Positions 1 to 64,000 of a stretch of 64,000 nt of DNA are shown here, in pieces. Made by a program: the position numbers and the translations under genes. The notes below the pieces were generated by a model. It saw only the letters and a list, made by a program, of their open reading frames with translations. It was not told where the DNA came from and made no database searches. The stretch spans positions 1,674,001 through 1,738,000 of the forward strand of contig OZ025258.1 in the NCBI GenBank assembly GCA_964019135.1, given 5' to 3'. The stretch comes from Arenicola marina (Eukaryota; Annelida; Polychaeta; Arenicolidae). Every line of letters begins with the position of its first letter. Position 1 is the first letter of the stretch.

Positions 1-110
1 ACCCGGCTTGAGTCGGTAGGACACCATACTCCTGTCGCAGTCTTAATCGTAGGGTTGTGCGTTCAATCCGCGGTGGAGTCATTTTTATGATGGCAACAAC
101 CCCTATTTTC
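1..110 (+). repeat. tRNA-like head of a SINE (putative)
   Basis: The stretch looks like a diverged tRNA gene. An A-box-like segment (gagtcggtagg, about 10-20) is followed about 45 bases later by a B-box-like segment (gttcaatcc, 61-69). It lies in the intron upstream of the ABCB9 exon, so a degenerate tRNA-derived SINE head is more likely than a working tRNA gene. No clear cloverleaf or tail was confirmed. Confidence 0.4.
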
Positions 111-340
111 GCTCAAAATGTGGTCCTCCCACAGTCAGTTTATCGAGAAACAGCCTGGATTCAAATCTGATTCAAAGGCTAATCGGAAGCGTTCTTCGGG
201 TAACCTGTCGCTTCGCTTGTTTAAATGTGGTTGAACTAGTAACTTTAACTGTTAAGAATTTTCGTACGTCACGTGACGTGTGAAATATGAAATCTTGTAT
301 GGTGGTGACGTGGTTGATGACGTCATGGTGTGTCCGACAG

Positions 341-463
341 GCGACGAGCGCTCTGGACGCGGAGAGTGAACACCTGGTGCAGCAGGCCATCGACCGCGCC
401 ATGGAGAACCGGACCGTCCTCGTCATCGCCCACAGATTGTCCACAGTCAGGAACGCCCACAAG
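341..463 (+). CDS. ABCB9: ABCB9-like exon: D-loop and H-loop of the ATPase domain
   Basis: The acceptor is tgtccgacag just before 341 and the donor is aag|gtacgtg after 463. It has 41 codons, phase 0 at both ends. SALD is at codons 3-6 and the catalytic-switch histidine is in VIAHRLS. The last 63 bases plus 12 intron bases form the unit of the array that follows, so any of the 15 identical donors (463, 538, and so on to 1513) could be used without changing frame. Confidence 0.85.
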
Positions 464-3230
464 GTACGTGTAGCCATGGAGAACCGGACCGTCCTCGTCA
501 TCGCCCACAGATTGTCCACAGTCAGGAACGCCCACAAGGTACGTGTAGCCATGGAGAACCGGACCGTCCTCGTCATCGCCCACAGATTGTCCACAGTCAG
601 GAACGCCCACAAGGTACGTGTAGCCATGGAGAACCGGACCGTCCTCGTCATCGCCCACAGATTGTCCACAGTCAGGAACGCCCACAAGGTACGTGTAGCC
701 ATGGAGAACCGGACCGTCCTCGTCATCGCCCACAGATTGTCCACAGTCAGGAACGCCCACAAGGTACGTGTAGCCATGGAGAACCGGACCGTCCTCGTCA
801 TCGCCCACAGATTGTCCACAGTCAGGAACGCCCACAAGGTACGTGTAGCCATGGAGACCCGGACCGTCCTCGTCATCGCCCACAGACTGTCCACAGTCAG
901 GAACGCCCACAAGGTACGTGTAGCCATGGAGAACCGGACCGTCCTCGTCATCGCCCACAGACTGTCCACAGTCAGGAACGCCCACAAGGTACGTGTAGCC
1001 ATAGAGACCCGGACCGTCCTCGTCATCGCCCACAGACTGTCCACAGTCAGGAACGCCCACAAGGTACGTGTTGCTATGGAGACCCGGACCGTCCTCGTCA
1101 TCGCCCACAGACTGTCCACAGTCAGGAGCGCTCACAAGGTACGTGTAGCCATGGAGAACCGGACGGTCCTCGTCATCGCCCACAGACTGTCCACAGTCAG
1201 GAACGCCCACAAGGTACGTGTTGCTATGGAGACCCGGACCGTCCTCGTCATCGCTCACAGACTGTCCACAGTCAGGAACGCCCACAAGGTACGAGTAGCC
1301 ATGGAGAACCGGACCGTCCTCGTCATCGCCCACAGACTGTCCACAGTCAGGAACGCCCACAAGGTACGTGTAGTCATGGAGACCCGGACCGTCCTCGTCA
1401 TCGCCCACAGACTGTCCACAGTCAGGAACGCCCACAAGGTACGTGTAGTCATGGAGACCCGGACCGTCCTCGTCATCGCCCACAGACTGTCCGCAGTCAG
1501 GAACGCCCATAAGGTACGTGTAGCTTACTGTTGTGACTGCCCTATATCTACTGTTGTAACTGTCCTATATCCACTGTTGTGACTGTCCTATATCCACTGT
1601 TGTGACTGTCCTATATCTACTGTTGTGACTGTCCTATATCCACTGTTGTGACTGTCCTATATCCACTGTTGTGACTGTCCTATATCCACTGTTGTGACTG
1701 TCCTATATATACTGTTGTGACTGTCCTATATCCACTGTTGTGACTGTCCTATATATACTGTTGTGACTGTCCTATATCCACTGTTGTGACTGTCCTATAT
1801 CCACTGTTGTGACTGTCCTATATCCACTGTTGTGACTGTCCTATATCCACTGTTGTGACTGTCCTATATCCACTGTTGTGACTGTCCTATATATACTGTT
1901 GTGACTGTCCTATATCCACTGTTGTGACTGTCCTATATATACTGTTGTGACTGTCCTATATCCACTGTTGTGACTGTCCTATATCTACTGTTGTGACTGT
2001 CCTATATCTACTGTTGTGACTGTCCTATATCCACTGTTGTGACTGTCCTATATCTATTGTTGTGACTATCCTATATCTCCTGTTGTGACTATCCTATATC
2101 CACTGTTGTGACTGACCTATATCCACTGTTGTGACTGTCCTATATCCACTGTTGTGACTGTCCTATATCCACTGTTGTGACTGTCCTATATCTCCTGTTG
2201 TGACTATCCTATATCCACTGTTGTGACTGACCTATATCCACTGTTGTGACTGTCCTATATCTACTGTTGTGACTGTCCTATATCCACCTGTTTGCCTGAC
2301 ATGCCCTGTCTCTGTCGTTGCCAGGTGATTGTGTTGGACAAGGGGGAGGTGGTGGAGCAGGGCACACACGAGGAGCTGCTGACTAAGGCCGGTGTCTACA
2401 AGCGGCTTGTGCTGCGTCAGCTGATGGCTGGGACCGCTGGGGAGGGGCCGGCCCCCCCGGGGGACGAGGGCGCGTGGGAGTCATTGGGGGAGGGGCACGA
2501 GGCGGGAAGTGGGGAGGCCGGAGGGGAGGGGCACAGAGTGGGAAGTGGGGAGGCCGGGGGGGAGGCCGTGGGGGAGGGGCACAAAGTGGGAAGTGGGGAG
2601 GCCGGTGGGGAGGGGTACGGGGCGGGAGGTGGTAGTAAGCGGGGGAGCTCTCAGGGTGGACAGAGGGGATCTGAGGGTAGACAAAGGGGTTCTGAGGGTG
2701 GACAGGGGGGCTCTGAGGGTGGACAGGGGGGCTCTGAGGGTGGACAGGGGGGCTCTGAGGTTGGACAGGGGGGCTCTGAGGGTGGACAGGGGGGCTCTGA
2801 GGTTGGACAGGGGGGCTCTGAGGTTGGACAGGGGGGCTCCGAGGGTGGACAGGGGGGCTCTGAGGGTGGACAGGGGGGCTCTGAGGGTGGACAGGGGGGC
2901 TCTGAGGGTGGACAGGGGGGCTCTGAGGGTGGACAGGGGGGCTCTGAGGGTGGACAGGGGGGCTCTGAGGGTGGACAGGGGGGCTCTGAGGTTGGACAGG
3001 GGGGCTCTGAGGGTGGACAGGGGGGCTCTGAGGTTGGACAGGGGGGCTCTGAGGTTGGACAGGGGGGCTCTGAGGTTGGACAGGGGGGCTCTGAGGGTGG
3101 ACAGGGGGGCTCTGAGGTTGGACAGGGGGGCTCTGAGGGTGGACAGGGGGGCTCTGAGGGTGGACAGGGGGGCTCTGAGGGTGGACAGGGGGGCTCTGAG
3201 GGTGGACAAAATGGCTCCATGATCAGTTGA
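341..3230 (+). CDS. ABCB9: ABCB9/TAPL-like half ABC transporter, C-terminal two exons (partial gene)
   Basis: These are the end of the nucleotide-binding domain and the C-terminal tail of a subfamily B half transporter. Coding exons are 341-463 and 2325-3230, joined in phase 0. The first starts within the ATSALD signature after Walker B (D-loop) and carries the H-loop histidine in [16 protein letters not shown]. The second continues [19 protein letters not shown] and [11 protein letters not shown], the usual end of the ABCB fold. The wording is closest to ABCB9 (TAP-like, a lysosomal peptide exporter acting as a homodimer); ABCB8 and ABCB10 fit less well. The membrane domain and Walker A lie upstream of the window. 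The intron is made entirely of two minisatellites, and the first of these copies the donor site 15 times in frame. The tail of about 270 residues is far longer than in vertebrate ABCB9. Confidence 0.85.
401..1525 (+). repeat. 75-bp minisatellite x15 spanning an exon end and its splice donor
   Basis: Fifteen copies of a 75-bp unit. Each holds 63 bp of ABCB9 exon, the gtacgtg donor and five more intron bases. 75 is 25 codons and the intron part has no stop, so the whole array reads as repeated [20 protein letters not shown] blocks. Copies 1-6 share 'agattgtcc'; copies 7-15 have 'agactgtcc' and other changes. The exon-proximal block is therefore more uniform. Confidence 0.95.
1526..2288 (+). repeat. 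23-bp minisatellite (about 33 copies) filling the rest of the ABCB9 intron
   Basis: The unit is near ctgttgtgactgtcctatat plus cca, with c/t and ta/cc variants. It starts directly after the 75-bp array and stops about 35 bp before the acceptor of the next exon. It contains no exon sequence. Confidence 0.95.
2325..3230 (+). CDS. ABCB9: ABCB9-like terminal exon with long Gly/Ser/Glu/Gln tail
   Basis: The acceptor is gtcgttgccag before 2325 and the stop is tga at 3228-3230. About 35 codons finish the nucleotide-binding domain ([19 protein letters not shown], then [11 protein letters not shown]). The remaining roughly 265 codons are low complexity: first [17 protein letters not shown] blocks, then about 25 copies of a seven-residue GGSEGGQ repeat. 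The tail has no known fold and is probably disordered and length-variable. A polyadenylation signal 44 bp after the stop supports this as the true end. Confidence 0.8.
   Translation: MIVLDKGEVVEQGTHEELLTKAGVYKRLVLRQLMAGTAGEGPAPPGDEGAWESLGEGHEAGSGEAGGEGHRVGSGEAGGEAVGEGHKVGSGEAGGEGYGAGGGSKRGSSQGGQRGSEGRQRGSEGGQGGSEGGQGGSEGGQGGSEVGQGGSEGGQGGSEVGQGGSEVGQGGSEGGQGGSEGGQGGSEGGQGGSEGGQGGSEGGQGGSEGGQGGSEGGQGGSEVGQGGSEGGQGGSEVGQGGSEVGQGGSEVGQGGSEGGQGGSEVGQGGSEGGQGGSEGGQGGSEGGQGGSEGGQNGSMIS
2490..2640 (+). repeat. Imperfect coding repeat in the ABCB9 tail (GEG.. GSGEAGG blocks)
   Basis: About four diverged copies of a segment of roughly 40 bp centred on gtgggaagtggggaggccgg. They encode Gly/Glu/Ser-rich peptide in frame with the transporter. 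Confidence 0.7.
2655..3212 (+). repeat. 21-bp coding minisatellite (about 25 copies), GGSEGGQ heptad
   Basis: The unit is ggctctgagggtggacaggg plus g. The main variant changes one Gly to Val (gag ggt to gag gtt). The period keeps the reading frame and no copy carries a stop in the coding frame. The other frames are open too, which produces false long ORFs on both strands. Confidence 0.95.
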
Positions 3231-3273
3231 GGACACCACACTTAGTTTTAAAATGTATTTATAGACAAATTAT

Positions 3274-3279
3274 AATAAA
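3274..3279 (+). terminator. Polyadenylation signal AATAAA for the ABCB9-like gene
   Basis: AATAAA lies 44 bp downstream of the stop codon in an A/T-rich stretch, the expected place for a short 3' UTR. Confidence 0.65.
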
Positions 3280-4910
3280 AAAAGTTTCATCTTTTATGTT
3301 AGAGGCCGCGACATGGATTATTATAGTAGTTGGTAGGCATCAGTGATACGCGAGCTACGTTGAGACAATGGCTCACCCTAACATGGAGGAACGACCACAA
3401 GAGAGGAGTGGTCTTAACGAGCAATGTATGACATATCACGCAGTATTTATTGCACTTGGTCTTGTAAAGGTTGGCTCCGCAAGTAGAGACTGAGCACCTC
3501 AACGCTGGCCAGTGTAGCGAGCACCAAGTGCCGCGAACCGAGGGACGGCCATGCTACAGTCGTCGCCTATCTTTATGGTGTGTTTTGGTGTCTTGTTTGT
3601 TTATACTGGACAACATTCTCGGGTATTTGATATTAATTAATGTGTAGATCCTGTGACTTTACAGACAGGGTTTCATTCAAGCCGACGACTCTTAATATCG
3701 TATCGAGTAATAACATTTAATAAATTTGTTCTTTTTAAGGAGAGTTTGGTGAAATTAATTATTGCATTTACGGCACATTCTGATCAAATTTTTAATTCGA
3801 CCAGTGAAATATATTTACAGTCAGTTTATTTTGACTGCACCAAATACGGTTCGCATTGTTATACATGTATGTACAAGCGTAATCCAAAATCCATAGACGT
3901 TTCCATTTTGGGTCCGGTCAGCCATGACCTTAAGTAGAGTGGAGGAGCTGGAGAGTTGGTGAGTTGACAGCCGGCAGTACGTGTGTGGTGCTGGCGTGGC
4001 GAGAGCAATGCCTAGAGACAAACTGAAGGCCACGGAGATACAGTGGAACACGGGTGTGGTCCCGTTACAGGGCGCATTTTATATACATGTGTACAGCTTT
4101 GTTTTTAAGTGCAATGGTTGCATGTATGGAACAATAATTTTGAGATTAATGTATAATGTTTCTGATGTAAACTGACGTTATGAACCAAGTGTCCCTCTTT
4201 GTGCCGTAGAAATGCACCTTTTACGTGTAAAGCTCTTTATGTTCCTTAAATACAAATTTTGTATTTCCATATGTGTTTCGTTGGTGATTAATGGTGCACT
4301 GTAGCCAGAGACCAGATCACATAGACTTAGTCCATACCAGGAGCGCTCTACAAGTAATTGCAGCTTAATTGCTAACACACGACGCTACAAAAAAACGTCT
4401 TTTTTTGCGTTTCTACGAATACATATGCGCAAAAATAAAGCCTCGAAGAGTATTGCAATATGTTTAATACAAAATTATAAATAGTGTATCAATAATGAGG
4501 ATTTTCTTTATAGTCACAATCGCGTGAATTGTACACACAAGGCCAGACTAGTAAAATAAAACAGCGCATGCGCACGACTGGTGTATCCGGCTGGGACGCC
4601 AATAATTGAGTTTGTTGTACCAATTAAAACTTATCTGCAATAATTTATTACGATATACTTATCACGATATACTTAGGAACAGCTAAGCAAAAGCAAAGCC
4701 TTTACCCATTTTTCACTGGAATGCATTATTTTTAAATATATCATAAATAATATTATTTAACACAAATATATTTATGAATCCCGGACATGTCGCCAACGTA
4801 AGCCTGCGGGGCAACAGGTCATATTATCTTAGAAATAGCAGACCTTGTTTAAGGTTCATTCTAGGTGAAAACACACATCAAAAATAACTCCTCAAGATAA
4901 ATAATGTATC
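3280..4910. other. Intergenic region between convergent ABCB9 and RAB34
   Basis: A/T-rich sequence with no long tandem array and no ORF resembling a known protein. The short ORFs of 60-95 codons have no recognisable motif. It presumably holds the 3' flanks of both convergent genes. Confidence 0.6.
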
Positions 4911-4914
4911 GTGC

Positions 4915-5130
4915 AGAAATACGAGGCAGTTACAAGCTGGTTGCCTTTGGACGGTTGGTTGGTTGTATAGTCCGGACGCTTTAACCAATTCTGGTCTTTG
5001 CGAAGGACGGGATATTTATCCTTTGACCACACAGACATGGGATCTTTATCCTGTGACCACACAGACATGGCCACAGCGGGGCTCGAACCACCTTTAGGCT
5101 CTCAGGTGGCCAGAGCTCGCTATTGGTTGA
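4915..5130 (-). repeat. tRNA-derived SINE-like element
   Basis: On the minus strand a B box (ggttcgagccc, about 5079-5090) is followed by a tail with two copies of an 'aggataaa.atccc' motif and ttcgcaaagaccag. The A-box end runs into the 50-52-bp array, whose unit includes the SINE-side words agcgagctc and ccaatagcg. The array may have grown from the head of the SINE. Confidence 0.5.
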
Positions 5131-5990
5131 CAACGGAGTTCTCAGACAACATACCAACGAGCTCGCTATTGGTTGACAACGGAGAGTTCTCAGCATGACG
5201 ACATGGCAACGAGACAACGGAATGCTCAACATGACGACATAGCAACGAGCTCGCTATTGGTTGACAACAGAGAGTTCTCAGCATGACGACATGGCAACGA
5301 GACAACGGAATGCTCAACATGACGACATAGCAACGAGCTCGCTATTGGTTGACAACAGAGAGTTCTCAACATGACGACATAGCAACGAGCTCGCTTTTGG
5401 TTGACAACGGAGAGTTCTCAACATGACGACATGGCAACGAGCTCGCTATTGGTTGACAACAGAGTTCTCAACATGACGACATGGCAACGCGTTCGCTATT
5501 GGTTGACAACGGAGAGTTCTCAACATGACGACATGGCAACGAGCTCGCTATTGGTTGACAACAGAGTTCTCAACATGACGACGTAGCAACGAGCTCGCTA
5601 TTGGTTGACGACAGAGTTCTCAACATGACAACAGGGCAACGAACTCGCTATTGGTTGACAACATAGTTCTCAACATGACGACATGGCAACGCGTTCGCTA
5701 TTGGTTGACAACGGAGAGTTCTCAACATGACGACATAGCAACGAGCTCGCTATTGGTTGACAACGGAGAGTTCTGAGCATGACGACATGGCAACGAGCTC
5801 GCTATAGGTTGACAACGGAGAGTTCTCAACATGACGACATGGCAACGAGCTCGCTATTGGTTGACAACGGAGAGTTCTCAACATGACGACGTAGCAACGA
5901 GCTCGCCATAGGTTGACAACGGAGAGTTCTCAACATGACGACGTAGCAACGAGCTCGCTATTGGTTGACAATGGAGAGGCCTCTTTGCAT
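5110..5990 (+). repeat. 50-52-bp minisatellite, about 17 copies
   Basis: The unit is built from ttgacaacggagagttctca, acatgacgacatggcaacga and gctcgctattgg. Copies differ by gain or loss of 'ag' and by tggc/tagc. The array ends about 35 bp from the RAB34 stop codon, in its 3' UTR or 3' flank. Confidence 0.9.
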
Positions 5991-6024
5991 GAGGACATAA
6001 TCCAGATAAGAGCCCTGGTATGTC

Positions 6025-6095
6025 TCAGCTGCAGCAACCCCCCCTCTTCTTGCTCGGGTTGTTATCGTAGAGGTCCTCCGCCGCCTTGTTGACTT
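6025..6095 (-). CDS. RAB34: RAB34 last exon: hypervariable tail and prenylation motif
   Basis: The acceptor ttactcgtag precedes 6095 (minus strand). It encodes [19 protein letters not shown] followed by CCS and a TGA stop. A Lys/Arg patch followed by two cysteines near the end is the usual Rab geranylgeranylation site. It joins the previous exon in phase 1. It is only 71 bp, so ORF scans miss it. Confidence 0.85.
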
Positions 6096-9000
6096 CTACG
6101 AGTAACAGAAAACAAGTAAACCCACATCAGGAAGCAGTTAACAACAGCGACACATCGGTCAAATAGACGCCGGGCTACGGTTTACAAAGTGTTCACTACT
6201 AAGATATGTAATGGTTACAACGTGTTCAATACTAACAGATGTAATGGTTACAAAGTGTTCAATACTAATATGTAAAGATTTACAACATGTTCAATACTAA
6301 TATGTAATGGTTTACAAAGTGTACGTTCAATACTAATATGTAATGGTTTACAAAGTCCTAAAACAGGGAAATGGTTTACAAAGTCCTAAAACAGGGAACT
6401 AGTTTACCAAGTGTTTAGTCCTAACATATGTAATGGTTATGTCAATTCTAAAACAGGGAATGGTTTACCAAGTGTTTAATCCTAGAACTAAGAGTTTATA
6501 AAATCGGTTCGAACCTAAAATAGCTCTGGGTTTACACAAGACAATTAAGGCATTTACAACCCGTTCAATATCTTTCTGCATATCACTACGACCAAATAAA
6601 TGTATGAATTTGTGATTTACGCCATTGGTCCAGACTGCGCTACCACATGGGCTGGGAATGCGCCACGGTGTCCAAGGCCAGCTTGTGTTGGCTACTCACT
6701 GATCAGATCACTTCCAATCTTCTGGGAGTAGACGGTCATGTTGTCTATTTCACGCAATACCGCTTGGTCAAAGGTCAAGGCCACCAAGCGAAAGAAAAAG
6801 TCCCTCACGTTCTCCCCTGAAACACAAAAATGATCTGTCATTAATACAAAGGAGGTTATTAATATTTATACACAAGTAGCTTAATCGTGAACTTTGTATA
6901 CCAAGTATGTTTATGTTTGGGGCGTCTCCCAAGCTCAGTTAGAAGCGGTTCAGCTGAAGATCAACGGGTCGTGGGTACGACCCCTGGCACCTGCCACCAG
7001 GTCATGGGTACGACCCCTGGCACCTACCACCAGGTCGTGGGTACGACCCCTGGCACCTGCCGCCAGGTCGTGGGTACGACCCCTGGCACCTGCTACCAGG
7101 TCGTGGGTACGACCCCTGGCACCTGCCACCAGGTCGTGGGTACGACCCCTGGCACCTGCCGCCAGGTCGTGGGTACGACCCCTGGCACCTGCCGCCAGGT
7201 CGTGGGTACGACCCCTGGCACCTGCCGCCAGGTCGTGAGTACGACCCCTGGCACCTGCCACCAGGTCGAGGGTACGACCCCTGACACCTGCCACCAGGTC
7301 GTGGGTACGACCCCTGACACCTGCCACCAGGTCGTGGGTACGACCCCTGGCACCTGCCACCAGGTCGTGGGTACGACCCCTGGCACCTGCCACCAGGTCG
7401 TGGGTACGACCCCTGGCACCTGCCGCCAGGTCGTGGGTACGACCCCTGGCACCTGCCACCAGGTCGTGGGTACGACCCCTGGCACCTGCCACCAGGTCGT
7501 GGGTACGACCCCTGGCACCTGCCACCAGGTCGTGGGTACGACCCCTGACACCTCCCACCAAGTCGTGGGTACGACCCCTGGCACCTGCCACCAGGTCGTG
7601 GGTTCGAGCCCTGCCACCAGGTCGTGGGTACGACCCCTGGCACCTGCCGCCAGGTCGTGGGTACGACCCCTGGCACCTGCCGCCAGGTCGTGGGTACGAC
7701 CCCTGGCACCTGCCACCAGGTCGTGGGTACGACCCCTGGCACCTGCCGCCAGGTCGTGGGTACGACCCCTGGCACCTGCCACCAGGTCGTGGGTACGACC
7801 CCTGGCACCTGCCACCAGGTCGTGGGTACGACCCCTGGCACCTGCCACCAGGTCGTGGGTACGACCCCTGGCACCTGCTACCAGGTCGTGGGTACGACCC
7901 CTGACACCTGCCACCAGGTCGTGGGTACGACCCCTGGCACCTGCCGCCAGGTCGTGGGTACGACCCCTGGCACCTGCCACCAGGTCGTGGGTACGACCCC
8001 TGGCACCTGCCACCAGGTCGTGGGTACGACCCCTGGCACCTGCCACCAGGTCGTGGGTACGACCCCTGGCACCTGCCACCAGGTTGTGGGTACGACCCCT
8101 GGCACCTGCCGCCAGGTCGTGGGTACGACCCCTGGCACCTGCCACCAGGTCGTGGGTACGACCCCTGGCACCTGCCACCAGGTCGTGGGTACGATCCCTG
8201 GCACCTGCCACCAGGTCGTGGGTACGACCCCTGGCACCAGCCACCAGGTCGTGGGTACGACCCCTGGCACCTGCTACCAGGTCGTGGGTACGACCCCTGC
8301 CACCTGCCACCAGGTCGTGGGTACGACCCCTGACACCTGCCGCCAGGTCGTGGGTACGACCCCTGGCACCTGCCGCCAGGTCGTGGGTACGACCCATGGC
8401 ACCTGCCACCAGGTCGTGGGTACGACCCCTGGCACCTGCCACCAGGTCGTGGGTACGACCCCTGGCACCTGCCACCAGGTCGTGGGTACGACCCCTGACA
8501 CCTGCCACCAGGTCGTGGGTACGACCCCTGGCACCTGCCACCAGGTCGTGGGTACGACCCCTGGCACCTGCCGCTAGGTCGTGGGTACGACCCCTGGCAC
8601 CTGCCACCAGGTCGTGGGTACGACCCCTGACACCTGCCACCAGGTCGTGGGTACGACCCCTGGCACCTGCCACCAGGTCGTGGGTACGACCCCTGGCACC
8701 TGCCACCAGGTCGTGGGTACGACCCCTGGCACCTGCCACCAGGTCGTGGGTACGACCCCTGGCACCTGCTACCAGGTCGTGGGTACGACCCCTGACACCT
8801 GCCACCAGGTCGTGGGTACGACCCCTGGCACCTGCCACCAGGTCGTGGGTTCGAGCCCTGGCGCCTGCCACCAGGTCGTGGGTACGACCCCTGGCACCTG
8901 CCACCAGGTCGTGGGTACGACCCCTGGCACCTGCCACCAGGTCGTGGGTACGACCCCTGGCACCTGCCACCAGGTCGTGGGTACGATCCCTGACACCTGC

Positions 9001-12000
9001 CACCAGGTAATCATTACCTGATTTGGAGGACGCAGCCCGGTACCTATCATCTACAGCCCAGGACTGTAATTATTACCTGATTTTGAGGACACAGCCCGGT
9101 ACCTATCATCTACAGCCCAGAACTGTAATTATTACCTGATTTGGAGGACACAGCCCGGTACCTATCATCTACAGCCCAGGACTGTAATCATTACCTGATT
9201 TGGAGGACACAGCCCGGTACCTATCATCTACAGCCCAGAACTGTAATTATTACCTGATTTGGAGGACACAGCCCGGTACCTATCATCTACAGCCCAGGAC
9301 TGTAATTATTACCTGATTTGGAGAACACAGCCCGGTACCTATCATCTACAGCCCAGGACTGTAATTATTACCTGATTTGGAGGACACAGCCCGGTACCTA
9401 GCTACAGCCCAGGACTGTAATTATTACCTGATTTGGAGAACACAGCCCGGTACCTATCATCTACAGCCAAAGACTGTAATCATTACCTGATTTGGAGGAC
9501 GCAGCCCGGTACCTATCATCTACAGCCCAGAACTGTAATTATTACCTGATTTGGAGGACACAGCCCGGTACCTATCATCTACAGCCCAGGACTGTAATCA
9601 TTACCTGATTTGGAGGACACAGCCCGGTACCTATCATCTACAGCCCAGAACTGTAATTATTACCTGATTTGGAGGACACAGCCCGGTACCTATCATCTAC
9701 AGCCCAGGACTGTATTTATTACCTGATTTGGAGAACACAGCCCGGTACCTATCATCTACAGCCCAGAACTGTAATTATTACTTGATTTGGAGGACACAGC
9801 CCGGTACCTATCATCTACAGCCCAGGACTGTAATTATTACCTGATTTGGAGGACACAGCCCGGTACCTATCATCTACAGCCCAGGACTGTAATTATTACC
9901 TGATTTGGAGAACACAGACCGGTACCTATCATCTACAGCCCAGGACTGTAATCATTACCTGATTTGGAGGACACAGCCCGGTACCTATCATCTACAGCCC
10001 AGAACTGTAATTATTACCTGATTTGGAGGACACAGCCCAGAACTCCGCATTTATTTCACGGGCAATTGCGACGGCCTCTTCCTCTACATCTCTGTACGCA
10101 GATTGTGTCTGTAGAAAAACACATTAAGGACCGCATATTACATATCCATGAATATGGACAGGTGCAAGGCAATTGCATAATTTTATAGTTGGGAATATTC
10201 AGGCCTGTGATTGACCCTCACAAAAAAGAATAAAGTAGTGATACTTTAAAACAGGGGAAAGCTAAAATCTTAATTTTTTTTTTAGGATTAAATGGCAACC
10301 AATATTAATCTATGTCACATCAAATAATACTTCCTCCGCCAAATTTGCATGTATTTGATGTATTACATGCAAATACCAAGATATTTAGTGATTGCATATA
10401 TGCGCCGAAAGGCACAATTGTGACAATTCGTCATTTTTGGCCTAATTTATAGCCTATTTTGGTTACAAAAGAGCTTATAGAACAAAAGTTAGTTCAGTAA
10501 CATATTGTTTTTTTGTTATTTTTGTATTCCCCATGACGCTAGGCTTCAGCAGGCAGTTTTTTGGGGAAGTCTGTCGACCAGTTTTTATAGGAGATTTCAA
10601 GACAGTGGGAAAAAAATACATTTATAGGATTTTCCAATTGGCCGCCATGTTAAAGCCAATTTAACAAAAATGCCACAAACTTTTTTTTTTAGTGAAGTGA
10701 CATATATTTGTTATGATATTTTCAGGTAGATCCATACATGATACTTATCTAGAGAAAAAAGAAAACAAATCTGTCGACGAATTTTTTTTAACCCCCCACC
10801 CGCTCTCGACCTTAAAAACGAATTTATAGTTTTTTAAATAGCACGACATATTGTAGTTTAAGATCTATTCACACATTTTATGAGGGCAGATAGCCTGAAT
10901 TCAGGTGTCACAGGTCATTGGGCATCAATCAGACACTATAGTGGGGTGATTCTGATGAACCAGAGTTCATTCAAACATTGAGTGCCTTGCAAATGATCTG
11001 GTCAAATCTTAAAAAATAAAATATAGAAAAAGTAGGGAGAAAATAAAAGTAGTGAATTTTTTTTAGTAAACGGTGGGAAAGTAGGAGGGACAATCACAGG
11101 CCTGAGATTTATAGTGTAAGCATTTATTTCCATGTAAAAGCCATGCATTTCGTAACGTTAACCATAATGAAAGAGCTAGCTGGCCTCACCATTAGATCTT
11201 TCTTTGTGCCGATGAGGAAGACGAGCGGGTCGGCGGCGTTTTGACAAGCGTCCTCCTTCCAAGTCCTCACGCTGGCCAGACTCCCAATGTCACTGAGGTC
11301 AAAGGCCACAATGACAACTGTCAACAAACAAACAGAGGCTCGTTCATTGCTTCCTCAATGTCACTGGGAACAAACAAACAGAGGCTCGTTCATTGCTTCC
11401 TCAATGTCACTGGGAACAAACAAACAGAGGCTCGTTCATTGCTTCCTCAATGTCACTGGGAACAAACAAACAGAGGCTCGTTCATTGCTTCCTCAATGTC
11501 ACTGTCAACAAACAAACAGAGGCTCGTTCATTGCTTCCTCAATGTCACTGGGAACAAACAAACAGAGGCTCGTTCATTGCTTCCTCAATGTCACTGGGAA
11601 CAAACAAACAGAGGCTCGTTCATTGCTTCCTCAATGTCACTGGGAACAAACAAACAGAGGCTCGTTCATTGCTTCCTCAATGTCACTGGGAACAAACAAA
11701 CAGAGGCTCGTTCATTGCTTCCTCAATGTCACTGGGAACAAACAAACAGAGGCTCGTTCATTGCTTCCTCAATGTCACTGGGAACAAACAAACAGAGGCT
11801 CGTTCATTGCTTCCTCAATGTCACTGGGAACAAACAAACAGAGGCTCGTTCATTGCTTCCTCAATGTCACTGGGAACAAACAAACAGAGGCTCGTTCATT
11901 GCTTCCTCAATGTCACTGGGAACAAACAAACAGAGGCTCGTTCATTGCTTCCTCAATGTCACTGGGAACAAACAAACAGAGGCTCGTTCATTGCTTCCTC

Positions 12001-15000
12001 AATGTCACTGGGAACAAACAAACAGAGGCTCGTTTATTGCTTCCTCAATGTCACTGGGAACAAACAAACAGAGGCTCGTTCATTGCTTCCTCAATGTCAC
12101 TGGGAACAAACAAACAGAGGCTCGTTCATTGCTTCCTCAATGTCACTGGGAACAAACAAACAGAGGCTCGTTCATTGCTTCCTCAATGTCACTGGGAACA
12201 AACAAACAGAGGCTCGTTCATTGCTTCCTCAATGTCACTGGGAACAAACAAACAGAGGCTCGTTCATTGCTTCCTCAATGTCACTGGGAACAAACAAACA
12301 GAGGCTCGTTCATTGCTTCCTCAATGTCACTGGGAACAAACAAACAGAGGCTCGTTCATTGCTTCCTCAATGTCACTGGGAACAAACAAACAGAGGCTCG
12401 TTCATTGCTTCCTCAATGTCACTGGGAACAAACAAACAGAGGCTCGTTCATTGCTTCCTCAATGTCACTGGGAACAAACAAACAGAGGCTCGTTCATTGC
12501 TTCCTCAATGTCACTGGGAACAAACAAACAGAGGCTCGTTCATTGCTTCCTCAATGTCACTGGGAACAAACAAACAGAGGCTCGTTCATTGCTTCCTCAA
12601 TGTCACTGGGAACAAACAAACAGAGGCTCGTTCATTGCTTCCTCAATGTCACTGGGAACAAACAAACAGAGGCTCGTTCATTGCTTCCTCAATGTCACTG
12701 GGAACAAACAAACAGAGGCTCGTTCATTGCTTCCTCAATGTCACTGGGAACAAACAAACAGAGGCTCGTTCATTGCTTCCTCAATGTCACTGTCAACAAA
12801 CAAACAGAGGCTCGTTCATTGCTTCCTCAATGTCACTGGGAACAAACAAACAGAGGCTCGTTCATTGCTTCCTCAATGTCACTGTCAACAAACAAACAGA
12901 GGCTCGTTCATTGCTTCCTCAATGTCACTGGGAACAAACAAACAGAGGCTCGTTCATTGCTTCCTCAATGTCACTGGGAACAAACAAACAGAGGCTCGTT
13001 CATTGCTTCCTCAATGTCACTGGGAACAAACAAACAGAGGCTCGTTCATTGCTTCCTCAATGTCACTGGGAACAAACAAACAGAGGCTCGTTCATTGCTT
13101 CCTCAATGTCACTGGGAACAAACAAACAGAGGCTCGTTCATTGCTTCCTCAATGTCACTGGGAACAAACAAACAGAGGCTCGTTCATTGCTTCCTCAATG
13201 TCACTGGGAACAAACAAACAGAGGCTCGTTCATTGCTTCCTCAATGTCACTGGGAACAAACAAACAGAGGCTCGTTCATTGCTTCCTCAATGTCACTGGG
13301 AACAAACAAACAGAGGCTCGTTCATTGCTTCCTCAATGTCACTGGGAACAAACAAACAGAGGCTCGTTCATTGCTTCCTCAATGTCACTGGGAACAAACA
13401 AACAGAGGCTCGTTCATTGCTTCCTCAATGTCACTGGGAACAAACAAACAGAGGCTCGTTCATTGCTTCCTCAATGTCACTGGGAACAAACAAAACAGAG
13501 GCTCGTTCATTGCTTCCTCAATGTCACTGGGAACAAACAAACAGAGGCTCGTTCATTGCTTCCTCAATGTCACTGTGAACAAACAAACAGAGGCTCGTTC
13601 ATTGCTTCCTCAATGTCACTGGGAACAAACAAACAGAGGCTCGTTCATTGCTTCCTCAATGTCACTGGGAACAAACAAACAGAGGCTCGTTCATTGCTTC
13701 CTCAATGTCACTGGGAACAAACAAACAGAGGCTCGTTCATTGCTTCCTCAATGTCACTGGGAACAAACAAACAGAGGCTCGTTCATTGCTTCCTCAATGT
13801 CACTGGGAACAAACAAACAGAGGCTCGTTCATTGCTTCCTCAATGTCACTGGGAACAAACAAACAGAGGCTCGTTCATTGCTTCCTCAATGTCACTGGGA
13901 ACAAACAAACAGAGGCTCGTTCATTGCTTCCTCAATGTCACTGGGAACAAACAAACAGAGGCTCGTTCATTGCTTCCTCAATGTCACTGGGAACAAACAA
14001 ACAGAGGCTCGTTCATTGCTTCCTCAATGTCACTGGGAACAAACAAACAGAGGCTCGTTCATTGCTTCCTCAATGTCACTGGGAACAAACAAACAGAGGC
14101 TCGTTCATTGCTTCCTCAATGTCACTGGGAACAAACAAACAGAGGCTCGTTCATTGCTTCCTCAATGTCACTGGGAACAAACAAACAGAGGCTCGTTCAT
14201 TGCTTCCTCAATGTCACTGGGAACAAACAAACAGAGGCTCGTTCATTGCTTCCTCAATGTCACTGGGAACAAACAAACAGAGGCTCGTTCATTGCTTCCT
14301 CAATGTCACTGGGAACAAACAAACAGAGGCTCGTTCATTGCTTCCTCAATGTCACTGGGAACAAACAAACAGAGGCTCGTTCATTGCTTCCTCAATGTCA
14401 CTGGGAACAAACAAACAGAGGCTCGTTCATTGCTTCCTCAATGTCACTGGCAACAAACAAACAGAGGCTCGTTCATTGCTTCCTCAATGTCACTGGGAAC
14501 AAACAAACAGAGGCTCGTTCATTGCTTCCTCAATGTCACTGGGAACAAACAAACAGAGGCTCGTTCATTGCTTCCTCAATGTCACTGGGAACAAACAAAC
14601 AGAGGCTCGTTCATTGCTTCCTCAATGTCACTGGGAACAAACAAACAGAGGCTCGTTCATTGCTTCCTCAATGTCACTGGGAACAAACAAACAGAGGCTC
14701 GTTCATTGCTTCCTCAATGTCACTGGGAACAAACAAACAGAGGCTCGTTCATTGCTTCCTCAATGTCACTGGGAACAAACAAACAGAGGCTCGTTCATTG
14801 CTTCCTCAATGTCACTGGGAACAAACAAACAGAGGCTCGTTCATTGCTTCCTCAATGTCACTGGGAACAAACAAACAGAGGCTCGTTCATTGCTTCCTCA
14901 ATGTCACTGGGAACAAACAAACAGAGGCTCGTTCATTGCTTCCTCAATGTCACTGGGAACAAACAAACAGAGGCTCGTTCATTGCTTCCTCAATGTCACT

Positions 15001-18000
15001 GGGAACAAACAAACAGAGGCTCGTTCATTGCTTCCTCAATGTCACTGGGAACAAACAAACAGAGGCTCGTTCATTGCTTCCTCAATGTCACTGGGAACAA
15101 ACAAACAGAGGCTCGTTCATTGCTTCCTCAATGTCACTGGGAACAAACAAACAGAGGCTCGTTCATTGCTTCCTCAATGTCACTGGGAACAAACAAACAG
15201 AGGCTCGTTCATTGCTTCCTCAATGTCACTGGGAACAAACAAACAGAGGCTCGTTCATTGCTTCCTCAATGTCACTGGGAACAAACAAACAGAGGCTCGT
15301 TCATTGCTTCCTCAATGTCACTGGGAACAAACAAACAGAGGCTCGTTCATTGCTTCCTCAATGTCACTGGGAACAAACAAACAGAGGCTCGTTCATTGCT
15401 TCCTCAATGTCACTGGGAACAAACAAACAGAGGCTCGTTCATTGCTTCCTCAATGTCACTGGGAACAAACAAACAGAGGCTCGTTCATTGCTTCCTCAAT
15501 GTCACTGGGAACAAACAAACAGAGGCTCGTTCATTGCTTCCTCAATGTCACTGGGAACAAACAAACAGAGGCTCGTTCATTGCTTCCTCAATGTCACTGG
15601 GAACAAACAAACAGAGGCTCGTTCATTGCTTCCTCAATGTCACTGGGAACAAACAAACAGAGGCTCGTTCATTGCTTCCTCAATGTCACTGGGAACAAAC
15701 AAACAGAGGCTCGTTCATTGCTTCCTCAATGTCACTGGGAACAAACAAACAGAGGCTCGTTCATTGCTTCCTCAATGTCACTGGGAACAAACAAACAGAG
15801 GCTCGTTCATTGCTTCCTCAATGTCACTGGGAACAAACAAACAGAGGCTCGTTCATTGCTTCCTCAATGTCACTGGGAACAAACAAACAGAGGCTCGTTC
15901 ATTGCTTCCTCAATGTCACTGGGAACAAACAAACAGAGGCTCGTTCATTGCTTCCTCAATGTCACTGGGAACAAACAAACAGAGGCTCGTTCATTGCTTC
16001 CTCAATGTCACTGGGAACAAACAAACAGAGGCTCGTTCATTGCTTCCTCAATGTCACTGGGAACAAACAAACAGAGGCTCGTTCATTGCTTCCTCAATGT
16101 CACTGGGAACAAACAAACAGAGGCTCGTTCATTGCTTCCTCAATGTCACTGGGAACAAACAAACAGAGGCTCGTTCATTGCTTCCTCAATGTCACTGGGA
16201 ACAAACAAACAGAGGCTCGTTCATTGCTTCCTCAATGTCACTGGGAACAAACAAACAGAGGCTCGTTCATTGCTTCCTCAATGTCACTGGGAACAAACAA
16301 ACAGAGGCTCGTTCATTGCTTCCTCAATGTCACTGGGAACAAACAAACAGAGGCTCGTTCATTGCTTCCTCAATGTCACTGGGAACAAACAAACAGAGGC
16401 TCGTTCATTGCTTCCTCAATGTCACTGGGAACAAACAAACAGAGGCTCGTTCATTGCTTCCTCAATGTCACTGGGAACAAACAAACAGAGGCTCGTTCAT
16501 TGCTTCCTCAATGTCACTGGGAACAAACAAACAGAGGCTCGTTCATTGCTTCCTCAATGTCACTGGGAACAAACAAACAGAGGCTCGTTCATTGCTTCCT
16601 CAATGTCACTGGGAACAAACAAACAGAGGCTCGTTCATTGCTTCCTCAATGTCACTGGGAACAAACAAACAGAGGCTCGTTCATTGCTTCCTCAATGTCA
16701 CTGGGAACAAACAAACAGAGGCTCGTTCATTGCTTCCTCAATGTCACTGGGAACAAACAAACAGAGGCTCGTTCATTGCTTCCTCAATGTCACTGGGAAC
16801 AAACAAACAGAGGCTCGTTCATTGCTTCCTCAATGTCACTGGGAACAAACAAACAGAGGCTCGTTCATTGCTTCCTCAATGTCACTGGGAACAAACAAAC
16901 AGAGGCTCGTTCATTGCTTCCTCAATGTCACTGGGAACAAACAAACAGAGGCTCGTTCATTGCTTCCTCAATGTCACTGGGAACAAACAAACAGAGGCTC
17001 GTTCATTGCTTCCTCAATGTCACTGGGAACAAACAAACAGAGGCTCGTTCATTGCTTCCTCAATGTCACTGGGAACAAACAAACAGAGGCTCGTTCATTG
17101 CTTCCTCAATGTCACTGGGAACAAACAAACAGAGGCTCGTTCATTGCTTCCTCAATGTCACTGGGAACAAACAAACAGAGGCTCGTTCATTGCTTCCTCA
17201 ATGTCACTGGGAACAAACAAACAGAGGCTCGTTCATTGCTTCCTCAATGTCACTGTCAACAAACAAACAGAGGCTCGTTCATTGCTTCCTCAATGTCACT
17301 GGGAACAAACAAACAGAGGCTCGTTCATTGCTTCCTCAATGTCACTGGGAACAAACAAACAGAGGCTCGTTCATTGCTTCCTCAATGTCACTGGGAACAA
17401 ACAAACAGAGGCTCGTTCATTGCTTCCTCAATGTCACTGGGAACAAACAAACAGAGGCTCGTTCATTGCTTCCTCAATGTCACTGTGAACAAACAAACAG
17501 AGGCTCGTTCATTGCTTCCTCAATGTCACTGGGAACAAACAAACAGAGGCTCGTTCATTGCTTCCTCAATGTCACTGGGAACAAACAAACAGAGGCTCGT
17601 TCATTGCTTCCTCAATGTCACTGGGAACAAACAAACAGAGGCTCGTTCATTGCTTCCTCAATGTCACTGGGAACAAACAAACAGAGGCTCGTTCATTGCT
17701 TCCTCAATGTCACTGGGAACAAACAAACAGAGGCTCGTTCATTGCTTCCTCAATGTCACTGGGAACAAACAAACAGAGGCTCGTTCATTGCTTCCTCAAT
17801 GTCACTGGCAACAAACAAACAGAGGCTCGTTCATTGCTTCCTCAATGTCACTGGGAACAAACAAACAGAGGCTCGTTCATTGCTTCCTCAATGTCACTGG
17901 GAACAAACAAACAGAGGCTCGTTCATTGCTTCCTCAATGTCACTGGGAACAAACAAACAGAGGCTCGTTCATTGCTTCCTCAATGTCACTGGGAACAAAC

Positions 18001-21000
18001 AAACAGAGGCTCGTTCATTGCTTCCTCAATGTCACTGGGAACAAACAAACAGAGGCTCGTTCATTGCTTCCTCAATGTCACTGTCAACAAACAAACAGAG
18101 GCTCGTTCATTGCTTCCTCAATGTCACTGGGAACAAACAAACAGAGGCTCGTTCATTGCTTCCTCAATGTCACTGGGAACAAACAAACAGAGGCTCGTTC
18201 ATTGCTTCCTCAATGTCACTGTCAACAAACAAACAGAGGCTCGTTCATTGCTTCCTCAATGTCACTGGGAACAAACAAACAGAGGCTCGTTCATTGCTTC
18301 CTCAATGTCACTGGGAACAAACAAACAGAGGCTCGTTCATTGCTTCCTCAATGTCACTGGGAACAAACAAACAGAGGCTCGTTCATTGCTTCCTCAATGT
18401 CACTGGGAACAAACAAACAGAGGCTCGTTCATTGCTTCCTCAATGTCACTGGGAACAAACAAACAGAGGCTCGTTCATTGCTTCCTCAATGTCACTGGGA
18501 ACAAACAAACAGAGGCTCGTTCATTGCTTCCTCAATGTCACTGGGAACAAACAAACAGAGGCTCGTTCATTGCTTCCTCAATGTCACTGGGAACAAACAA
18601 ACAGAGGCTCGTTCATTGCTTCCTCAATGTCACTGGGAACAAACAAACAGAGGCTCGTTCATTGCTTCCTCAATGTCACTGGGAACAAACAAACAGAGGC
18701 TCGTTCATTGCTTCCTCAATGTCACTGGGAACAAACAAACAGAGGCTCGTTCATTGCTTCCTCAATGTCACTGGGAACAAACAAACAGAGGCTCGTTCAT
18801 TGCTTCCTCAATGTCACTGTCAACAAACAAACAGAGGCTCGTTCATTGCTTCCTCAATGTCACTGGGAACAAACAAACAGAGGCTCGTTCATTGCTTCCT
18901 CAATGTCACTGGGAACAAACAAACAGAGGCTCGTTCATTGCTTCCTCAATGTCACTGGGAACAAACAAACAGAGGCTCGTTCATTGCTTCCTCAATGTCA
19001 CTGGGAACAAACAAACAGAGGCTCGTTCATTGCTTCCTCAATGTCACTGGGAACAAACAAACAGAGGCTCGTTCATTGCTTCCTCAATGTCACTGGGAAC
19101 AAACAAACAGAGGCTCGTTCATTGCTTCCTCAATGTCACTGGGAACAAACAAACAGAGGCTCGTTCATTGCTTCCTCAATGTCACTGGGAACAAACAAAC
19201 AGAGGCTCGTTCATTGCTTCCTCAATGTCACTGGGAACAAACAAACAGAGGCTCGTTCATTGCTTCCTCAATGTCACTGTCAACAAACAAACAGAGGCTC
19301 GTTCATTGCTTCCTCAATGTCACTGGGAACAAACAAACAGAGGCTCGTTCATTGCTTCCTCAATGTCACTGGGAACAAACAAACAGAGGCTCGTTCATTG
19401 CTTCCTCAATGTCACTGTCAACAAACAAACAGAGGCTCGTTCATTGCTTCCTCAATGTCACTGTCAACAAACAAACAGAGGCTCGTTCATTGCTTCCTCA
19501 ATGTCACTGGGAACAAACAAACAGAGGCTCGTTCATTGCTTCCTCAATGTCACTGTCAACAAACAAACAGAGGCTCGTTCATTGCTTCCTCAATGTCACT
19601 GTCAACAAACAAACAGAGGCTCGTTCATTGCTTCCTCAATGTCACTGGGAACAAACAAACAGAGGCTCGTTCATTGCTTCCTCAATGTCACTGGGAACAA
19701 ACAAACAGAGGCTCGTTCATTGCTTCCTCAATGTCACTGGGAACAAACAAACAGAGGCTCGTTCATTGCTTCCTCAATGTCACTGGGAACAAACAAACAG
19801 AGGCTCGTTCATTGCTTCCTCAATGTCACTGTCAACAAACAAACAGAGGCTCGTTCATTGCTTCCTCAATGTCACTGGGAACAAACAAACAGAGGCTCGT
19901 TCATTGCTTCCTCAATGTCACTGGGAACAAACAAACAGAGGCTCGTTCATTGCTTCCTCAATGTCACTGGGAACAAACAAACAGAGGCTCGTTCATTGCT
20001 TCCTCAATGTCACTGGGAACAAACAAACAGAGGCTCGTTCATTGCTTCCTCAATGTCACTGGGAACAAACAAACAGAGGCTCGTTCATTGCTTCCTCAAT
20101 GTCACTGGGAACAAACAAACAGAGGCTCGTTCATTGCTTCCTCAATGTCACTGTCAACAAACAAACAGAGGCTCGTTCATTGCTTCCTCAATGTCACTGG
20201 GAACAAACAAACAGAGGCTCGTTCATTGCTTCCTCAATGTCACTGGGAACAAACAAACAGAGGCTCGTTCATTGCTTCCTCAATGTCACTGTCAACAAAC
20301 AAACAGAGGCTCGTTCATTGCTTCCTCAATGTCACTGGGAACAAACAAACAGAGGCTCGTTCATTGCTTCCTCAATGTCACTGGGAACAAACAAACAGAG
20401 GCTCGTTCATTGCTTCCTCAATGTCACTGGGAACAAACAAACAGAGGCTCGTTCATTGCTTCCTCAATGTCACTGGGAACAAACAAACAGAGGCTCGTTC
20501 ATTGCTTCCTCAATGTCACTGGGAACAAACAAACAGAGGCTCGTTCATTGCTTCCTCAATGTCACTGGGAACAAACAAACAGAGGCTCGTTCATTGCTTC
20601 CTCAATGTCACTGGGAACAAACAAACAGAGGCTCGTTCATTGCTTCCTCAATGTCACTGGGAACAAACAAACAGAGGCTCGTTCATTGCTTCCTCAATGT
20701 CACTGTCAACAAACAAACAGAGGCTCGTTCATTGCTTCCTCAATGTCACTGGGAACAAACAAACAGAGGCTCGTTTATTGCTTCCTCAATGTCACTGTCA
20801 ACAAACAAACAGAGGCTCGTTCATTGCTTCCTCAATGTCACTGTCAACAAACAAACAGAGGCTCGTTCATTGCTTCCTCAATGTCACTGGGAACAAACAA
20901 ACAGAGGCTCGTTCATTGCTTCCTCAATGTCACTGGGAACAAACAAACAGAGGCTCGTTTATTGCTTCCTCAATGTCACTGGGAACAAACAAACAGAGGC

Positions 21001-24000
21001 TCGTTCATTGCTTCCTCAATGTCACTGGGAACAAACAAACAGAGGCTCGTTCATTGCTTCCTCAATGTCACTGGGAACAAACAAACAGAGGCTCGTTCAT
21101 TGCTTCCTCAATGTCACTGGGAACAAACAAACAGAGGCTCGTTCATTGCTTCCTCAATGTCACTGGGAACAAACAAACAGAGGCTCGTTCATTGCTTCCT
21201 CAATGTCACTGGGAACAAACAAACAGAGGCTCGTTCATTGCTTCCTCAATGTCACTGTCAACAAACAAACAGAGGCTCGTTCATTGCTTCCTCAATGTCA
21301 CTGGGAACAAACAAACAGAGGCTCGTTTATTGCTTCCTCAATGTCACTGGGAACAAACAAACAGAGGCTCGTTCATTGCTTCCTCAATGTCACTGGGAAC
21401 AAACAAACAGAGGCTCGTTCATTGCTTCCTCAATGTCACTGGGAACAAACAAACAGAGGCTCGTTCATTGCTTCCTCAATGTCACTGTCAACAAACAAAC
21501 AGAGGCTCGTTCATTGCTTCCTCAATGTCACTGGGAACAAACAAACAGAGGCTCGTTCATTGCTTCCTCAATGTCACTGGGAACAAACAAACAGAGGCTC
21601 GTTCATTGCTTCCTCAATGTCACTGGGAACAAACAAACAGAGGCTCGTTCATTGCTTCCTCAATGTCACTGGGAACAAACAAACAGAGGCTCGTTCATTG
21701 CTTCCTCAATGTCACTGGGAACAAACAAACAGAGGCTCGTTCATTGCTTCCTCAATGTCACTGGGAACAAACAAACAGAGGCTCGTTCATTGCTTTCTCA
21801 ATGTCACTGGGAACAAACAAACAGAGGCTCGTTCATTGCTTCCTCAATGTCACTGGGAACAAACAAACAGAGGCTCGTTCATTGCTTCCTCAATGTCACT
21901 GGGAACAAACAAACAGAGGCTCGTTCATTGCTTCCTCAATGTCACTGGGAACAAACAAACAGAGGCTCGTTCATTGCTTCCTCAATGTCACTGGGAACAA
22001 ACAAACAGAGGCTCGTTCATTGCTTCCTCAATGTCACTGGGAACAAACAAACAGAGGCTCGTTCATTGCTTCCTCAATGTCACTGGGAACAAACAAACAG
22101 AGGCTCGTTCATTGCTTCCTCAATGTCACTGTCAACAAACAAACAGAGGCTCGTTCATTGCTTCCTCAATGTCACTGGGAACAAACAAACAGAGGCTCGT
22201 TCATTGCTTCCTCAATGTCACTGGGAACAAACAAACAGAGGCTCGTTCATTGCTTCCTCAATGTCACTGGGAACAAACAAACAGAGGCTCGTTCATTGCT
22301 TCCTCAATGTCACTGTCAACAAACAAACAGAGGCTCGTTCATTGCTTCCTCAATGTCACTGGGAACAAACAAACAGAGGCTCGTTCATTGCTTCCTCAAT
22401 GTCACTGGGAACAAACAAACAGAGGCTCGTTCATTGCTTCCTCAATGTCACTGGGAACAAACAAACAGAGGCTCGTTCATTGCTTCCTCAATGTCACTGG
22501 GAACAAACAAACAGAGGCTCGTTCATTGCTTCCTCAATGTCACTGGGAACAAACAAACAGAGGCTCGTTCATTGCTTCCTCTATGTCACTGGGAACAAAC
22601 AAACAGAGGCTCGTTCATTGCTTCCTCAATGTCACTGGGAACAAACAAACAGAGGCTCGTTCATTCCTTCCTCAATGTCACTGGGAACAAACAAACAGAG
22701 GCTCGTTCATTGCTTCCTCAATGTCACTGGGAACAAACAAACAGAGGCTCGTTCATTGCTTCCTCAATGTCACTGTCAACAAACAAACAGAGGCTCGTTC
22801 ATTGCTTCCTCAATGTCACTGTCAACAAACAGAGGCTCGTTCATTGCTTCCTCAATGTCACTGGGAACAAACAAACAGAGGCTCGTTCATTGCTTCCTCT
22901 ATGTCACTGGGAACAAACAAACAGAGGCTCGTTCATTGCTTCCTCAATGTCACTGGGAACAAACAAACAGAGGCTCGTTCATTGCTTCCTCAATGTCACT
23001 GGGAACAAACAAACAGAGGCTCGTTCATTGCTTCCTCAATGTCACTGTCAACAAACAAACAGAGGCTCGTTCATTGCTTCCTCAATGTCACTGGGAACAA
23101 ACAAACAGAGGCTCGTTCATTGCTTCCTCAATGTCACTGGGAACAAACAAACAGAGGCTCGTTCATTGCTTCCTCAATGTCACTGGGAACAAACAAACAG
23201 AGGCTCGTTCATTGCTTCCTCAATGTCACTGGGAACAAACAAACAGAGGCTCGTTCATTGCTTCCTCAATGTCACTGGGAACAAACAAACAGAGGCTCGT
23301 TCATTGCTTCCTCAATGTCACTGGGAACAAACAAACAGAGGCTCGTTCATTGCTTCCTCAATGTCACTGGGAACAAACAAACAGAGGCTCGTTCATTGCT
23401 TCCTCAATGTCACTGGGAAAAAACAAACAGAGGCTCGTTCATTGCTTCCTCAATGTCACTGGGAACAAACAAACAGAGGCTCGTTCATTGCTTCCTCAAT
23501 GTCACTGGGAACAAACAAACAGAGGCTCGTTCATTGCTTCCTCAATGTCACTGGGAACAAACAAACAGAGGCTCGTTCATTGCTTCCTCAATGTCACTGG
23601 GAACAAACAAACAGAGGCTCGTTCATTGCTTCCTCAATGTCACTGTCAACAAACAAACAGAGGCTCGTTCATTCCTTCCTCAATGTCACTGTCAACAAAC
23701 AAACAGAGGCTCGTTCATTGCTTCCTCAATGTCACTGTCAACAAACAGAGGCTCGTTCATTGCTTCCTCAATGTCACTGGGAACAAACAAACAGAGGCTC
23801 GTTCATTGCTTCCTCAATGTCACTGGGAACAAACAAACAGAGGCTCGTTCATTGCTTCCTCAATGTCACTGGGAACAAACAAACAGAGGCTCGTTCATTG
23901 CTTCCTCAATGTCACTGTCAACAAACAAACAGAGGCTCGTTCATTGCTTCCTCAATGTCACTGGGAACAAACAAACAGAGGCTCGTTCATTGCTTCCTCA

Positions 24001-25967
24001 ATGTCACTGGGAACAAACAAACAGAGGCTCGTTCATTGCTTCCTCAATGTCACTGTCAACAAACAAACAGAGGCTCGTTCATTGCTTCCTCAATGTCACT
24101 GGGAACAAACAAACAGAGGCTCGTTCATTGCTTCCTCAATGTCACTGGGAACAAACAAACAGAGGCTCGTTCATTGCTTCCTCAATGTCACTGGGAACAA
24201 ACAAACAGAGGCTCGTTCATTGCTTCCTCAATGTCACTGGGAACAAACAAACAGAGGCTCGTTCATTGCTTCCTCAATGTCACTGGGAACAAACAAACAG
24301 AGGCTCGTTCATTGCTTCCTCAATGTCACTGGGAACAAACAAACAGAGGCTCGTTCATTGCTTCCTCAATGTCACTGGGAACAAACAAACAGAGGCTCGT
24401 TCATTGCTTCCTCAATGTCACTGGGAACAAACAAACAGAGGCTCGTTCATTGCTTCCTCAATGTCACTGGGAACAAACAAACAGAGGCTCGTTCATTGCT
24501 TCCTCAATGTCACTGGGAACAAACAAACAGAGGCTCGTTCATTGCTTCCTCAATGTCACTGGGAACAAACAAACAGAGGCTCGTTCATTGCTTCCTCAAT
24601 GTCACTGGGAACAAACAAACAGAGGCTCGTTCATTGCTTCCTCAATGTCACTGGGAACAAACAAACAGAGGCTCGTTCATTGCTTCCTCAATGTCACTGG
24701 GAACAAACAAACAGAGGCTCGTTCATTGCTTCCTCAATGTCACTGGGAACAAACAAACAGAGGCTCGTTCATTGCTTCCTCAATGTCACTGGGAACAAAC
24801 AAACAGAGGCTCGTTCATTGCTTCCTCAATGTCACTGGGAACAAACAAACAGAGGCTCGTTCATTGCTTCCTCAATGTCACTGGGAACAAACAAACAGAG
24901 GCTCGTTCATTGCTTCCTCAATGTCACTGGGATCGATGCACAAACTGTGTATCATGTCTTGTTCAAAGACACTAGTACCGGGGTAGGTACCACGACACCA
25001 TGAAATCATCGCCATGCAACAGTCCTCACCCGAGTTTAAAAAGTGAAATATGTAGTGTGACTACCAGATCAGTCCATATGTACGTGTTGCTTCAGCTTTA
25101 AAGTATGCAGAGTTCTGTCAATGGGCATATCTCAAAGTATTCACCATGGAATACATGCACATTATGCACGAACTTCCTAGTACCGGTAATCCTTTGTTAT
25201 GGAATACATGCACATTATGCACGAACCACCTAGTACCGGTAATCCTTTGTTATGGAATACATGCACATTATGCACGAACCTCCTAGTACCGGTAATCCTT
25301 TGTTATGGAATACATGCACATTATGCACGAACCTCCTAGTACCGGTAATCCTTTGTTATGGAATACATGCACATTATGCACGAACCACCTAGTACCGGTA
25401 ATCCTTTGTTATGGAATACATGCACATTATGCACGAACCTCCTAGTACCGGTAATCCTTTGTTATGGAATACATGCACATTATGCACGAACCTCCTAGTA
25501 CCGGTAATCCTTTTTTATGAAATACTAGAACTATATGTGCGATCACTGTCGTATTATATGTACATGGCAGACACCTCCTTACGATATTGGAAATATAAAA
25601 TACCATAGTTATGGTCTAATAAGCTACAATATTAATAATATCCTGACATATTTAGTCTATACCGTACCATTCGCACCCCTGTAGTAGGATGCCGCAATGC
25701 ATTTGAATCGTTCTTGTCCGGCCGTGTCCCATCTGTAAATGAGAGACGAACGCGGTTAAGTAGAACTGGCGGAAACTTGGTGGTATTAACAGGTGTGCCT
25801 CTATCGCTGGAAGAATAGTCCCTGGGTTCTGCATCACACATCATATGGATAACAAGGGTACTTACACTTGCATGTTAAACGGCACAGACAAGATGTGGAA
25901 CTTCTCAACTTCAAAATCAACTCCAATGGTCGCTTTGTAGTCTCTATCAAACACATCATGGCAAAAC
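6025..25967 (-). CDS. RAB34: RAB34-type small GTPase, six exons (5' end missing in gap)
   Basis: A Rab-family GTPase of the RAB34/RAB36 branch (Golgi, macropinosome and ciliary traffic in vertebrates). Exons in coding order are 25866-25967, 25668-25732, 11190-11317, 10018-10108, 6700-6816 and 6025-6095, all with gt/ag ends and matching phases. Together they give one partial codon plus 190 residues. Visible motifs are the switch I region ([11 protein letters not shown]), the [13 protein letters not shown] switch II/G3 box, a TKKD motif at the G4 (NKxD) position, a SSKSG G5-like motif, the RAB34-type [15 protein letters not shown] helix, and a C-terminal KKRGGCCS prenylation site. The P-loop exon(s) are absent and must lie in or beyond the N gap. 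GTKKD resembles RAB36 and the FFFR..ALTF segment resembles RAB34; the head-to-head position with RPL23A favours RAB34. Confidence 0.9.
6096..6699 (-). other. RAB34 last intron with degenerate repeats
   Basis: A/T-rich intron. Between about 6180 and 6480 it has diverged copies of an 'atggtttacaaagtg..aatactaatatgta' motif, an old and decaying tandem repeat. No exon-edge copies were seen. Confidence 0.6.
6700..6816 (-). CDS. RAB34: RAB34 exon: C-terminal alpha helix
   Basis: Acceptor gtgtttcag before 6816 and donor a|gtgagt after 6700 on the minus strand. It encodes [20 protein letters not shown] and continues [18 protein letters not shown]. Without the gtgagt donor the frame would stop six bases later without prenylation cysteines; with it the tail exon joins in phase. 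Confidence 0.88.
6960..9008 (+). repeat. 33-bp minisatellite, about 62 copies
   Basis: The unit is ccaccaggtcgtgggtacga plus cccctggcacctg. It lies in a RAB34 intron. 33 is a multiple of three and few copies have stops, so all six frames look open over hundreds of codons. No exon of RAB34 is included in the unit. Confidence 0.95.
9006..10040 (-). repeat. 59-bp minisatellite x about 17 carrying the RAB34 exon-4 end and donor
   Basis: On the minus strand each unit includes gggctgtgtcctccaaatca followed by g|gtaat, that is the last 21 bases of the exon ending at 10018 plus its donor, then about 30 bp of intron. Copies vary between gtaataatt and gtaatgatt at the donor. The unit is not a multiple of three. 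Confidence 0.92.
10018..10108 (-). CDS. RAB34: RAB34 exon: alpha4 helix and G5-like motif
   Basis: Acceptor tttttctacag before 10108 and donor tcag|gtaat. It encodes [20 protein letters not shown] then [11 protein letters not shown]. The AEFWAVSS segment is diagnostic of the RAB34/36 branch. It has 30 codons plus one base and joins the following exon as G|GG. Its 3' edge is the source of the 59-bp array. Confidence 0.88.
10199..11105. mobile_element. Non-autonomous DNA transposon with terminal inverted repeats (putative)
   Basis: tcaggcctgtgattg at 10199-10213 is the exact reverse complement of caatcacaggcctga at 11091-11105. The match extends imperfectly inward to about 21 bp (ccctc after one mismatch). 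The 0.9-kb interior is A/T-rich with no transposase ORF. A clear target-site duplication was not found. It sits inside a RAB34 intron. Confidence 0.55.
11190..11317 (-). CDS. RAB34: RAB34 exon: beta4-alpha3 and G4 motif
   Basis: Acceptor tttgttgacag before 11317 and donor atg|gtgagg after 11190. It encodes (V)[30 protein letters not shown] and [12 protein letters not shown], with TKKD at the NKxD guanine-specificity position. Phase 1 in, phase 0 out. The acceptor side is continuous with the 13.6-kb 46-bp array. Confidence 0.9.
11318..24932 (-). repeat. 46-bp minisatellite, about 296 copies (13.6 kb), with acceptor-like unit
   Basis: The plus-strand unit is acaaacaaacagaggctcgt, tcattgcttcctcaatgtca, ctggga. 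Read in the RAB34 direction each copy contains ctgtttgtttgttcccag followed by tgacattgagg, a good 3' splice-site shape. A minority variant (gtcaac for gggaac) gives tttgttgacag, the same as the true acceptor at 11318. Rare copies lose four bases (near 22820 and 23745). The variant is scattered between about 17.2 and 24.1 kb and rare elsewhere. Confidence 0.95.
25143..25520 (+). repeat. 53-bp minisatellite, about 7 copies
   Basis: The unit is atggaatacatgcacattat, gcacgaacctcctagtaccg, gtaatcctttgtt. It lies in the RAB34 intron about 150 bp from the donor of the exon at 25668. It holds no exon sequence. Confidence 0.9.
25668..25732 (-). CDS. RAB34: RAB34 exon: switch II / G3 box
   Basis: Acceptor tctcatttacag before 25732 and donor aatg|gtacgg. 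It encodes [20 protein letters not shown] plus N, with the catalytic glutamine in DTAGQ. Phase 2 in, phase 1 out. Confidence 0.92.
25866..25967 (-). CDS. RAB34: RAB34 exon: switch I and effector strand
   Basis: Acceptor attttgtcag before 25967 and donor caagt|gtaagt. It encodes [20 protein letters not shown] then [13 protein letters not shown], including the switch I threonine in ATIGVDF. Phase 2 in and out. It is the most 5' RAB34 exon visible. Confidence 0.9.
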
Positions 25968-26090
25968 CTGACAAAATAAAGTGCAATATGGTTGACATGC
26001 TGGACAGATATGGTCTTTAACAACTGTTACATGGGGGCCGCTGGGTAATTGTATCAGGTGTATGTATTAGCAATAATTGACAGGCCTGGC

Positions 26091-26290
26091 NNNNNNNNNN
26101 NNNNNNNNNNNNNNNNNNNNNNNNNNNNNNNNNNNNNNNNNNNNNNNNNNNNNNNNNNNNNNNNNNNNNNNNNNNNNNNNNNNNNNNNNNNNNNNNNNNN
26201 NNNNNNNNNNNNNNNNNNNNNNNNNNNNNNNNNNNNNNNNNNNNNNNNNNNNNNNNNNNNNNNNNNNNNNNNNNNNNNNNNNNNNNNNNN
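26091..26290. other. Assembly gap, 200 N
   Basis: Exactly 200 N, a conventional size for a gap of unknown length. Both flanking genes lack their 5' exons here: the RAB34 P-loop exon(s) and about 70 N-terminal residues of RPL23A. The real missing sequence is probably well over 200 bp and should hold a shared promoter region. Confidence 0.95.
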
Positions 26291-26448
26291 AGAGGTCTCA
26301 TTGTATACTGATAAAGTATTCATTACCGGTACGCTGTACATGTAATAGCTTAGAAATACCATGATAGTAACCGTCACGTCAAGCTGGAAGCGAACAAGAT
26401 ACCTTATTCTCATGTTGCACCAGTACAAAGTACGTGTTTGTTTCACAG

Positions 26449-26625
26449 GTTGGACCAGTACAAGATCGTGAAGTACCCGCTGACGACCGAGTCTGCCATG
26501 AAGAAGATTGAGGACAACAACACGCTGGTCTTCATCGTGGACAAGCGCGCCAACAAGGTCCAGATCAAGACGGCCGTCAAGAAGCTGTACGACATCGAGG
26601 CCTCCAAGGTCAACACGCTCATCAG
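26449..26625 (+). CDS. RPL23A: RPL23A exon: central uL23 domain
   Basis: Acceptor tttgtttcacag before 26449 and donor atcag|gtgggt after 26625. It contributes 58 whole codons and a split arginine codon (AG|G). Its last 10-12 bases (acgctcatcag) recur in every unit of the following array. Confidence 0.93.
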
Positions 26626-29600
26626 GTGGGTGTCCAGCAGACGGTGGTGGGGCGAGAGCCTGTCTGGGGTCAGTGGGTAGGTGTGGTCGCACGCTCATCA
26701 GGTGGGTGTCCAGCAGACGGTGGTGGGGCGAGAGCCTGTCTGGGGTCAGTGGGTAGGTGTGGTCGCACGCTCACCAGGTGGGTGTCCAGCAGACGGTGGT
26801 GGGGCGAGAGCCTGTCTGGGGTCAGTGGGTAGGTGGGGTCGCACGCTCATCAGGTGGGTGTCCAGCAGACGGTGGTGGGGCGAGAGCCTGTCTGGGGTCA
26901 GTGGGTAGGTGTGGTCGCACGCTCATCAGGTGGGTGTCCATCAGACGGTGGTGGGGCGAGAGCCTGTCTGGGGTCAGTGGGTAGGTGTGGTCGCACGCTC
27001 ATCAGGTGGGTGTCCAGCAGACGGTGGTGGGGCGAGAGCCTGTCTGGGGTCAGTGGGTAGGTGTGGTCGCACGCTCATCAGGTGGGTGTCCAGCAGACGG
27101 TGGTGGGGCGAGAGCCTGTCTGGGGTCAGTGGGTAGGTGTGGTCGCACGCTCATCAGGTGGGTGTCCAGCAGACGGTGGTGGGGCGAGAGCCTGTCTGGG
27201 GTCAGTGGATAGGTGTGGTCGCACGCTCATCAGGTGGGTGTCCAGCAGACGGTGGTGGGGCGAGAGCCTGTCTGGGGTCAGTGGGTAGGTGTGGTCGCAC
27301 GCTCATCAGGTGGGTGTCCAGCAGACGGTGGTGGGGCGAGAGCCTGTCTGGGGTCAGTGGGTAGATGTGGTCGCACGCTCATCAGGTGGGTGTCCAGCAG
27401 ACGGTGGTGGGGCGAGAGCCTGTCTGGGGTCAGTGGGTAGGTGTGGTCGCACGCTCATCAGGTGGGTGTCCAGCAGACGGTGGTGGGGCGAGAGCCTGTC
27501 TGGGGTCAGTGGGTAGGTGTGGTCGCACGCTCATCAGGTGGGTGTCCAGCAGACGGTGGTGGGGCGAGAGCCTGTCTGGGGTCAGTGGGTAGGTGTGGTC
27601 GCACGCTCATCAGGTGGGTGTCCAGCAGACGGTGGTGGGGCGAGAGCCTGTCTGGGGTCAGTGGGTAGGTGTGGTCGCACGCTCATCAGGTGGGTGTCCA
27701 TCAGACGGTGGTGGGGCGAGAGCCTGTCTGGGGTCAGTGGGTAGGTGTGGTCGCACGCTCATCAGGTGGGTGTCCAGCAGACGGTGGTGGGGCGAGAGCC
27801 TGTCTGGGGTCAGTGGGTAGGTGTGGTCGCACGCTCATCAGGTGGGTGTCCAGCAGACGGTGGTGGGGCGAGAGCCTGTCTGGGGTCAGTGGGTAGGTGT
27901 GGTCGCACGCTCATCAGGTGGGTGTCCAGCAGACGGTGGTGGGGCGAGAGCCTGTCTGGGGTCAGTGGGTAGGTGTGGTCGCACGCTCATCAGGTGCTTG
28001 TCCAGCAGACGGTGGTGGGGCGAGAGCCTGTCTGGGGTCAGTGGGTAGGTGTGGTCGCACGCTCATCAGGTGGGTGTCCAGCAGACGGTGGTGGGGCGAG
28101 AGCCTGTCTGGGGTCAGTGGGTAGGTGTGGTCGCACGCTCATCAGGTGGGTGTCCAGCAGACGGTGGTGGGGCGAGAGCCTGTCTGGGGTCAGTGGGTAG
28201 GTGTGGTCGCACGCTCATCAGGTGGGTGTCCAGCAGACGGTGGTGGGGCGAGAGCCTGTCTGGGGTCAGTGGGTAGGTGTGGTCGCACGCTCATCAGGTG
28301 GGTGTCCAGCAGACGGTGGTGGGGCGAGAGCCTGTCTGGGGTCAGTGGGTAGGTGTGGTCGCACGCTCATCAGGTGGGTGTCCAGCAGACGGTGGTGGGG
28401 CGAGAGCCTGTCTGGGGTCAGTGGGTAGGTGTGGTCGCACGCTCATCAGGTGGGTGTCCATCAGACGGTGGTGGGGCGAGAGCCTGTCTGGGGTCAGTGG
28501 GTAGGTGTGGTCGCACGCTCATCAGGTGGGTGTCCAGCAGACGGTGGTGGGGCGAGAGCCTGTCTGGGGTCAGTGGGTAGGTGTGGTCGCACGCTCATCA
28601 GGTGGGTGTCCAGCAGACGGTGGTGGGGCGAGAGCCTGTCTGGGGTCAGTGGGTAGGTGTGGTCGCACGCTCATCAGGTGGGTGTCCAGCAGACGGTGGT
28701 GGGGCGAGAGCCTGTCTGGGGTCAGTGGGTAGGTGTGGTCGCACGCTCATCAGGTGGGTGTCCAGCAGACGGTGGTGGGGCGAGAGCCTGTCTGGGGTCA
28801 GTGGGTAGGTGTGGTCGCACGCTCATCAGGTGGGTGTCCAGCAGACGGTGGTGGGGCGAGAGCCTGTCTGGGGTCAGTGGGTAGGTGGGGTCGCACGCTC
28901 ATCAGGTGGGTGTCCAGCAGACGGTGGTGGGGCGAGAGCCTGTCTGGGGTCAGTGGGTAGGTGTGGTCGCACGCTCATCAGGTGGGTGTCCAGCAGACGG
29001 TGGTGGGGCGAGAGCCTGTCTGGAGTCAGTGGGTAGGTGTGGTCGCACGCTCATCAGGTGGGTGTCCAGCAGACGGTGGTGGGGCGAGAGCCTGTCTGGG
29101 GTCAGTGGGTAGGTGTGGTCGCACGCTCATCAGGTGGGTGTCCAGCAGACGGTGGTGGGGCGAGAGCCTGTCTGGAGTCAGTGGGTAGGTGTGGTCGCAC
29201 GCTCATCAGGTGGGTGTCCAGCAGACGGTGGTGGGGCGAGAGCCTGTCTGGGGTCATTGGGTAGGTGTGGTCGCACGCTCATCAGGTGGGTGTCCAGCAG
29301 ACGGTGGTGGGGCGGGAGCCTGTCTGGGGTCATTGGGTAGGTGTGGTCGCACGCTCATCAGGTGGGTGTCCAGCAGACGGTGGTGGGGCGAGAGCCTGTC
29401 TGGAGTCAGTGGGTAGGTGTGGTCGCGCCCCACCCACCTCCTCGCCCTCGCGAGTCCTGTCATGTATAATGGCCGTTGGTTGTTACCGCACCACATCCCC
29501 ATGTACCGTGGTCCATCAGTCTAGATTACCGCACCACATCCCCATGTACCGTGGTCCATCAGTCTAGATTAAAGTTACTTATCGACCTCTTTACCGTTAA

Positions 29601-30172
29601 AACTAAAGAGGTCAAAATACAAATAAGAATCAGTCCTTGAATCATCTTGAAGTTGGACATGATATGTTGAGTTGAGTGGTTGTTGCTGTGTGTTGCAGGC
29701 CTGACGGTGAGAAGAAGGCTTACGTCCGCCTGACCCGGGACTTCGACGCCCTGGATGTGGCCAGCAAGGTCAGTCGCGAGTTGTGTTGCCAGCGCAGTCC
29801 CAGCGCCAGGCAGTGCCTCCTCTTCCCCTTCTAGTTATCGTGAGGACCAGATGTTACGCAATGAACCGTGCTGTAAGATACATTTAGGTGCGACTTCCGA
29901 AGTCCTGTAGATTATTCGCGCCCAACAAGTGTCCTGGGCCAGTTGAAAACGCCGGGGCCGAATATATTTTGGCGGCTCCATGCTAATGTCCTATTCTAGG
30001 GCAAAAGATTGAGCCACGAGTGGGCTGGTGAGACTAGAGCCGGTCTTGGCAGCCCTGACGTGGCGGGATGTCGCGCCATCTTTATGTCTAAATGAGTTCA
30101 GGTTAATGTCATGCCATTGCGATTGTGATGTTCATGTATTTGTTTTATTTTTTGCAGATTGGCATCATCTAA
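26449..30172 (+). CDS. RPL23A: Ribosomal protein L23a (uL23), C-terminal three exons
   Basis: A core 60S subunit protein near the peptide exit tunnel. Exons 26449-26625, 29699-29768 and 30158-30172 join in frame to 86 residues plus stop. Recognisable segments are [40 protein letters not shown], the [20 protein letters not shown] block, and [14 protein letters not shown] at the C-terminus, nearly identical to animal RPL23A. The N-terminal basic part (about 70 residues of a usual 156 or so) is missing and should be in or before the N gap. The first visible intron is almost wholly a 76-bp array that copies its own donor. Confidence 0.96.
26614..29430 (+). repeat. 76-bp minisatellite x about 37 carrying the RPL23A exon end and donor
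   Basis: Each unit runs cacgctcatcag|gtgggtgt and continues through ccagcagacggtggtggggc and gagagcctgtctggggtcag to tgggtaggtgtggtcg. Every unit has a donor. 76 is not a multiple of three, and read-through hits a stop (gggtag) within the first copy. The variant ccatcagacgg recurs at 26941, 27701 and 28461, exactly 760 bp or ten units apart. Confidence 0.95.
29488..29572 (+). repeat. Short direct duplication in the RPL23A intron
   Basis: Two adjacent copies of a segment of about 40 bp containing accgcaccacatccccatgt and accgtggtccatcagtctag. Confidence 0.75.
29699..29768 (+). CDS. RPL23A: RPL23A penultimate exon
   Basis: Acceptor gctgtgtgttgcag and donor agcaag|gtcagt. It encodes [20 protein letters not shown] then ASK. 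It completes the split arginine codon and leaves in phase 0. Confidence 0.95.
30158..30172 (+). CDS. RPL23A: RPL23A terminal micro-exon (IGII, stop)
   Basis: The acceptor tattttttgcag is followed by four codons (ATT GGC ATC ATC) and TAA. The IGII ending is invariant in animal RPL23A, which proves the exon despite its 15 coding bases. Confidence 0.93.
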   Translation: MGII

Positions 30173-30210
30173 AGAGGACGAAAGGAGCCTGTACTTGTCA
30201 TCTCGCTGTC

Positions 30211-30216
30211 AATAAA
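30211..30216 (+). terminator. Polyadenylation signal AATAAA for RPL23A
   Basis: AATAAA lies 39 bp after the stop codon, normal for a ribosomal protein mRNA. A second AATAAA occurs at 30400-30405. Confidence 0.7.
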
Positions 30217-30604
30217 AACAACCTTAAAGAGGCGTGTGATAGTTTGTTTGATGTGTGTGACAGCCTCCATGGCTGGAGCGGACGGAGATAGCCGGCTACA
30301 CGTGACGAGCTGTGTCAATAAGTGGCTTATTTAACGTCCGTGGTCGAGGAGATGAAATGTGTGTACGGCCACTTTTTTGCACATGCTTTAAACTGAGGCA
30401 ATAAAATGGGTTTCCGAAAACTAAAAACTTCCAGTAGAAACAAGTGAATCCGACCCGAATGTTTGGTCATTACAAAAGAAACCTTCGCTCGGGATGAAGG
30501 TGCCAATCGCCTAAAACAAGGGATCCTTAAAACTGAACTATACGGATATTTGCGCGAATATAGATGAAGATTTCAGAACTATTCCGTAGGAGTAATCCAT
30601 AAGC

Positions 30605-33600
30605 TTGCTATTACACACCCCTATCATTGTTCCGGGAGTTGTCTGCTATTACACACCCCTATCATTGTTCCGGGAGTTGTCTGCTATTACACACCCCTAT
30701 CATTGTTCCGGGAGTTGTCTGCTATTACACACCCCTATCATTGTTCCGGGAGTTGTCTGCTATTACACACCCCTATCATTGTTCCGGGAGTTGCCTGCTA
30801 TTACACACCCCTATCATTGTTCCGGGAGTTGCCTGCTATTACACACCCCTATCATTGTTCCGGGAGTTGCCTGCTATTACACACAACCCTATCATTGTTC
30901 CGGGAGTTGCCTGCTATTACACACACCCCTATCATTGTCCCGGGAGTTGCCTGCTATTACACACACCCCTATCATTGTTCCGGGAGTTACCTGCTATTAC
31001 ACACAACCATATCATTGTTCCGGGAGTTGCCTGCTATTACACACAACCATATCATTGTTCCGGGAGTTGCCTGCTATTACACACACCCCTATCATTGTTC
31101 CGGGAGTTGCCTGCTATTACACACACCCCTATCATTGTTCCGGGAGTTGCCTGCTATTACACACACCCCTATCATTGTTCCGGGAGTTGCCTGCTATTAC
31201 ACACAACCATATCATTGTTCCGGGAGTTGCCTGCTATTACACACAACCCTATCATTGTTCCGGGAGTTGCCTGCTATTACACACACCCCTATCATTGTTC
31301 CGGGAGTTGCCTGCTATTACACACGCCCCTATCATTGTTCCGGGAGTTGCCTGCTATTACACACACCCCTATCATTGTTCCGGGAGTTGCCTGCTATTAC
31401 ACACACCCCTATCATTGTTCCGGGAGTTGCCTGCTATTACACACAACCCTATCATTGTTCCGGGAGTTGCCTGCTATTACACACAACCCTATCATTGTTC
31501 CGGCAGTTGCCTGCTATTACACACAACCATATCATTGTTCCGGGAGTTGCCTGCTATTACACACACCCCTATCATTGTTCCGGGAGTTGCCTGCTATTAC
31601 ACACCCCTATCATTGTTCCGGGAGTTGCCTGCTATTACACACCCCTATCATTGTTCCGGGAGTTGCCTGCTATTACACACAACCCTATCATTGTTCCGGG
31701 AGTTGCCTGCTATTACACACACCCCTATCATTGTTCCGGGAGTTGCCTGCTGTTACACACCCCTATCATTGTTCCGGGAGTTGCCTGCTATTACACACAC
31801 CCCTATCATTGTTCCGGGAGTTGCCTGCTATTACACCCCCCTATCATTGTTCCGGGAGTTGCCTGCTATTACACACAACCCTATCATTGTTCCGGGAGTT
31901 GCCTGCTATTACACACCCCTATCATTGTTCCGGGAGTTGCCTGCTATTACACACAACCCTATCATTGTTCCGGGAGTTGCCTGCTATTACACACACCCCT
32001 ATCATTGTCCCGGGAGTTGCCTGCTATTACACACAACCCTATCATTGTTCCGGGAGTTGCCTGCTATTACACACACCCCTATCATTGTTCCGGGAGTTGC
32101 CTGCTATTACACACCCCTATCATTGTTCCGGGAGTTGCCTGCTATTACACACCCCTATCATTGTTCCGGGAGTTGCCTGCTATTACACACAACCCTATCA
32201 TTGTTCCGGGAGTTGCCTGCTATTACACACACCCCTATCATTGTTCCGGGAGTTGCCTGCTATTACACACAACCATATCATTGTTCCGGGAGTTGCCTGC
32301 TATTACACACACCCCTATCATTGTTCCGGGAGTTGCCTGCTATTACACACCCCTATCATTGTTCCGGGAGTTGCCTGCTATTACACACCCCTATCATTGT
32401 CCCGGGAGTTGCCTGCTATTACACACACCCCTATCATTGTTCCGGGAGTTGCCCACTATTACACACACCCCTATCATTGTCCCGGGAGTTCCCTGCTATT
32501 ACACACACCCCTATCATTGTTCCGGGAGTTGCCCACTATTACACACACCCCTATCATTGTTCCGGGAGTTGCCTGCTATTACACACACCCCTATCATTGT
32601 TCCGGGAGTTGCCTGCTATTACACACACCCCTATCATTGTTCCGGGAGTTGCCTGCTATTACACACACCCCTATCATTGTTCCGGGAGTTGCCTGCTATT
32701 ACACACACCCCTATCATTGTTCCGGGAGTTGCCTGCTATTACACACAACCATATCATTGTTCCGGGAGTTGCCTGCTATTACACACACCCCTATCATTGT
32801 CCCGGGAGTTGCCTGCTATTACACACACCCCTATCATTGTTCCGGGAGTTGCCTGCTATTACACACAACCCTATCATTGTTCCGGGAGTTGCCTGCTATT
32901 ACACACAACCCTATCATTGTTCCGGGAGTTGCCTGCTATTACACACACCCCTATCATTGTCCCGGGAGTTGCCTGCTATTACACACCCCTATCATTGTTC
33001 CGGGAGTTGCCTGCTATTACACACACCCCTATCATTGTTCCGGGAGTTGCCTGCTATTACACACAACCCTATCATTGTTCCGGGAGTTGCCTGCTATTAC
33101 ACACAACCCTATCATTGTTCCGGGAGTTGCCTGCTATTACACACACCCCTATCATTGTCCCGGGAGTTGCCTGCTATTACACACCCCTATCATTGTTCCG
33201 GGAGTTGCCTGCTATTACACACACCCCTATCATTGTCCCGGGAGTTGCCTGCTATTACACACACCCTATCATTGTTCCGGGAGTTGCCTGCTATTACACA
33301 CACCCCTATCATTGTTCCGGGAGTTGCCTGCTATTACACACACCCCTATCATTGTTCCGGGAGTTGCCTGCTATTACACACAACCCTATCATTGTTCCGG
33401 GAGTTGCCTGCTATTACACACACCCCTATCATTGTTCCGGGAGTTGCCTGCTATTACACACCCCTATCATTGTTCCGGGAGTTGCCTGCTATTACACACC
33501 CCTATCATTGTTCCGGGAGTTGCCTGCTATTACACACACCCCTATCATTGTTCCGGGAGTTGCCCACTATTACACACACCCCTATCATTGTCCCGGGAGT

Positions 33601-36600
33601 TCCCTGCTATTACACACACCCCTATCATTGTTCCGGGAGTTGCCCACTATTACACACACCCCTATCATTGTTCCGGGAGTTGCCTGCTATTACACACACC
33701 CCTATCATTGTTCCGGGAGTTGCCTGCTATTACACACAACCATATCATTGTTCCGGGAGTTGCCTGCTATTACACACACCCCTATCATTGTTCCGGGAGT
33801 TGCCTGCTATTACACACACCCCTATCATTGTTCCGGGAGTTGCCTGCTGTTACACACCCCTATCATTGTTCCGGGAGTTGCCTGCTATTACACACACCCC
33901 TATCATTGTTCCGGGAGTTGCCTGCTATTACACACCCCTATCATTGTTCCGGCAGTTGCCTGCTATTACACACACCCCTATCATTGTTCCGGGAGTTGCC
34001 TGCTATTACACACACCCCTATCATTGTTCCGGCAGTTGCCTGCTATTACACACCCCTATCATTGTTCCGGGAGTTGCCTGCTATTACACACACCCCTATC
34101 ATTGTTCCGGGAGTTGCCTGCTATTACACACAACCATATCATTGTTCCGGGAGTTGCCTGCTATTACACACAACCCTATCATTGTTCCGGGAGTTGCCTG
34201 CTATTACACACACCCCTATTATTGTCCCGGGAGTTCCCTGCTATTACACACACCCCTATCATTGTCCCGGGAGTTGCCTGCTATTACACACACCCCTATC
34301 ATTGTTCCGGGAGTTGCCTGCTATTACACCCCCCTATCATTGTTCCGGGAGTTGCCTGCTATTACACACAACCCTATCATTGTTCCGGGAGTTGCCTGCT
34401 ATTACACACCCCTATCATTGTTCCGGGAGTTGCCTGCTATTACACACAACCCTATCATTGTTCCGGGAGTTGCCTGCTATTACACACACCCCTATCATTG
34501 TCCCGGGAGTTGCCTGCTATTACACACAACCCTATCATTGTTCCGGGAGTTGCCTGCTATTACACACACCCCTATCATTGTTCCGGGAGTTGCCTGCTAT
34601 TACACACCCCTATCATTGTTCCGGGAGTTGCCTGCTATTACACACCCCTATCATTGTTCCGGGAGTTGCCTGCTATTACACACAACCCTATCATTGTTCC
34701 GGGAGTTGCCTGCTATTACACACACCCCTATCATTGTTCCGGGAGTTGCCTGCTATTACACACAACCATATCATTGTTCCGGGAGTTGCCTGCTATTACA
34801 CACACCCCTATCATTGTTCCGGGAGTTGCCTGCTATTACACACCCCTATCATTGTTCCGGGAGTTGCCTGCTATTACACACCCCTATCATTGTCCCGGGA
34901 GTTGCCTGCTATTACACACACCCCTATCATTGTTCCGGGAGTTGCCCACTATTACACACACCCCTATCATTGTCCCGGGAGTTCCCTGCTATTACACACA
35001 CCCCTATCATTGTTCCGGGAGTTGCCCACTATTACACACACCCCTATCATTGTTCCGGGAGTTGCCTGCTATTACACACACCCCTATCATTGTTCCGGGA
35101 GTTGCCTGCTATTACACACACCCCTATCATTGTTCCGGGAGTTGCCTGCTATTACACACACCCCTATCATTGTTCCGGGAGTTGCCTGCTATTACACACA
35201 CCCCTATCATTGTTCCGGGAGTTGCCTGCTATTACACACAACCATATCATTGTTCCGGGAGTTGCCTGCTATTACACACACCCCTATCATTGTCCCGGGA
35301 GTTGCCTGCTATTACACACACCCCTATCATTGTTCCGGGAGTTGCCTGCTATTACACACAACCCTATCATTGTTCCGGGAGTTGCCTGCTATTACACACA
35401 ACCCTATCATTGTTCCGGGAGTTGCCTGCTATTACACACACCCCTATCATTGTCCCGGGAGTTGCCTGCTATTACACACCCCTATCATTGTTCCGGGAGT
35501 TGCCTGCTATTACACACACCCCTATCATTGTTCCGGGAGTTGCCTGCTATTACACACAACCCTATCATTGTTCCGGGAGTTGCCTGCTATTACACACAAC
35601 CCTATCATTGTTCCGGGAGTTGCCTGCTATTACACACACCCCTATCATTGTCCCGGGAGTTGCCTGCTATTACACACCCCTATCATTGTTCCGGGAGTTG
35701 CCTGCTATTACACACACCCCTATCATTGTCCCGGGAGTTGCCTGCTATTACACACACCCTATCATTGTTCCGGGAGTTGCCTGCTATTACACACACCCCT
35801 ATCATTGTTCCGGGAGTTGCCTGCTATTACACACACCCCTATCATTGTTCCGGGAGTTGCCTGCTATTACACACAACCCTATCATTGTTCCGGGAGTTGC
35901 CTGCTATTACACACACCCCTATCATTGTTCCGGGAGTTGCCTGCTATTACACACCCCTATCATTGTTCCGGGAGTTGCCTGCTATTACACACCCCTATCA
36001 TTGTTCCGGGAGTTGCCTGCTATTACACACACCCCTATCATTGTTCCGGGAGTTGCCCACTATTACACACACCCCTATCATTGTCCCGGGAGTTCCCTGC
36101 TATTACACACACCCCTATCATTGTTCCGGGAGTTGCCCACTATTACACACACCCCTATCATTGTTCCGGGAGTTGCCTGCTATTACACACACCCCTATCA
36201 TTGTTCCGGGAGTTGCCTGCTATTACACACACCCCTATCATTGTTCCGGGAGTTGCCTGCTATTACACACACCCCTATCATTGTTCCGGGAGTTGCCTGC
36301 TATTACACACACCCCTATCATTGTTCCGGGAGTTGCCTGCTATTACACACAACCATATCATTGTTCCGGGAGTTGCCTGCTATTACACACACCCCTATCA
36401 TTGTCCCGGGAGTTGCCTGCTATTACACACACCCCTATCATTGTCCCGGGAGTTGCCTGCTATTACACACACCCCTATCATTGTTCCGGGAGTTGCCTGC
36501 TATTACACACAACCCTATCATTGTTCCGGCAGTTGCCTGCTATTACACACACCCCTATCATTGTTCCGGGAGTTGCCTGCTATTACACACACCCCTATCA

Positions 36601-38515
36601 TTGTTCCGGGAGTTGCCTGCTATTACACACAACCCTATCATTGTTCCGGGAGTTGCCTGCTATTACACACAACCCTATCATTGTTCCGGGAGTTGCCTGC
36701 TATTACACACACCCCTATCATTGTCCCGGGAGTTGCCTGCTATTACACACCCCTATCATTGTTCCGGGAGTTGCCTGCTATTACACACACCCCTATCATT
36801 GTCCCGGGAGTTGCCTGCTATTACACACACCCTATCATTGTTCCGGGAGTTGCCTGCTATTACACACAACCCTATCATTGTTCCGGGAGTTGCCTGCTAT
36901 TACACACACCCCTATCATTGTTCCGGGAGTTGCCTGCTATTACACACACCCCTATCATTGTTCCGGGAGTTGCCTGCTATTACACACAACCATATCATTG
37001 TTCCGGGAGTTGCCTGCTATTACACACACCCCTATCATTGTTCCGGGAGTTGCCTGCTATTACACACACCCCTATCATTGTTCCGGGAGTTGCCTGCTAT
37101 TACACACACCCCTATCATTGTTCCGGGAGTTGCCTGCTATTACACACAACCCTATCATTGTTCCGGGAGTTGCCTGCTATTACACACAACCCTACCATTG
37201 TTCCGGGAGTTGCCTGCTATTACACACACCCCTATCATTGTTCCGGGAGTTGCCTGCTATTACACACAACCCTATCATTGTTCCGGGAGTTGCCTGCTAT
37301 TACACACAACCCTATCATTGTTCCGGGAGTTGCCTGCAATTACACACAACCCTATCATTGTTCCGGGAGTTGCCTGCTATTACACACAACCATATCATTG
37401 TTCCGGGAGTTGCCTGCTATTACACACACCCCTATCATTGTTCCGGGAGTTGCCTGCTGTTACACACCCCTATCATTGTTCCGGGAGTTGCCTGCTATTA
37501 CACACACCCCTATCATTGTTCCGGGAGTTGCCTGCTATTACACACACCCTATCATTGTTCCGGGAGTTGCCTGCTATTACACACCCCTATCATTGTTCCG
37601 GGAGTTGCCTGCTATTACACACGCCCCTATCATTGTTCCGGGAGTTGCCTGCTATTACACACACCCCTATCATTGTCCCGGGAGTTGCCTGCTATTACAC
37701 ACGCCCCTATCATTGTTCCGGGAGTTGCCTGCTATTACACACGCCCCTATCATTGTCCCGGGAGTTGCCTGCTATTACACACACCCCTATCATTGTTCCG
37801 GGAGTTGCCTGCTATTACACACGCCCCTATCATTGTTCCGGGAGTTGCCTGCTATTACACACCCCTATCATTGTTCCGGGAGTTGCCTGCTATTACACAC
37901 GCCCCTATCATTGTTCCGGGAGTTGCCTGCTATTACACACCCCTATCATTGTTCCGGGAGTTGCCTGCTATTACACATACCCCTATCATTGTTCCGGGAG
38001 TTGCCTGCTATTACACACCCCTATCATTGTCCCGGGAGTTGCCTGCTATTACACACACCCCTATCATTGTTCCGGGAGTTGCCTGCTATTACACACCCCT
38101 ATCATTGTTCCGGGAGTTGCCTGCTATTACACACACCCCTATCATTGTTCCGGGAGTTGCCTGCTATTACACACCCCTATCATTGTCCCGGGAGTTGCCT
38201 GCTATTACACACCCCTATCATTGTTCCGGGAGTTGCCTGCTATTACACACACCCCTATCATTGTTCCGGGAGTTGCCTGCTATTACACACAACCCTATCA
38301 TTGTTCCGGGAGTTGCCTGCTATTACACACACCCCTATCATTGTTCCGGGAGTTGCCTGCTATTACACACACCCCTATCATTGTTCCGGGAGTTGCCTGC
38401 TATTACACACACCTCTATCATTGTTCCGGGAGTTGCCTGCTATTACACACACCCCTATCATTGTTCCGGGAGTTGCCTGCTATTACACACTCCCCTATCA
38501 TTGTTCCGGGAGGGT
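30605..38515 (+). repeat. 38-40-bp minisatellite, about 200 copies, with 2493-bp higher-order repeat
   Basis: The unit is cgggagttgcctgctattac plus acacacccctatcattgttc. Length varies with the number of 'ac'. The rare variants gcccact (32451, 33562) and gtcccgggagttccc recur 2493 bp later (34944, 36055), and the acaccccccta variant near 31835 recurs near 34328. A block of roughly 1.9-2.4 kb was therefore duplicated inside the array. It is intergenic (RPL23A to citron) and contains no exon edge. Confidence 0.95.
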
Positions 38516-39036
38516 GCTTTGACCCATTATGCTTCATGTGCAGAAACGTGGCCCAAATCAGTCCGGCTAAAACGCTTTCTTGTTTCGGTCAGGAAATACG
38601 TGATTCTAGAAATCTGCGTTATATAAAAGGCTATATGCTTTTATTGTAACACACAAAGCATCGACAATACAGACCGCCCGCCCGGACAGCCAGGACCTAG
38701 GCAAAACCATAAGTGGCCACCTCACAAGGAAACACCCCCGCTCTCTGGGGTAGGCGGCTTAACTACACTACACTATTATTGTTACAGTTCTACAGCTAAA
38801 GCAGTCTACACAATGAACAAACACGACACATCAATTGTTACAAGATGAAGGTCTCCACTCCGTACACAATCACTCACAGCCGCTGCATTTACTGATATAT
38901 ATAACGTTGCACAACTGGCGATGTGATAAATATTATATACAGCTACAACCGAACTGTTAACTAGGAGACCCCGACGGGGGGGGGGGGTACAGGCGATACG
39001 AGTTTTGTGGGAGGGAGTCCAAAGTGCATTCACGGT
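38516..39036. other. Citron 3' UTR and flank
   Basis: There is no coding signal. On the minus strand it follows the citron stop codon. It includes a run of 13 G in a row near 38979-38991 and a polyadenylation signal at 38640-38645. Confidence 0.55.
38640..38645 (-). terminator. Polyadenylation signal AATAAA for citron
   Basis: The plus-strand tttatt reads AATAAA in the citron direction, about 390 bp after the stop codon. Confidence 0.5.
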
Positions 39037-39619
39037 TCATGTGTAGAAGCTGTCCTCCATGTCCACGGTGTCTGGGGCACTGGCAGTGGTTGAAGGGGCC
39101 TTTGCTTGGTGGCGCTGTCTGTGCTCCAACTGACCGCGCAGGTTTGACACCGTCTTGTGCGTGGCTGGGGCGCGGCCGCCCGCCGTCCTGTGAGAGGCTT
39201 GGGAGCTGGCACCCTTCGCCACCCGGGCGGCTGGAGAGCTGGCCCCCCTGGCCCGGGCGGCCTGGGCCCGCTGAGCGCTGCGTTCCTTGAGCACGCGGTC
39301 CAGGGTGACGACCGTCTGGTGGCTCCCCCCGTGGCCGTCCTGACGGGGCCGGGACACTTTGGGCTTGGGCAGGGTGGCGGGCGCCCTGGTTCTGGCGGGG
39401 GCGGGCCCGGGGGGTGGCGGCGGCGGTGGGGCGCTGTCGGTGCTGGGGGTCGAGGTGTCGCTGGCGGACCCGGTGGACTGGGAGGACGAGGCGCTGTGGT
39501 GGCGGCCGCGGTGGCCGGGAGAGGCGGACATGGTGCGGATGCGGACCGGGCTGGCCACCCCTCCGACCCGCTCGCCCTCCCCGGGACTCACGAAGCCCGC
39601 TGGTGACCGGGACTCGGGG
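39037..39619 (-). CDS. CIT: Citron terminal exon: Ser/Pro/Ala/Arg-rich tail
   Basis: Acceptor cttccttccccag before 39619; stop at 39037-39039. It encodes a disordered basic tail including PVRIRTMSASPGHRGRHHSA, a run of seven prolines (DSAPPPPPPPGPAPAR) and a Thr/Ala/Ser-rich end finishing MEDSFYT. Low similarity to vertebrate tails is expected for this part. Confidence 0.85.
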
Positions 39620-42600
39620 CTGGGGAAGGAAGCAGACGTCATCAGAGCAATAATCAGGGCACAGCTTTTAGCTATCTAGTATTGTGCGAAGCTGAATAGT
39701 TTACTGTCAGTGTTATTGTCACTTCATCCTATACTGAACACGAGTAATGTAATAAGCGCCCTGCCTTCTCTCGCCTACCTTCGTTTCTTGACCGTGGCGT
39801 ACAGCTGGTGGTAGTTCTCCTTGGCGGAGGTACTTGACGACTCGGAGTCGGTCTCCATGGTTTCCATGTTGCCACGGAAGCAGATGACCTCGACGCCCTG
39901 GTCGGTGTGGGTTGCCATGTAGACGGCTGAGTCTGTGATGGCGGGGCCCAGGTAGCGGGGGTTCTGTATGTTGAGCAGCGTCTTCCCGCCACAGCTACAA
40001 CCAAACCCAGCAACGACCAGGTGAATAAAGCTATCAAACACGCCCACGCCTAACATGTCAAACACGCCCACGCCTAACATGTCAAACACGCCCACGCCTA
40101 ACATGTCAAACACGCCCACGCCTAACATGTCAAACACGCCCACGCCTAACATGTCAAACACATCCACGTCTCACATGTCAAACACGCCCACGTCTCACAT
40201 GTCAAACACATCCACGCCTAACATGTCAAACACGCCCACGCCTAACATGTCAAACACGCCCACGCCTAACATGTCAAACACGCCCACGCCTAACATGTCA
40301 AACACGCCCACGCCTAACATGTCAAACACATCCACGTCTCACATGTCAAACACATCCACGTCTCACATGTCAAACACATCCACGCCTAACATATCAAACA
40401 CGCCCACGCCTAACATGTCAAACACGCCCACGCCTAACATGTCAAACACATCCACGTCTCACATGTCAAACACATCCACGTCTCACATGTCAAACACATC
40501 CACGCCTAACATATCAAACACGCCCACGCCTAACATGTCAAACACATCCACGTCTCACATGTCAAACACGCCCACGCCTAACAAGTCAAACACGCCCACG
40601 CCTAACATGTCAAACACGCCCACGCCTAACATGTCAAACACATCCACGTCTCACATGTCAAACACGCCCACGTCTCACACGCCCACGCCTAACATGTCAA
40701 ACACGCCCACGCCTAACATGTCAAACACGCCCACGCCTAACATGTCAAACACGCCCACGCCTAACATGTCAAACACGCCCACGCCTAACATGTCAAACAC
40801 GCCCACGCCTAACATGTCAAACACGCCCACGCCTAACATGTCAAACACGCCCACGCCTAACATGTCAAACACATCCACGTCTCACATGTCAAACACATCC
40901 ACGTCTCACATGTCAAACACATCCACGCCTAACATATCAAACACGCCCACGCCTAACATGTCAAACACGCCCACGCCTAACATGTCAAACACATCCACGT
41001 CTCACATGTCAAACACATCCACGTCTCACATGTCAAACACATCCACGCCTAACATATCAAACACGCCCACGCCTAACATGTCAAACACATCCACGTCTCA
41101 CATGTCAAACACGCCCACGCCTAACAAGTCAAACACGCCCACGCCTAACATGTCAAACACGCCCACGCCTAACATGTCAAACACATCCACGTCTCACATG
41201 TCAAACACATCCACGTCTCACATGTCAAACACATCCACGCCTAACATGTCAAACACATCCACCCCTAACATGTCAAACACATCCACGTCTCACATGTCAA
41301 ACACATCCACGTCTAACATGTCAAACACATCCACCCCTAACATGTCAAACACATCCACGTCTCACATGTCAAACACGCCCACGCCTAACATGTCAAACAC
41401 ATCCACGTCTCACATGTCAAACACGCCCACGTCTCACATGTCAAACACATCCACGTCTCACATGTCAAACACATCCACGCCTAACATGTCAAACACATCC
41501 ACCCCTAACATGTCAAACACATCCACGTCTCACATGTCAAACACATTAACGCCTAACATGTCAAACACATCCACGTCTCACATGTCAAACACGCCCACGC
41601 CTAACATGTCAAACACGCCCACGCCTAACATGTCAAACACGCCCACGCCTAACATGTCAAACACGCCCACGCCTAACATGTCAAACACGCCCACGCCTAA
41701 CATGTCAAACACGCCCACGCCTAACATGTCAAACACATCCACGTCTCACATGTCAAACACGCCCAGGCCTAACATGTCAAACACATCCACGTCTCACATG
41801 TCAAACACGCCCACGTCTCACATGTCAAACACATCCACGTCTCACATGTCAAACACATCCACGCCTAACATGTCAAACACATCCACCCCTAACATGTCAA
41901 ACACATCCACGTCTCACATGTCAAACACATCCACGCCTAACATGTCAAACACATCCACGTCTCACATGTCAAACACATCCACGCCTAACATGTCAAACAC
42001 GCCCACGCCTAACATGTCAAACACATCCACGTCTCACATGTCAAACACATCCACGCCTGACATGTTAAACACATCCACCCCTAACATGAAAACACATCCA
42101 CGTCTCACATGTCAAACACATCCACGCCTGACATGTTAAACACATCCACCCCTAACATGAAAACACATCCACGCTTAAAATGAAAACACACCCACGCCTA
42201 ACATGTTAAACACATCCACGCCTGACATGTTAAACAAATCCACGCCTAACATGTCAACATCCACGCCTAACATGTCAAACACATCCACGCCTAACATGTT
42301 AAACACATTCACGCCTAACATGAAAACACATCCACGCTTAACATGAAAACACATCCACGCTTAACATGAAAACACCCCCACGCCTAACATACCAAATCAA
42401 TCCACGTCTGACATGTTAAACATATCCACGCCTGACATACGAAACACATCACCGCCTAACATGTTAAACACATCCACGCCTGACATGTTGAACACATCCA
42501 CGCCTGACATACCAAACGCATCCACTCATTAGCTCCGACACAGATCCCATCTTGTTGTAACTTTGCAGCTCTGCCACACAGGTCATGTCATGACTTAACA

Positions 42601-45600
42601 TGGCAGCCCCCGACCCTCCCCCATTCCATCCCTGCCACACATATGCCATCCTGTTTGGACAGGCTGCTTGACTCACGGGTGTTCTCGGTGCTTGGGTAAC
42701 ATCTCGATGACTTGTAGCATGTTGAAGTAGACGACGTAGAGGTAGGGAGCCTCGTAGGCTACAACAGACAGGCGGCTTAGTCAGAGTTAAGACGAACCGA
42801 GACAACGAGCAGAAACTCACAGAAATAACACTCGGTCGTACTGGAAGTGTACGCGCTGTCGTTTAATAAATGAAAGTGTACGCGCTGTCGTTTAATAAAT
42901 GAAAGTGTACGCGCTGTCGTTTAATAAATGATAGTGTACGCGCTGTCGTTTAATAAATATAATTGACATTTAATAACAATTCTATGTACCGGTAAGAGAT
43001 ATTTAAATGTAAGGCAGCGACATTTAAAAAAGTTCCTGGCCTGTGTGAACCACTAACTCAAACAGTTGAGGGGTGTGAGGGGCGGGGGGTGCAGGGGTGT
43101 GAGGGGCGGGGGGTGCAGGGGGGTGGTGGGCGCGGGTGCAGGGGTGTGAGGGGCGGGGGGTGTAGGGGGGTGGTGGGCGCGGGTGCAGGGGTGTGAGGGG
43201 CGGGGGGTGCAGGGGGGTGGTGGGCGCGGGGTGCAGGGGTGTGAGGGGCGGGGGGTGCAGGGGGGTGGTGGGCGCGGGTGCAGGGGTGTGAGGGGCGGGG
43301 GGTGTAGGGGGGTGGTGGGCGCGGGTGCTGGGGTGTCTCACCGAAGGACAGCGGCAGTCCGCTCCACTTCATATTCACGTCACGACTCCGACACCCGCGA
43401 GCGTTGACGAACACCCCGAACTCTGCAAGAGGAACACTCGTTATAACAGGGACATCTACACCCCGGTACATTGGAACACTCGTTATAACAGGGACATCTA
43501 CACCCCGGTACATTGGAACACTCGTTATAACAGGGACATCTACACCCCGGTACATTGGAACACTCGTTATAACAGGGACATCTACACCCCGGTACATTGG
43601 AACACTCGTTATAACAGGGACATCTACACCCCAGTACGTTGGAACACTCTTTATAACAGGGACATCTACACCCCGGTACATTGGAACACTCGTTATAACA
43701 GGGACATCAACACCCCGGTACATTGGAACACTCGTTATAACAGGGACATCTACACCCCGGTACATTGGAACACTCGTTATAACAGGGACATCTACACCCC
43801 AGTACGTTGGAACACTCTTTATAACAGGGACATCTACACCCCGGTACATTGGAACACTCGTTATAACAGGGACATCAACACCCCGGTACATTGGAACACT
43901 CGTTATAACAGGGACATCTACACCCCGGTGCAGGAATTTCTGGGACTCGGCCGGTGGCGACACCTTGAGGACGGCGCGGGAAGCGCTTACCGGGGAAACA
44001 GAGCAGGAATTCCTGGGACTCGACAGGTGGCGACACCTTGAGGACGGCGGGGGAAGCGCTTACCGTGGAAACAGAGCAGGAATTCCTGGGACTCGGCAGG
44101 TGGCGACACCTTGAGGACGGCGAGGGAAGCGCTTACCGTGGAAACAGAGCAGGAATTCCTGGGACTCGGCAGGTGGCGACACCTTGAGGACGGCGATGGA
44201 AGCGCTTACCGTGGAAACAGAGCAGGAATTCCTGGGACTCGGCAGGTGGCGACATCTTGAGGACGGCGAGGGAAGCGCTTACCGTGGAAACAGAGCAGGA
44301 ATTCCTGGGACTCGGGAGGTGGCGACACCTTGAGGACGGCGGGGGAAGCGCTTACTGTGGAAACAGAGCAGGAATTCCTGGGACTCGGCAGGTGGCGACA
44401 CCTTGAGGACGGCGGGGGAAGCGCTTACCGTGGAAACAGAGCAGGAATTCCTGGGACTCGGCAGGTGGCGACACCTTGAGGACGGCGAGGGAAGCGCTTA
44501 CCGTGGAAACAGCAGGAATTCCTGGGACTCGGCCGGTGGCGACACCTGTAGGACGGCGAGGGAAGCGCTTACCGTGGAAACAGAGCAGGAATTCCTGGGA
44601 CTCGGCAGGTGGCGACACCTTGAGGACGGCGGGGGAAGCGCTTACCGGGGAAACAGAGCAGGAATTCCTGGGACTCGGCAGGTGGCGACACCTTGAGGAC
44701 GGCGCCGGAAGCGCTTACCGTGGAAACAGAGCAGGAATTCCTGGGACTCGGCCGGTGGCGACACCTGGAGGACGGCGAGGGAAGCGCTTACCGTGGAAAC
44801 AGAGCAGGAATTCCTGGGACTCGGCCGGTGGCGACACCTTGAGGACGGCGAGGGAAGCGCTTACCGTGGAAACAGAGCAGGAATTCCTGGGACTCGGCCG
44901 GTGGCGACACCTGGAGGACGGCGCGGGAAGCGCTTACCGTGGAAACAGAGCAGGAATTCCTGGGACTCGGCCGGTGGCGACACCTTGAGGACGGCGATGG
45001 GGAAGCTGTCGTAGTGAGCGGCTCCGAACACCGCGAAGGCCAGCGACGTGTCGGCGCGGTCTAGGAACTCTGGGAGGGGTGGGGCAGGCGTTAATAATTA
45101 TACGGGTCATTGAAACCTGAACACTTGGATCTGATTAGGGTTTAAGCCTGTGTTGCCGGGTAGTGTGAGCAGTTTTCGGCATTTTATTTATTTATGTCAA
45201 TTTTGTGCGGCGTTTCGCGGGCTTCCGGTGCGCCAGATTGCAGTGGTCCCCAGAGCGTGACTTGCTGCTGAGGATCCAGACGGCGAACACCTAAAGAAGA
45301 ACTTAAGTCACTAGGAAACTTGATTTTTCCGTTCAAACCACTCGGCCACAACTCGGCTTTTCCTCTGACCCTAAATAAAGTCCATGTCAATGCCACTTTG
45401 CTGGGTTGTGTGAGTGTATCCGGAAGACAGCCCTAACAACACCCCCTCCACCCCGCGACACCTGGGACACCAAATCGTGCCATACCGATGGTGGGCAGTC
45501 AAAAATGATAGATGGTTACCATTGAATTTTATGTAAATAAGATAATTGCAAAAAGCGTAAAGTAGCAAACAAAAATCAATGAAAGCATGGCAGTCATCAA

Positions 45601-48600
45601 TGGTGACACAATAAGGCCACATGCGGCATCAAAGACCTTACAATATGTACATCATAGAAACCTACCCAAGCAGTACACTATCTACGGGACACACGTCTAT
45701 CTGTACACTATCTCTAGGAACACAGTGCTCATGTCCCCTGTCAGACCTCATGCTCCAGCCTGTCAGTGTCTGGGGGAGGAGGTGGCCGTGCTCTATGGGG
45801 AGCCACATGTCGGGGTGTTACCTGAGAGCTGGTAGTCGCGGAGGCTCAGCTTGTAGAAGCGATCTGTGCCCACGATGATGAAGTCGTTGGCGAAGTGCAT
45901 ACAGCTGCAGGCCTGGCTGGTCAGCACCTCCTGGGGGCACAGAGCAATGGCATCAAACAGATGTACGTCATGAACGCCAAATGGCATCAAACAGGTGTAC
46001 ATCATGAACGATCAATGGCATCAAACAGGTGCACGTCATGAACGCCAAATGGCATCGAACAGGTGTACGTCATGAACAATCAATGGCATCAAACAGGTGC
46101 ACGTCATGAACGAGCAATGGCATCAAACAGGTGTACGTCATGAACGATCAATGGCATCAAACAGGTGCACGTCATGAACGCCAAATGGCATCGAACAGGT
46201 GTACGTCATGAACGAGCAATGGCATCAAACAGGTGCACGTCATGAACGCCCAATGGCATCAAACAGGTGTACGTCATGAACGCCAAATGGCATCAAACAG
46301 GTGTACGTCATGAACGATCAATGGCATCAAACAGATGTACGTCATGAACGCTCAATGGCATCGAACAGGTGTACGTCATGAACGATCAATGGCACCAAAC
46401 AGGTGTACGTCATGAACGATCAATGGCATCAAACAGGTGCACGTCATGAACGCCAAATGGCATCGAACAGGTGTACGTCATGAACGAGCAATGGCATCAA
46501 ACAGGTGCACGTCATGAACGCCCAATGGCATCAAACAGGTGTACGTCATGAACGCCAAATGGCATCAAACAGGTGTACGTCATGAACGAGCAATGGCATC
46601 AAACAGGTGTACGTCATGAACGATCAATGGCATCAAACAGGTGCACGTCATGAACGCCAAATGGCATCGAACAGGTGTACGTCATGAACGAGCAATGGCA
46701 TCAAACAGGTGCACGTCATGAACGCCCAATGGCATCAAACAGGTGTACGTCATGAACGCCATCAAACAGGTGTACGTCATGAACGATCAATGGCATCAAA
46801 CAGATGTACGTCATGAACGATCAATGGCATCGAACAGATGTACGTCATGAACGATCAATGGCATCAAACAGGTGTACGTCATGAACGATCAATGGCATCA
46901 AACAGGTGCACGTCATGAACGCCAAATGGCATCGAACAGGTGTACGTCATGAACGAGCAATGGCATCAAACAGGTGCACGTCATGAACGCCCAATGGCAT
47001 CAAACAGGTGTACGTCATGAACGCCAAATGGCATCAAACAGGTGTACGTCATGAACGATCAATGGCATCAAACATGTGCACGTCATGAACGACCAATGGC
47101 ATCAAACGGGTGCACGTCATGAACGACCAATGCCATCGAACAGGTGCACGTCATGAACGACCAATGGCATCAAACAGGTGCACGTCATGAACGACCAATG
47201 CCATCGAACAGGTGCACGTCATGAACGACCAATGGCATCAAACAGGTGCACGTCATGAACGACCAATGGAGCACATTAATTAACTCTACCTGCAAAATGA
47301 GCGCACTGATACAGATCTTCATACATTTACAGAAGCGTGACAGGCCTTCGTTGTACTTGTAGAGGATGACGTTCTCGGCGGTGGCCACACACACAGGTAG
47401 AGGGGGGTGGGGTGGGGTGGGGGTGAGGGGGGTGTGGGGGGGTCTTACCTTCTTGACACAGAAGCGTGACAGGCCTTCGTTGTACTTGTAGAGAATGACG
47501 TTCTCGGCGGTGGCCACACACACAGGTAGAGGGGGGTGGGGTGGGGTGGGGTGGGGTGGGCGTGAGGGGTGTGGTGGGGGGGTCTTACCTTCTTGATACA
47601 GAAGCGTGACAGGCCTTCGTTGTACTTGTAGAGAATGACGTTCTCGGCGGTGGCCACACACATGTAGACGCCGTCCTCCCGGCTCTGAACGGCGAACGTC
47701 GTGCAGGTCGCAGCGCCCTCTACCAGCTCCGGCTGCAGCGGGAGGCGGTCGCCCGCCAGGCGGCGCTGGCTGTGACTGGCGCCGTGGGTGATGACCGTGT
47801 TGAGGTTGGACCTCTCCACGACCATCATGTCCCTCTCCGTCTTGTCTGCAGAGACAGCGCGCCACACTCAGCTCACACTCAACATTCACAGGCACACGGC
47901 GGACACACCTACAGGGTGACCAATCAGCATGCTGACTCACTGGTGATAATGACACAGGCTGAGCATGCTGGCTGCTGACTTACTGGTGATAATGACACAG
48001 GCTGGGCATGCTGGCTGCTGACTTACTGGTGATAATGACACAGGCTGAGCATGCTGGCTGCTGACCTACTGGTGATAATGACACAGGCTGAGCAAGCTGG
48101 CTGCTGACTTACTGGTGATAATGACACAGGCTGAGCATGCTGGCTGCTGACTTACTGGTGATAATGACACAGGCTGGGCATGCTGGCTGCTGACTTACTG
48201 GTGATAATGACACAGGCTGGGCATGCTGGCTGCTGACTTACTGGTGTATAAAAACACAGGCTGAGCATGCTGGCTGCTGACTTACTGGTGATAATGACAC
48301 AGGCTGAGCATGCTGGCTGCTGACTTACTGGTGATAATGACACAGGCTGAGCAAGCTGGCTGCTGACTTACTGGTGATAATGACACAGGCTGGGCATGCT
48401 GGCTGCTGACTTACTGGTGGTAATGACACAGGCTGGGCATGCTGGCTGCTGACTTACTGGTGATAATGACACAGGCTGAGCATGCTGGCTGCTGACTTAC
48501 TGGTGATAATGACACAGGCTGAGCATGCTGGCTGCTGACTTACTGGTGATAATGACACAGACTGAGCATGCTGGCTGCGGACTTACTGGTGATAATGACA

Positions 48601-51600
48601 CAGGCTGGGCATGCTGGCTGCTGACTTACTGGTGATAATGACACAGGCTGAGCATGCTGGCTGCTGACTTACTGGTGATAATGACGAGCAGGTCAAGGTC
48701 ACGGACCAGCTCCATCCACTGGACGTTTTCGACGCCCTCCAGCCGCTGGGGGGCGCGCGGGTCGGCGGGGTCACCGTACTCGATGGCGAACAGCCCCTCG
48801 TCACTGCCCACCAACAGCATCTAGCAACGACAAGAACCCTTAAGGTAACCGTGAAGCCCGTCACTGCCCACCAACAGCATCTAACAACGACAAGAACGCT
48901 TAAGGTAACCGTGAAGCCCGTCACTGCCCACCAACAGCATCTAGCAACGACAAGAACCCTTAAGGTAACCGTGAAGCCCGTCACTGCCCACCAACAGCAT
49001 CTAGCAACGACAAGAACCCTTAAGGTAACCGTGAAGTCCGTCACTGCCCACCAACAGCATCTAGCAACGACAAGAACCCTTAAGGTAACCGTGAAGCCCG
49101 TCACTGCCCACCAACAGCATCTAGCAACGACAAGAACCCTTAAGGTAACCGTGAAGCCCGTCACTGCCCACCAACAGCATCTAGCAACGACAAGAACCCT
49201 TAAGGTAACCGTGAAGCCCGTCACTGCCCACCAACAGCATCTAGCAACGACAAGAACCCTTAAGGTAACCGTGAAGCCCGTCACTGCCCACCAACAGCAT
49301 CTAGCAACGACAAGAACCCTTAAGGTAACCGTGAAGTCCGTCACTGCCCACCAACAGCATCTAGCAACGACAAGAACCCTTAAGGTAACCGTGAAGCCCG
49401 TCACTGCCCACCAACAGCATCTAGCAACGACAAGAACCCTTAAGGTAACCGTGAAGCCCGTCACTGCCCACCAACAGCATCTAGCAACGACAAGAACCCT
49501 TAAGGTAACCGTGAAGCCCGTCACTGCCCACCAACAGCATCTAGCAACGACAAGAACCCTTAAGGTAACCGTGAAGCCCGTCACTGCCCACCAACAGCAT
49601 CTAGCAACGACAAGAACCCTTAAGGTAACCGTGAAGCCCGGGTGTCCGGACACGGTGTCACTTTGGGCGGACTGTGTCGTTAAACCCCGATTAACCAGGG
49701 ATGTCAAGGCGCTACACAAGCGACCAGCATTGGTTTCCCACCTGTATCATGGAATGAGAGGCGCACAATACTGGTTCGGTATGACGTACCTTGTCCGAGA
49801 GAGGCACGACACAGTTGACTTCCAGCCGTCTGTCGTTGGTCAGCCGTAACACGTGGTTACCCAGCACCTTCTGCAACGATACAAACACCCGTCACACACT
49901 CAACACCTTCTGCAACGATACAAACACCCGTCATACACTCCAACACCTTCTGCAACGATACAAACACCCTTCATACACTCCAACACCTTCTGCAACGATA
50001 CAAACACCCGTCATACACTCCAACACCTTCTGCAACGATACAAACACCCGTCATACACTCCAACACCTTCTACAACGATACAAACACCCGTCATACACTC
50101 CAACACCTTCTGCAACGATACAAACACCCGTCATACACTCCAACACCTTCTACACCGATACAAACACCGTCATACACTCCAACACCTTCTGCAACGATAC
50201 AAACACCGGTCACACACTCAACACCTTCTGCAACGATACAAACACCCGTCATACACTCCAACACCTTCTGCAAGGTGACAAACACCCGTCATACACTCCA
50301 ACACCTTCTGCAACGATACAAACACCCGTCATACACTCCAACACCTTCTGCAACGACACAAACACCCGTCATACACTCAACACCTTCTACAACGATACAA
50401 ACACCTGTCACACACTCAACACCTTCTGCAACGACACAAACACCCGTTATACACTCAACACCTTCTGCAACGATACAAACACCCGTCACACACTCCAACA
50501 CCTTCTACAACGATACAAACACCCGTCACACACTCAACACCTTCTGCAACGACACAAACACCCGTTATACACTCAACACCTTCTACAACGCTACAAACAC
50601 CCGTCATACACTCAACACCTTCTACAACGATACAAACACCCGTCACACACTCCAACACCTTCTACAACGATACAAACACCCGTCATACACTGCAACAACT
50701 TCTGCAACGATACAAACACCCGTTATACACTCAACACCTTCTGCAACGATACAAACACCCGTCACACACTCAACACCTTCTGCAACGCTACAAACACCCG
50801 TCATACACTCAACACCTTCTGCAACGATACAAACACCCGTCACACACTCAACACCTTCTGCAACGATACAAACACCCGTTATACACTCAACATCTTCTAC
50901 AACGATACAAACACCCGTCATACACTCCAACACCTTCTGCAACGATACAAACACCCGTCATACACTCCAACACCTTCTACAACGATACAAACACCCGTCA
51001 TACACTCCAACACCTGCAACGATACAAACACCCGTCACACACTCAACACCTTCTACAACGATACAAACACCCGTCATACACTCCAACAACTTCTGCAACG
51101 ATACAAACACCCGTTATACACTCAACACCTTCTGCAACGATACAAACACCCGTCACACACTCAACACCTTCTGCAACGCTACAAACACCCGTCATACACT
51201 CAACACCTTCTGCAACGATACAAACACCCGTCACACACTCAACACCTTCTGCAACGATACAAACACCCGTTATACACTCAACATCTTCTACAACGATACA
51301 AACACCCGTCATACACTCCAACACCTTCTGCAACGATACAAACACCCGTCATACACTCAACACCTTCTGCAACGATACAAACACCCGTCATACACTCCAA
51401 CACCTTCTGCAACGATACAAACACCCGTCATACACTCCAACACCTTCTGCAACGATACAAACACCCGTCACACACTCAACACCTTCTGCAACGATACAAA
51501 CACCCGTCATACACTCCAACACCTTCTACAACGATACAAACACCCGTCATACACTCCAACACCTTCTGCAACGATACAAACACCCGTTATACACTCCAAC

Positions 51601-54600
51601 ACCTTCTGCAACGATACAAACACCCGTCATGCACTCCAACACCTTCTGCAACGATACAAACACCCGTTATACACTTCAACACCTTCTACACCGATACAAA
51701 CACCCGTCACACACTCCAACACATTGTAATTGAGGGTCTGGTTTAGTGGTACATTGTTACTGAGGTCTGGTCTAGTGGTAAATTGTTACTCTGAGGTCTG
51801 GTCCAGTCGTACATTGTTACTCTGAGGTCTGGTTTAGTCCTACATTGTTGTTCTGAGGTCTGGTTTAGTCATACATTGTTACTCTGGGGTCTGGTCTTGT
51901 CATACATTGTTACTCTTGAGGTCTGCATGGTTAGTCATACATTGTTACTCTGAGGTCTGGTCTAGTCCTACATTGTTACTCTGAGGTCTGGTTTAATCAT
52001 ACACTGTTACCGAGGTCTGGTCTAGTCATACATTGTTACTGTGGTCTGGTCTAGTCATACATTGTTACTGTTGTCTGGTCTAGTCATACAGGTACTCTGA
52101 GGCATGGCTGCACGTGCTCACCGCGTCCTTGGCCCGCGTCTCGCGCCCGCTGTGGTTGATGATGGCCTCCAGGGTGGCCACCCACTTCTGCTTGTCACCG
52201 AACCCCAACGCCATCAAATACAGGCTCCTGAAGCAAGGCAAGGTGGCTTCAATCAAACCAACGCCATCATATACAGGCTCCTGAAGCAAGGCAAGGTGGC
52301 TTCAATCAAACCAACGCCATCATATACAGGCTCCTGAAGCAAGGCAAGGTGGCTTCAATCAAACCAACGCCATCATATACAGGCTCCTGAAGCAAGGCAA
52401 GGTGGCTTCAATCAAACCAACGCCATCATATACAGGCTCCTGAAGCAAGGCAAGGTGACTTCAATCAAACCCACGGAAAAGTACTTTGTACAAGGAATAG
52501 AAATGATGACACTCTCGCCCACGTGACCACATTTTTCCGGACCATAGTAACGGGTGACCTCAATATAGCTCAATATAGGCACTTCCTAATGATTTATTGA
52601 CTTACATATTTAAATAGATATTATGGCGAAAACAATTGATTTAAGTTAGGCGGCCCTGTTTCAAACTGTTAGATTACATCAACACACATTGTGCACAGTG
52701 TGAGGTGGACTGACCTGCCCGGCCAGCACATTGTGCACAGTGTGAGGTGGACTGACCTGCCCGGCCAGCACGTGGTGCACAGTGTGAGGTGGACTGACCT
52801 GCCCGGCCAGCACATTGTGCACAGTGTGAGGTGGACTGACCTGCCGGGCCAGCACATTGTGCACAGTGTGAGGTTGACTGACCTGCCCGGCCAGCACATT
52901 GTGCACAGTGTGAGGTGGACTGACCTGCCCGGCCAGCACGTGGTGCACAGTGTGAGGTGGACTGACCTGCCCGGCCAGCACATTGTGCACAGTGTGAGGT
53001 GGACTGACCTGCCGGGCCAGCACATTGTGCACAGTGTGAGGTTGACTGACCTGCCCGGCCAGCACATTGTGCACGGTGTGAGGTGGACTGACCTGCCCGG
53101 CCAGCACATTGTGCACGGTGTGAGGTGGACTGACCTGCCCGGCCAGCACATTGTGCACAGTGTGAGGTGGACTGACCTGCCCGGCCAGCACATTGTGCAC
53201 AGTGTGAGGTGGACTGACCTGCCCGGCCAGCACGTGGTGCACAGTGTGAGGTGGACTGACCTGCCCGGCCAGCACGTGGTGTCCGGCTCGAAGTCGAGGC
53301 GCATGATGTAGGGTAGGTCGGTGGAGGCGGCGTTGGTGAGCTCGGCGGCCGTGACGGCGCTGTGCAGGGTCACCTGGCCGTTGTGGGGACACAGGGCGAA
53401 GTCCTCCTGGACACTGTCCTCGGTGTCGGACTGGTACACCACCAGCCGGTTGTCATGGAGCTTCACCCAGCGCCGCTCCCACACCTGCTTCCCGGCCCTG
53501 CCAACCACAAGGGAAAGGAATCATTGTTTTAGGCCGCTTGGGTTGACCCAGGACGCTCCCAGGGCGATGGACGGAAGACACATGCTCCAGAGTAGGTGCC
53601 CGAGTCCGGATTCGAACCCAGGACCGGTTGACCTCGTTACTTGTTAAGGTGCAACCCCTTTGAGCTTAATTACGGCCATCGTTTAAACTACTCTAACGTC
53701 TAAACAACCGAAAACTTTGCCACCCCACAATATTAAACATTGACTTATGTGAAACGCTTTACCCTGGGCATCTAGGGCTGGTCTTACCTGGGCACCTTGA
53801 GCCAGTCTTACCTGGGCAGCTTGAGCCAGTCTTACCTGGGCAGCTTGAGCCAGTCTTACCTTGGCACCTTGAGCCAGTCTTACCTGGGCACATTGAGCCA
53901 GTCTTACCTGGGCAGCTTGAGCCAGTCTTACCTGGGCAGCTTGAGCCAGTCTTACCTGGGCACCTTGAGCCAGTCTTACCTGGGCACCTTGAGCCAGTCT
54001 TACCTGGGCACCTTGAGCCAGTCTTACCCGGGCACCTTGAGCCAGTCTTACCTGGGCAGCTTGAGCCAGTCTTACCTGGGCACATTGAGCCAGTCTTACC
54101 TGGGCACATTGAGCCAGTCTTACCTGGGCACATTGAGCCAGTCTTACCTGGGCACATTGAGCCAGTCTTACCTGGGCACATTGAGCCAGTCTTACCTGGG
54201 CACATTGAGCCAGTCTTACCTGGGCAGCTTGAGCCAGTCTTACCTGGGCAGCTTGAGCCAGTCTTACCTGGGCAGCTTGAGCCAGTCTTACCTTGGCACC
54301 TTGAGCCAGTCTTACCTGGGCACATTGAGCCAGTCTTACCTGGGCAGCTTGAGCCAGTCTTACCTGGGCAGCTTGAGCCAGTCTTACCTGGGCACCTTGA
54401 GCCAGTCTTACCTGGGCACCTTGAGCCAGTCTTACCTGGGCACCTTGAGCCAGTCTTACCCGGGCACCTTGAGCCAGTCTTACCTGGGCAGCTTGAGCCA
54501 GTCTTACCTGGGCACCTTGAGCCAGTCTTACCTGGGCACATTGAGCCATTCTTACCTGGGCAGCTTGAGCCAGTCTTACCTGGGCACATTGAGCCAGTCT

Positions 54601-57600
54601 TACCTGGGCAGCTTGAGCCAGTCTTACCTGGGCAGCTTGAGCCAGTCTTACCTGGGCACATTGAGCCAGTCTTACCTGGGCAGCTTGAGCCAGTCTTACC
54701 TGAGCAGCTTGAGCCAATCTTACCTGGGCACCTTGAGCCAGTCTTACCTGGGCAGCTTAAGCCAGTCTTACCTGGGCAGCTTGAGCCAGTCTTACCTGGG
54801 CAGTTTGAGCCAGTCTTACCTGGGCACATTGAGCCAGTCTTACCTGGGCAGCTTGAGCCAGTCTTACCTGGGCAGCTTGAGCCAGTCTTACCTGGGCAGC
54901 TTGAGCCAATCTTACCTGGGCACCTTGAGCCAGTCTTACCTGGGCAGCTTGAGCCAGTCTTACCTGGGCAGCTTGAGCCAGTCTTACCTGGGCAGCTTGA
55001 GCCAGTCTTACCTGGGCAGCTTGAGCCAGTCTTACCTGGGCACCTTGAGCCAGTCTTACCTGGGCAGCTTGAGCCAGTCTTACCTGGGCAGCTTGAGCCA
55101 GTCTTACCTGGGCAGCTTGAGCCAGTCTTACCTGGGCAGCTTGAGCCAGTCTTACCTGGGCAGCTTGAGCCAATCTTACCTGGGCACCTTGAGCCAGTCT
55201 TACCTGGGCAGCTTGAGCCAGTCTTACCTGGGCAGCTTGAGCCAGTCTTACCTGGGCAGCTTGAGCCAATCTTACCTGGGCACCTTGAGCCAGTCTTACC
55301 TGGGCAGCTTGAGCCAGTCTTACCTGGGCAGCTTGAGCCAGTCTTACCTGGGCAGCTTGAGCCAGTCTTACCTGGGCAGCTTGAGCCAGTCTTACCTGGG
55401 CAGCTTGAGCCAGTCTTACCTGGGCAGCTTGAGCCTGTCTTACCTGGGCAGCTTGAGCCAGTCTTACCTGGGCAGCTTGAGCCAGTCTTACCTGGGCAGC
55501 TTGAGCCAGTCTTACCTAAGCAGCTTGAGCCAGTCTTACCTGGGCAGCTTGAGCCAGTCTTACCTGGGCAGCTTGAGCCTGTCTTACCTGGGCAGCTTGA
55601 GCCTGTCTTACCTGGGCAGCTTGAGCCAGTCTTACCTGGGCAGCTTGAGCCAGCCGGCCATCTGCAGCCGAAGGTTGGCGACGGAGGGCTTGGCGGGGGC
55701 GGATGCCGAGGTGGGGGCTGAGGTGGGGGCCGAGGCGGCACGCGCCTTGCTCATCATGTCGGTGAAGTGGCGGGCGTACTCGGTGGGCAGGCCGCACGTG
55801 GCCGGCAGGTTGACCACACAGCCAGGGTGGCACACCGTGTTACACTCTGTAACAGAGAGGGTGGAACAATGGGTGGCTGGTGGCTGGGGGCGGGGTGACT
55901 GGGGGCGGGTGGCGGGTAGCGGTTGGCTGGCGGCTGGGGGCTGGAGGCGGGGTGACCGGGGGCGGGAGGCGAGTAGCGGTTGGCTGGCGGCTGGGGGCTG
56001 GAGGCGAGTGCCGAGTGGCTGGCGGCTGGGGGCGAGTGGCTGGCGGCTGGGGGCGAGTGGCGAGTGGCTGGGGGCTGGAGGCGAGTGGCTGGCGGCTGGG
56101 GGCTGGAGGCGAGTGGCTGGTGGCTGGGGGCTGGAGGCGAGTGGCGAGTGGCTGGGGGTTGGAGGCGGGTGGCGAGTGGCTGGCGGCTGGAGGCGAGTGG
56201 CTGGCGGCTGGAGGCTGGAGGCGAGTGGCTGGCGGCTGGAGGCGAGTGGCTGGGGGCTGGAGGCGAGTGGCTGGCGGCTGGGGGCTGGAGGCGAGTGGCT
56301 GGTGGCTGGAGGCGAGTGGCTGGGGGTTGGAGGCGAGTGGCTGGCGGCTGGGGGCTGGAGGCGAGTGGCTGGTGGCTGGAGGCGAGTGGCGAGTGGCTGG
56401 AGGCGAGTGGCGAGTGGCTGGCGGCTGGAGGCGAGTGGCTGGCGGCTGGAGGCGAGTGGCGAGTGGCTGGGGGCTGGAGGCGAGTGGCTGGCGGCTGGGG
56501 GCTATAGGCGAGTGGCGAGTGGCTGGCGGCTGGGGGCTGGAGGCGAGTGGCTGGGGGCTGGCGGCTGGAGGCGAGAGGCTTGGGGCTGGCGGCTGGTGGC
56601 TGGGGGCGGGTGGCTGGGGGCGGGTGGCAGGTGGCTGGAGGCGGGTGGCGGGTGGCTGGGGGCGGGTGGCGGGCGGCTGGGGGCTGGCGGCTGGTGGCTG
56701 GTGGCTGGGGGTGGGTGGCGGGCGGCTGGGGGCTGGTGGCTGGGGGCGGGTGGCTGGTGACTGGTGGCAGGGGGCGGGTGGCTGGAGGCTGGTGGCGGGT
56801 GGCTGGAGGCGGGTGGCTGGAGGCGGGTGGCTGGAGACAGGTGGCTGGGAGCGAGTGGCGGGTGGCTGGAGGCGGGTGGCTGGAGGCGGGGGACCTACCT
56901 TGGCACTTGGCGGCCTGCTTGACGAACTGGATGGAGCCCAGACAGACGGCGCACGTGGTGGCGCGGCTGTTGAGGCCCGTCACGAAGCGGTGCGGTATGT
57001 TGTGGTGCATGCGCTCCTTGGGTCGCCGGGGGGTGGTGTGGGTGGCCCGGGGGGTGGGCGCCACCGACAGGTTGTCCATGGAGCGGTGGTAGAGCGGGGC
57101 CCCGGGCGAGGGCTGAGAGGAGGGGGACAGCACCAGGGCTGACAGCCCGGCGCTGGGGCCCACCGTCCTCAGGGTGGCGACCTGGGAGGGGATGTCCCCA
57201 GAGCTCTGGCACTTGAGGCGGATCGCTGCAACGACACACAATACAGTCAAACACCATTACTGACAACCACACGGCAGCAAAGACAGGCACTAAACCAGAC
57301 CTGTGGGGTACTCACTCCCTGTCCGGGCCACACCTGTGGGGTACTCACTCCCTGTCCGGGCCACACCTGTAGGGTACTTACCCACTCTCTGTCCGGGCCA
57401 CACCTGTGGGGTACTCACTCCCTGTCCGGGCCACACTTGTGGGGTACTCACTCCCTGTCCGGGCCACACCTGTGGGGTACTCACTCCCTGTCCGGGCCAC
57501 ACCTGTGGGGTACTTACCCACTCTCTGTCCGGGCCACACCTGTGGGGTACTTACCCACTCTCTGTCCGGGCCACACCTGTGGGGTACTTACCCACTCTCT

Positions 57601-60600
57601 GTCCGGGCCACACCTGTGGGGTACTTACACACTCTCTGTCCGGGCCACACCTGTGGGGTACTTACACACTCTCTGTCCGGGCCACACCTGTGGGGTACTT
57701 ACTCACTCTCTGTCCGGGCCACACCTGTGGAGTACTCACTCTCTGTCCGGGCCACACCTGTGGGGTACTTACCCACTCTCTGTCCGGGCCACACCTGTGG
57801 GGTACTTACCCACTCTCTGTCCGGGCCACACCTGTGGGGGACTCACTCCCTGTCCGGCCCAGACCTGTGGGTACTCACTTTCTGTCCGGGCCAGACCTGT
57901 GGGGTATTTACCCACCCTCTGTCCGGCCCAGACCTGTGGGGTACTCACTCTCTGTCCGGGCCACACCTGTGGGGTACTCACTCTCTGTCCGGGCCACACC
58001 TGTGGGGTACTCACTCCCTGTCCGGGCCACACCTGTGGGGTACTTACCCACTCTCTGTCCGGGCCACACCTGTGGGGTACTTACCCACTCTGTCCGGGCC
58101 ACACCTGTGGGGTACTTACACACTCTCTGTCCGGGCCACACCTGTGGGGTACTTACTCACTCTCTGTCCGGGCCACACCTGTGGAGTACTCACTCTCTGT
58201 CCGGGCCACACCTGTGGGGTACTTACCCACTCTCTGTCCGGGCCACACCTGTGGGGTACTTACCCACTCTCTGTCCGGGCCACACCTGTGGGGGACTCAC
58301 TCCCTGTCCGGCCCAGACCTGTGGGTACTCACTTTCTGTCCGGGCCAGACCTGTGGGGTATTTACCCACCCTCTGTCCGGCCCAGACCTGTGGGGTACTC
58401 ACTCTCTGTCCGGGCCACACCTGTGGGGTACTCACTCTCTGTCCGGGCCACACCTGTGGGGTACTCACTCCCTGTCCGGGCCACACCTGTGGGGTACTCA
58501 CTCCCTGTCCGGGCCACACCTGTGGGGTACTTACTCACCCTCTGTCCGGGCCACACCTGTGGGGTACTCACTTTCTGTCCGGGCCACACCTGTGGGGTAC
58601 TTACCCACTCTCTGTCCGGGCCACACCTGTGGGGTACTCACTCTCTGTCTGGGCCACACCTGTGGAGTACTCACTCTCTGTCCGGGCCAGACCTGTGGGG
58701 TACTTACCCACTCTCTGTCTGGGCCACACCTGTGGGGTACTCACTCCCTGTCCGGGCCACACCTGTGGGGTACTCACTCTCTGTCCGGGCCACACCTGTG
58801 GGGTACTTACCCACTCTCTGTCCGGGCCACACCTGTGGGGTACTCACTCTCTGTCCGGGCCACACCTGTGGGGTACTTACCCACTCTCTGTCCAGGCCAC
58901 ACCTGTGGGGTACTTACCCACTCTCTGTCCGGGCCACACCTGTGGGGTACTTACCCACTCTCTGTCCGGGCCACACCTGAGGGGTACTTACCCACTCTCT
59001 GTCCGGGCCACACCTGTGGGGTACTTACCCACTCTCTGTCCGGGCCACACCTGTGGGGTACTTACCCACTCTCTGTCCGGGCCACACCTGTGGGGTACTC
59101 ACTCTCTGTCCGGGCCACACCTGTGGAGTACTCACTCTCTGTCCGGGCCACACCTGTGGGGTACTTACCCACTCTCTGTCCGGGCCACACCTGTGGGGTA
59201 CTTACCCACTCTCTGTCCGGGCCACACCTGTGGGGGACTCACTCCCTGTCCGGCCACACCTGTGGGGTACTTACCCACTCTCTGTCCGGGCCACACCTGT
59301 GGGGTACTCACTCTCTGTCCGGGCCACACCTGTGGAGTACTCACTCTCTGTCCGGGCCACACCTGTGGGGTACTTACCCACTCTCTGTCCGGGCCACACC
59401 TGTGGGGTACTTACCCACTCTCTGTCCGGGCCACACCTGTGGGGGACTCACTCCCTGTCCGGCCCAGACCTGTGGGTACTCACTTTCTGTCCGGGCCAGA
59501 CCTGTGGGGTATTTACCCACCCTCTGTCCGGCCCAGACCTGTGGGGTACTCACTATCTGTCCGGGCCACACCTGTGGGGTACTCACTCCCTGTCCGGGCC
59601 AGACCTGTGGGGTACTCACTCTCTGTCCGGGCCACACCTGAGGGGTACTTACCCACTCTCTGTCCGGGCCACACCTGTGGGGTACTCACTCTCTGTCCGG
59701 GCCACACCTGTGGGGTACTCACTCTCTGTCCGGGCCACACCTGTGGGGTACTCACTCCCTGTCCGGGCCACACCTGTGGGGTACTCACTCCCTGTCCGGG
59801 CCACACCTGTGGGGTACTTACTCACCCTCTGTCCGGGCCACACCTGTGGGGTACTCACTTTCTGTCCGGGCCACACCTGTGGGGTACTTACCCACTCTCT
59901 GTCCGGGCCACACCTGTGGGGTACTCACTCTCTGTCTGGGCCACACCTGTGGAGTACTCACTCTCTGTCCGGGCCACACCTGTGGGGTACTTACCCACTC
60001 TCTGTCTGGGCCACACCTGTGGGGTACTCACTCCCTGTCCGGGCCACACCTGTGGGGTACTCACTCCCTGTCCGGGCCACACCTGTGGGGTACTTACCCA
60101 CTCTCTGTCCGGGCCACACCTGTGGGGTACTCACTCTCTGTCCGGGCCACACCTGTGGAGTACTCACTCTCTGTCCGGGCCACACCTGTGGGGTACTTAC
60201 CCACTCTCTGTCCGGGCCACACCTGTGGGGTACTTACCCACTCTCTGTCCGGGCCACACCTGTGGGGTACTCACTTTCTGTCCGGGCCAGACCTGTGGGG
60301 TACTCACTCCCTGTCCGGGCCACACCTGTGGGGTACTTACCCACTCTCTGTCCGGGCCACACCTGTGGGGTACCCACTCTCTGTCCGGGCCACACCTGTG
60401 GGGTACTTACCCACTCTCTGTCCGGGCCACACCTGTGGGGTACTCACTCTCTGTCCGGGCCACACCTGTGGAGTACTCACTCTCTGTCCGGGCCACACCT
60501 GTGGGGTACTTACCCCCTCTCTGTCCGGGCCACACCTGTGGGGTACTCACTCCCTGTCCGGGCCACACCTGTGGGGTACTCACTCCCTGTCCGGGCCAGA

Positions 60601-62643
60601 CCTGTGGGGTACTCACTCCCTGTCCGGGCCAGACCTGTGGGGTACTCACTCCCTGTCCGGGCCACACCTGTGGAGTACTCACTCTCTGTCCGGGCCACAC
60701 CTGTGGGGTACTTACCCCCTCTCTGTCCGGGCCACACCTGTGGGATACTCACTCCCTGTCCGGGCCACACCTGTGGGGTACTCACTCCCTGTCCGGGCCA
60801 GACCTGTGGGGTACTCACTCCCTGTCCGGGCCAGACCTGTGGGGTACTCACTCCCTGTCCGGCCCAGACCTGTGGGGTACTCACTTTCTGTCCGGGCCTG
60901 GTAGAGTTCGTCCTTGAGCGTCGTGATCTGCTGACGGAGGGCAGCGTTTTTCTCCCGCTCGTGCTCCAGCGAATGTTGCACCTCACGGTACTGCAGCCCG
61001 ACAGAGGGCGCCGCCGTCGTATCCTTCCGGCTGCCGAACAGCTGTAGCGACCAAAATGCTTAATCATGACAGGGGTGGCACAAGTTATGACAGGACAGGG
61101 GTGGCACAAGTCATGACAGGACAGGGGTGGCACAAGTCATGACAGGACAGGGGTGGCACAATTCATGACAGGAAACGGGTGGCACAAGCCATGACAGGAC
61201 AGGGGTGGCACAAGTCATGACAGGACAGGGGTGGCACAAGTCATGACAGGACAGGGGTGACACAAGTCACGACAGGACAGGGGTGGCACAAGCCATGACA
61301 GGACAGGGGTGGCACAAGTCATAACAGGGCAGGGGTGACACAAGTCCTGAGATGACAGGGGTGGCACAAGTCCTGAGATGACAGGGGTGACACAATCCAT
61401 GACAGGACAGGGGTGACCCAAGTCATGACAGGACAGGGGTGGCACAAGTCATGACAGGATAGGACAGGGGTCACACAAGTCCTGAGAGGACAGGGGTGAC
61501 ACAAGTCATGACATAACAGGAGTGGCACAACGAACAGATTGCGGCAGTACTAAAACAGGGACAATACTACATTTGTCATCCTGACCGATATTTATGCATC
61601 CGTATTACTTATATAATAAAGTCGGTATGAATTGTCCAGCTATAATGTGCTGACACAGTGTGATGTAGCTGACCCCCACTGGTCGCTGGGGTGGACGGTG
61701 TGTCTGGGTACTTACCCCCCACTGGTCGCTGGGGTGGACAGTGTGTCCGGGTACTTACCCCCCACTGGTCGCTGGGGTGGACAGTGTGTCCGGGTACTTA
61801 CCCCCCACTGGTCGCTGGGGTGGACGGTGTGTCCGGGTACTTACCCCCCACTGGTCGCTGGGGTGGACGGTGTGTCCGGGTACTAACGCCTCACTGGTCG
61901 CTGGGGTGGACGGTGTGTCCGGGTACTTACCCCCCACTGGTCGCTGGGGTGGACGGTGTGTCCGGGTACTTACCCCCCACTGGTCGCTGGGGTGGACGGT
62001 GTGTCCGGGTACTTACGCCCCACTGGTCGCTGGGGTGGACGGTGTGTCCGGGTACTTACGCCCCACTGGTCGCTGGGGTGGACGGTGTGTCCGGGTACTT
62101 ACCCCCCACTGGTCGCTGGGGTGGACGGTGTGTCCGGGTACTTACGCCCCACTGGTCGCTGGGGTGGACGGTGTGTCCGGGTACTTCCCCCCCACTGGTC
62201 GCTGGGGTGGACGGTGTGTCCGGGTACTTACGCCCCACTGGTCGCTGGGGTGGACGGTGTGTCCGGGTACTTACGCCCCACTGGTCGCTGGGGTGGACGG
62301 TGTGTCCGGGTACTTACGCCCCACTGGTCGCTGGGGTGGACGGTGTGTCCGGGTACTTACCCCCCACTGGTCGCTGGGGTGGACGGTGTGTCCGGGTACT
62401 TACGCCCCACTGGTCGCTGGGGTGGACGGTGTGTCCGGGTACTTCCCCCCCACTGGTCGCTGGGGTGGACGGTGTGTCCGGGTACTTACGCCCCACTGGT
62501 CGCTGGGGTGGACGGTGTGTCCGGGTACTTACGCCTTTCTTTTTCTTGGGCGGGTTCTCCACCTTGGCCTGGAGGTAGTCGATGAGCTTCGTCTGCTGCC
62601 CGATGGTGCTTACAAACTTGTACTTCTCATGGCCAAAGGTAGC
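39037..62643 (-). CDS. CIT: Citron (citron Rho-interacting kinase), C-terminal half, 15 exons
   Basis: Citron works at the midbody in cytokinesis and binds active Rho/Rac. The coding exons (minus strand, 62643 down to 39037) total 2838 nt, exactly 945 codons and a stop, with every phase matching. Domain order is as in CIT: end of the coiled coil (GQQTKLIDYLQAKVENPPKK), a C1 zinc finger (HHNIPHRF, CAVCLGSI, then ECNTVCHPGC and LPATCGLP), a PH domain (GWLKLPR to KQKWVATLEAI), a CNH domain (LEVNCVVPLSDK to VEVICFRGN), and a Ser/Pro/Ala-rich tail. The kinase domain and most of the coiled coil lie beyond 64000. The C-terminus is SFYT, unlike the class I PDZ-ligand end of vertebrate citron. Most introns carry arrays that copy an adjacent splice site. 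Confidence 0.95.
39779..39994 (-). CDS. CIT: Citron exon: end of CNH domain
   Basis: Acceptor gtttggttgtag before 39994, donor cgaag|gtaggc. It encodes IQNPRYLGPAITDSAVYMAT then HTDQGVEVICFRGN, matching the final CNH blades of citron, followed by an acidic/Ser linker. Phase 2 at both ends. Confidence 0.93.
40035..42530 (+). repeat. 24-bp minisatellite, about 100 copies
   Basis: The unit is catgtcaaacacgcccacgc plus ctaa, with a second common type acatccacgtctca. It ends about 35 bp from the citron acceptor at 39995 and lacks a splice site. The period of 24 leaves a 694-codon false ORF. Blocks of variant types recur at 540 bp (catatcaaac near 40390 and 40930, 40510 and 41050). Copies decay between 42060 and 42530. 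Confidence 0.95.
42677..42758 (-). CDS. CIT: Citron exon: CNH domain strand
   Basis: Acceptor tgtctgttgtag, donor caccc|gtgagt. It encodes YEAPYLYVVYFNMLQVIEML then PKHREH, matching the EPYLF..FNSLEVIEI segment of vertebrate citron. Phase 1 in, phase 2 out. Confidence 0.93.
42843..42962 (+). repeat. 29-bp minisatellite, 4 copies
   Basis: The unit is aagtgtacgcgctgtcgttt plus aataaatga. It is intronic, between two citron exons, and short and uniform. Confidence 0.9.
43055..43335 (+). repeat. G-rich minisatellite (about 46-48 bp unit, 5-6 copies) beside a citron donor
   Basis: The unit is ggtgtgaggggcggggggtg then caggggggtggtgggcgcgg gtgca. It starts within about 10 bp of the donor at 43341 but contains no donor copy. 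The runs of G could form G-quadruplexes on the template strand of citron. Confidence 0.88.
43342..43422 (-). CDS. CIT: Citron exon: CNH domain (EFGVFV segment)
   Basis: Acceptor tcctcttgcag, donor ttcg|gtgaga. It encodes (E)FGVFVNARGCRSRDVNMKW then SGLPLSF, matching the EFGVFVDSYGRRSR..LKWSRLPLAF region of citron. Phase 1 at both ends. Confidence 0.95.
43430..43934 (+). repeat. 42-bp minisatellite, 12 copies, against a citron acceptor
   Basis: The unit is ggaacactcgttataacagg, gacatctacaccccggtaca tt. It begins about 10 bp upstream (in transcript sense) of the acceptor at 43423, and the acceptor itself is not in the unit. It abuts the next array directly at about 43932. Confidence 0.93.
43930..45000 (-). 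repeat. 73-bp minisatellite x about 14-15 carrying a citron exon end and donor
   Basis: In the citron direction each unit contains the last 50 or so bases of the exon at 44938-45069 (LKVSPPAESQEFLLCFH) and the donor cacg|gtaagcgc. Some copies have lost or changed bases (near 44515, 44548). The unit is not a multiple of three. Confidence 0.94.
44938..45069 (-). CDS. CIT: Citron exon: CNH domain (EFLDRADTS segment)
   Basis: Acceptor cacccctcccag, donor ccacg|gtaagc. It encodes FLDRADTSLAFAVFGAAHYD then SFPIAVLKVSPPAESQEFLLC and FH, corresponding to EFLDKNDHSLAPAVF..LLCFH in citron. The donor nearest the 5' side of the array was chosen because it keeps phase with the next exon. Confidence 0.93.
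45070..45821 (-). other. Citron intron without tandem array
   Basis: One of the few introns in the window without a minisatellite. It is unique A/T-rich sequence with no recognisable gene or element. Confidence 0.6.
45822..45930 (-). CDS. CIT: Citron exon: CNH domain (CSCMHFANDFIIVGT segment)
   Basis: Acceptor ctgtgcccccag, donor tcag|gtaaca. It encodes EVLTSQACSCMHFANDFIIV then GTDRFYKLSLRDYQLS, the counterpart of [24 protein letters not shown]. Phase 0 in, phase 1 out. Confidence 0.95.
45945..47275 (+). repeat. 34-bp minisatellite, about 39 copies
   Basis: The unit is atggcatcaaacaggtgtac plus gtcatgaacgatca. It lies just upstream of the acceptor at 45931 and shares ctgtttgatgccattg with the last 30 bases of that intron, but excludes the AG. 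Copies near 47040-47270 (accaatgcc) are diverged. Confidence 0.95.
47330..47660 (-). repeat. Partial exon duplication: 2.5 copies of a citron exon end plus donor
   Basis: The 3' part of the exon at 47589-47845 (VATAENVILYKYNEGLSRFC) with its gtaaga donor and a pyrimidine-rich intron segment recurs at about 47459-47530 and, truncated before the donor, at about 47337-47400. Spacing is about 120-130 bp. The copies differ slightly (VKK for IKK). Confidence 0.9.
47589..47845 (-). CDS. CIT: Citron exon: CNH domain core
   Basis: Acceptor gctgtctctgcag, donor aagaag|gtaaga. It encodes KTERDMMVVERSNLNTVITH, LPLQPELVEGAATCTTFAVQ and ENVILYKYNEGLSRFCIKK, matching the VVILRYNENLSKYCIRKE part of citron. 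Phase 1 in, phase 0 out. Confidence 0.94.
47925..48675 (-). repeat. 43-bp minisatellite x about 17 carrying a citron exon end and donor
   Basis: In the citron direction each unit contains gtcattatcacca|gtaagtc, the end and donor of the exon at 48673, followed by agcagccagcatgctcagcc tgt. Most copies keep a perfect gtaagt. Confidence 0.94.
48673..48820 (-). CDS. CIT: Citron exon: CNH domain (LLVGSDEGLFAIEY segment)
   Basis: Acceptor tcttgtcgttgctag, donor atcacca|gtaagt. It encodes MLLVGSDEGLFAIEYGDPAD then VENVQWMELVRDLDLLVIIT, matching VVLVGTEEGLYALN and IYIIKDLEKLLMIAG. Both edges of this exon are amplified into arrays. Confidence 0.94.
48780..49640 (-). repeat. 60-bp minisatellite x14 carrying a citron acceptor and exon start
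   Basis: In the citron direction each unit reads cttgtcgttgctag| followed by atgctgttggtgggcagtga, that is the acceptor plus the first 24 bases of the exon at 48820, then cggctt and the leader gttaccttaagggttcttg. Fourteen near-identical copies. A 378-codon minus-strand ORF and a 332-codon plus-strand ORF across it are artefacts. Confidence 0.95.
49790..49870 (-). CDS. CIT: Citron exon: PH-CNH linker and first CNH strand
   Basis: Acceptor tatcgttgcag, donor gacaag|gtacgt. Its 27 codons are KVLGNHVLRLTNDRRLEVNC VVPLSDK, the match of [26 protein letters not shown]. Phase 0 at both ends. Confidence 0.95.
49871..51725 (-). repeat. 39/40-bp minisatellite x about 47 carrying a citron acceptor
   Basis: In the citron direction each unit is gggtgtttgtatcgttgcag followed by aaggtgttgagtgtgtgac, the acceptor and a diverged start of the exon at 49870 (aaggtgctggg). 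Length types differ by one base (actcaac/actccaac). Some copies have ttgtag in place of ttgcag, which is still an AG. Confidence 0.94.
51730..52100 (+). repeat. About 32-bp diverged minisatellite, about 11 copies
   Basis: The unit is near gaggtctggtctagtcatac plus attgttactct. It lies in a citron intron about 25 bp from the donor at 52121; there are no splice-site copies. Confidence 0.85.
52122..52227 (-). CDS. CIT: Citron exon: end of PH domain
   Basis: Acceptor ccttgcttcag, donor gacgcg|gtgagc. It encodes SLYLMALGFGDKQKWVATLE then AIINHSGRETRAKDA, with the conserved PH C-terminal helix tryptophan (KQKWVATLEA). Phase 2 in, phase 0 out. Confidence 0.95.
52205..52460 (-). repeat. 53-bp minisatellite x about 4-5 carrying a citron acceptor and exon start
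   Basis: In the citron direction each unit has accttgccttgcttcag| followed by gagcctgtatatgatggcgt tgg, the acceptor and first exon bases (gagcctgtatttgatggcg) of the exon at 52227. Four near-perfect copies plus the real one. Confidence 0.92.
52461..52684 (-). other. Unique part of the citron intron between PH exons
   Basis: A/T-rich unique sequence between the 53-bp acceptor array and the 42-bp donor array. No feature recognised. Confidence 0.5.
52690..53285 (-). repeat. 42-bp minisatellite x14, in frame, carrying a citron PH exon end and donor
   Basis: In the citron direction each unit is (ac)gtgctggccgggcag|gtcagtccacctcacactgt gcac. 42 is 14 codons and the exon's own frame stays open through all copies (CWPGRSVHLTLCTM repeated) to 52669. 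Some copies carry ccggcag or gtcaac at the donor. Confidence 0.95.
53261..53497 (-). CDS. CIT: Citron exon: PH domain core
   Basis: Acceptor gtggttggcag, donor gggcag|gtcagt. It encodes AGKQVWERRWVKLHDNRLVV, then QEDFALCPHNGQVTLHSAVT and PYIMRLDFEPDTTCWPG, matching W.RKYIVLEGSKVLIY, the VSIHGAVGASEL segment and HTTCWPGR in citron. The 14 in-frame donors mean its 3' end could extend by multiples of 14 residues. Confidence 0.95.
53525..53690 (-). repeat. tRNA-derived SINE
   Basis: On the minus strand an A box (taagctcaaaggg, 53656-53668) and a perfect B box (ggttcgaatcc, 53608-53618) are spaced as in a tRNA. They are followed by a tail with ctggagcatgtgtcttccgt. It lies in the citron intron between the PH exons. 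An intact tRNA gene is unlikely because the anticodon arm is poorly paired. Confidence 0.6.
53775..55660 (-). repeat. 24-bp minisatellite x about 78 made of a citron exon end plus donor
   Basis: In the citron direction the unit is ggctcaagctgcccag|gtaa gact: the last 16 bases of the exon at 55636 plus an eight-base donor. Variants are ggtgcccag, tgtgcccag and one atgcccag. Rare variants recur 432 bp (18 units) apart (53859 and 54291; 54027 and 54459). In the exon's frame read-through stops at once (agg taa). Confidence 0.96.
55636..55846 (-). CDS. CIT: Citron exon: second half of C1 finger and start of PH domain
   Basis: Acceptor tctctgttacag, donor cccag|gtaaga. It encodes CNTVCHPGCVVNLPATCGLP then TEYARHFTDMMSKARAA, an Ala/Pro/Ser linker and LQMAGWLKLP. 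It holds the last zinc ligands of the C1 domain (C..C.H..C pattern) and the first PH strand. Confidence 0.95.
55866..56895 (+). repeat. Degenerate G-rich minisatellite (ggctggcggctggaggcgagt type)
   Basis: Mixed units of about 16-30 bp made of the words ctggaggcgagtggc, ctggcggctggggg and gagtggcgagt. It begins about 15 bp from the citron donor at 56898 but contains no donor. All six frames are open for long stretches. Strong G skew on the plus strand, so the citron RNA is C-rich here. Confidence 0.9.
56899..57225 (-). CDS. CIT: Citron exon: linker and first half of C1 finger
   Basis: Acceptor gtcgttgcag, donor gccaag|gtaggt. It encodes IRLKCQSSGDIPSQVATLRT, a Ser/Pro linker, PRRPKERMHHNIPHRFVTGL and NSRATTCAVCLGSIQFVKQA AKCQ. 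RLKERMHHNIPHRF is a signature of citron C1 domains. Phase 1 at both ends. Confidence 0.95.
57297..60884 (-). repeat. 33/37-bp minisatellite x about 102 carrying a citron donor
   Basis: In the citron direction units are ggcccggacagggagtgagt accccacaggtgt (33 bp) or with gagtgggtaagtacccc (37 bp). They hold the end of the exon at 60885 (gcccggacagaaa|gtgagt) plus donor. The ggcccagacc variants near 57860, 58305 and 59461 mark duplicated blocks. All six frames show long false ORFs. Confidence 0.94.
60885..61041 (-). CDS. CIT: Citron exon: coiled-coil segment after the KKKKG motif
   Basis: Acceptor ggtcgctacag, donor cagaaa|gtgagt. It encodes LFGSRKDTTAAPSVGLQYRE then VQHSLEHEREKNAALRQQIT TLKDELYQARTE, the match of [30 protein letters not shown] in citron. 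Heptad-like coiled coil. Phase 0 in, phase 1 out. Confidence 0.93.
61065..61535 (+). repeat. 26-bp minisatellite, about 18 copies
   Basis: The unit is ggtggcacaagtcatgacag gacagg, with variants ctgagatg and acaca. It lies upstream (transcript sense) of the citron exon at 61041; it has no splice-site copy. Confidence 0.92.
61675..62540 (-). repeat. 43-bp minisatellite x about 20 carrying a citron donor
   Basis: In the citron direction the unit is gggcgtaagtacccggacac accgtccaccccagcgacca gtg. The first copy is the true donor of the exon at 62533 (aaggc|gtaagt). Units carry ggcgtaagtac or gggggtaagtac. Two gggggaagtac copies at 62184 and 62442, 258 bp or six units apart, have lost the GT. Confidence 0.94.
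62533..62643 (-). CDS. CIT: Citron exon: end of main coiled coil
   Basis: Acceptor ggcttcttccttcag, donor aaaggc|gtaagt. Its 37 codons are ATFGHEKYKFVSTIGQQTKL IDYLQAKVENPPKKKKG, nearly the same as [24 protein letters not shown]..KKKKG in citron. Phase 0 at both ends. Confidence 0.95.
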
Positions 62644-62849
62644 CTGAAGGAAGAAGCCAGATACGGTGAGGGGCTGGGTGTGATGACCCACCACGCTGTG
62701 TGTCCCGATGGCACTTACCACCCGCTATGGGTGACCAGGTCCCGCCCCATACACCACACCCCCCATGTGTCACCTTCCTCTGTCAGATATAACGCTCGTA
62801 TAGCTAGGCGTAAAGAGGACACAGCGACAGTGGTTGGTTTAATACGGCA

Positions 62850-64000
62850 AGATGGTCTCGAGGTCAGTCTGATATCTGGTAGACCTCCAGCTGGTTTCCA
62901 AGGTCAGTCTCATACCTGATGAGTTTCCATCTGGTTTTTAAGGTCAGTCGTATACCGGGTAAATTTCCAGCTGGTTTTCAAGGTCAGTCTCGTACCTGAT
63001 GAGCCTCCATCTGGTTCTCAAGGTCAGTCTTATACCAGGTAACCTTCCAGCTGGTTCTCGAGGTCAGTCCAATACCTGATAAGCTTCCAGCTGGTTCTCG
63101 AGGTCAGTCCTATACCTGATAAGCTTCCAGCTGGTTCTCGAGGTCAGTCCTATACCTGATAAGCTTCCAGCTGGTTCTCGAGGTCAGTCCTATACCTGAC
63201 AAGCTTCCAGCTGGTTTTCAAGGTCAGTCCTATACCTGATAAGCTTCCAGCTGGTTCTCGAGGTCAGTCCTATACCCGATAAGCTTCTAGCTGGTTCTCG
63301 AGGTCAGTCCTATACCCGATAAGCTTCTAGCTGGTTCTCGAGGTCAGTCCTATACCTGATAAGCTTCCAGCTGGTTCTCGAGGTCAGTCCTATACCTGAT
63401 GAGCTTCCAGCTGGTTCTCGAGGTCAGTCCTATACCTGATAAGCTTGCAGCTGGTTCTCGAGGTCAGTTCTATACCTGATAAGCTTCCAGCTGGTTCTCG
63501 AGGTCAGTCCTATACCTGATAAGCTTCCAGCTAGTTCTCGAGGTCAGTCCTATACCTGATAAGCTTCCAGCTGGTTCTCGAGGTCAGTCATATACCTGAT
63601 AAGCTTCCAGCTGGTTCTCGAGGTCAGTCCTATACCTGATGACCTTCCAGCTAGTTCTCAAGGTCAGTCCTATACCTGATAAGCTTCCAGCTGGTTCTCG
63701 AGGTCAGTCCTATACCTGATAAGCTTCCAGCTGGTTCTCGAGGTCAGTCCTATACCTGATAAGCTTCCAGCTGGTTCTCGAGGTCAGTCCTATACCTGAT
63801 AAGCTTCCAGCTGGTTCTCGAGGTCAGTCCTATACCTGATAAGCTTCCAGCTGGTTCTCGAGGTCAGTCCTATACCTGATAAGCTTCCAGCTGGTTCTCG
63901 AGGTCAGTCCTATACCTGATAAGTTTCCAGCTGGTTCTCGAGGTCAGTCCTATACCTGATAAGCTTGCAGCTGGTTCTTAAGGTCAGTCCTATACCTGAT
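62850..64000 (-). repeat. 40-bp minisatellite x about 28 (continues past window) carrying an exon end and donor
   Basis: In the citron direction the unit is gacctcgagaaccagctgga agcttatcag|gtataggact. Translated up to the gt it reads DLENQLEAYQ, matching the residues that precede the SHEK segment in citron. It therefore copies the 3' end of the preceding citron exon, which lies beyond 64000. Copies near 62860-63060 are clearly more diverged than those near the window edge. Confidence 0.9.

Follow-up and report, generated by a model that had tools for sequence, protein, structure and literature searches.

Minisatellite arrays across exon edges in the annelid Arenicola marina: probable outcome of genome-wide repeat growth filtered by selection

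Many intronic minisatellites of the polychaete Arenicola marina run across splice junctions: over 264 kb, made up of the window (the whole analysed stretch of 64,000 nucleotides) and 200 kb of flanking sequence, a junction is straddled, with 3 bp or more on either side, by 21 of 53 intronic arrays. Citron exons lying at about 65-101 kb do not enter these counts. Exon-edge minisatellites, or "mirages", are already known from amphioxus, and here they are found in an annelid and at a larger scale. Our preferred reading, to which we give a probability of roughly 0.64, is that minisatellites have grown throughout this genome and that selection has filtered the growth, yielding mirages.

Results

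Array landscape

Tandem Repeats Finder (TRF) reports 38 non-redundant arrays in the window, where minisatellites make up 80.3% of the sequence; coverage is 77.5% across the 264 kb, where arrays account for 68% of the sequence outside the modelled genes, and the intergenic array at 30606..38512 likewise shows that arrays are not confined to genes. The polychaete genome (867 Mb) is rich in minisatellites, and arrays make up 37% of 18 arbitrary samples (2.5 kb each, from 15 contigs), exceeding 10% in 10 of the 18. In build these are ordinary minisatellites, with highly alike units of about 10-100 bp arranged head to tail and a few units above 100 bp; straddling arrays have a median unit of 43 bp and a mean match of 94.6%, the other intronic arrays a 38-bp unit and a 91.3% match, and the copies in most arrays vary at scattered positions and are not exact clones. 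The units derive from local sequence: only 7 similar unit pairs were found among 99 arrays, each pair within about 3.2 kb, and a dispersed or mobile origin of the units is rejected for the 264 kb.

Repeats constitute most of the intron DNA of the region, and collapsing the arrays reduces 45 introns from 125.6 kb in total to 14.1 kb, with a median of 252 bp. One intron of 50.7 kb consists almost entirely of 169 donor-edge and 611 acceptor-edge copies; arrays of the region attain up to 611 copies and 37 kb. Polarity of growth from the exon edge is clear only in the ABCB9-like array at 398-1524, in which the first six copies are identical.

Arrays at splice junctions

Gene models were built from open reading frames and database matches, and citron kinase exons were located using an enlarged set of query proteins. 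The principal arrays of the window are as follows.

398..1524, plus strand: donor straddle, ABCB9-like exon 341-463; 75 bp x 15; final 66 exon bp and donor GTACGT
2642..3208, plus strand: coding array in the last ABCB9-like exon; 21 bp x 27; translates as seven-residue repeats
9007..10038, minus strand: donor straddle, RAB34 exon 10018-10108; 59 bp x 17.5; final 21 exon bp and donor GTAATA
11323..24932, minus strand: no straddle by TRF, RAB34 exon 11190-11317; 46 bp x 296; stops 5 bp before the acceptor
26614..29426, plus strand: donor straddle, RPL23A exon 26449-26625; 76 bp x 37; final 12 exon bp and donor GTGGGT
30606..38512, no strand assigned: intergenic array between RPL23A and citron; 40 bp x 200
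43930..45006, minus strand: donor straddle, citron exon 44938-45069; 73 bp x 14.8; 69 exon bp by TRF and donor GTAAGC
47404..47662, minus strand: donor straddle, citron exon 47589-47845; 140 bp x 1.9; final 74 exon bp and donor; best described as a duplication, not a long array
47930..48685, minus strand: donor straddle, citron exon 48673-48820; 43 bp x 17.6; final 13 exon bp and donor GTAAGT
48799..49640, minus strand: acceptor straddle, citron exon 48673-48820; 60 bp x 14; acceptor and initial 22 exon bp
49861..51722, minus strand: acceptor straddle, citron exon 49790-49870; 40 bp x 47; acceptor and initial 10 exon bp
52205..52475, minus strand: acceptor straddle, citron exon 52122-52227; 53 bp x 5.1; acceptor and initial 23 exon bp
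52685..53275, minus strand: donor straddle, citron exon 53261-53497; 42 bp x 14; final 15 exon bp and donor GTCAGT
53763..55653, minus strand: donor straddle, citron exon 55636-55846; 24 bp x 79; final 18 exon bp and donor GTAAGA
57295..60898, minus strand: donor straddle, citron exon 60885-61041; 33 bp x 104 by TRF; final 14 exon bp and donor GTGAGT
61673..62532, minus strand: flush with citron exon 62533-62643; 43 bp x 20; starts at the donor GT, 0 exonic bp
62856..64000, minus strand: donor straddle, off-window citron exon, its border at window-equivalent 64236 in the flanking sequence; 40 bp; extends to window-equivalent 64274; final 39 exon bp and donor

The first-pass annotation had named 15 straddles, and 13 of them stand. 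Ten of its eleven donors are straddled, with 12-74 exon bp inside the array, the exception being the flush array at citron 62533, and its citron acceptors at 48820, 49870 and 52227 hold as listed, with RAB34 11317 failing by TRF. Its unit range of 24-76 bp has to be widened to 24-140 bp for the straddling units of the window on account of citron 47589, and its description of arrays that start at exon borders does not fit, since over the 264 kb the arrays begin inside the exon, by 10-74 bp at donors and by 5-26 bp at acceptors.

As in mirages, the tandem unit spans the exon-intron boundary, and both 5' and 3' boundaries are involved, with 15 donors and 6 acceptors; three introns are straddled at both ends, 12 at the donor only and 3 at the acceptor only. 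Among 20 myosin exon stretches, the best 20 of 77 matches, two straddles were seen, both at donors, as called by eye from TRF output with some exon edges lying outside their stretch.

Chance expectation

As a null model, units were dropped at random into introns with their arrays collapsed, the base setting requiring 3 bp or more on either side, admitting arrays with a score of 100 and 1.8 copies, and keeping one unit. Under this setting the 21 junctions spanned in the 264 kb compare with 16.9 expected (P=0.12), the donors with 8.45 (15 observed, P=0.013) and the acceptors, which lie at or below expectation, also with 8.45 (6 observed, P=0.88); the window by itself gives 12 junctions against 9.5 (P=0.19) and 9 donors against 4.75 (P=0.033). 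Shifting the arrays round the 264 kb would cover 69.5 of 90 junctions, as against the 21 observed.

The test is sensitive to its settings, and an overall excess appears in four of five variants (P=0.003-0.033): when 8 or more exon bp are demanded (P=0.016), when 10 or more are (P=0.003), when arrays are restricted to a score of 200 and 3 copies (P=0.033) and when two units are kept (P=0.003); the variant with no unit kept shows no all-junction excess (P=0.98). Donors under the 10-bp exon requirement number 15 against 5.8 expected (P=0.0002). By gene, the all-junction P is 0.048 for the ABCB9-like gene, 0.098 for citron, 1.0 for upstream citron, and 0.60 for RAB34 with RPL23A. The upstream citron set comprises ten exons (window-equivalent 101513-110508) with 9 introns, 9 arrays and no straddle; because these exons are open singly and carry stops in every frame when concatenated, their borders are less certain. 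Placement is in large part accounted for by chance, whose share of the straddling pattern runs from a little more than half up to the whole.

The donor side is where an excess persists: the mirror comparison of donor-only and acceptor-only introns (12 to 3) gives P=0.035, and removing acceptor straddlers leaves a donor P of 0.019, which becomes 0.065 or 0.26 when seeds are also barred from the final 20 or 40 nt of every intron.

Splice signals and coding content of the copies

The copies were compared in 20 straddling arrays and the flush array at citron E1, citron E9 being excluded for too few copies and 4 tiles below 80% identity being dropped. The GT or AG of the unit consensus is kept in 1448 of 1493 copies (97%), so that many copies retain their signals, as in mirages. 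The splice dinucleotides are not significantly spared in these 21 arrays (45 broken copies against 70.9 expected, P=0.31), nor are donor dinucleotides alone (21 broken of 792 against 44.4, P=0.18). An initial test of 11 window arrays, which excluded E1 (2 broken among 19 tested copies) and E9, had suggested conservation, none of 351 copies being broken where 17 were expected (P=0.005); the effect vanished once the ABCB9 upstream arrays, the off-window citron array and E1 were added.

The exonic parts of the copies vary near-equally at codon positions 1, 2 and 3 (160, 177 and 152 cells); this absence of codon-position bias rules out translated copies, and the copies behave as untranslated intron. 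Arrays wholly inside exons all have periods divisible by 3 (4 of 4: 84, 21, 21 and 12, the last two scoring only 62 and 55), as do 9 of the 21 straddling arrays. The 14 exons of the ABCB9-like gene, whose junctions carry 9 arrays, join into one open frame, and the portion aligned is colinear with ABCB transporters; the predicted proteins obtained with the exon-edge copies are intact, open and colinear.

Discussion

Relation to known systems

Amphioxus mirages, described in Adh3, the globins BflGb6 and BflGb9, troponin C and PGBD5, are tandem duplications across exon-intron boundaries at 5' and 3' sites, many copies of which retain AG/GT (PMC3087553, PMC3902484). As far as those accounts go, the annelid arrays share with them units that span both kinds of boundary and signals kept by many copies, and this published precedent weakens the premise of the first-pass annotation that ordinary minisatellites have no reason to lie there. 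The differences are of host, an annelid rather than a cephalochordate, and of extent: up to 611 copies as against 3 and 6 in the two BflGb6 haplotypes reported, a 50.7-kb intron formed from two straddling arrays, and 21 donor-heavy cases in 264 kb. Splicing, length instability and somatic change have been studied in amphioxus, whereas the annelid arrays are described here from one assembly.

Other systems offer partial parallels in the portions of the literature consulted. The Rogers model, in which introns are gained when AGGT is tandemly duplicated (PMC3087553; see also PMC4974935), likewise invokes internal duplication across splice-like sites, the difference being that the annelid arrays enlarge introns. 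CeRep25B of C. elegans, an intronic minisatellite with 24-bp repeats linked to alternative splicing (PMC4039745), also lies near splicing decisions, but it is one family shared among genes, whereas the units of the annelid arrays are of local origin and distinct from one array to the next. The earthworm metallothionein intron, again in an annelid, holds arrays of minisatellite size, for which the excerpted account describes no units spanning splice sites (PMC12783039). Open-licence literature on tandem repeats of annelids or Phyllodocida, minisatellite-rich genomes and duplicated 5' sites included, judged by title and abstract, no description of arrays like these.

Growth filtered by selection and its alternatives

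In the explanation that we favour, massive local growth of minisatellites in this polychaete would produce duplications from local sequence wherever selection allows them. Ancestral introns would have been short, about 250 bp judging from the array collapse, and therefore units of 20-80 bp would often have landed across exon-intron borders. The extra copies of a border-spanning unit would sit on the intron side, and splicing would presumably act on the exon-attached copy, through exon definition for instance; if so, the extra copies are removed and near neutral, and the array is free to lengthen, probably through slippage or unequal exchange, until it holds hundreds of copies. Frame-shifting duplications inside exons would be purged by selection, and acceptor duplications appear to be less tolerated than donor ones. 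Selection tolerating only arrays that retain a usable site was one of the candidates of the first-pass annotation, and it fits best among them because in-exon periods are divisible by 3, codon positions vary about equally and the proteins are intact. When 5' splice sites are duplicated in test constructs, the intron-proximal copy is often preferred, a tendency that would oppose a model in which the exon-edge copy is used.

Further observations stand against selection-filtered growth: donors are straddled above the null (15 against 8.45), donor-only introns outnumber acceptor-only ones, and the all-junction count is in excess in four of five variant settings. The donor observations would suit a seeding of tandem duplication linked to splice sites, 5' sites in particular, for instance if co-transcriptional RNA-DNA structures close to donors provoked breaks or template switching; the donor excess strengthens as more exon is required, and both myosin straddles among the best 20 of 77 matches are at donors. 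Acceptors at or below expectation, array starts well inside exons rather than at the site, the abundance of arrays outside modelled genes, the weakening of the donor signal once intron ends are closed, and the sense-strand composition of straddling-array units, whose mean GC skew of 0.07 shows no strong enrichment in G, all speak against such seeding, which we regard as unlikely though the most serious competitor. Under the base setting (P=0.12) seeding is unneeded for most of the pattern, with the donor excess and the overall excess in four of five variants remaining in its favour. A shade more doubtful is the joint proposition that in this lineage donors are a preferred birthplace of tandem duplications, through a process at 5' splice sites linked to transcription or the spliceosome, and that the spliceosome reliably ignores up to about 170 near-identical donors downstream of the real one.

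That the repeated sites are used, as alternative donors or acceptors, in recursive splicing or in repeat-bearing isoforms, with function maintaining the arrays, seems very improbable: the 97% retention and the initial 11-array result would suit an active role of this kind, but it finds no support in the 21-array test, in the codon positions or at the straddled donors, where AG|GT is not significantly commoner (9 of 15 against 11 of 30 other donors, Fisher P=0.20), recursive splice sites being rejected on this count. Least probable of all is that the arrays are largely assembly artefacts, as their sizes of up to 37 kb and the misassembly of one amphioxus mirage in a genome draft (PMC3087553) might suggest, for copies in most arrays differ at scattered positions, the reading frame is unbroken at exon edges across 14 ABCB9-like exons, and arrays recur in samples from 15 contigs.

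Significance

The region shows how far exon-edge minisatellites can go, with 45 introns of 125.6 kb that collapse to about 14 kb. Such array-filled introns offer a natural experiment in splice-site choice, in which the spliceosome is faced with many near-identical candidates, and they are a warning to annotation and assembly pipelines, which here meet hundreds of exon-like copies adjoining real exons.

Genome Content and Gene Models

The assembly containing the window comprises 867 Mb in 762 contigs, and 38 non-redundant arrays delineated with Tandem Repeats Finder (TRF) make up 80.3% of the window. The citron gene model in the window consists of 15 exons in a single open frame, its identity being confirmed by citron matches plus the CNH, C1, and PH domains; ten further exons, from the kinase side, were placed in the flank with less certain borders. 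The other gene models in the window are RAB34, RPL23A, and an ABCB-type transporter. For RAB34, the closest named proteins by identity among 120 listed of 1328 matches belong to annelids (70% for Paralvinella, Ridgeia, and Owenia), followed by those of molluscs. For COX1, the polychaete Pilargis wolfi (92%) leads the 120 matches listed; taken by themselves, these matches would indicate a polychaete, probably within Phyllodocida. RPL23A is a putative label. The transporter, which when followed upstream of the window has 14 exons in a single open frame, matches solved ABCB9, yet other ABCB proteins score higher; ABCB9 was the label of the first-pass annotation, and the search leaves the gene ABCB-type. 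Its last ABCB9-like exon carries a coding array (2642–3208) of 27 seven-residue repeats, mostly GGSEGGQ or GGSEVGQ. A run of 200 N at 26091–26290, between RAB34 and RPL23A, represents either a gap in the assembly or withheld sequence and may conceal the first exons of both genes.

Arrays across Splice Junctions

Within the 264 kb formed by the window and 200 kb of fetched flank, arrays are present in 31 of 45 introns, and 21 of the 53 intronic arrays straddle an exon–intron junction (15 donors, 6 acceptors). The first-pass annotation had listed 15 such cases, of which 13 (10 donors, 3 acceptors) hold, including that of an off-window citron exon now located in the flank; the exceptions are the citron donor at 62533, with which the array is flush rather than across it, and the RAB34 acceptor at 11317, 5 bp before which the array ends. 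Nor do arrays start at exon borders, as had been proposed: measured starts lie 10–74 bp (donors) and 5–26 bp (acceptors) inside the exons. The most extreme case, numbered by extending window coordinates upstream, is as follows:

-67074 to -16271: 50.7-kb intron, 81-bp donor-edge unit in 169 copies, then directly a 61-bp acceptor-edge unit in 611 copies

This intron shrinks to ~141 bp once its arrays are collapsed.

Placement against Chance

Shifting the arrays round the 264 kb places 69.5 of 90 junctions under arrays against 21 seen, because arrays avoid exons (15.4% of exon bases vs 90.7% of intron bases). In a fairer null, every array is reduced to a single unit, which may then land at any point of the compacted intron or straddle either end of it. 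Here 8.45 straddles are expected per side over the 264 kb; the observed numbers are 15 for donors (P = 0.013), 6 for acceptors (P = 0.88), and 21 for all junctions (P = 0.12); in the window alone, 12 straddles compare with 9.5 expected (P = 0.19) and 9 donors with 4.75 (P = 0.033). The excess depends on the settings of the null: the all-junction P is 0.016 or 0.003 when at least 8 or 10 bp of exon is required, 0.033 with stricter arrays, 0.003 when two units are kept, and 0.98 when none is, while donors with at least 10 bp of exon give P = 0.0002. Depending on the setting, the number of straddles expected by chance is thus anything between a little over half the observed number and a figure exceeding it. 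An intron-flip test, which dispenses with the collapsing step, yields 12 donor-only against 3 acceptor-only introns (P = 0.035). Intolerance on the acceptor side can produce such a donor excess: with acceptor straddlers set aside P is 0.019, rising to 0.065 or 0.26 if the final 20 or 40 nt of each intron are closed as well.

Origin and Fate of the Copies

The array units are of local origin, with similar units found in only 7 pairs among 99 arrays, each pair within ~3.2 kb. The most distant pair, at window-equivalent 134453–136537 and 139727–141570, comprises separate arrays ~3 kb apart with a common 53-bp unit. Arrays would have begun as tandem duplications of local sequence and then grown through slippage or unequal exchange. 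The exon-attached copy is assumed to be the one spliced; exon definition would favor it at internal exons, but in constructs carrying a duplicated 5' site the intron-proximal copy is often preferred, which counts against use of the exon-attached one.

Proteins are intact when read through the exon-edge copies, and the part of the transporter alignment shown crosses array-bearing junctions without array-sized insertions. Variable cells in the exonic parts of copies are spread near-evenly over codon positions 1, 2, and 3 (160/177/152), so this measure gives no sign of the copies being translated. Periods are divisible by 3 in all four arrays inside exons (two scoring below 100) and in 9 of 21 straddling arrays. 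Of 1493 copies, 45 have lost the splice dinucleotide where 70.9 would be expected to (P = 0.31), a difference that does not demonstrate selection acting on single copies; a conservation signal at P = 0.005 with 351 copies was lost with these 1493.

Arrays Elsewhere in the Genome

Eighteen 2.5-kb samples (45 kb, arbitrary places, 15 contigs) consist on average of 37% arrays, which exceed 50% in six of them. Such a share seems very high for an animal genome. Among 20 stretches chosen by homology to myosin-head exons (the best 20 of 77 matches), 9 contain TRF arrays; judged by eye, with some exon edges falling outside their stretch, two show donor straddles (L055, L062) and none an acceptor straddle. 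Exon-edge arrays therefore occur beyond the window region, apparently more sparsely than around it. In a third stretch (L050), an array starts within a few bases of a donor that is itself not repeated. The L062 array (523–758, sense orientation), in a myosin gene, has a ~37-bp unit composed of a C-rich tract with AG, a dozen nucleotides of exon, and a GT donor, every copy looking like a complete micro-exon. Several myosin-head exon matches (~40–70 residues) sit within open frames of 1000–1760 aa.

Relation to Amphioxus Mirages

Two reports on amphioxus "mirages" describe minisatellite-like duplications of exon–intron boundaries, at both intron ends, with RT-PCR suggesting that splicing is undisturbed (PMC3087553, PMC3902484). 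No annelid counterpart was found in the literature searched, which was mainly open-licence. Given the shared boundary duplications and this absence of annelid reports, we file the Arenicola marina arrays as being of the mirage kind, what is new being the phylum, Annelida, and the larger scale.
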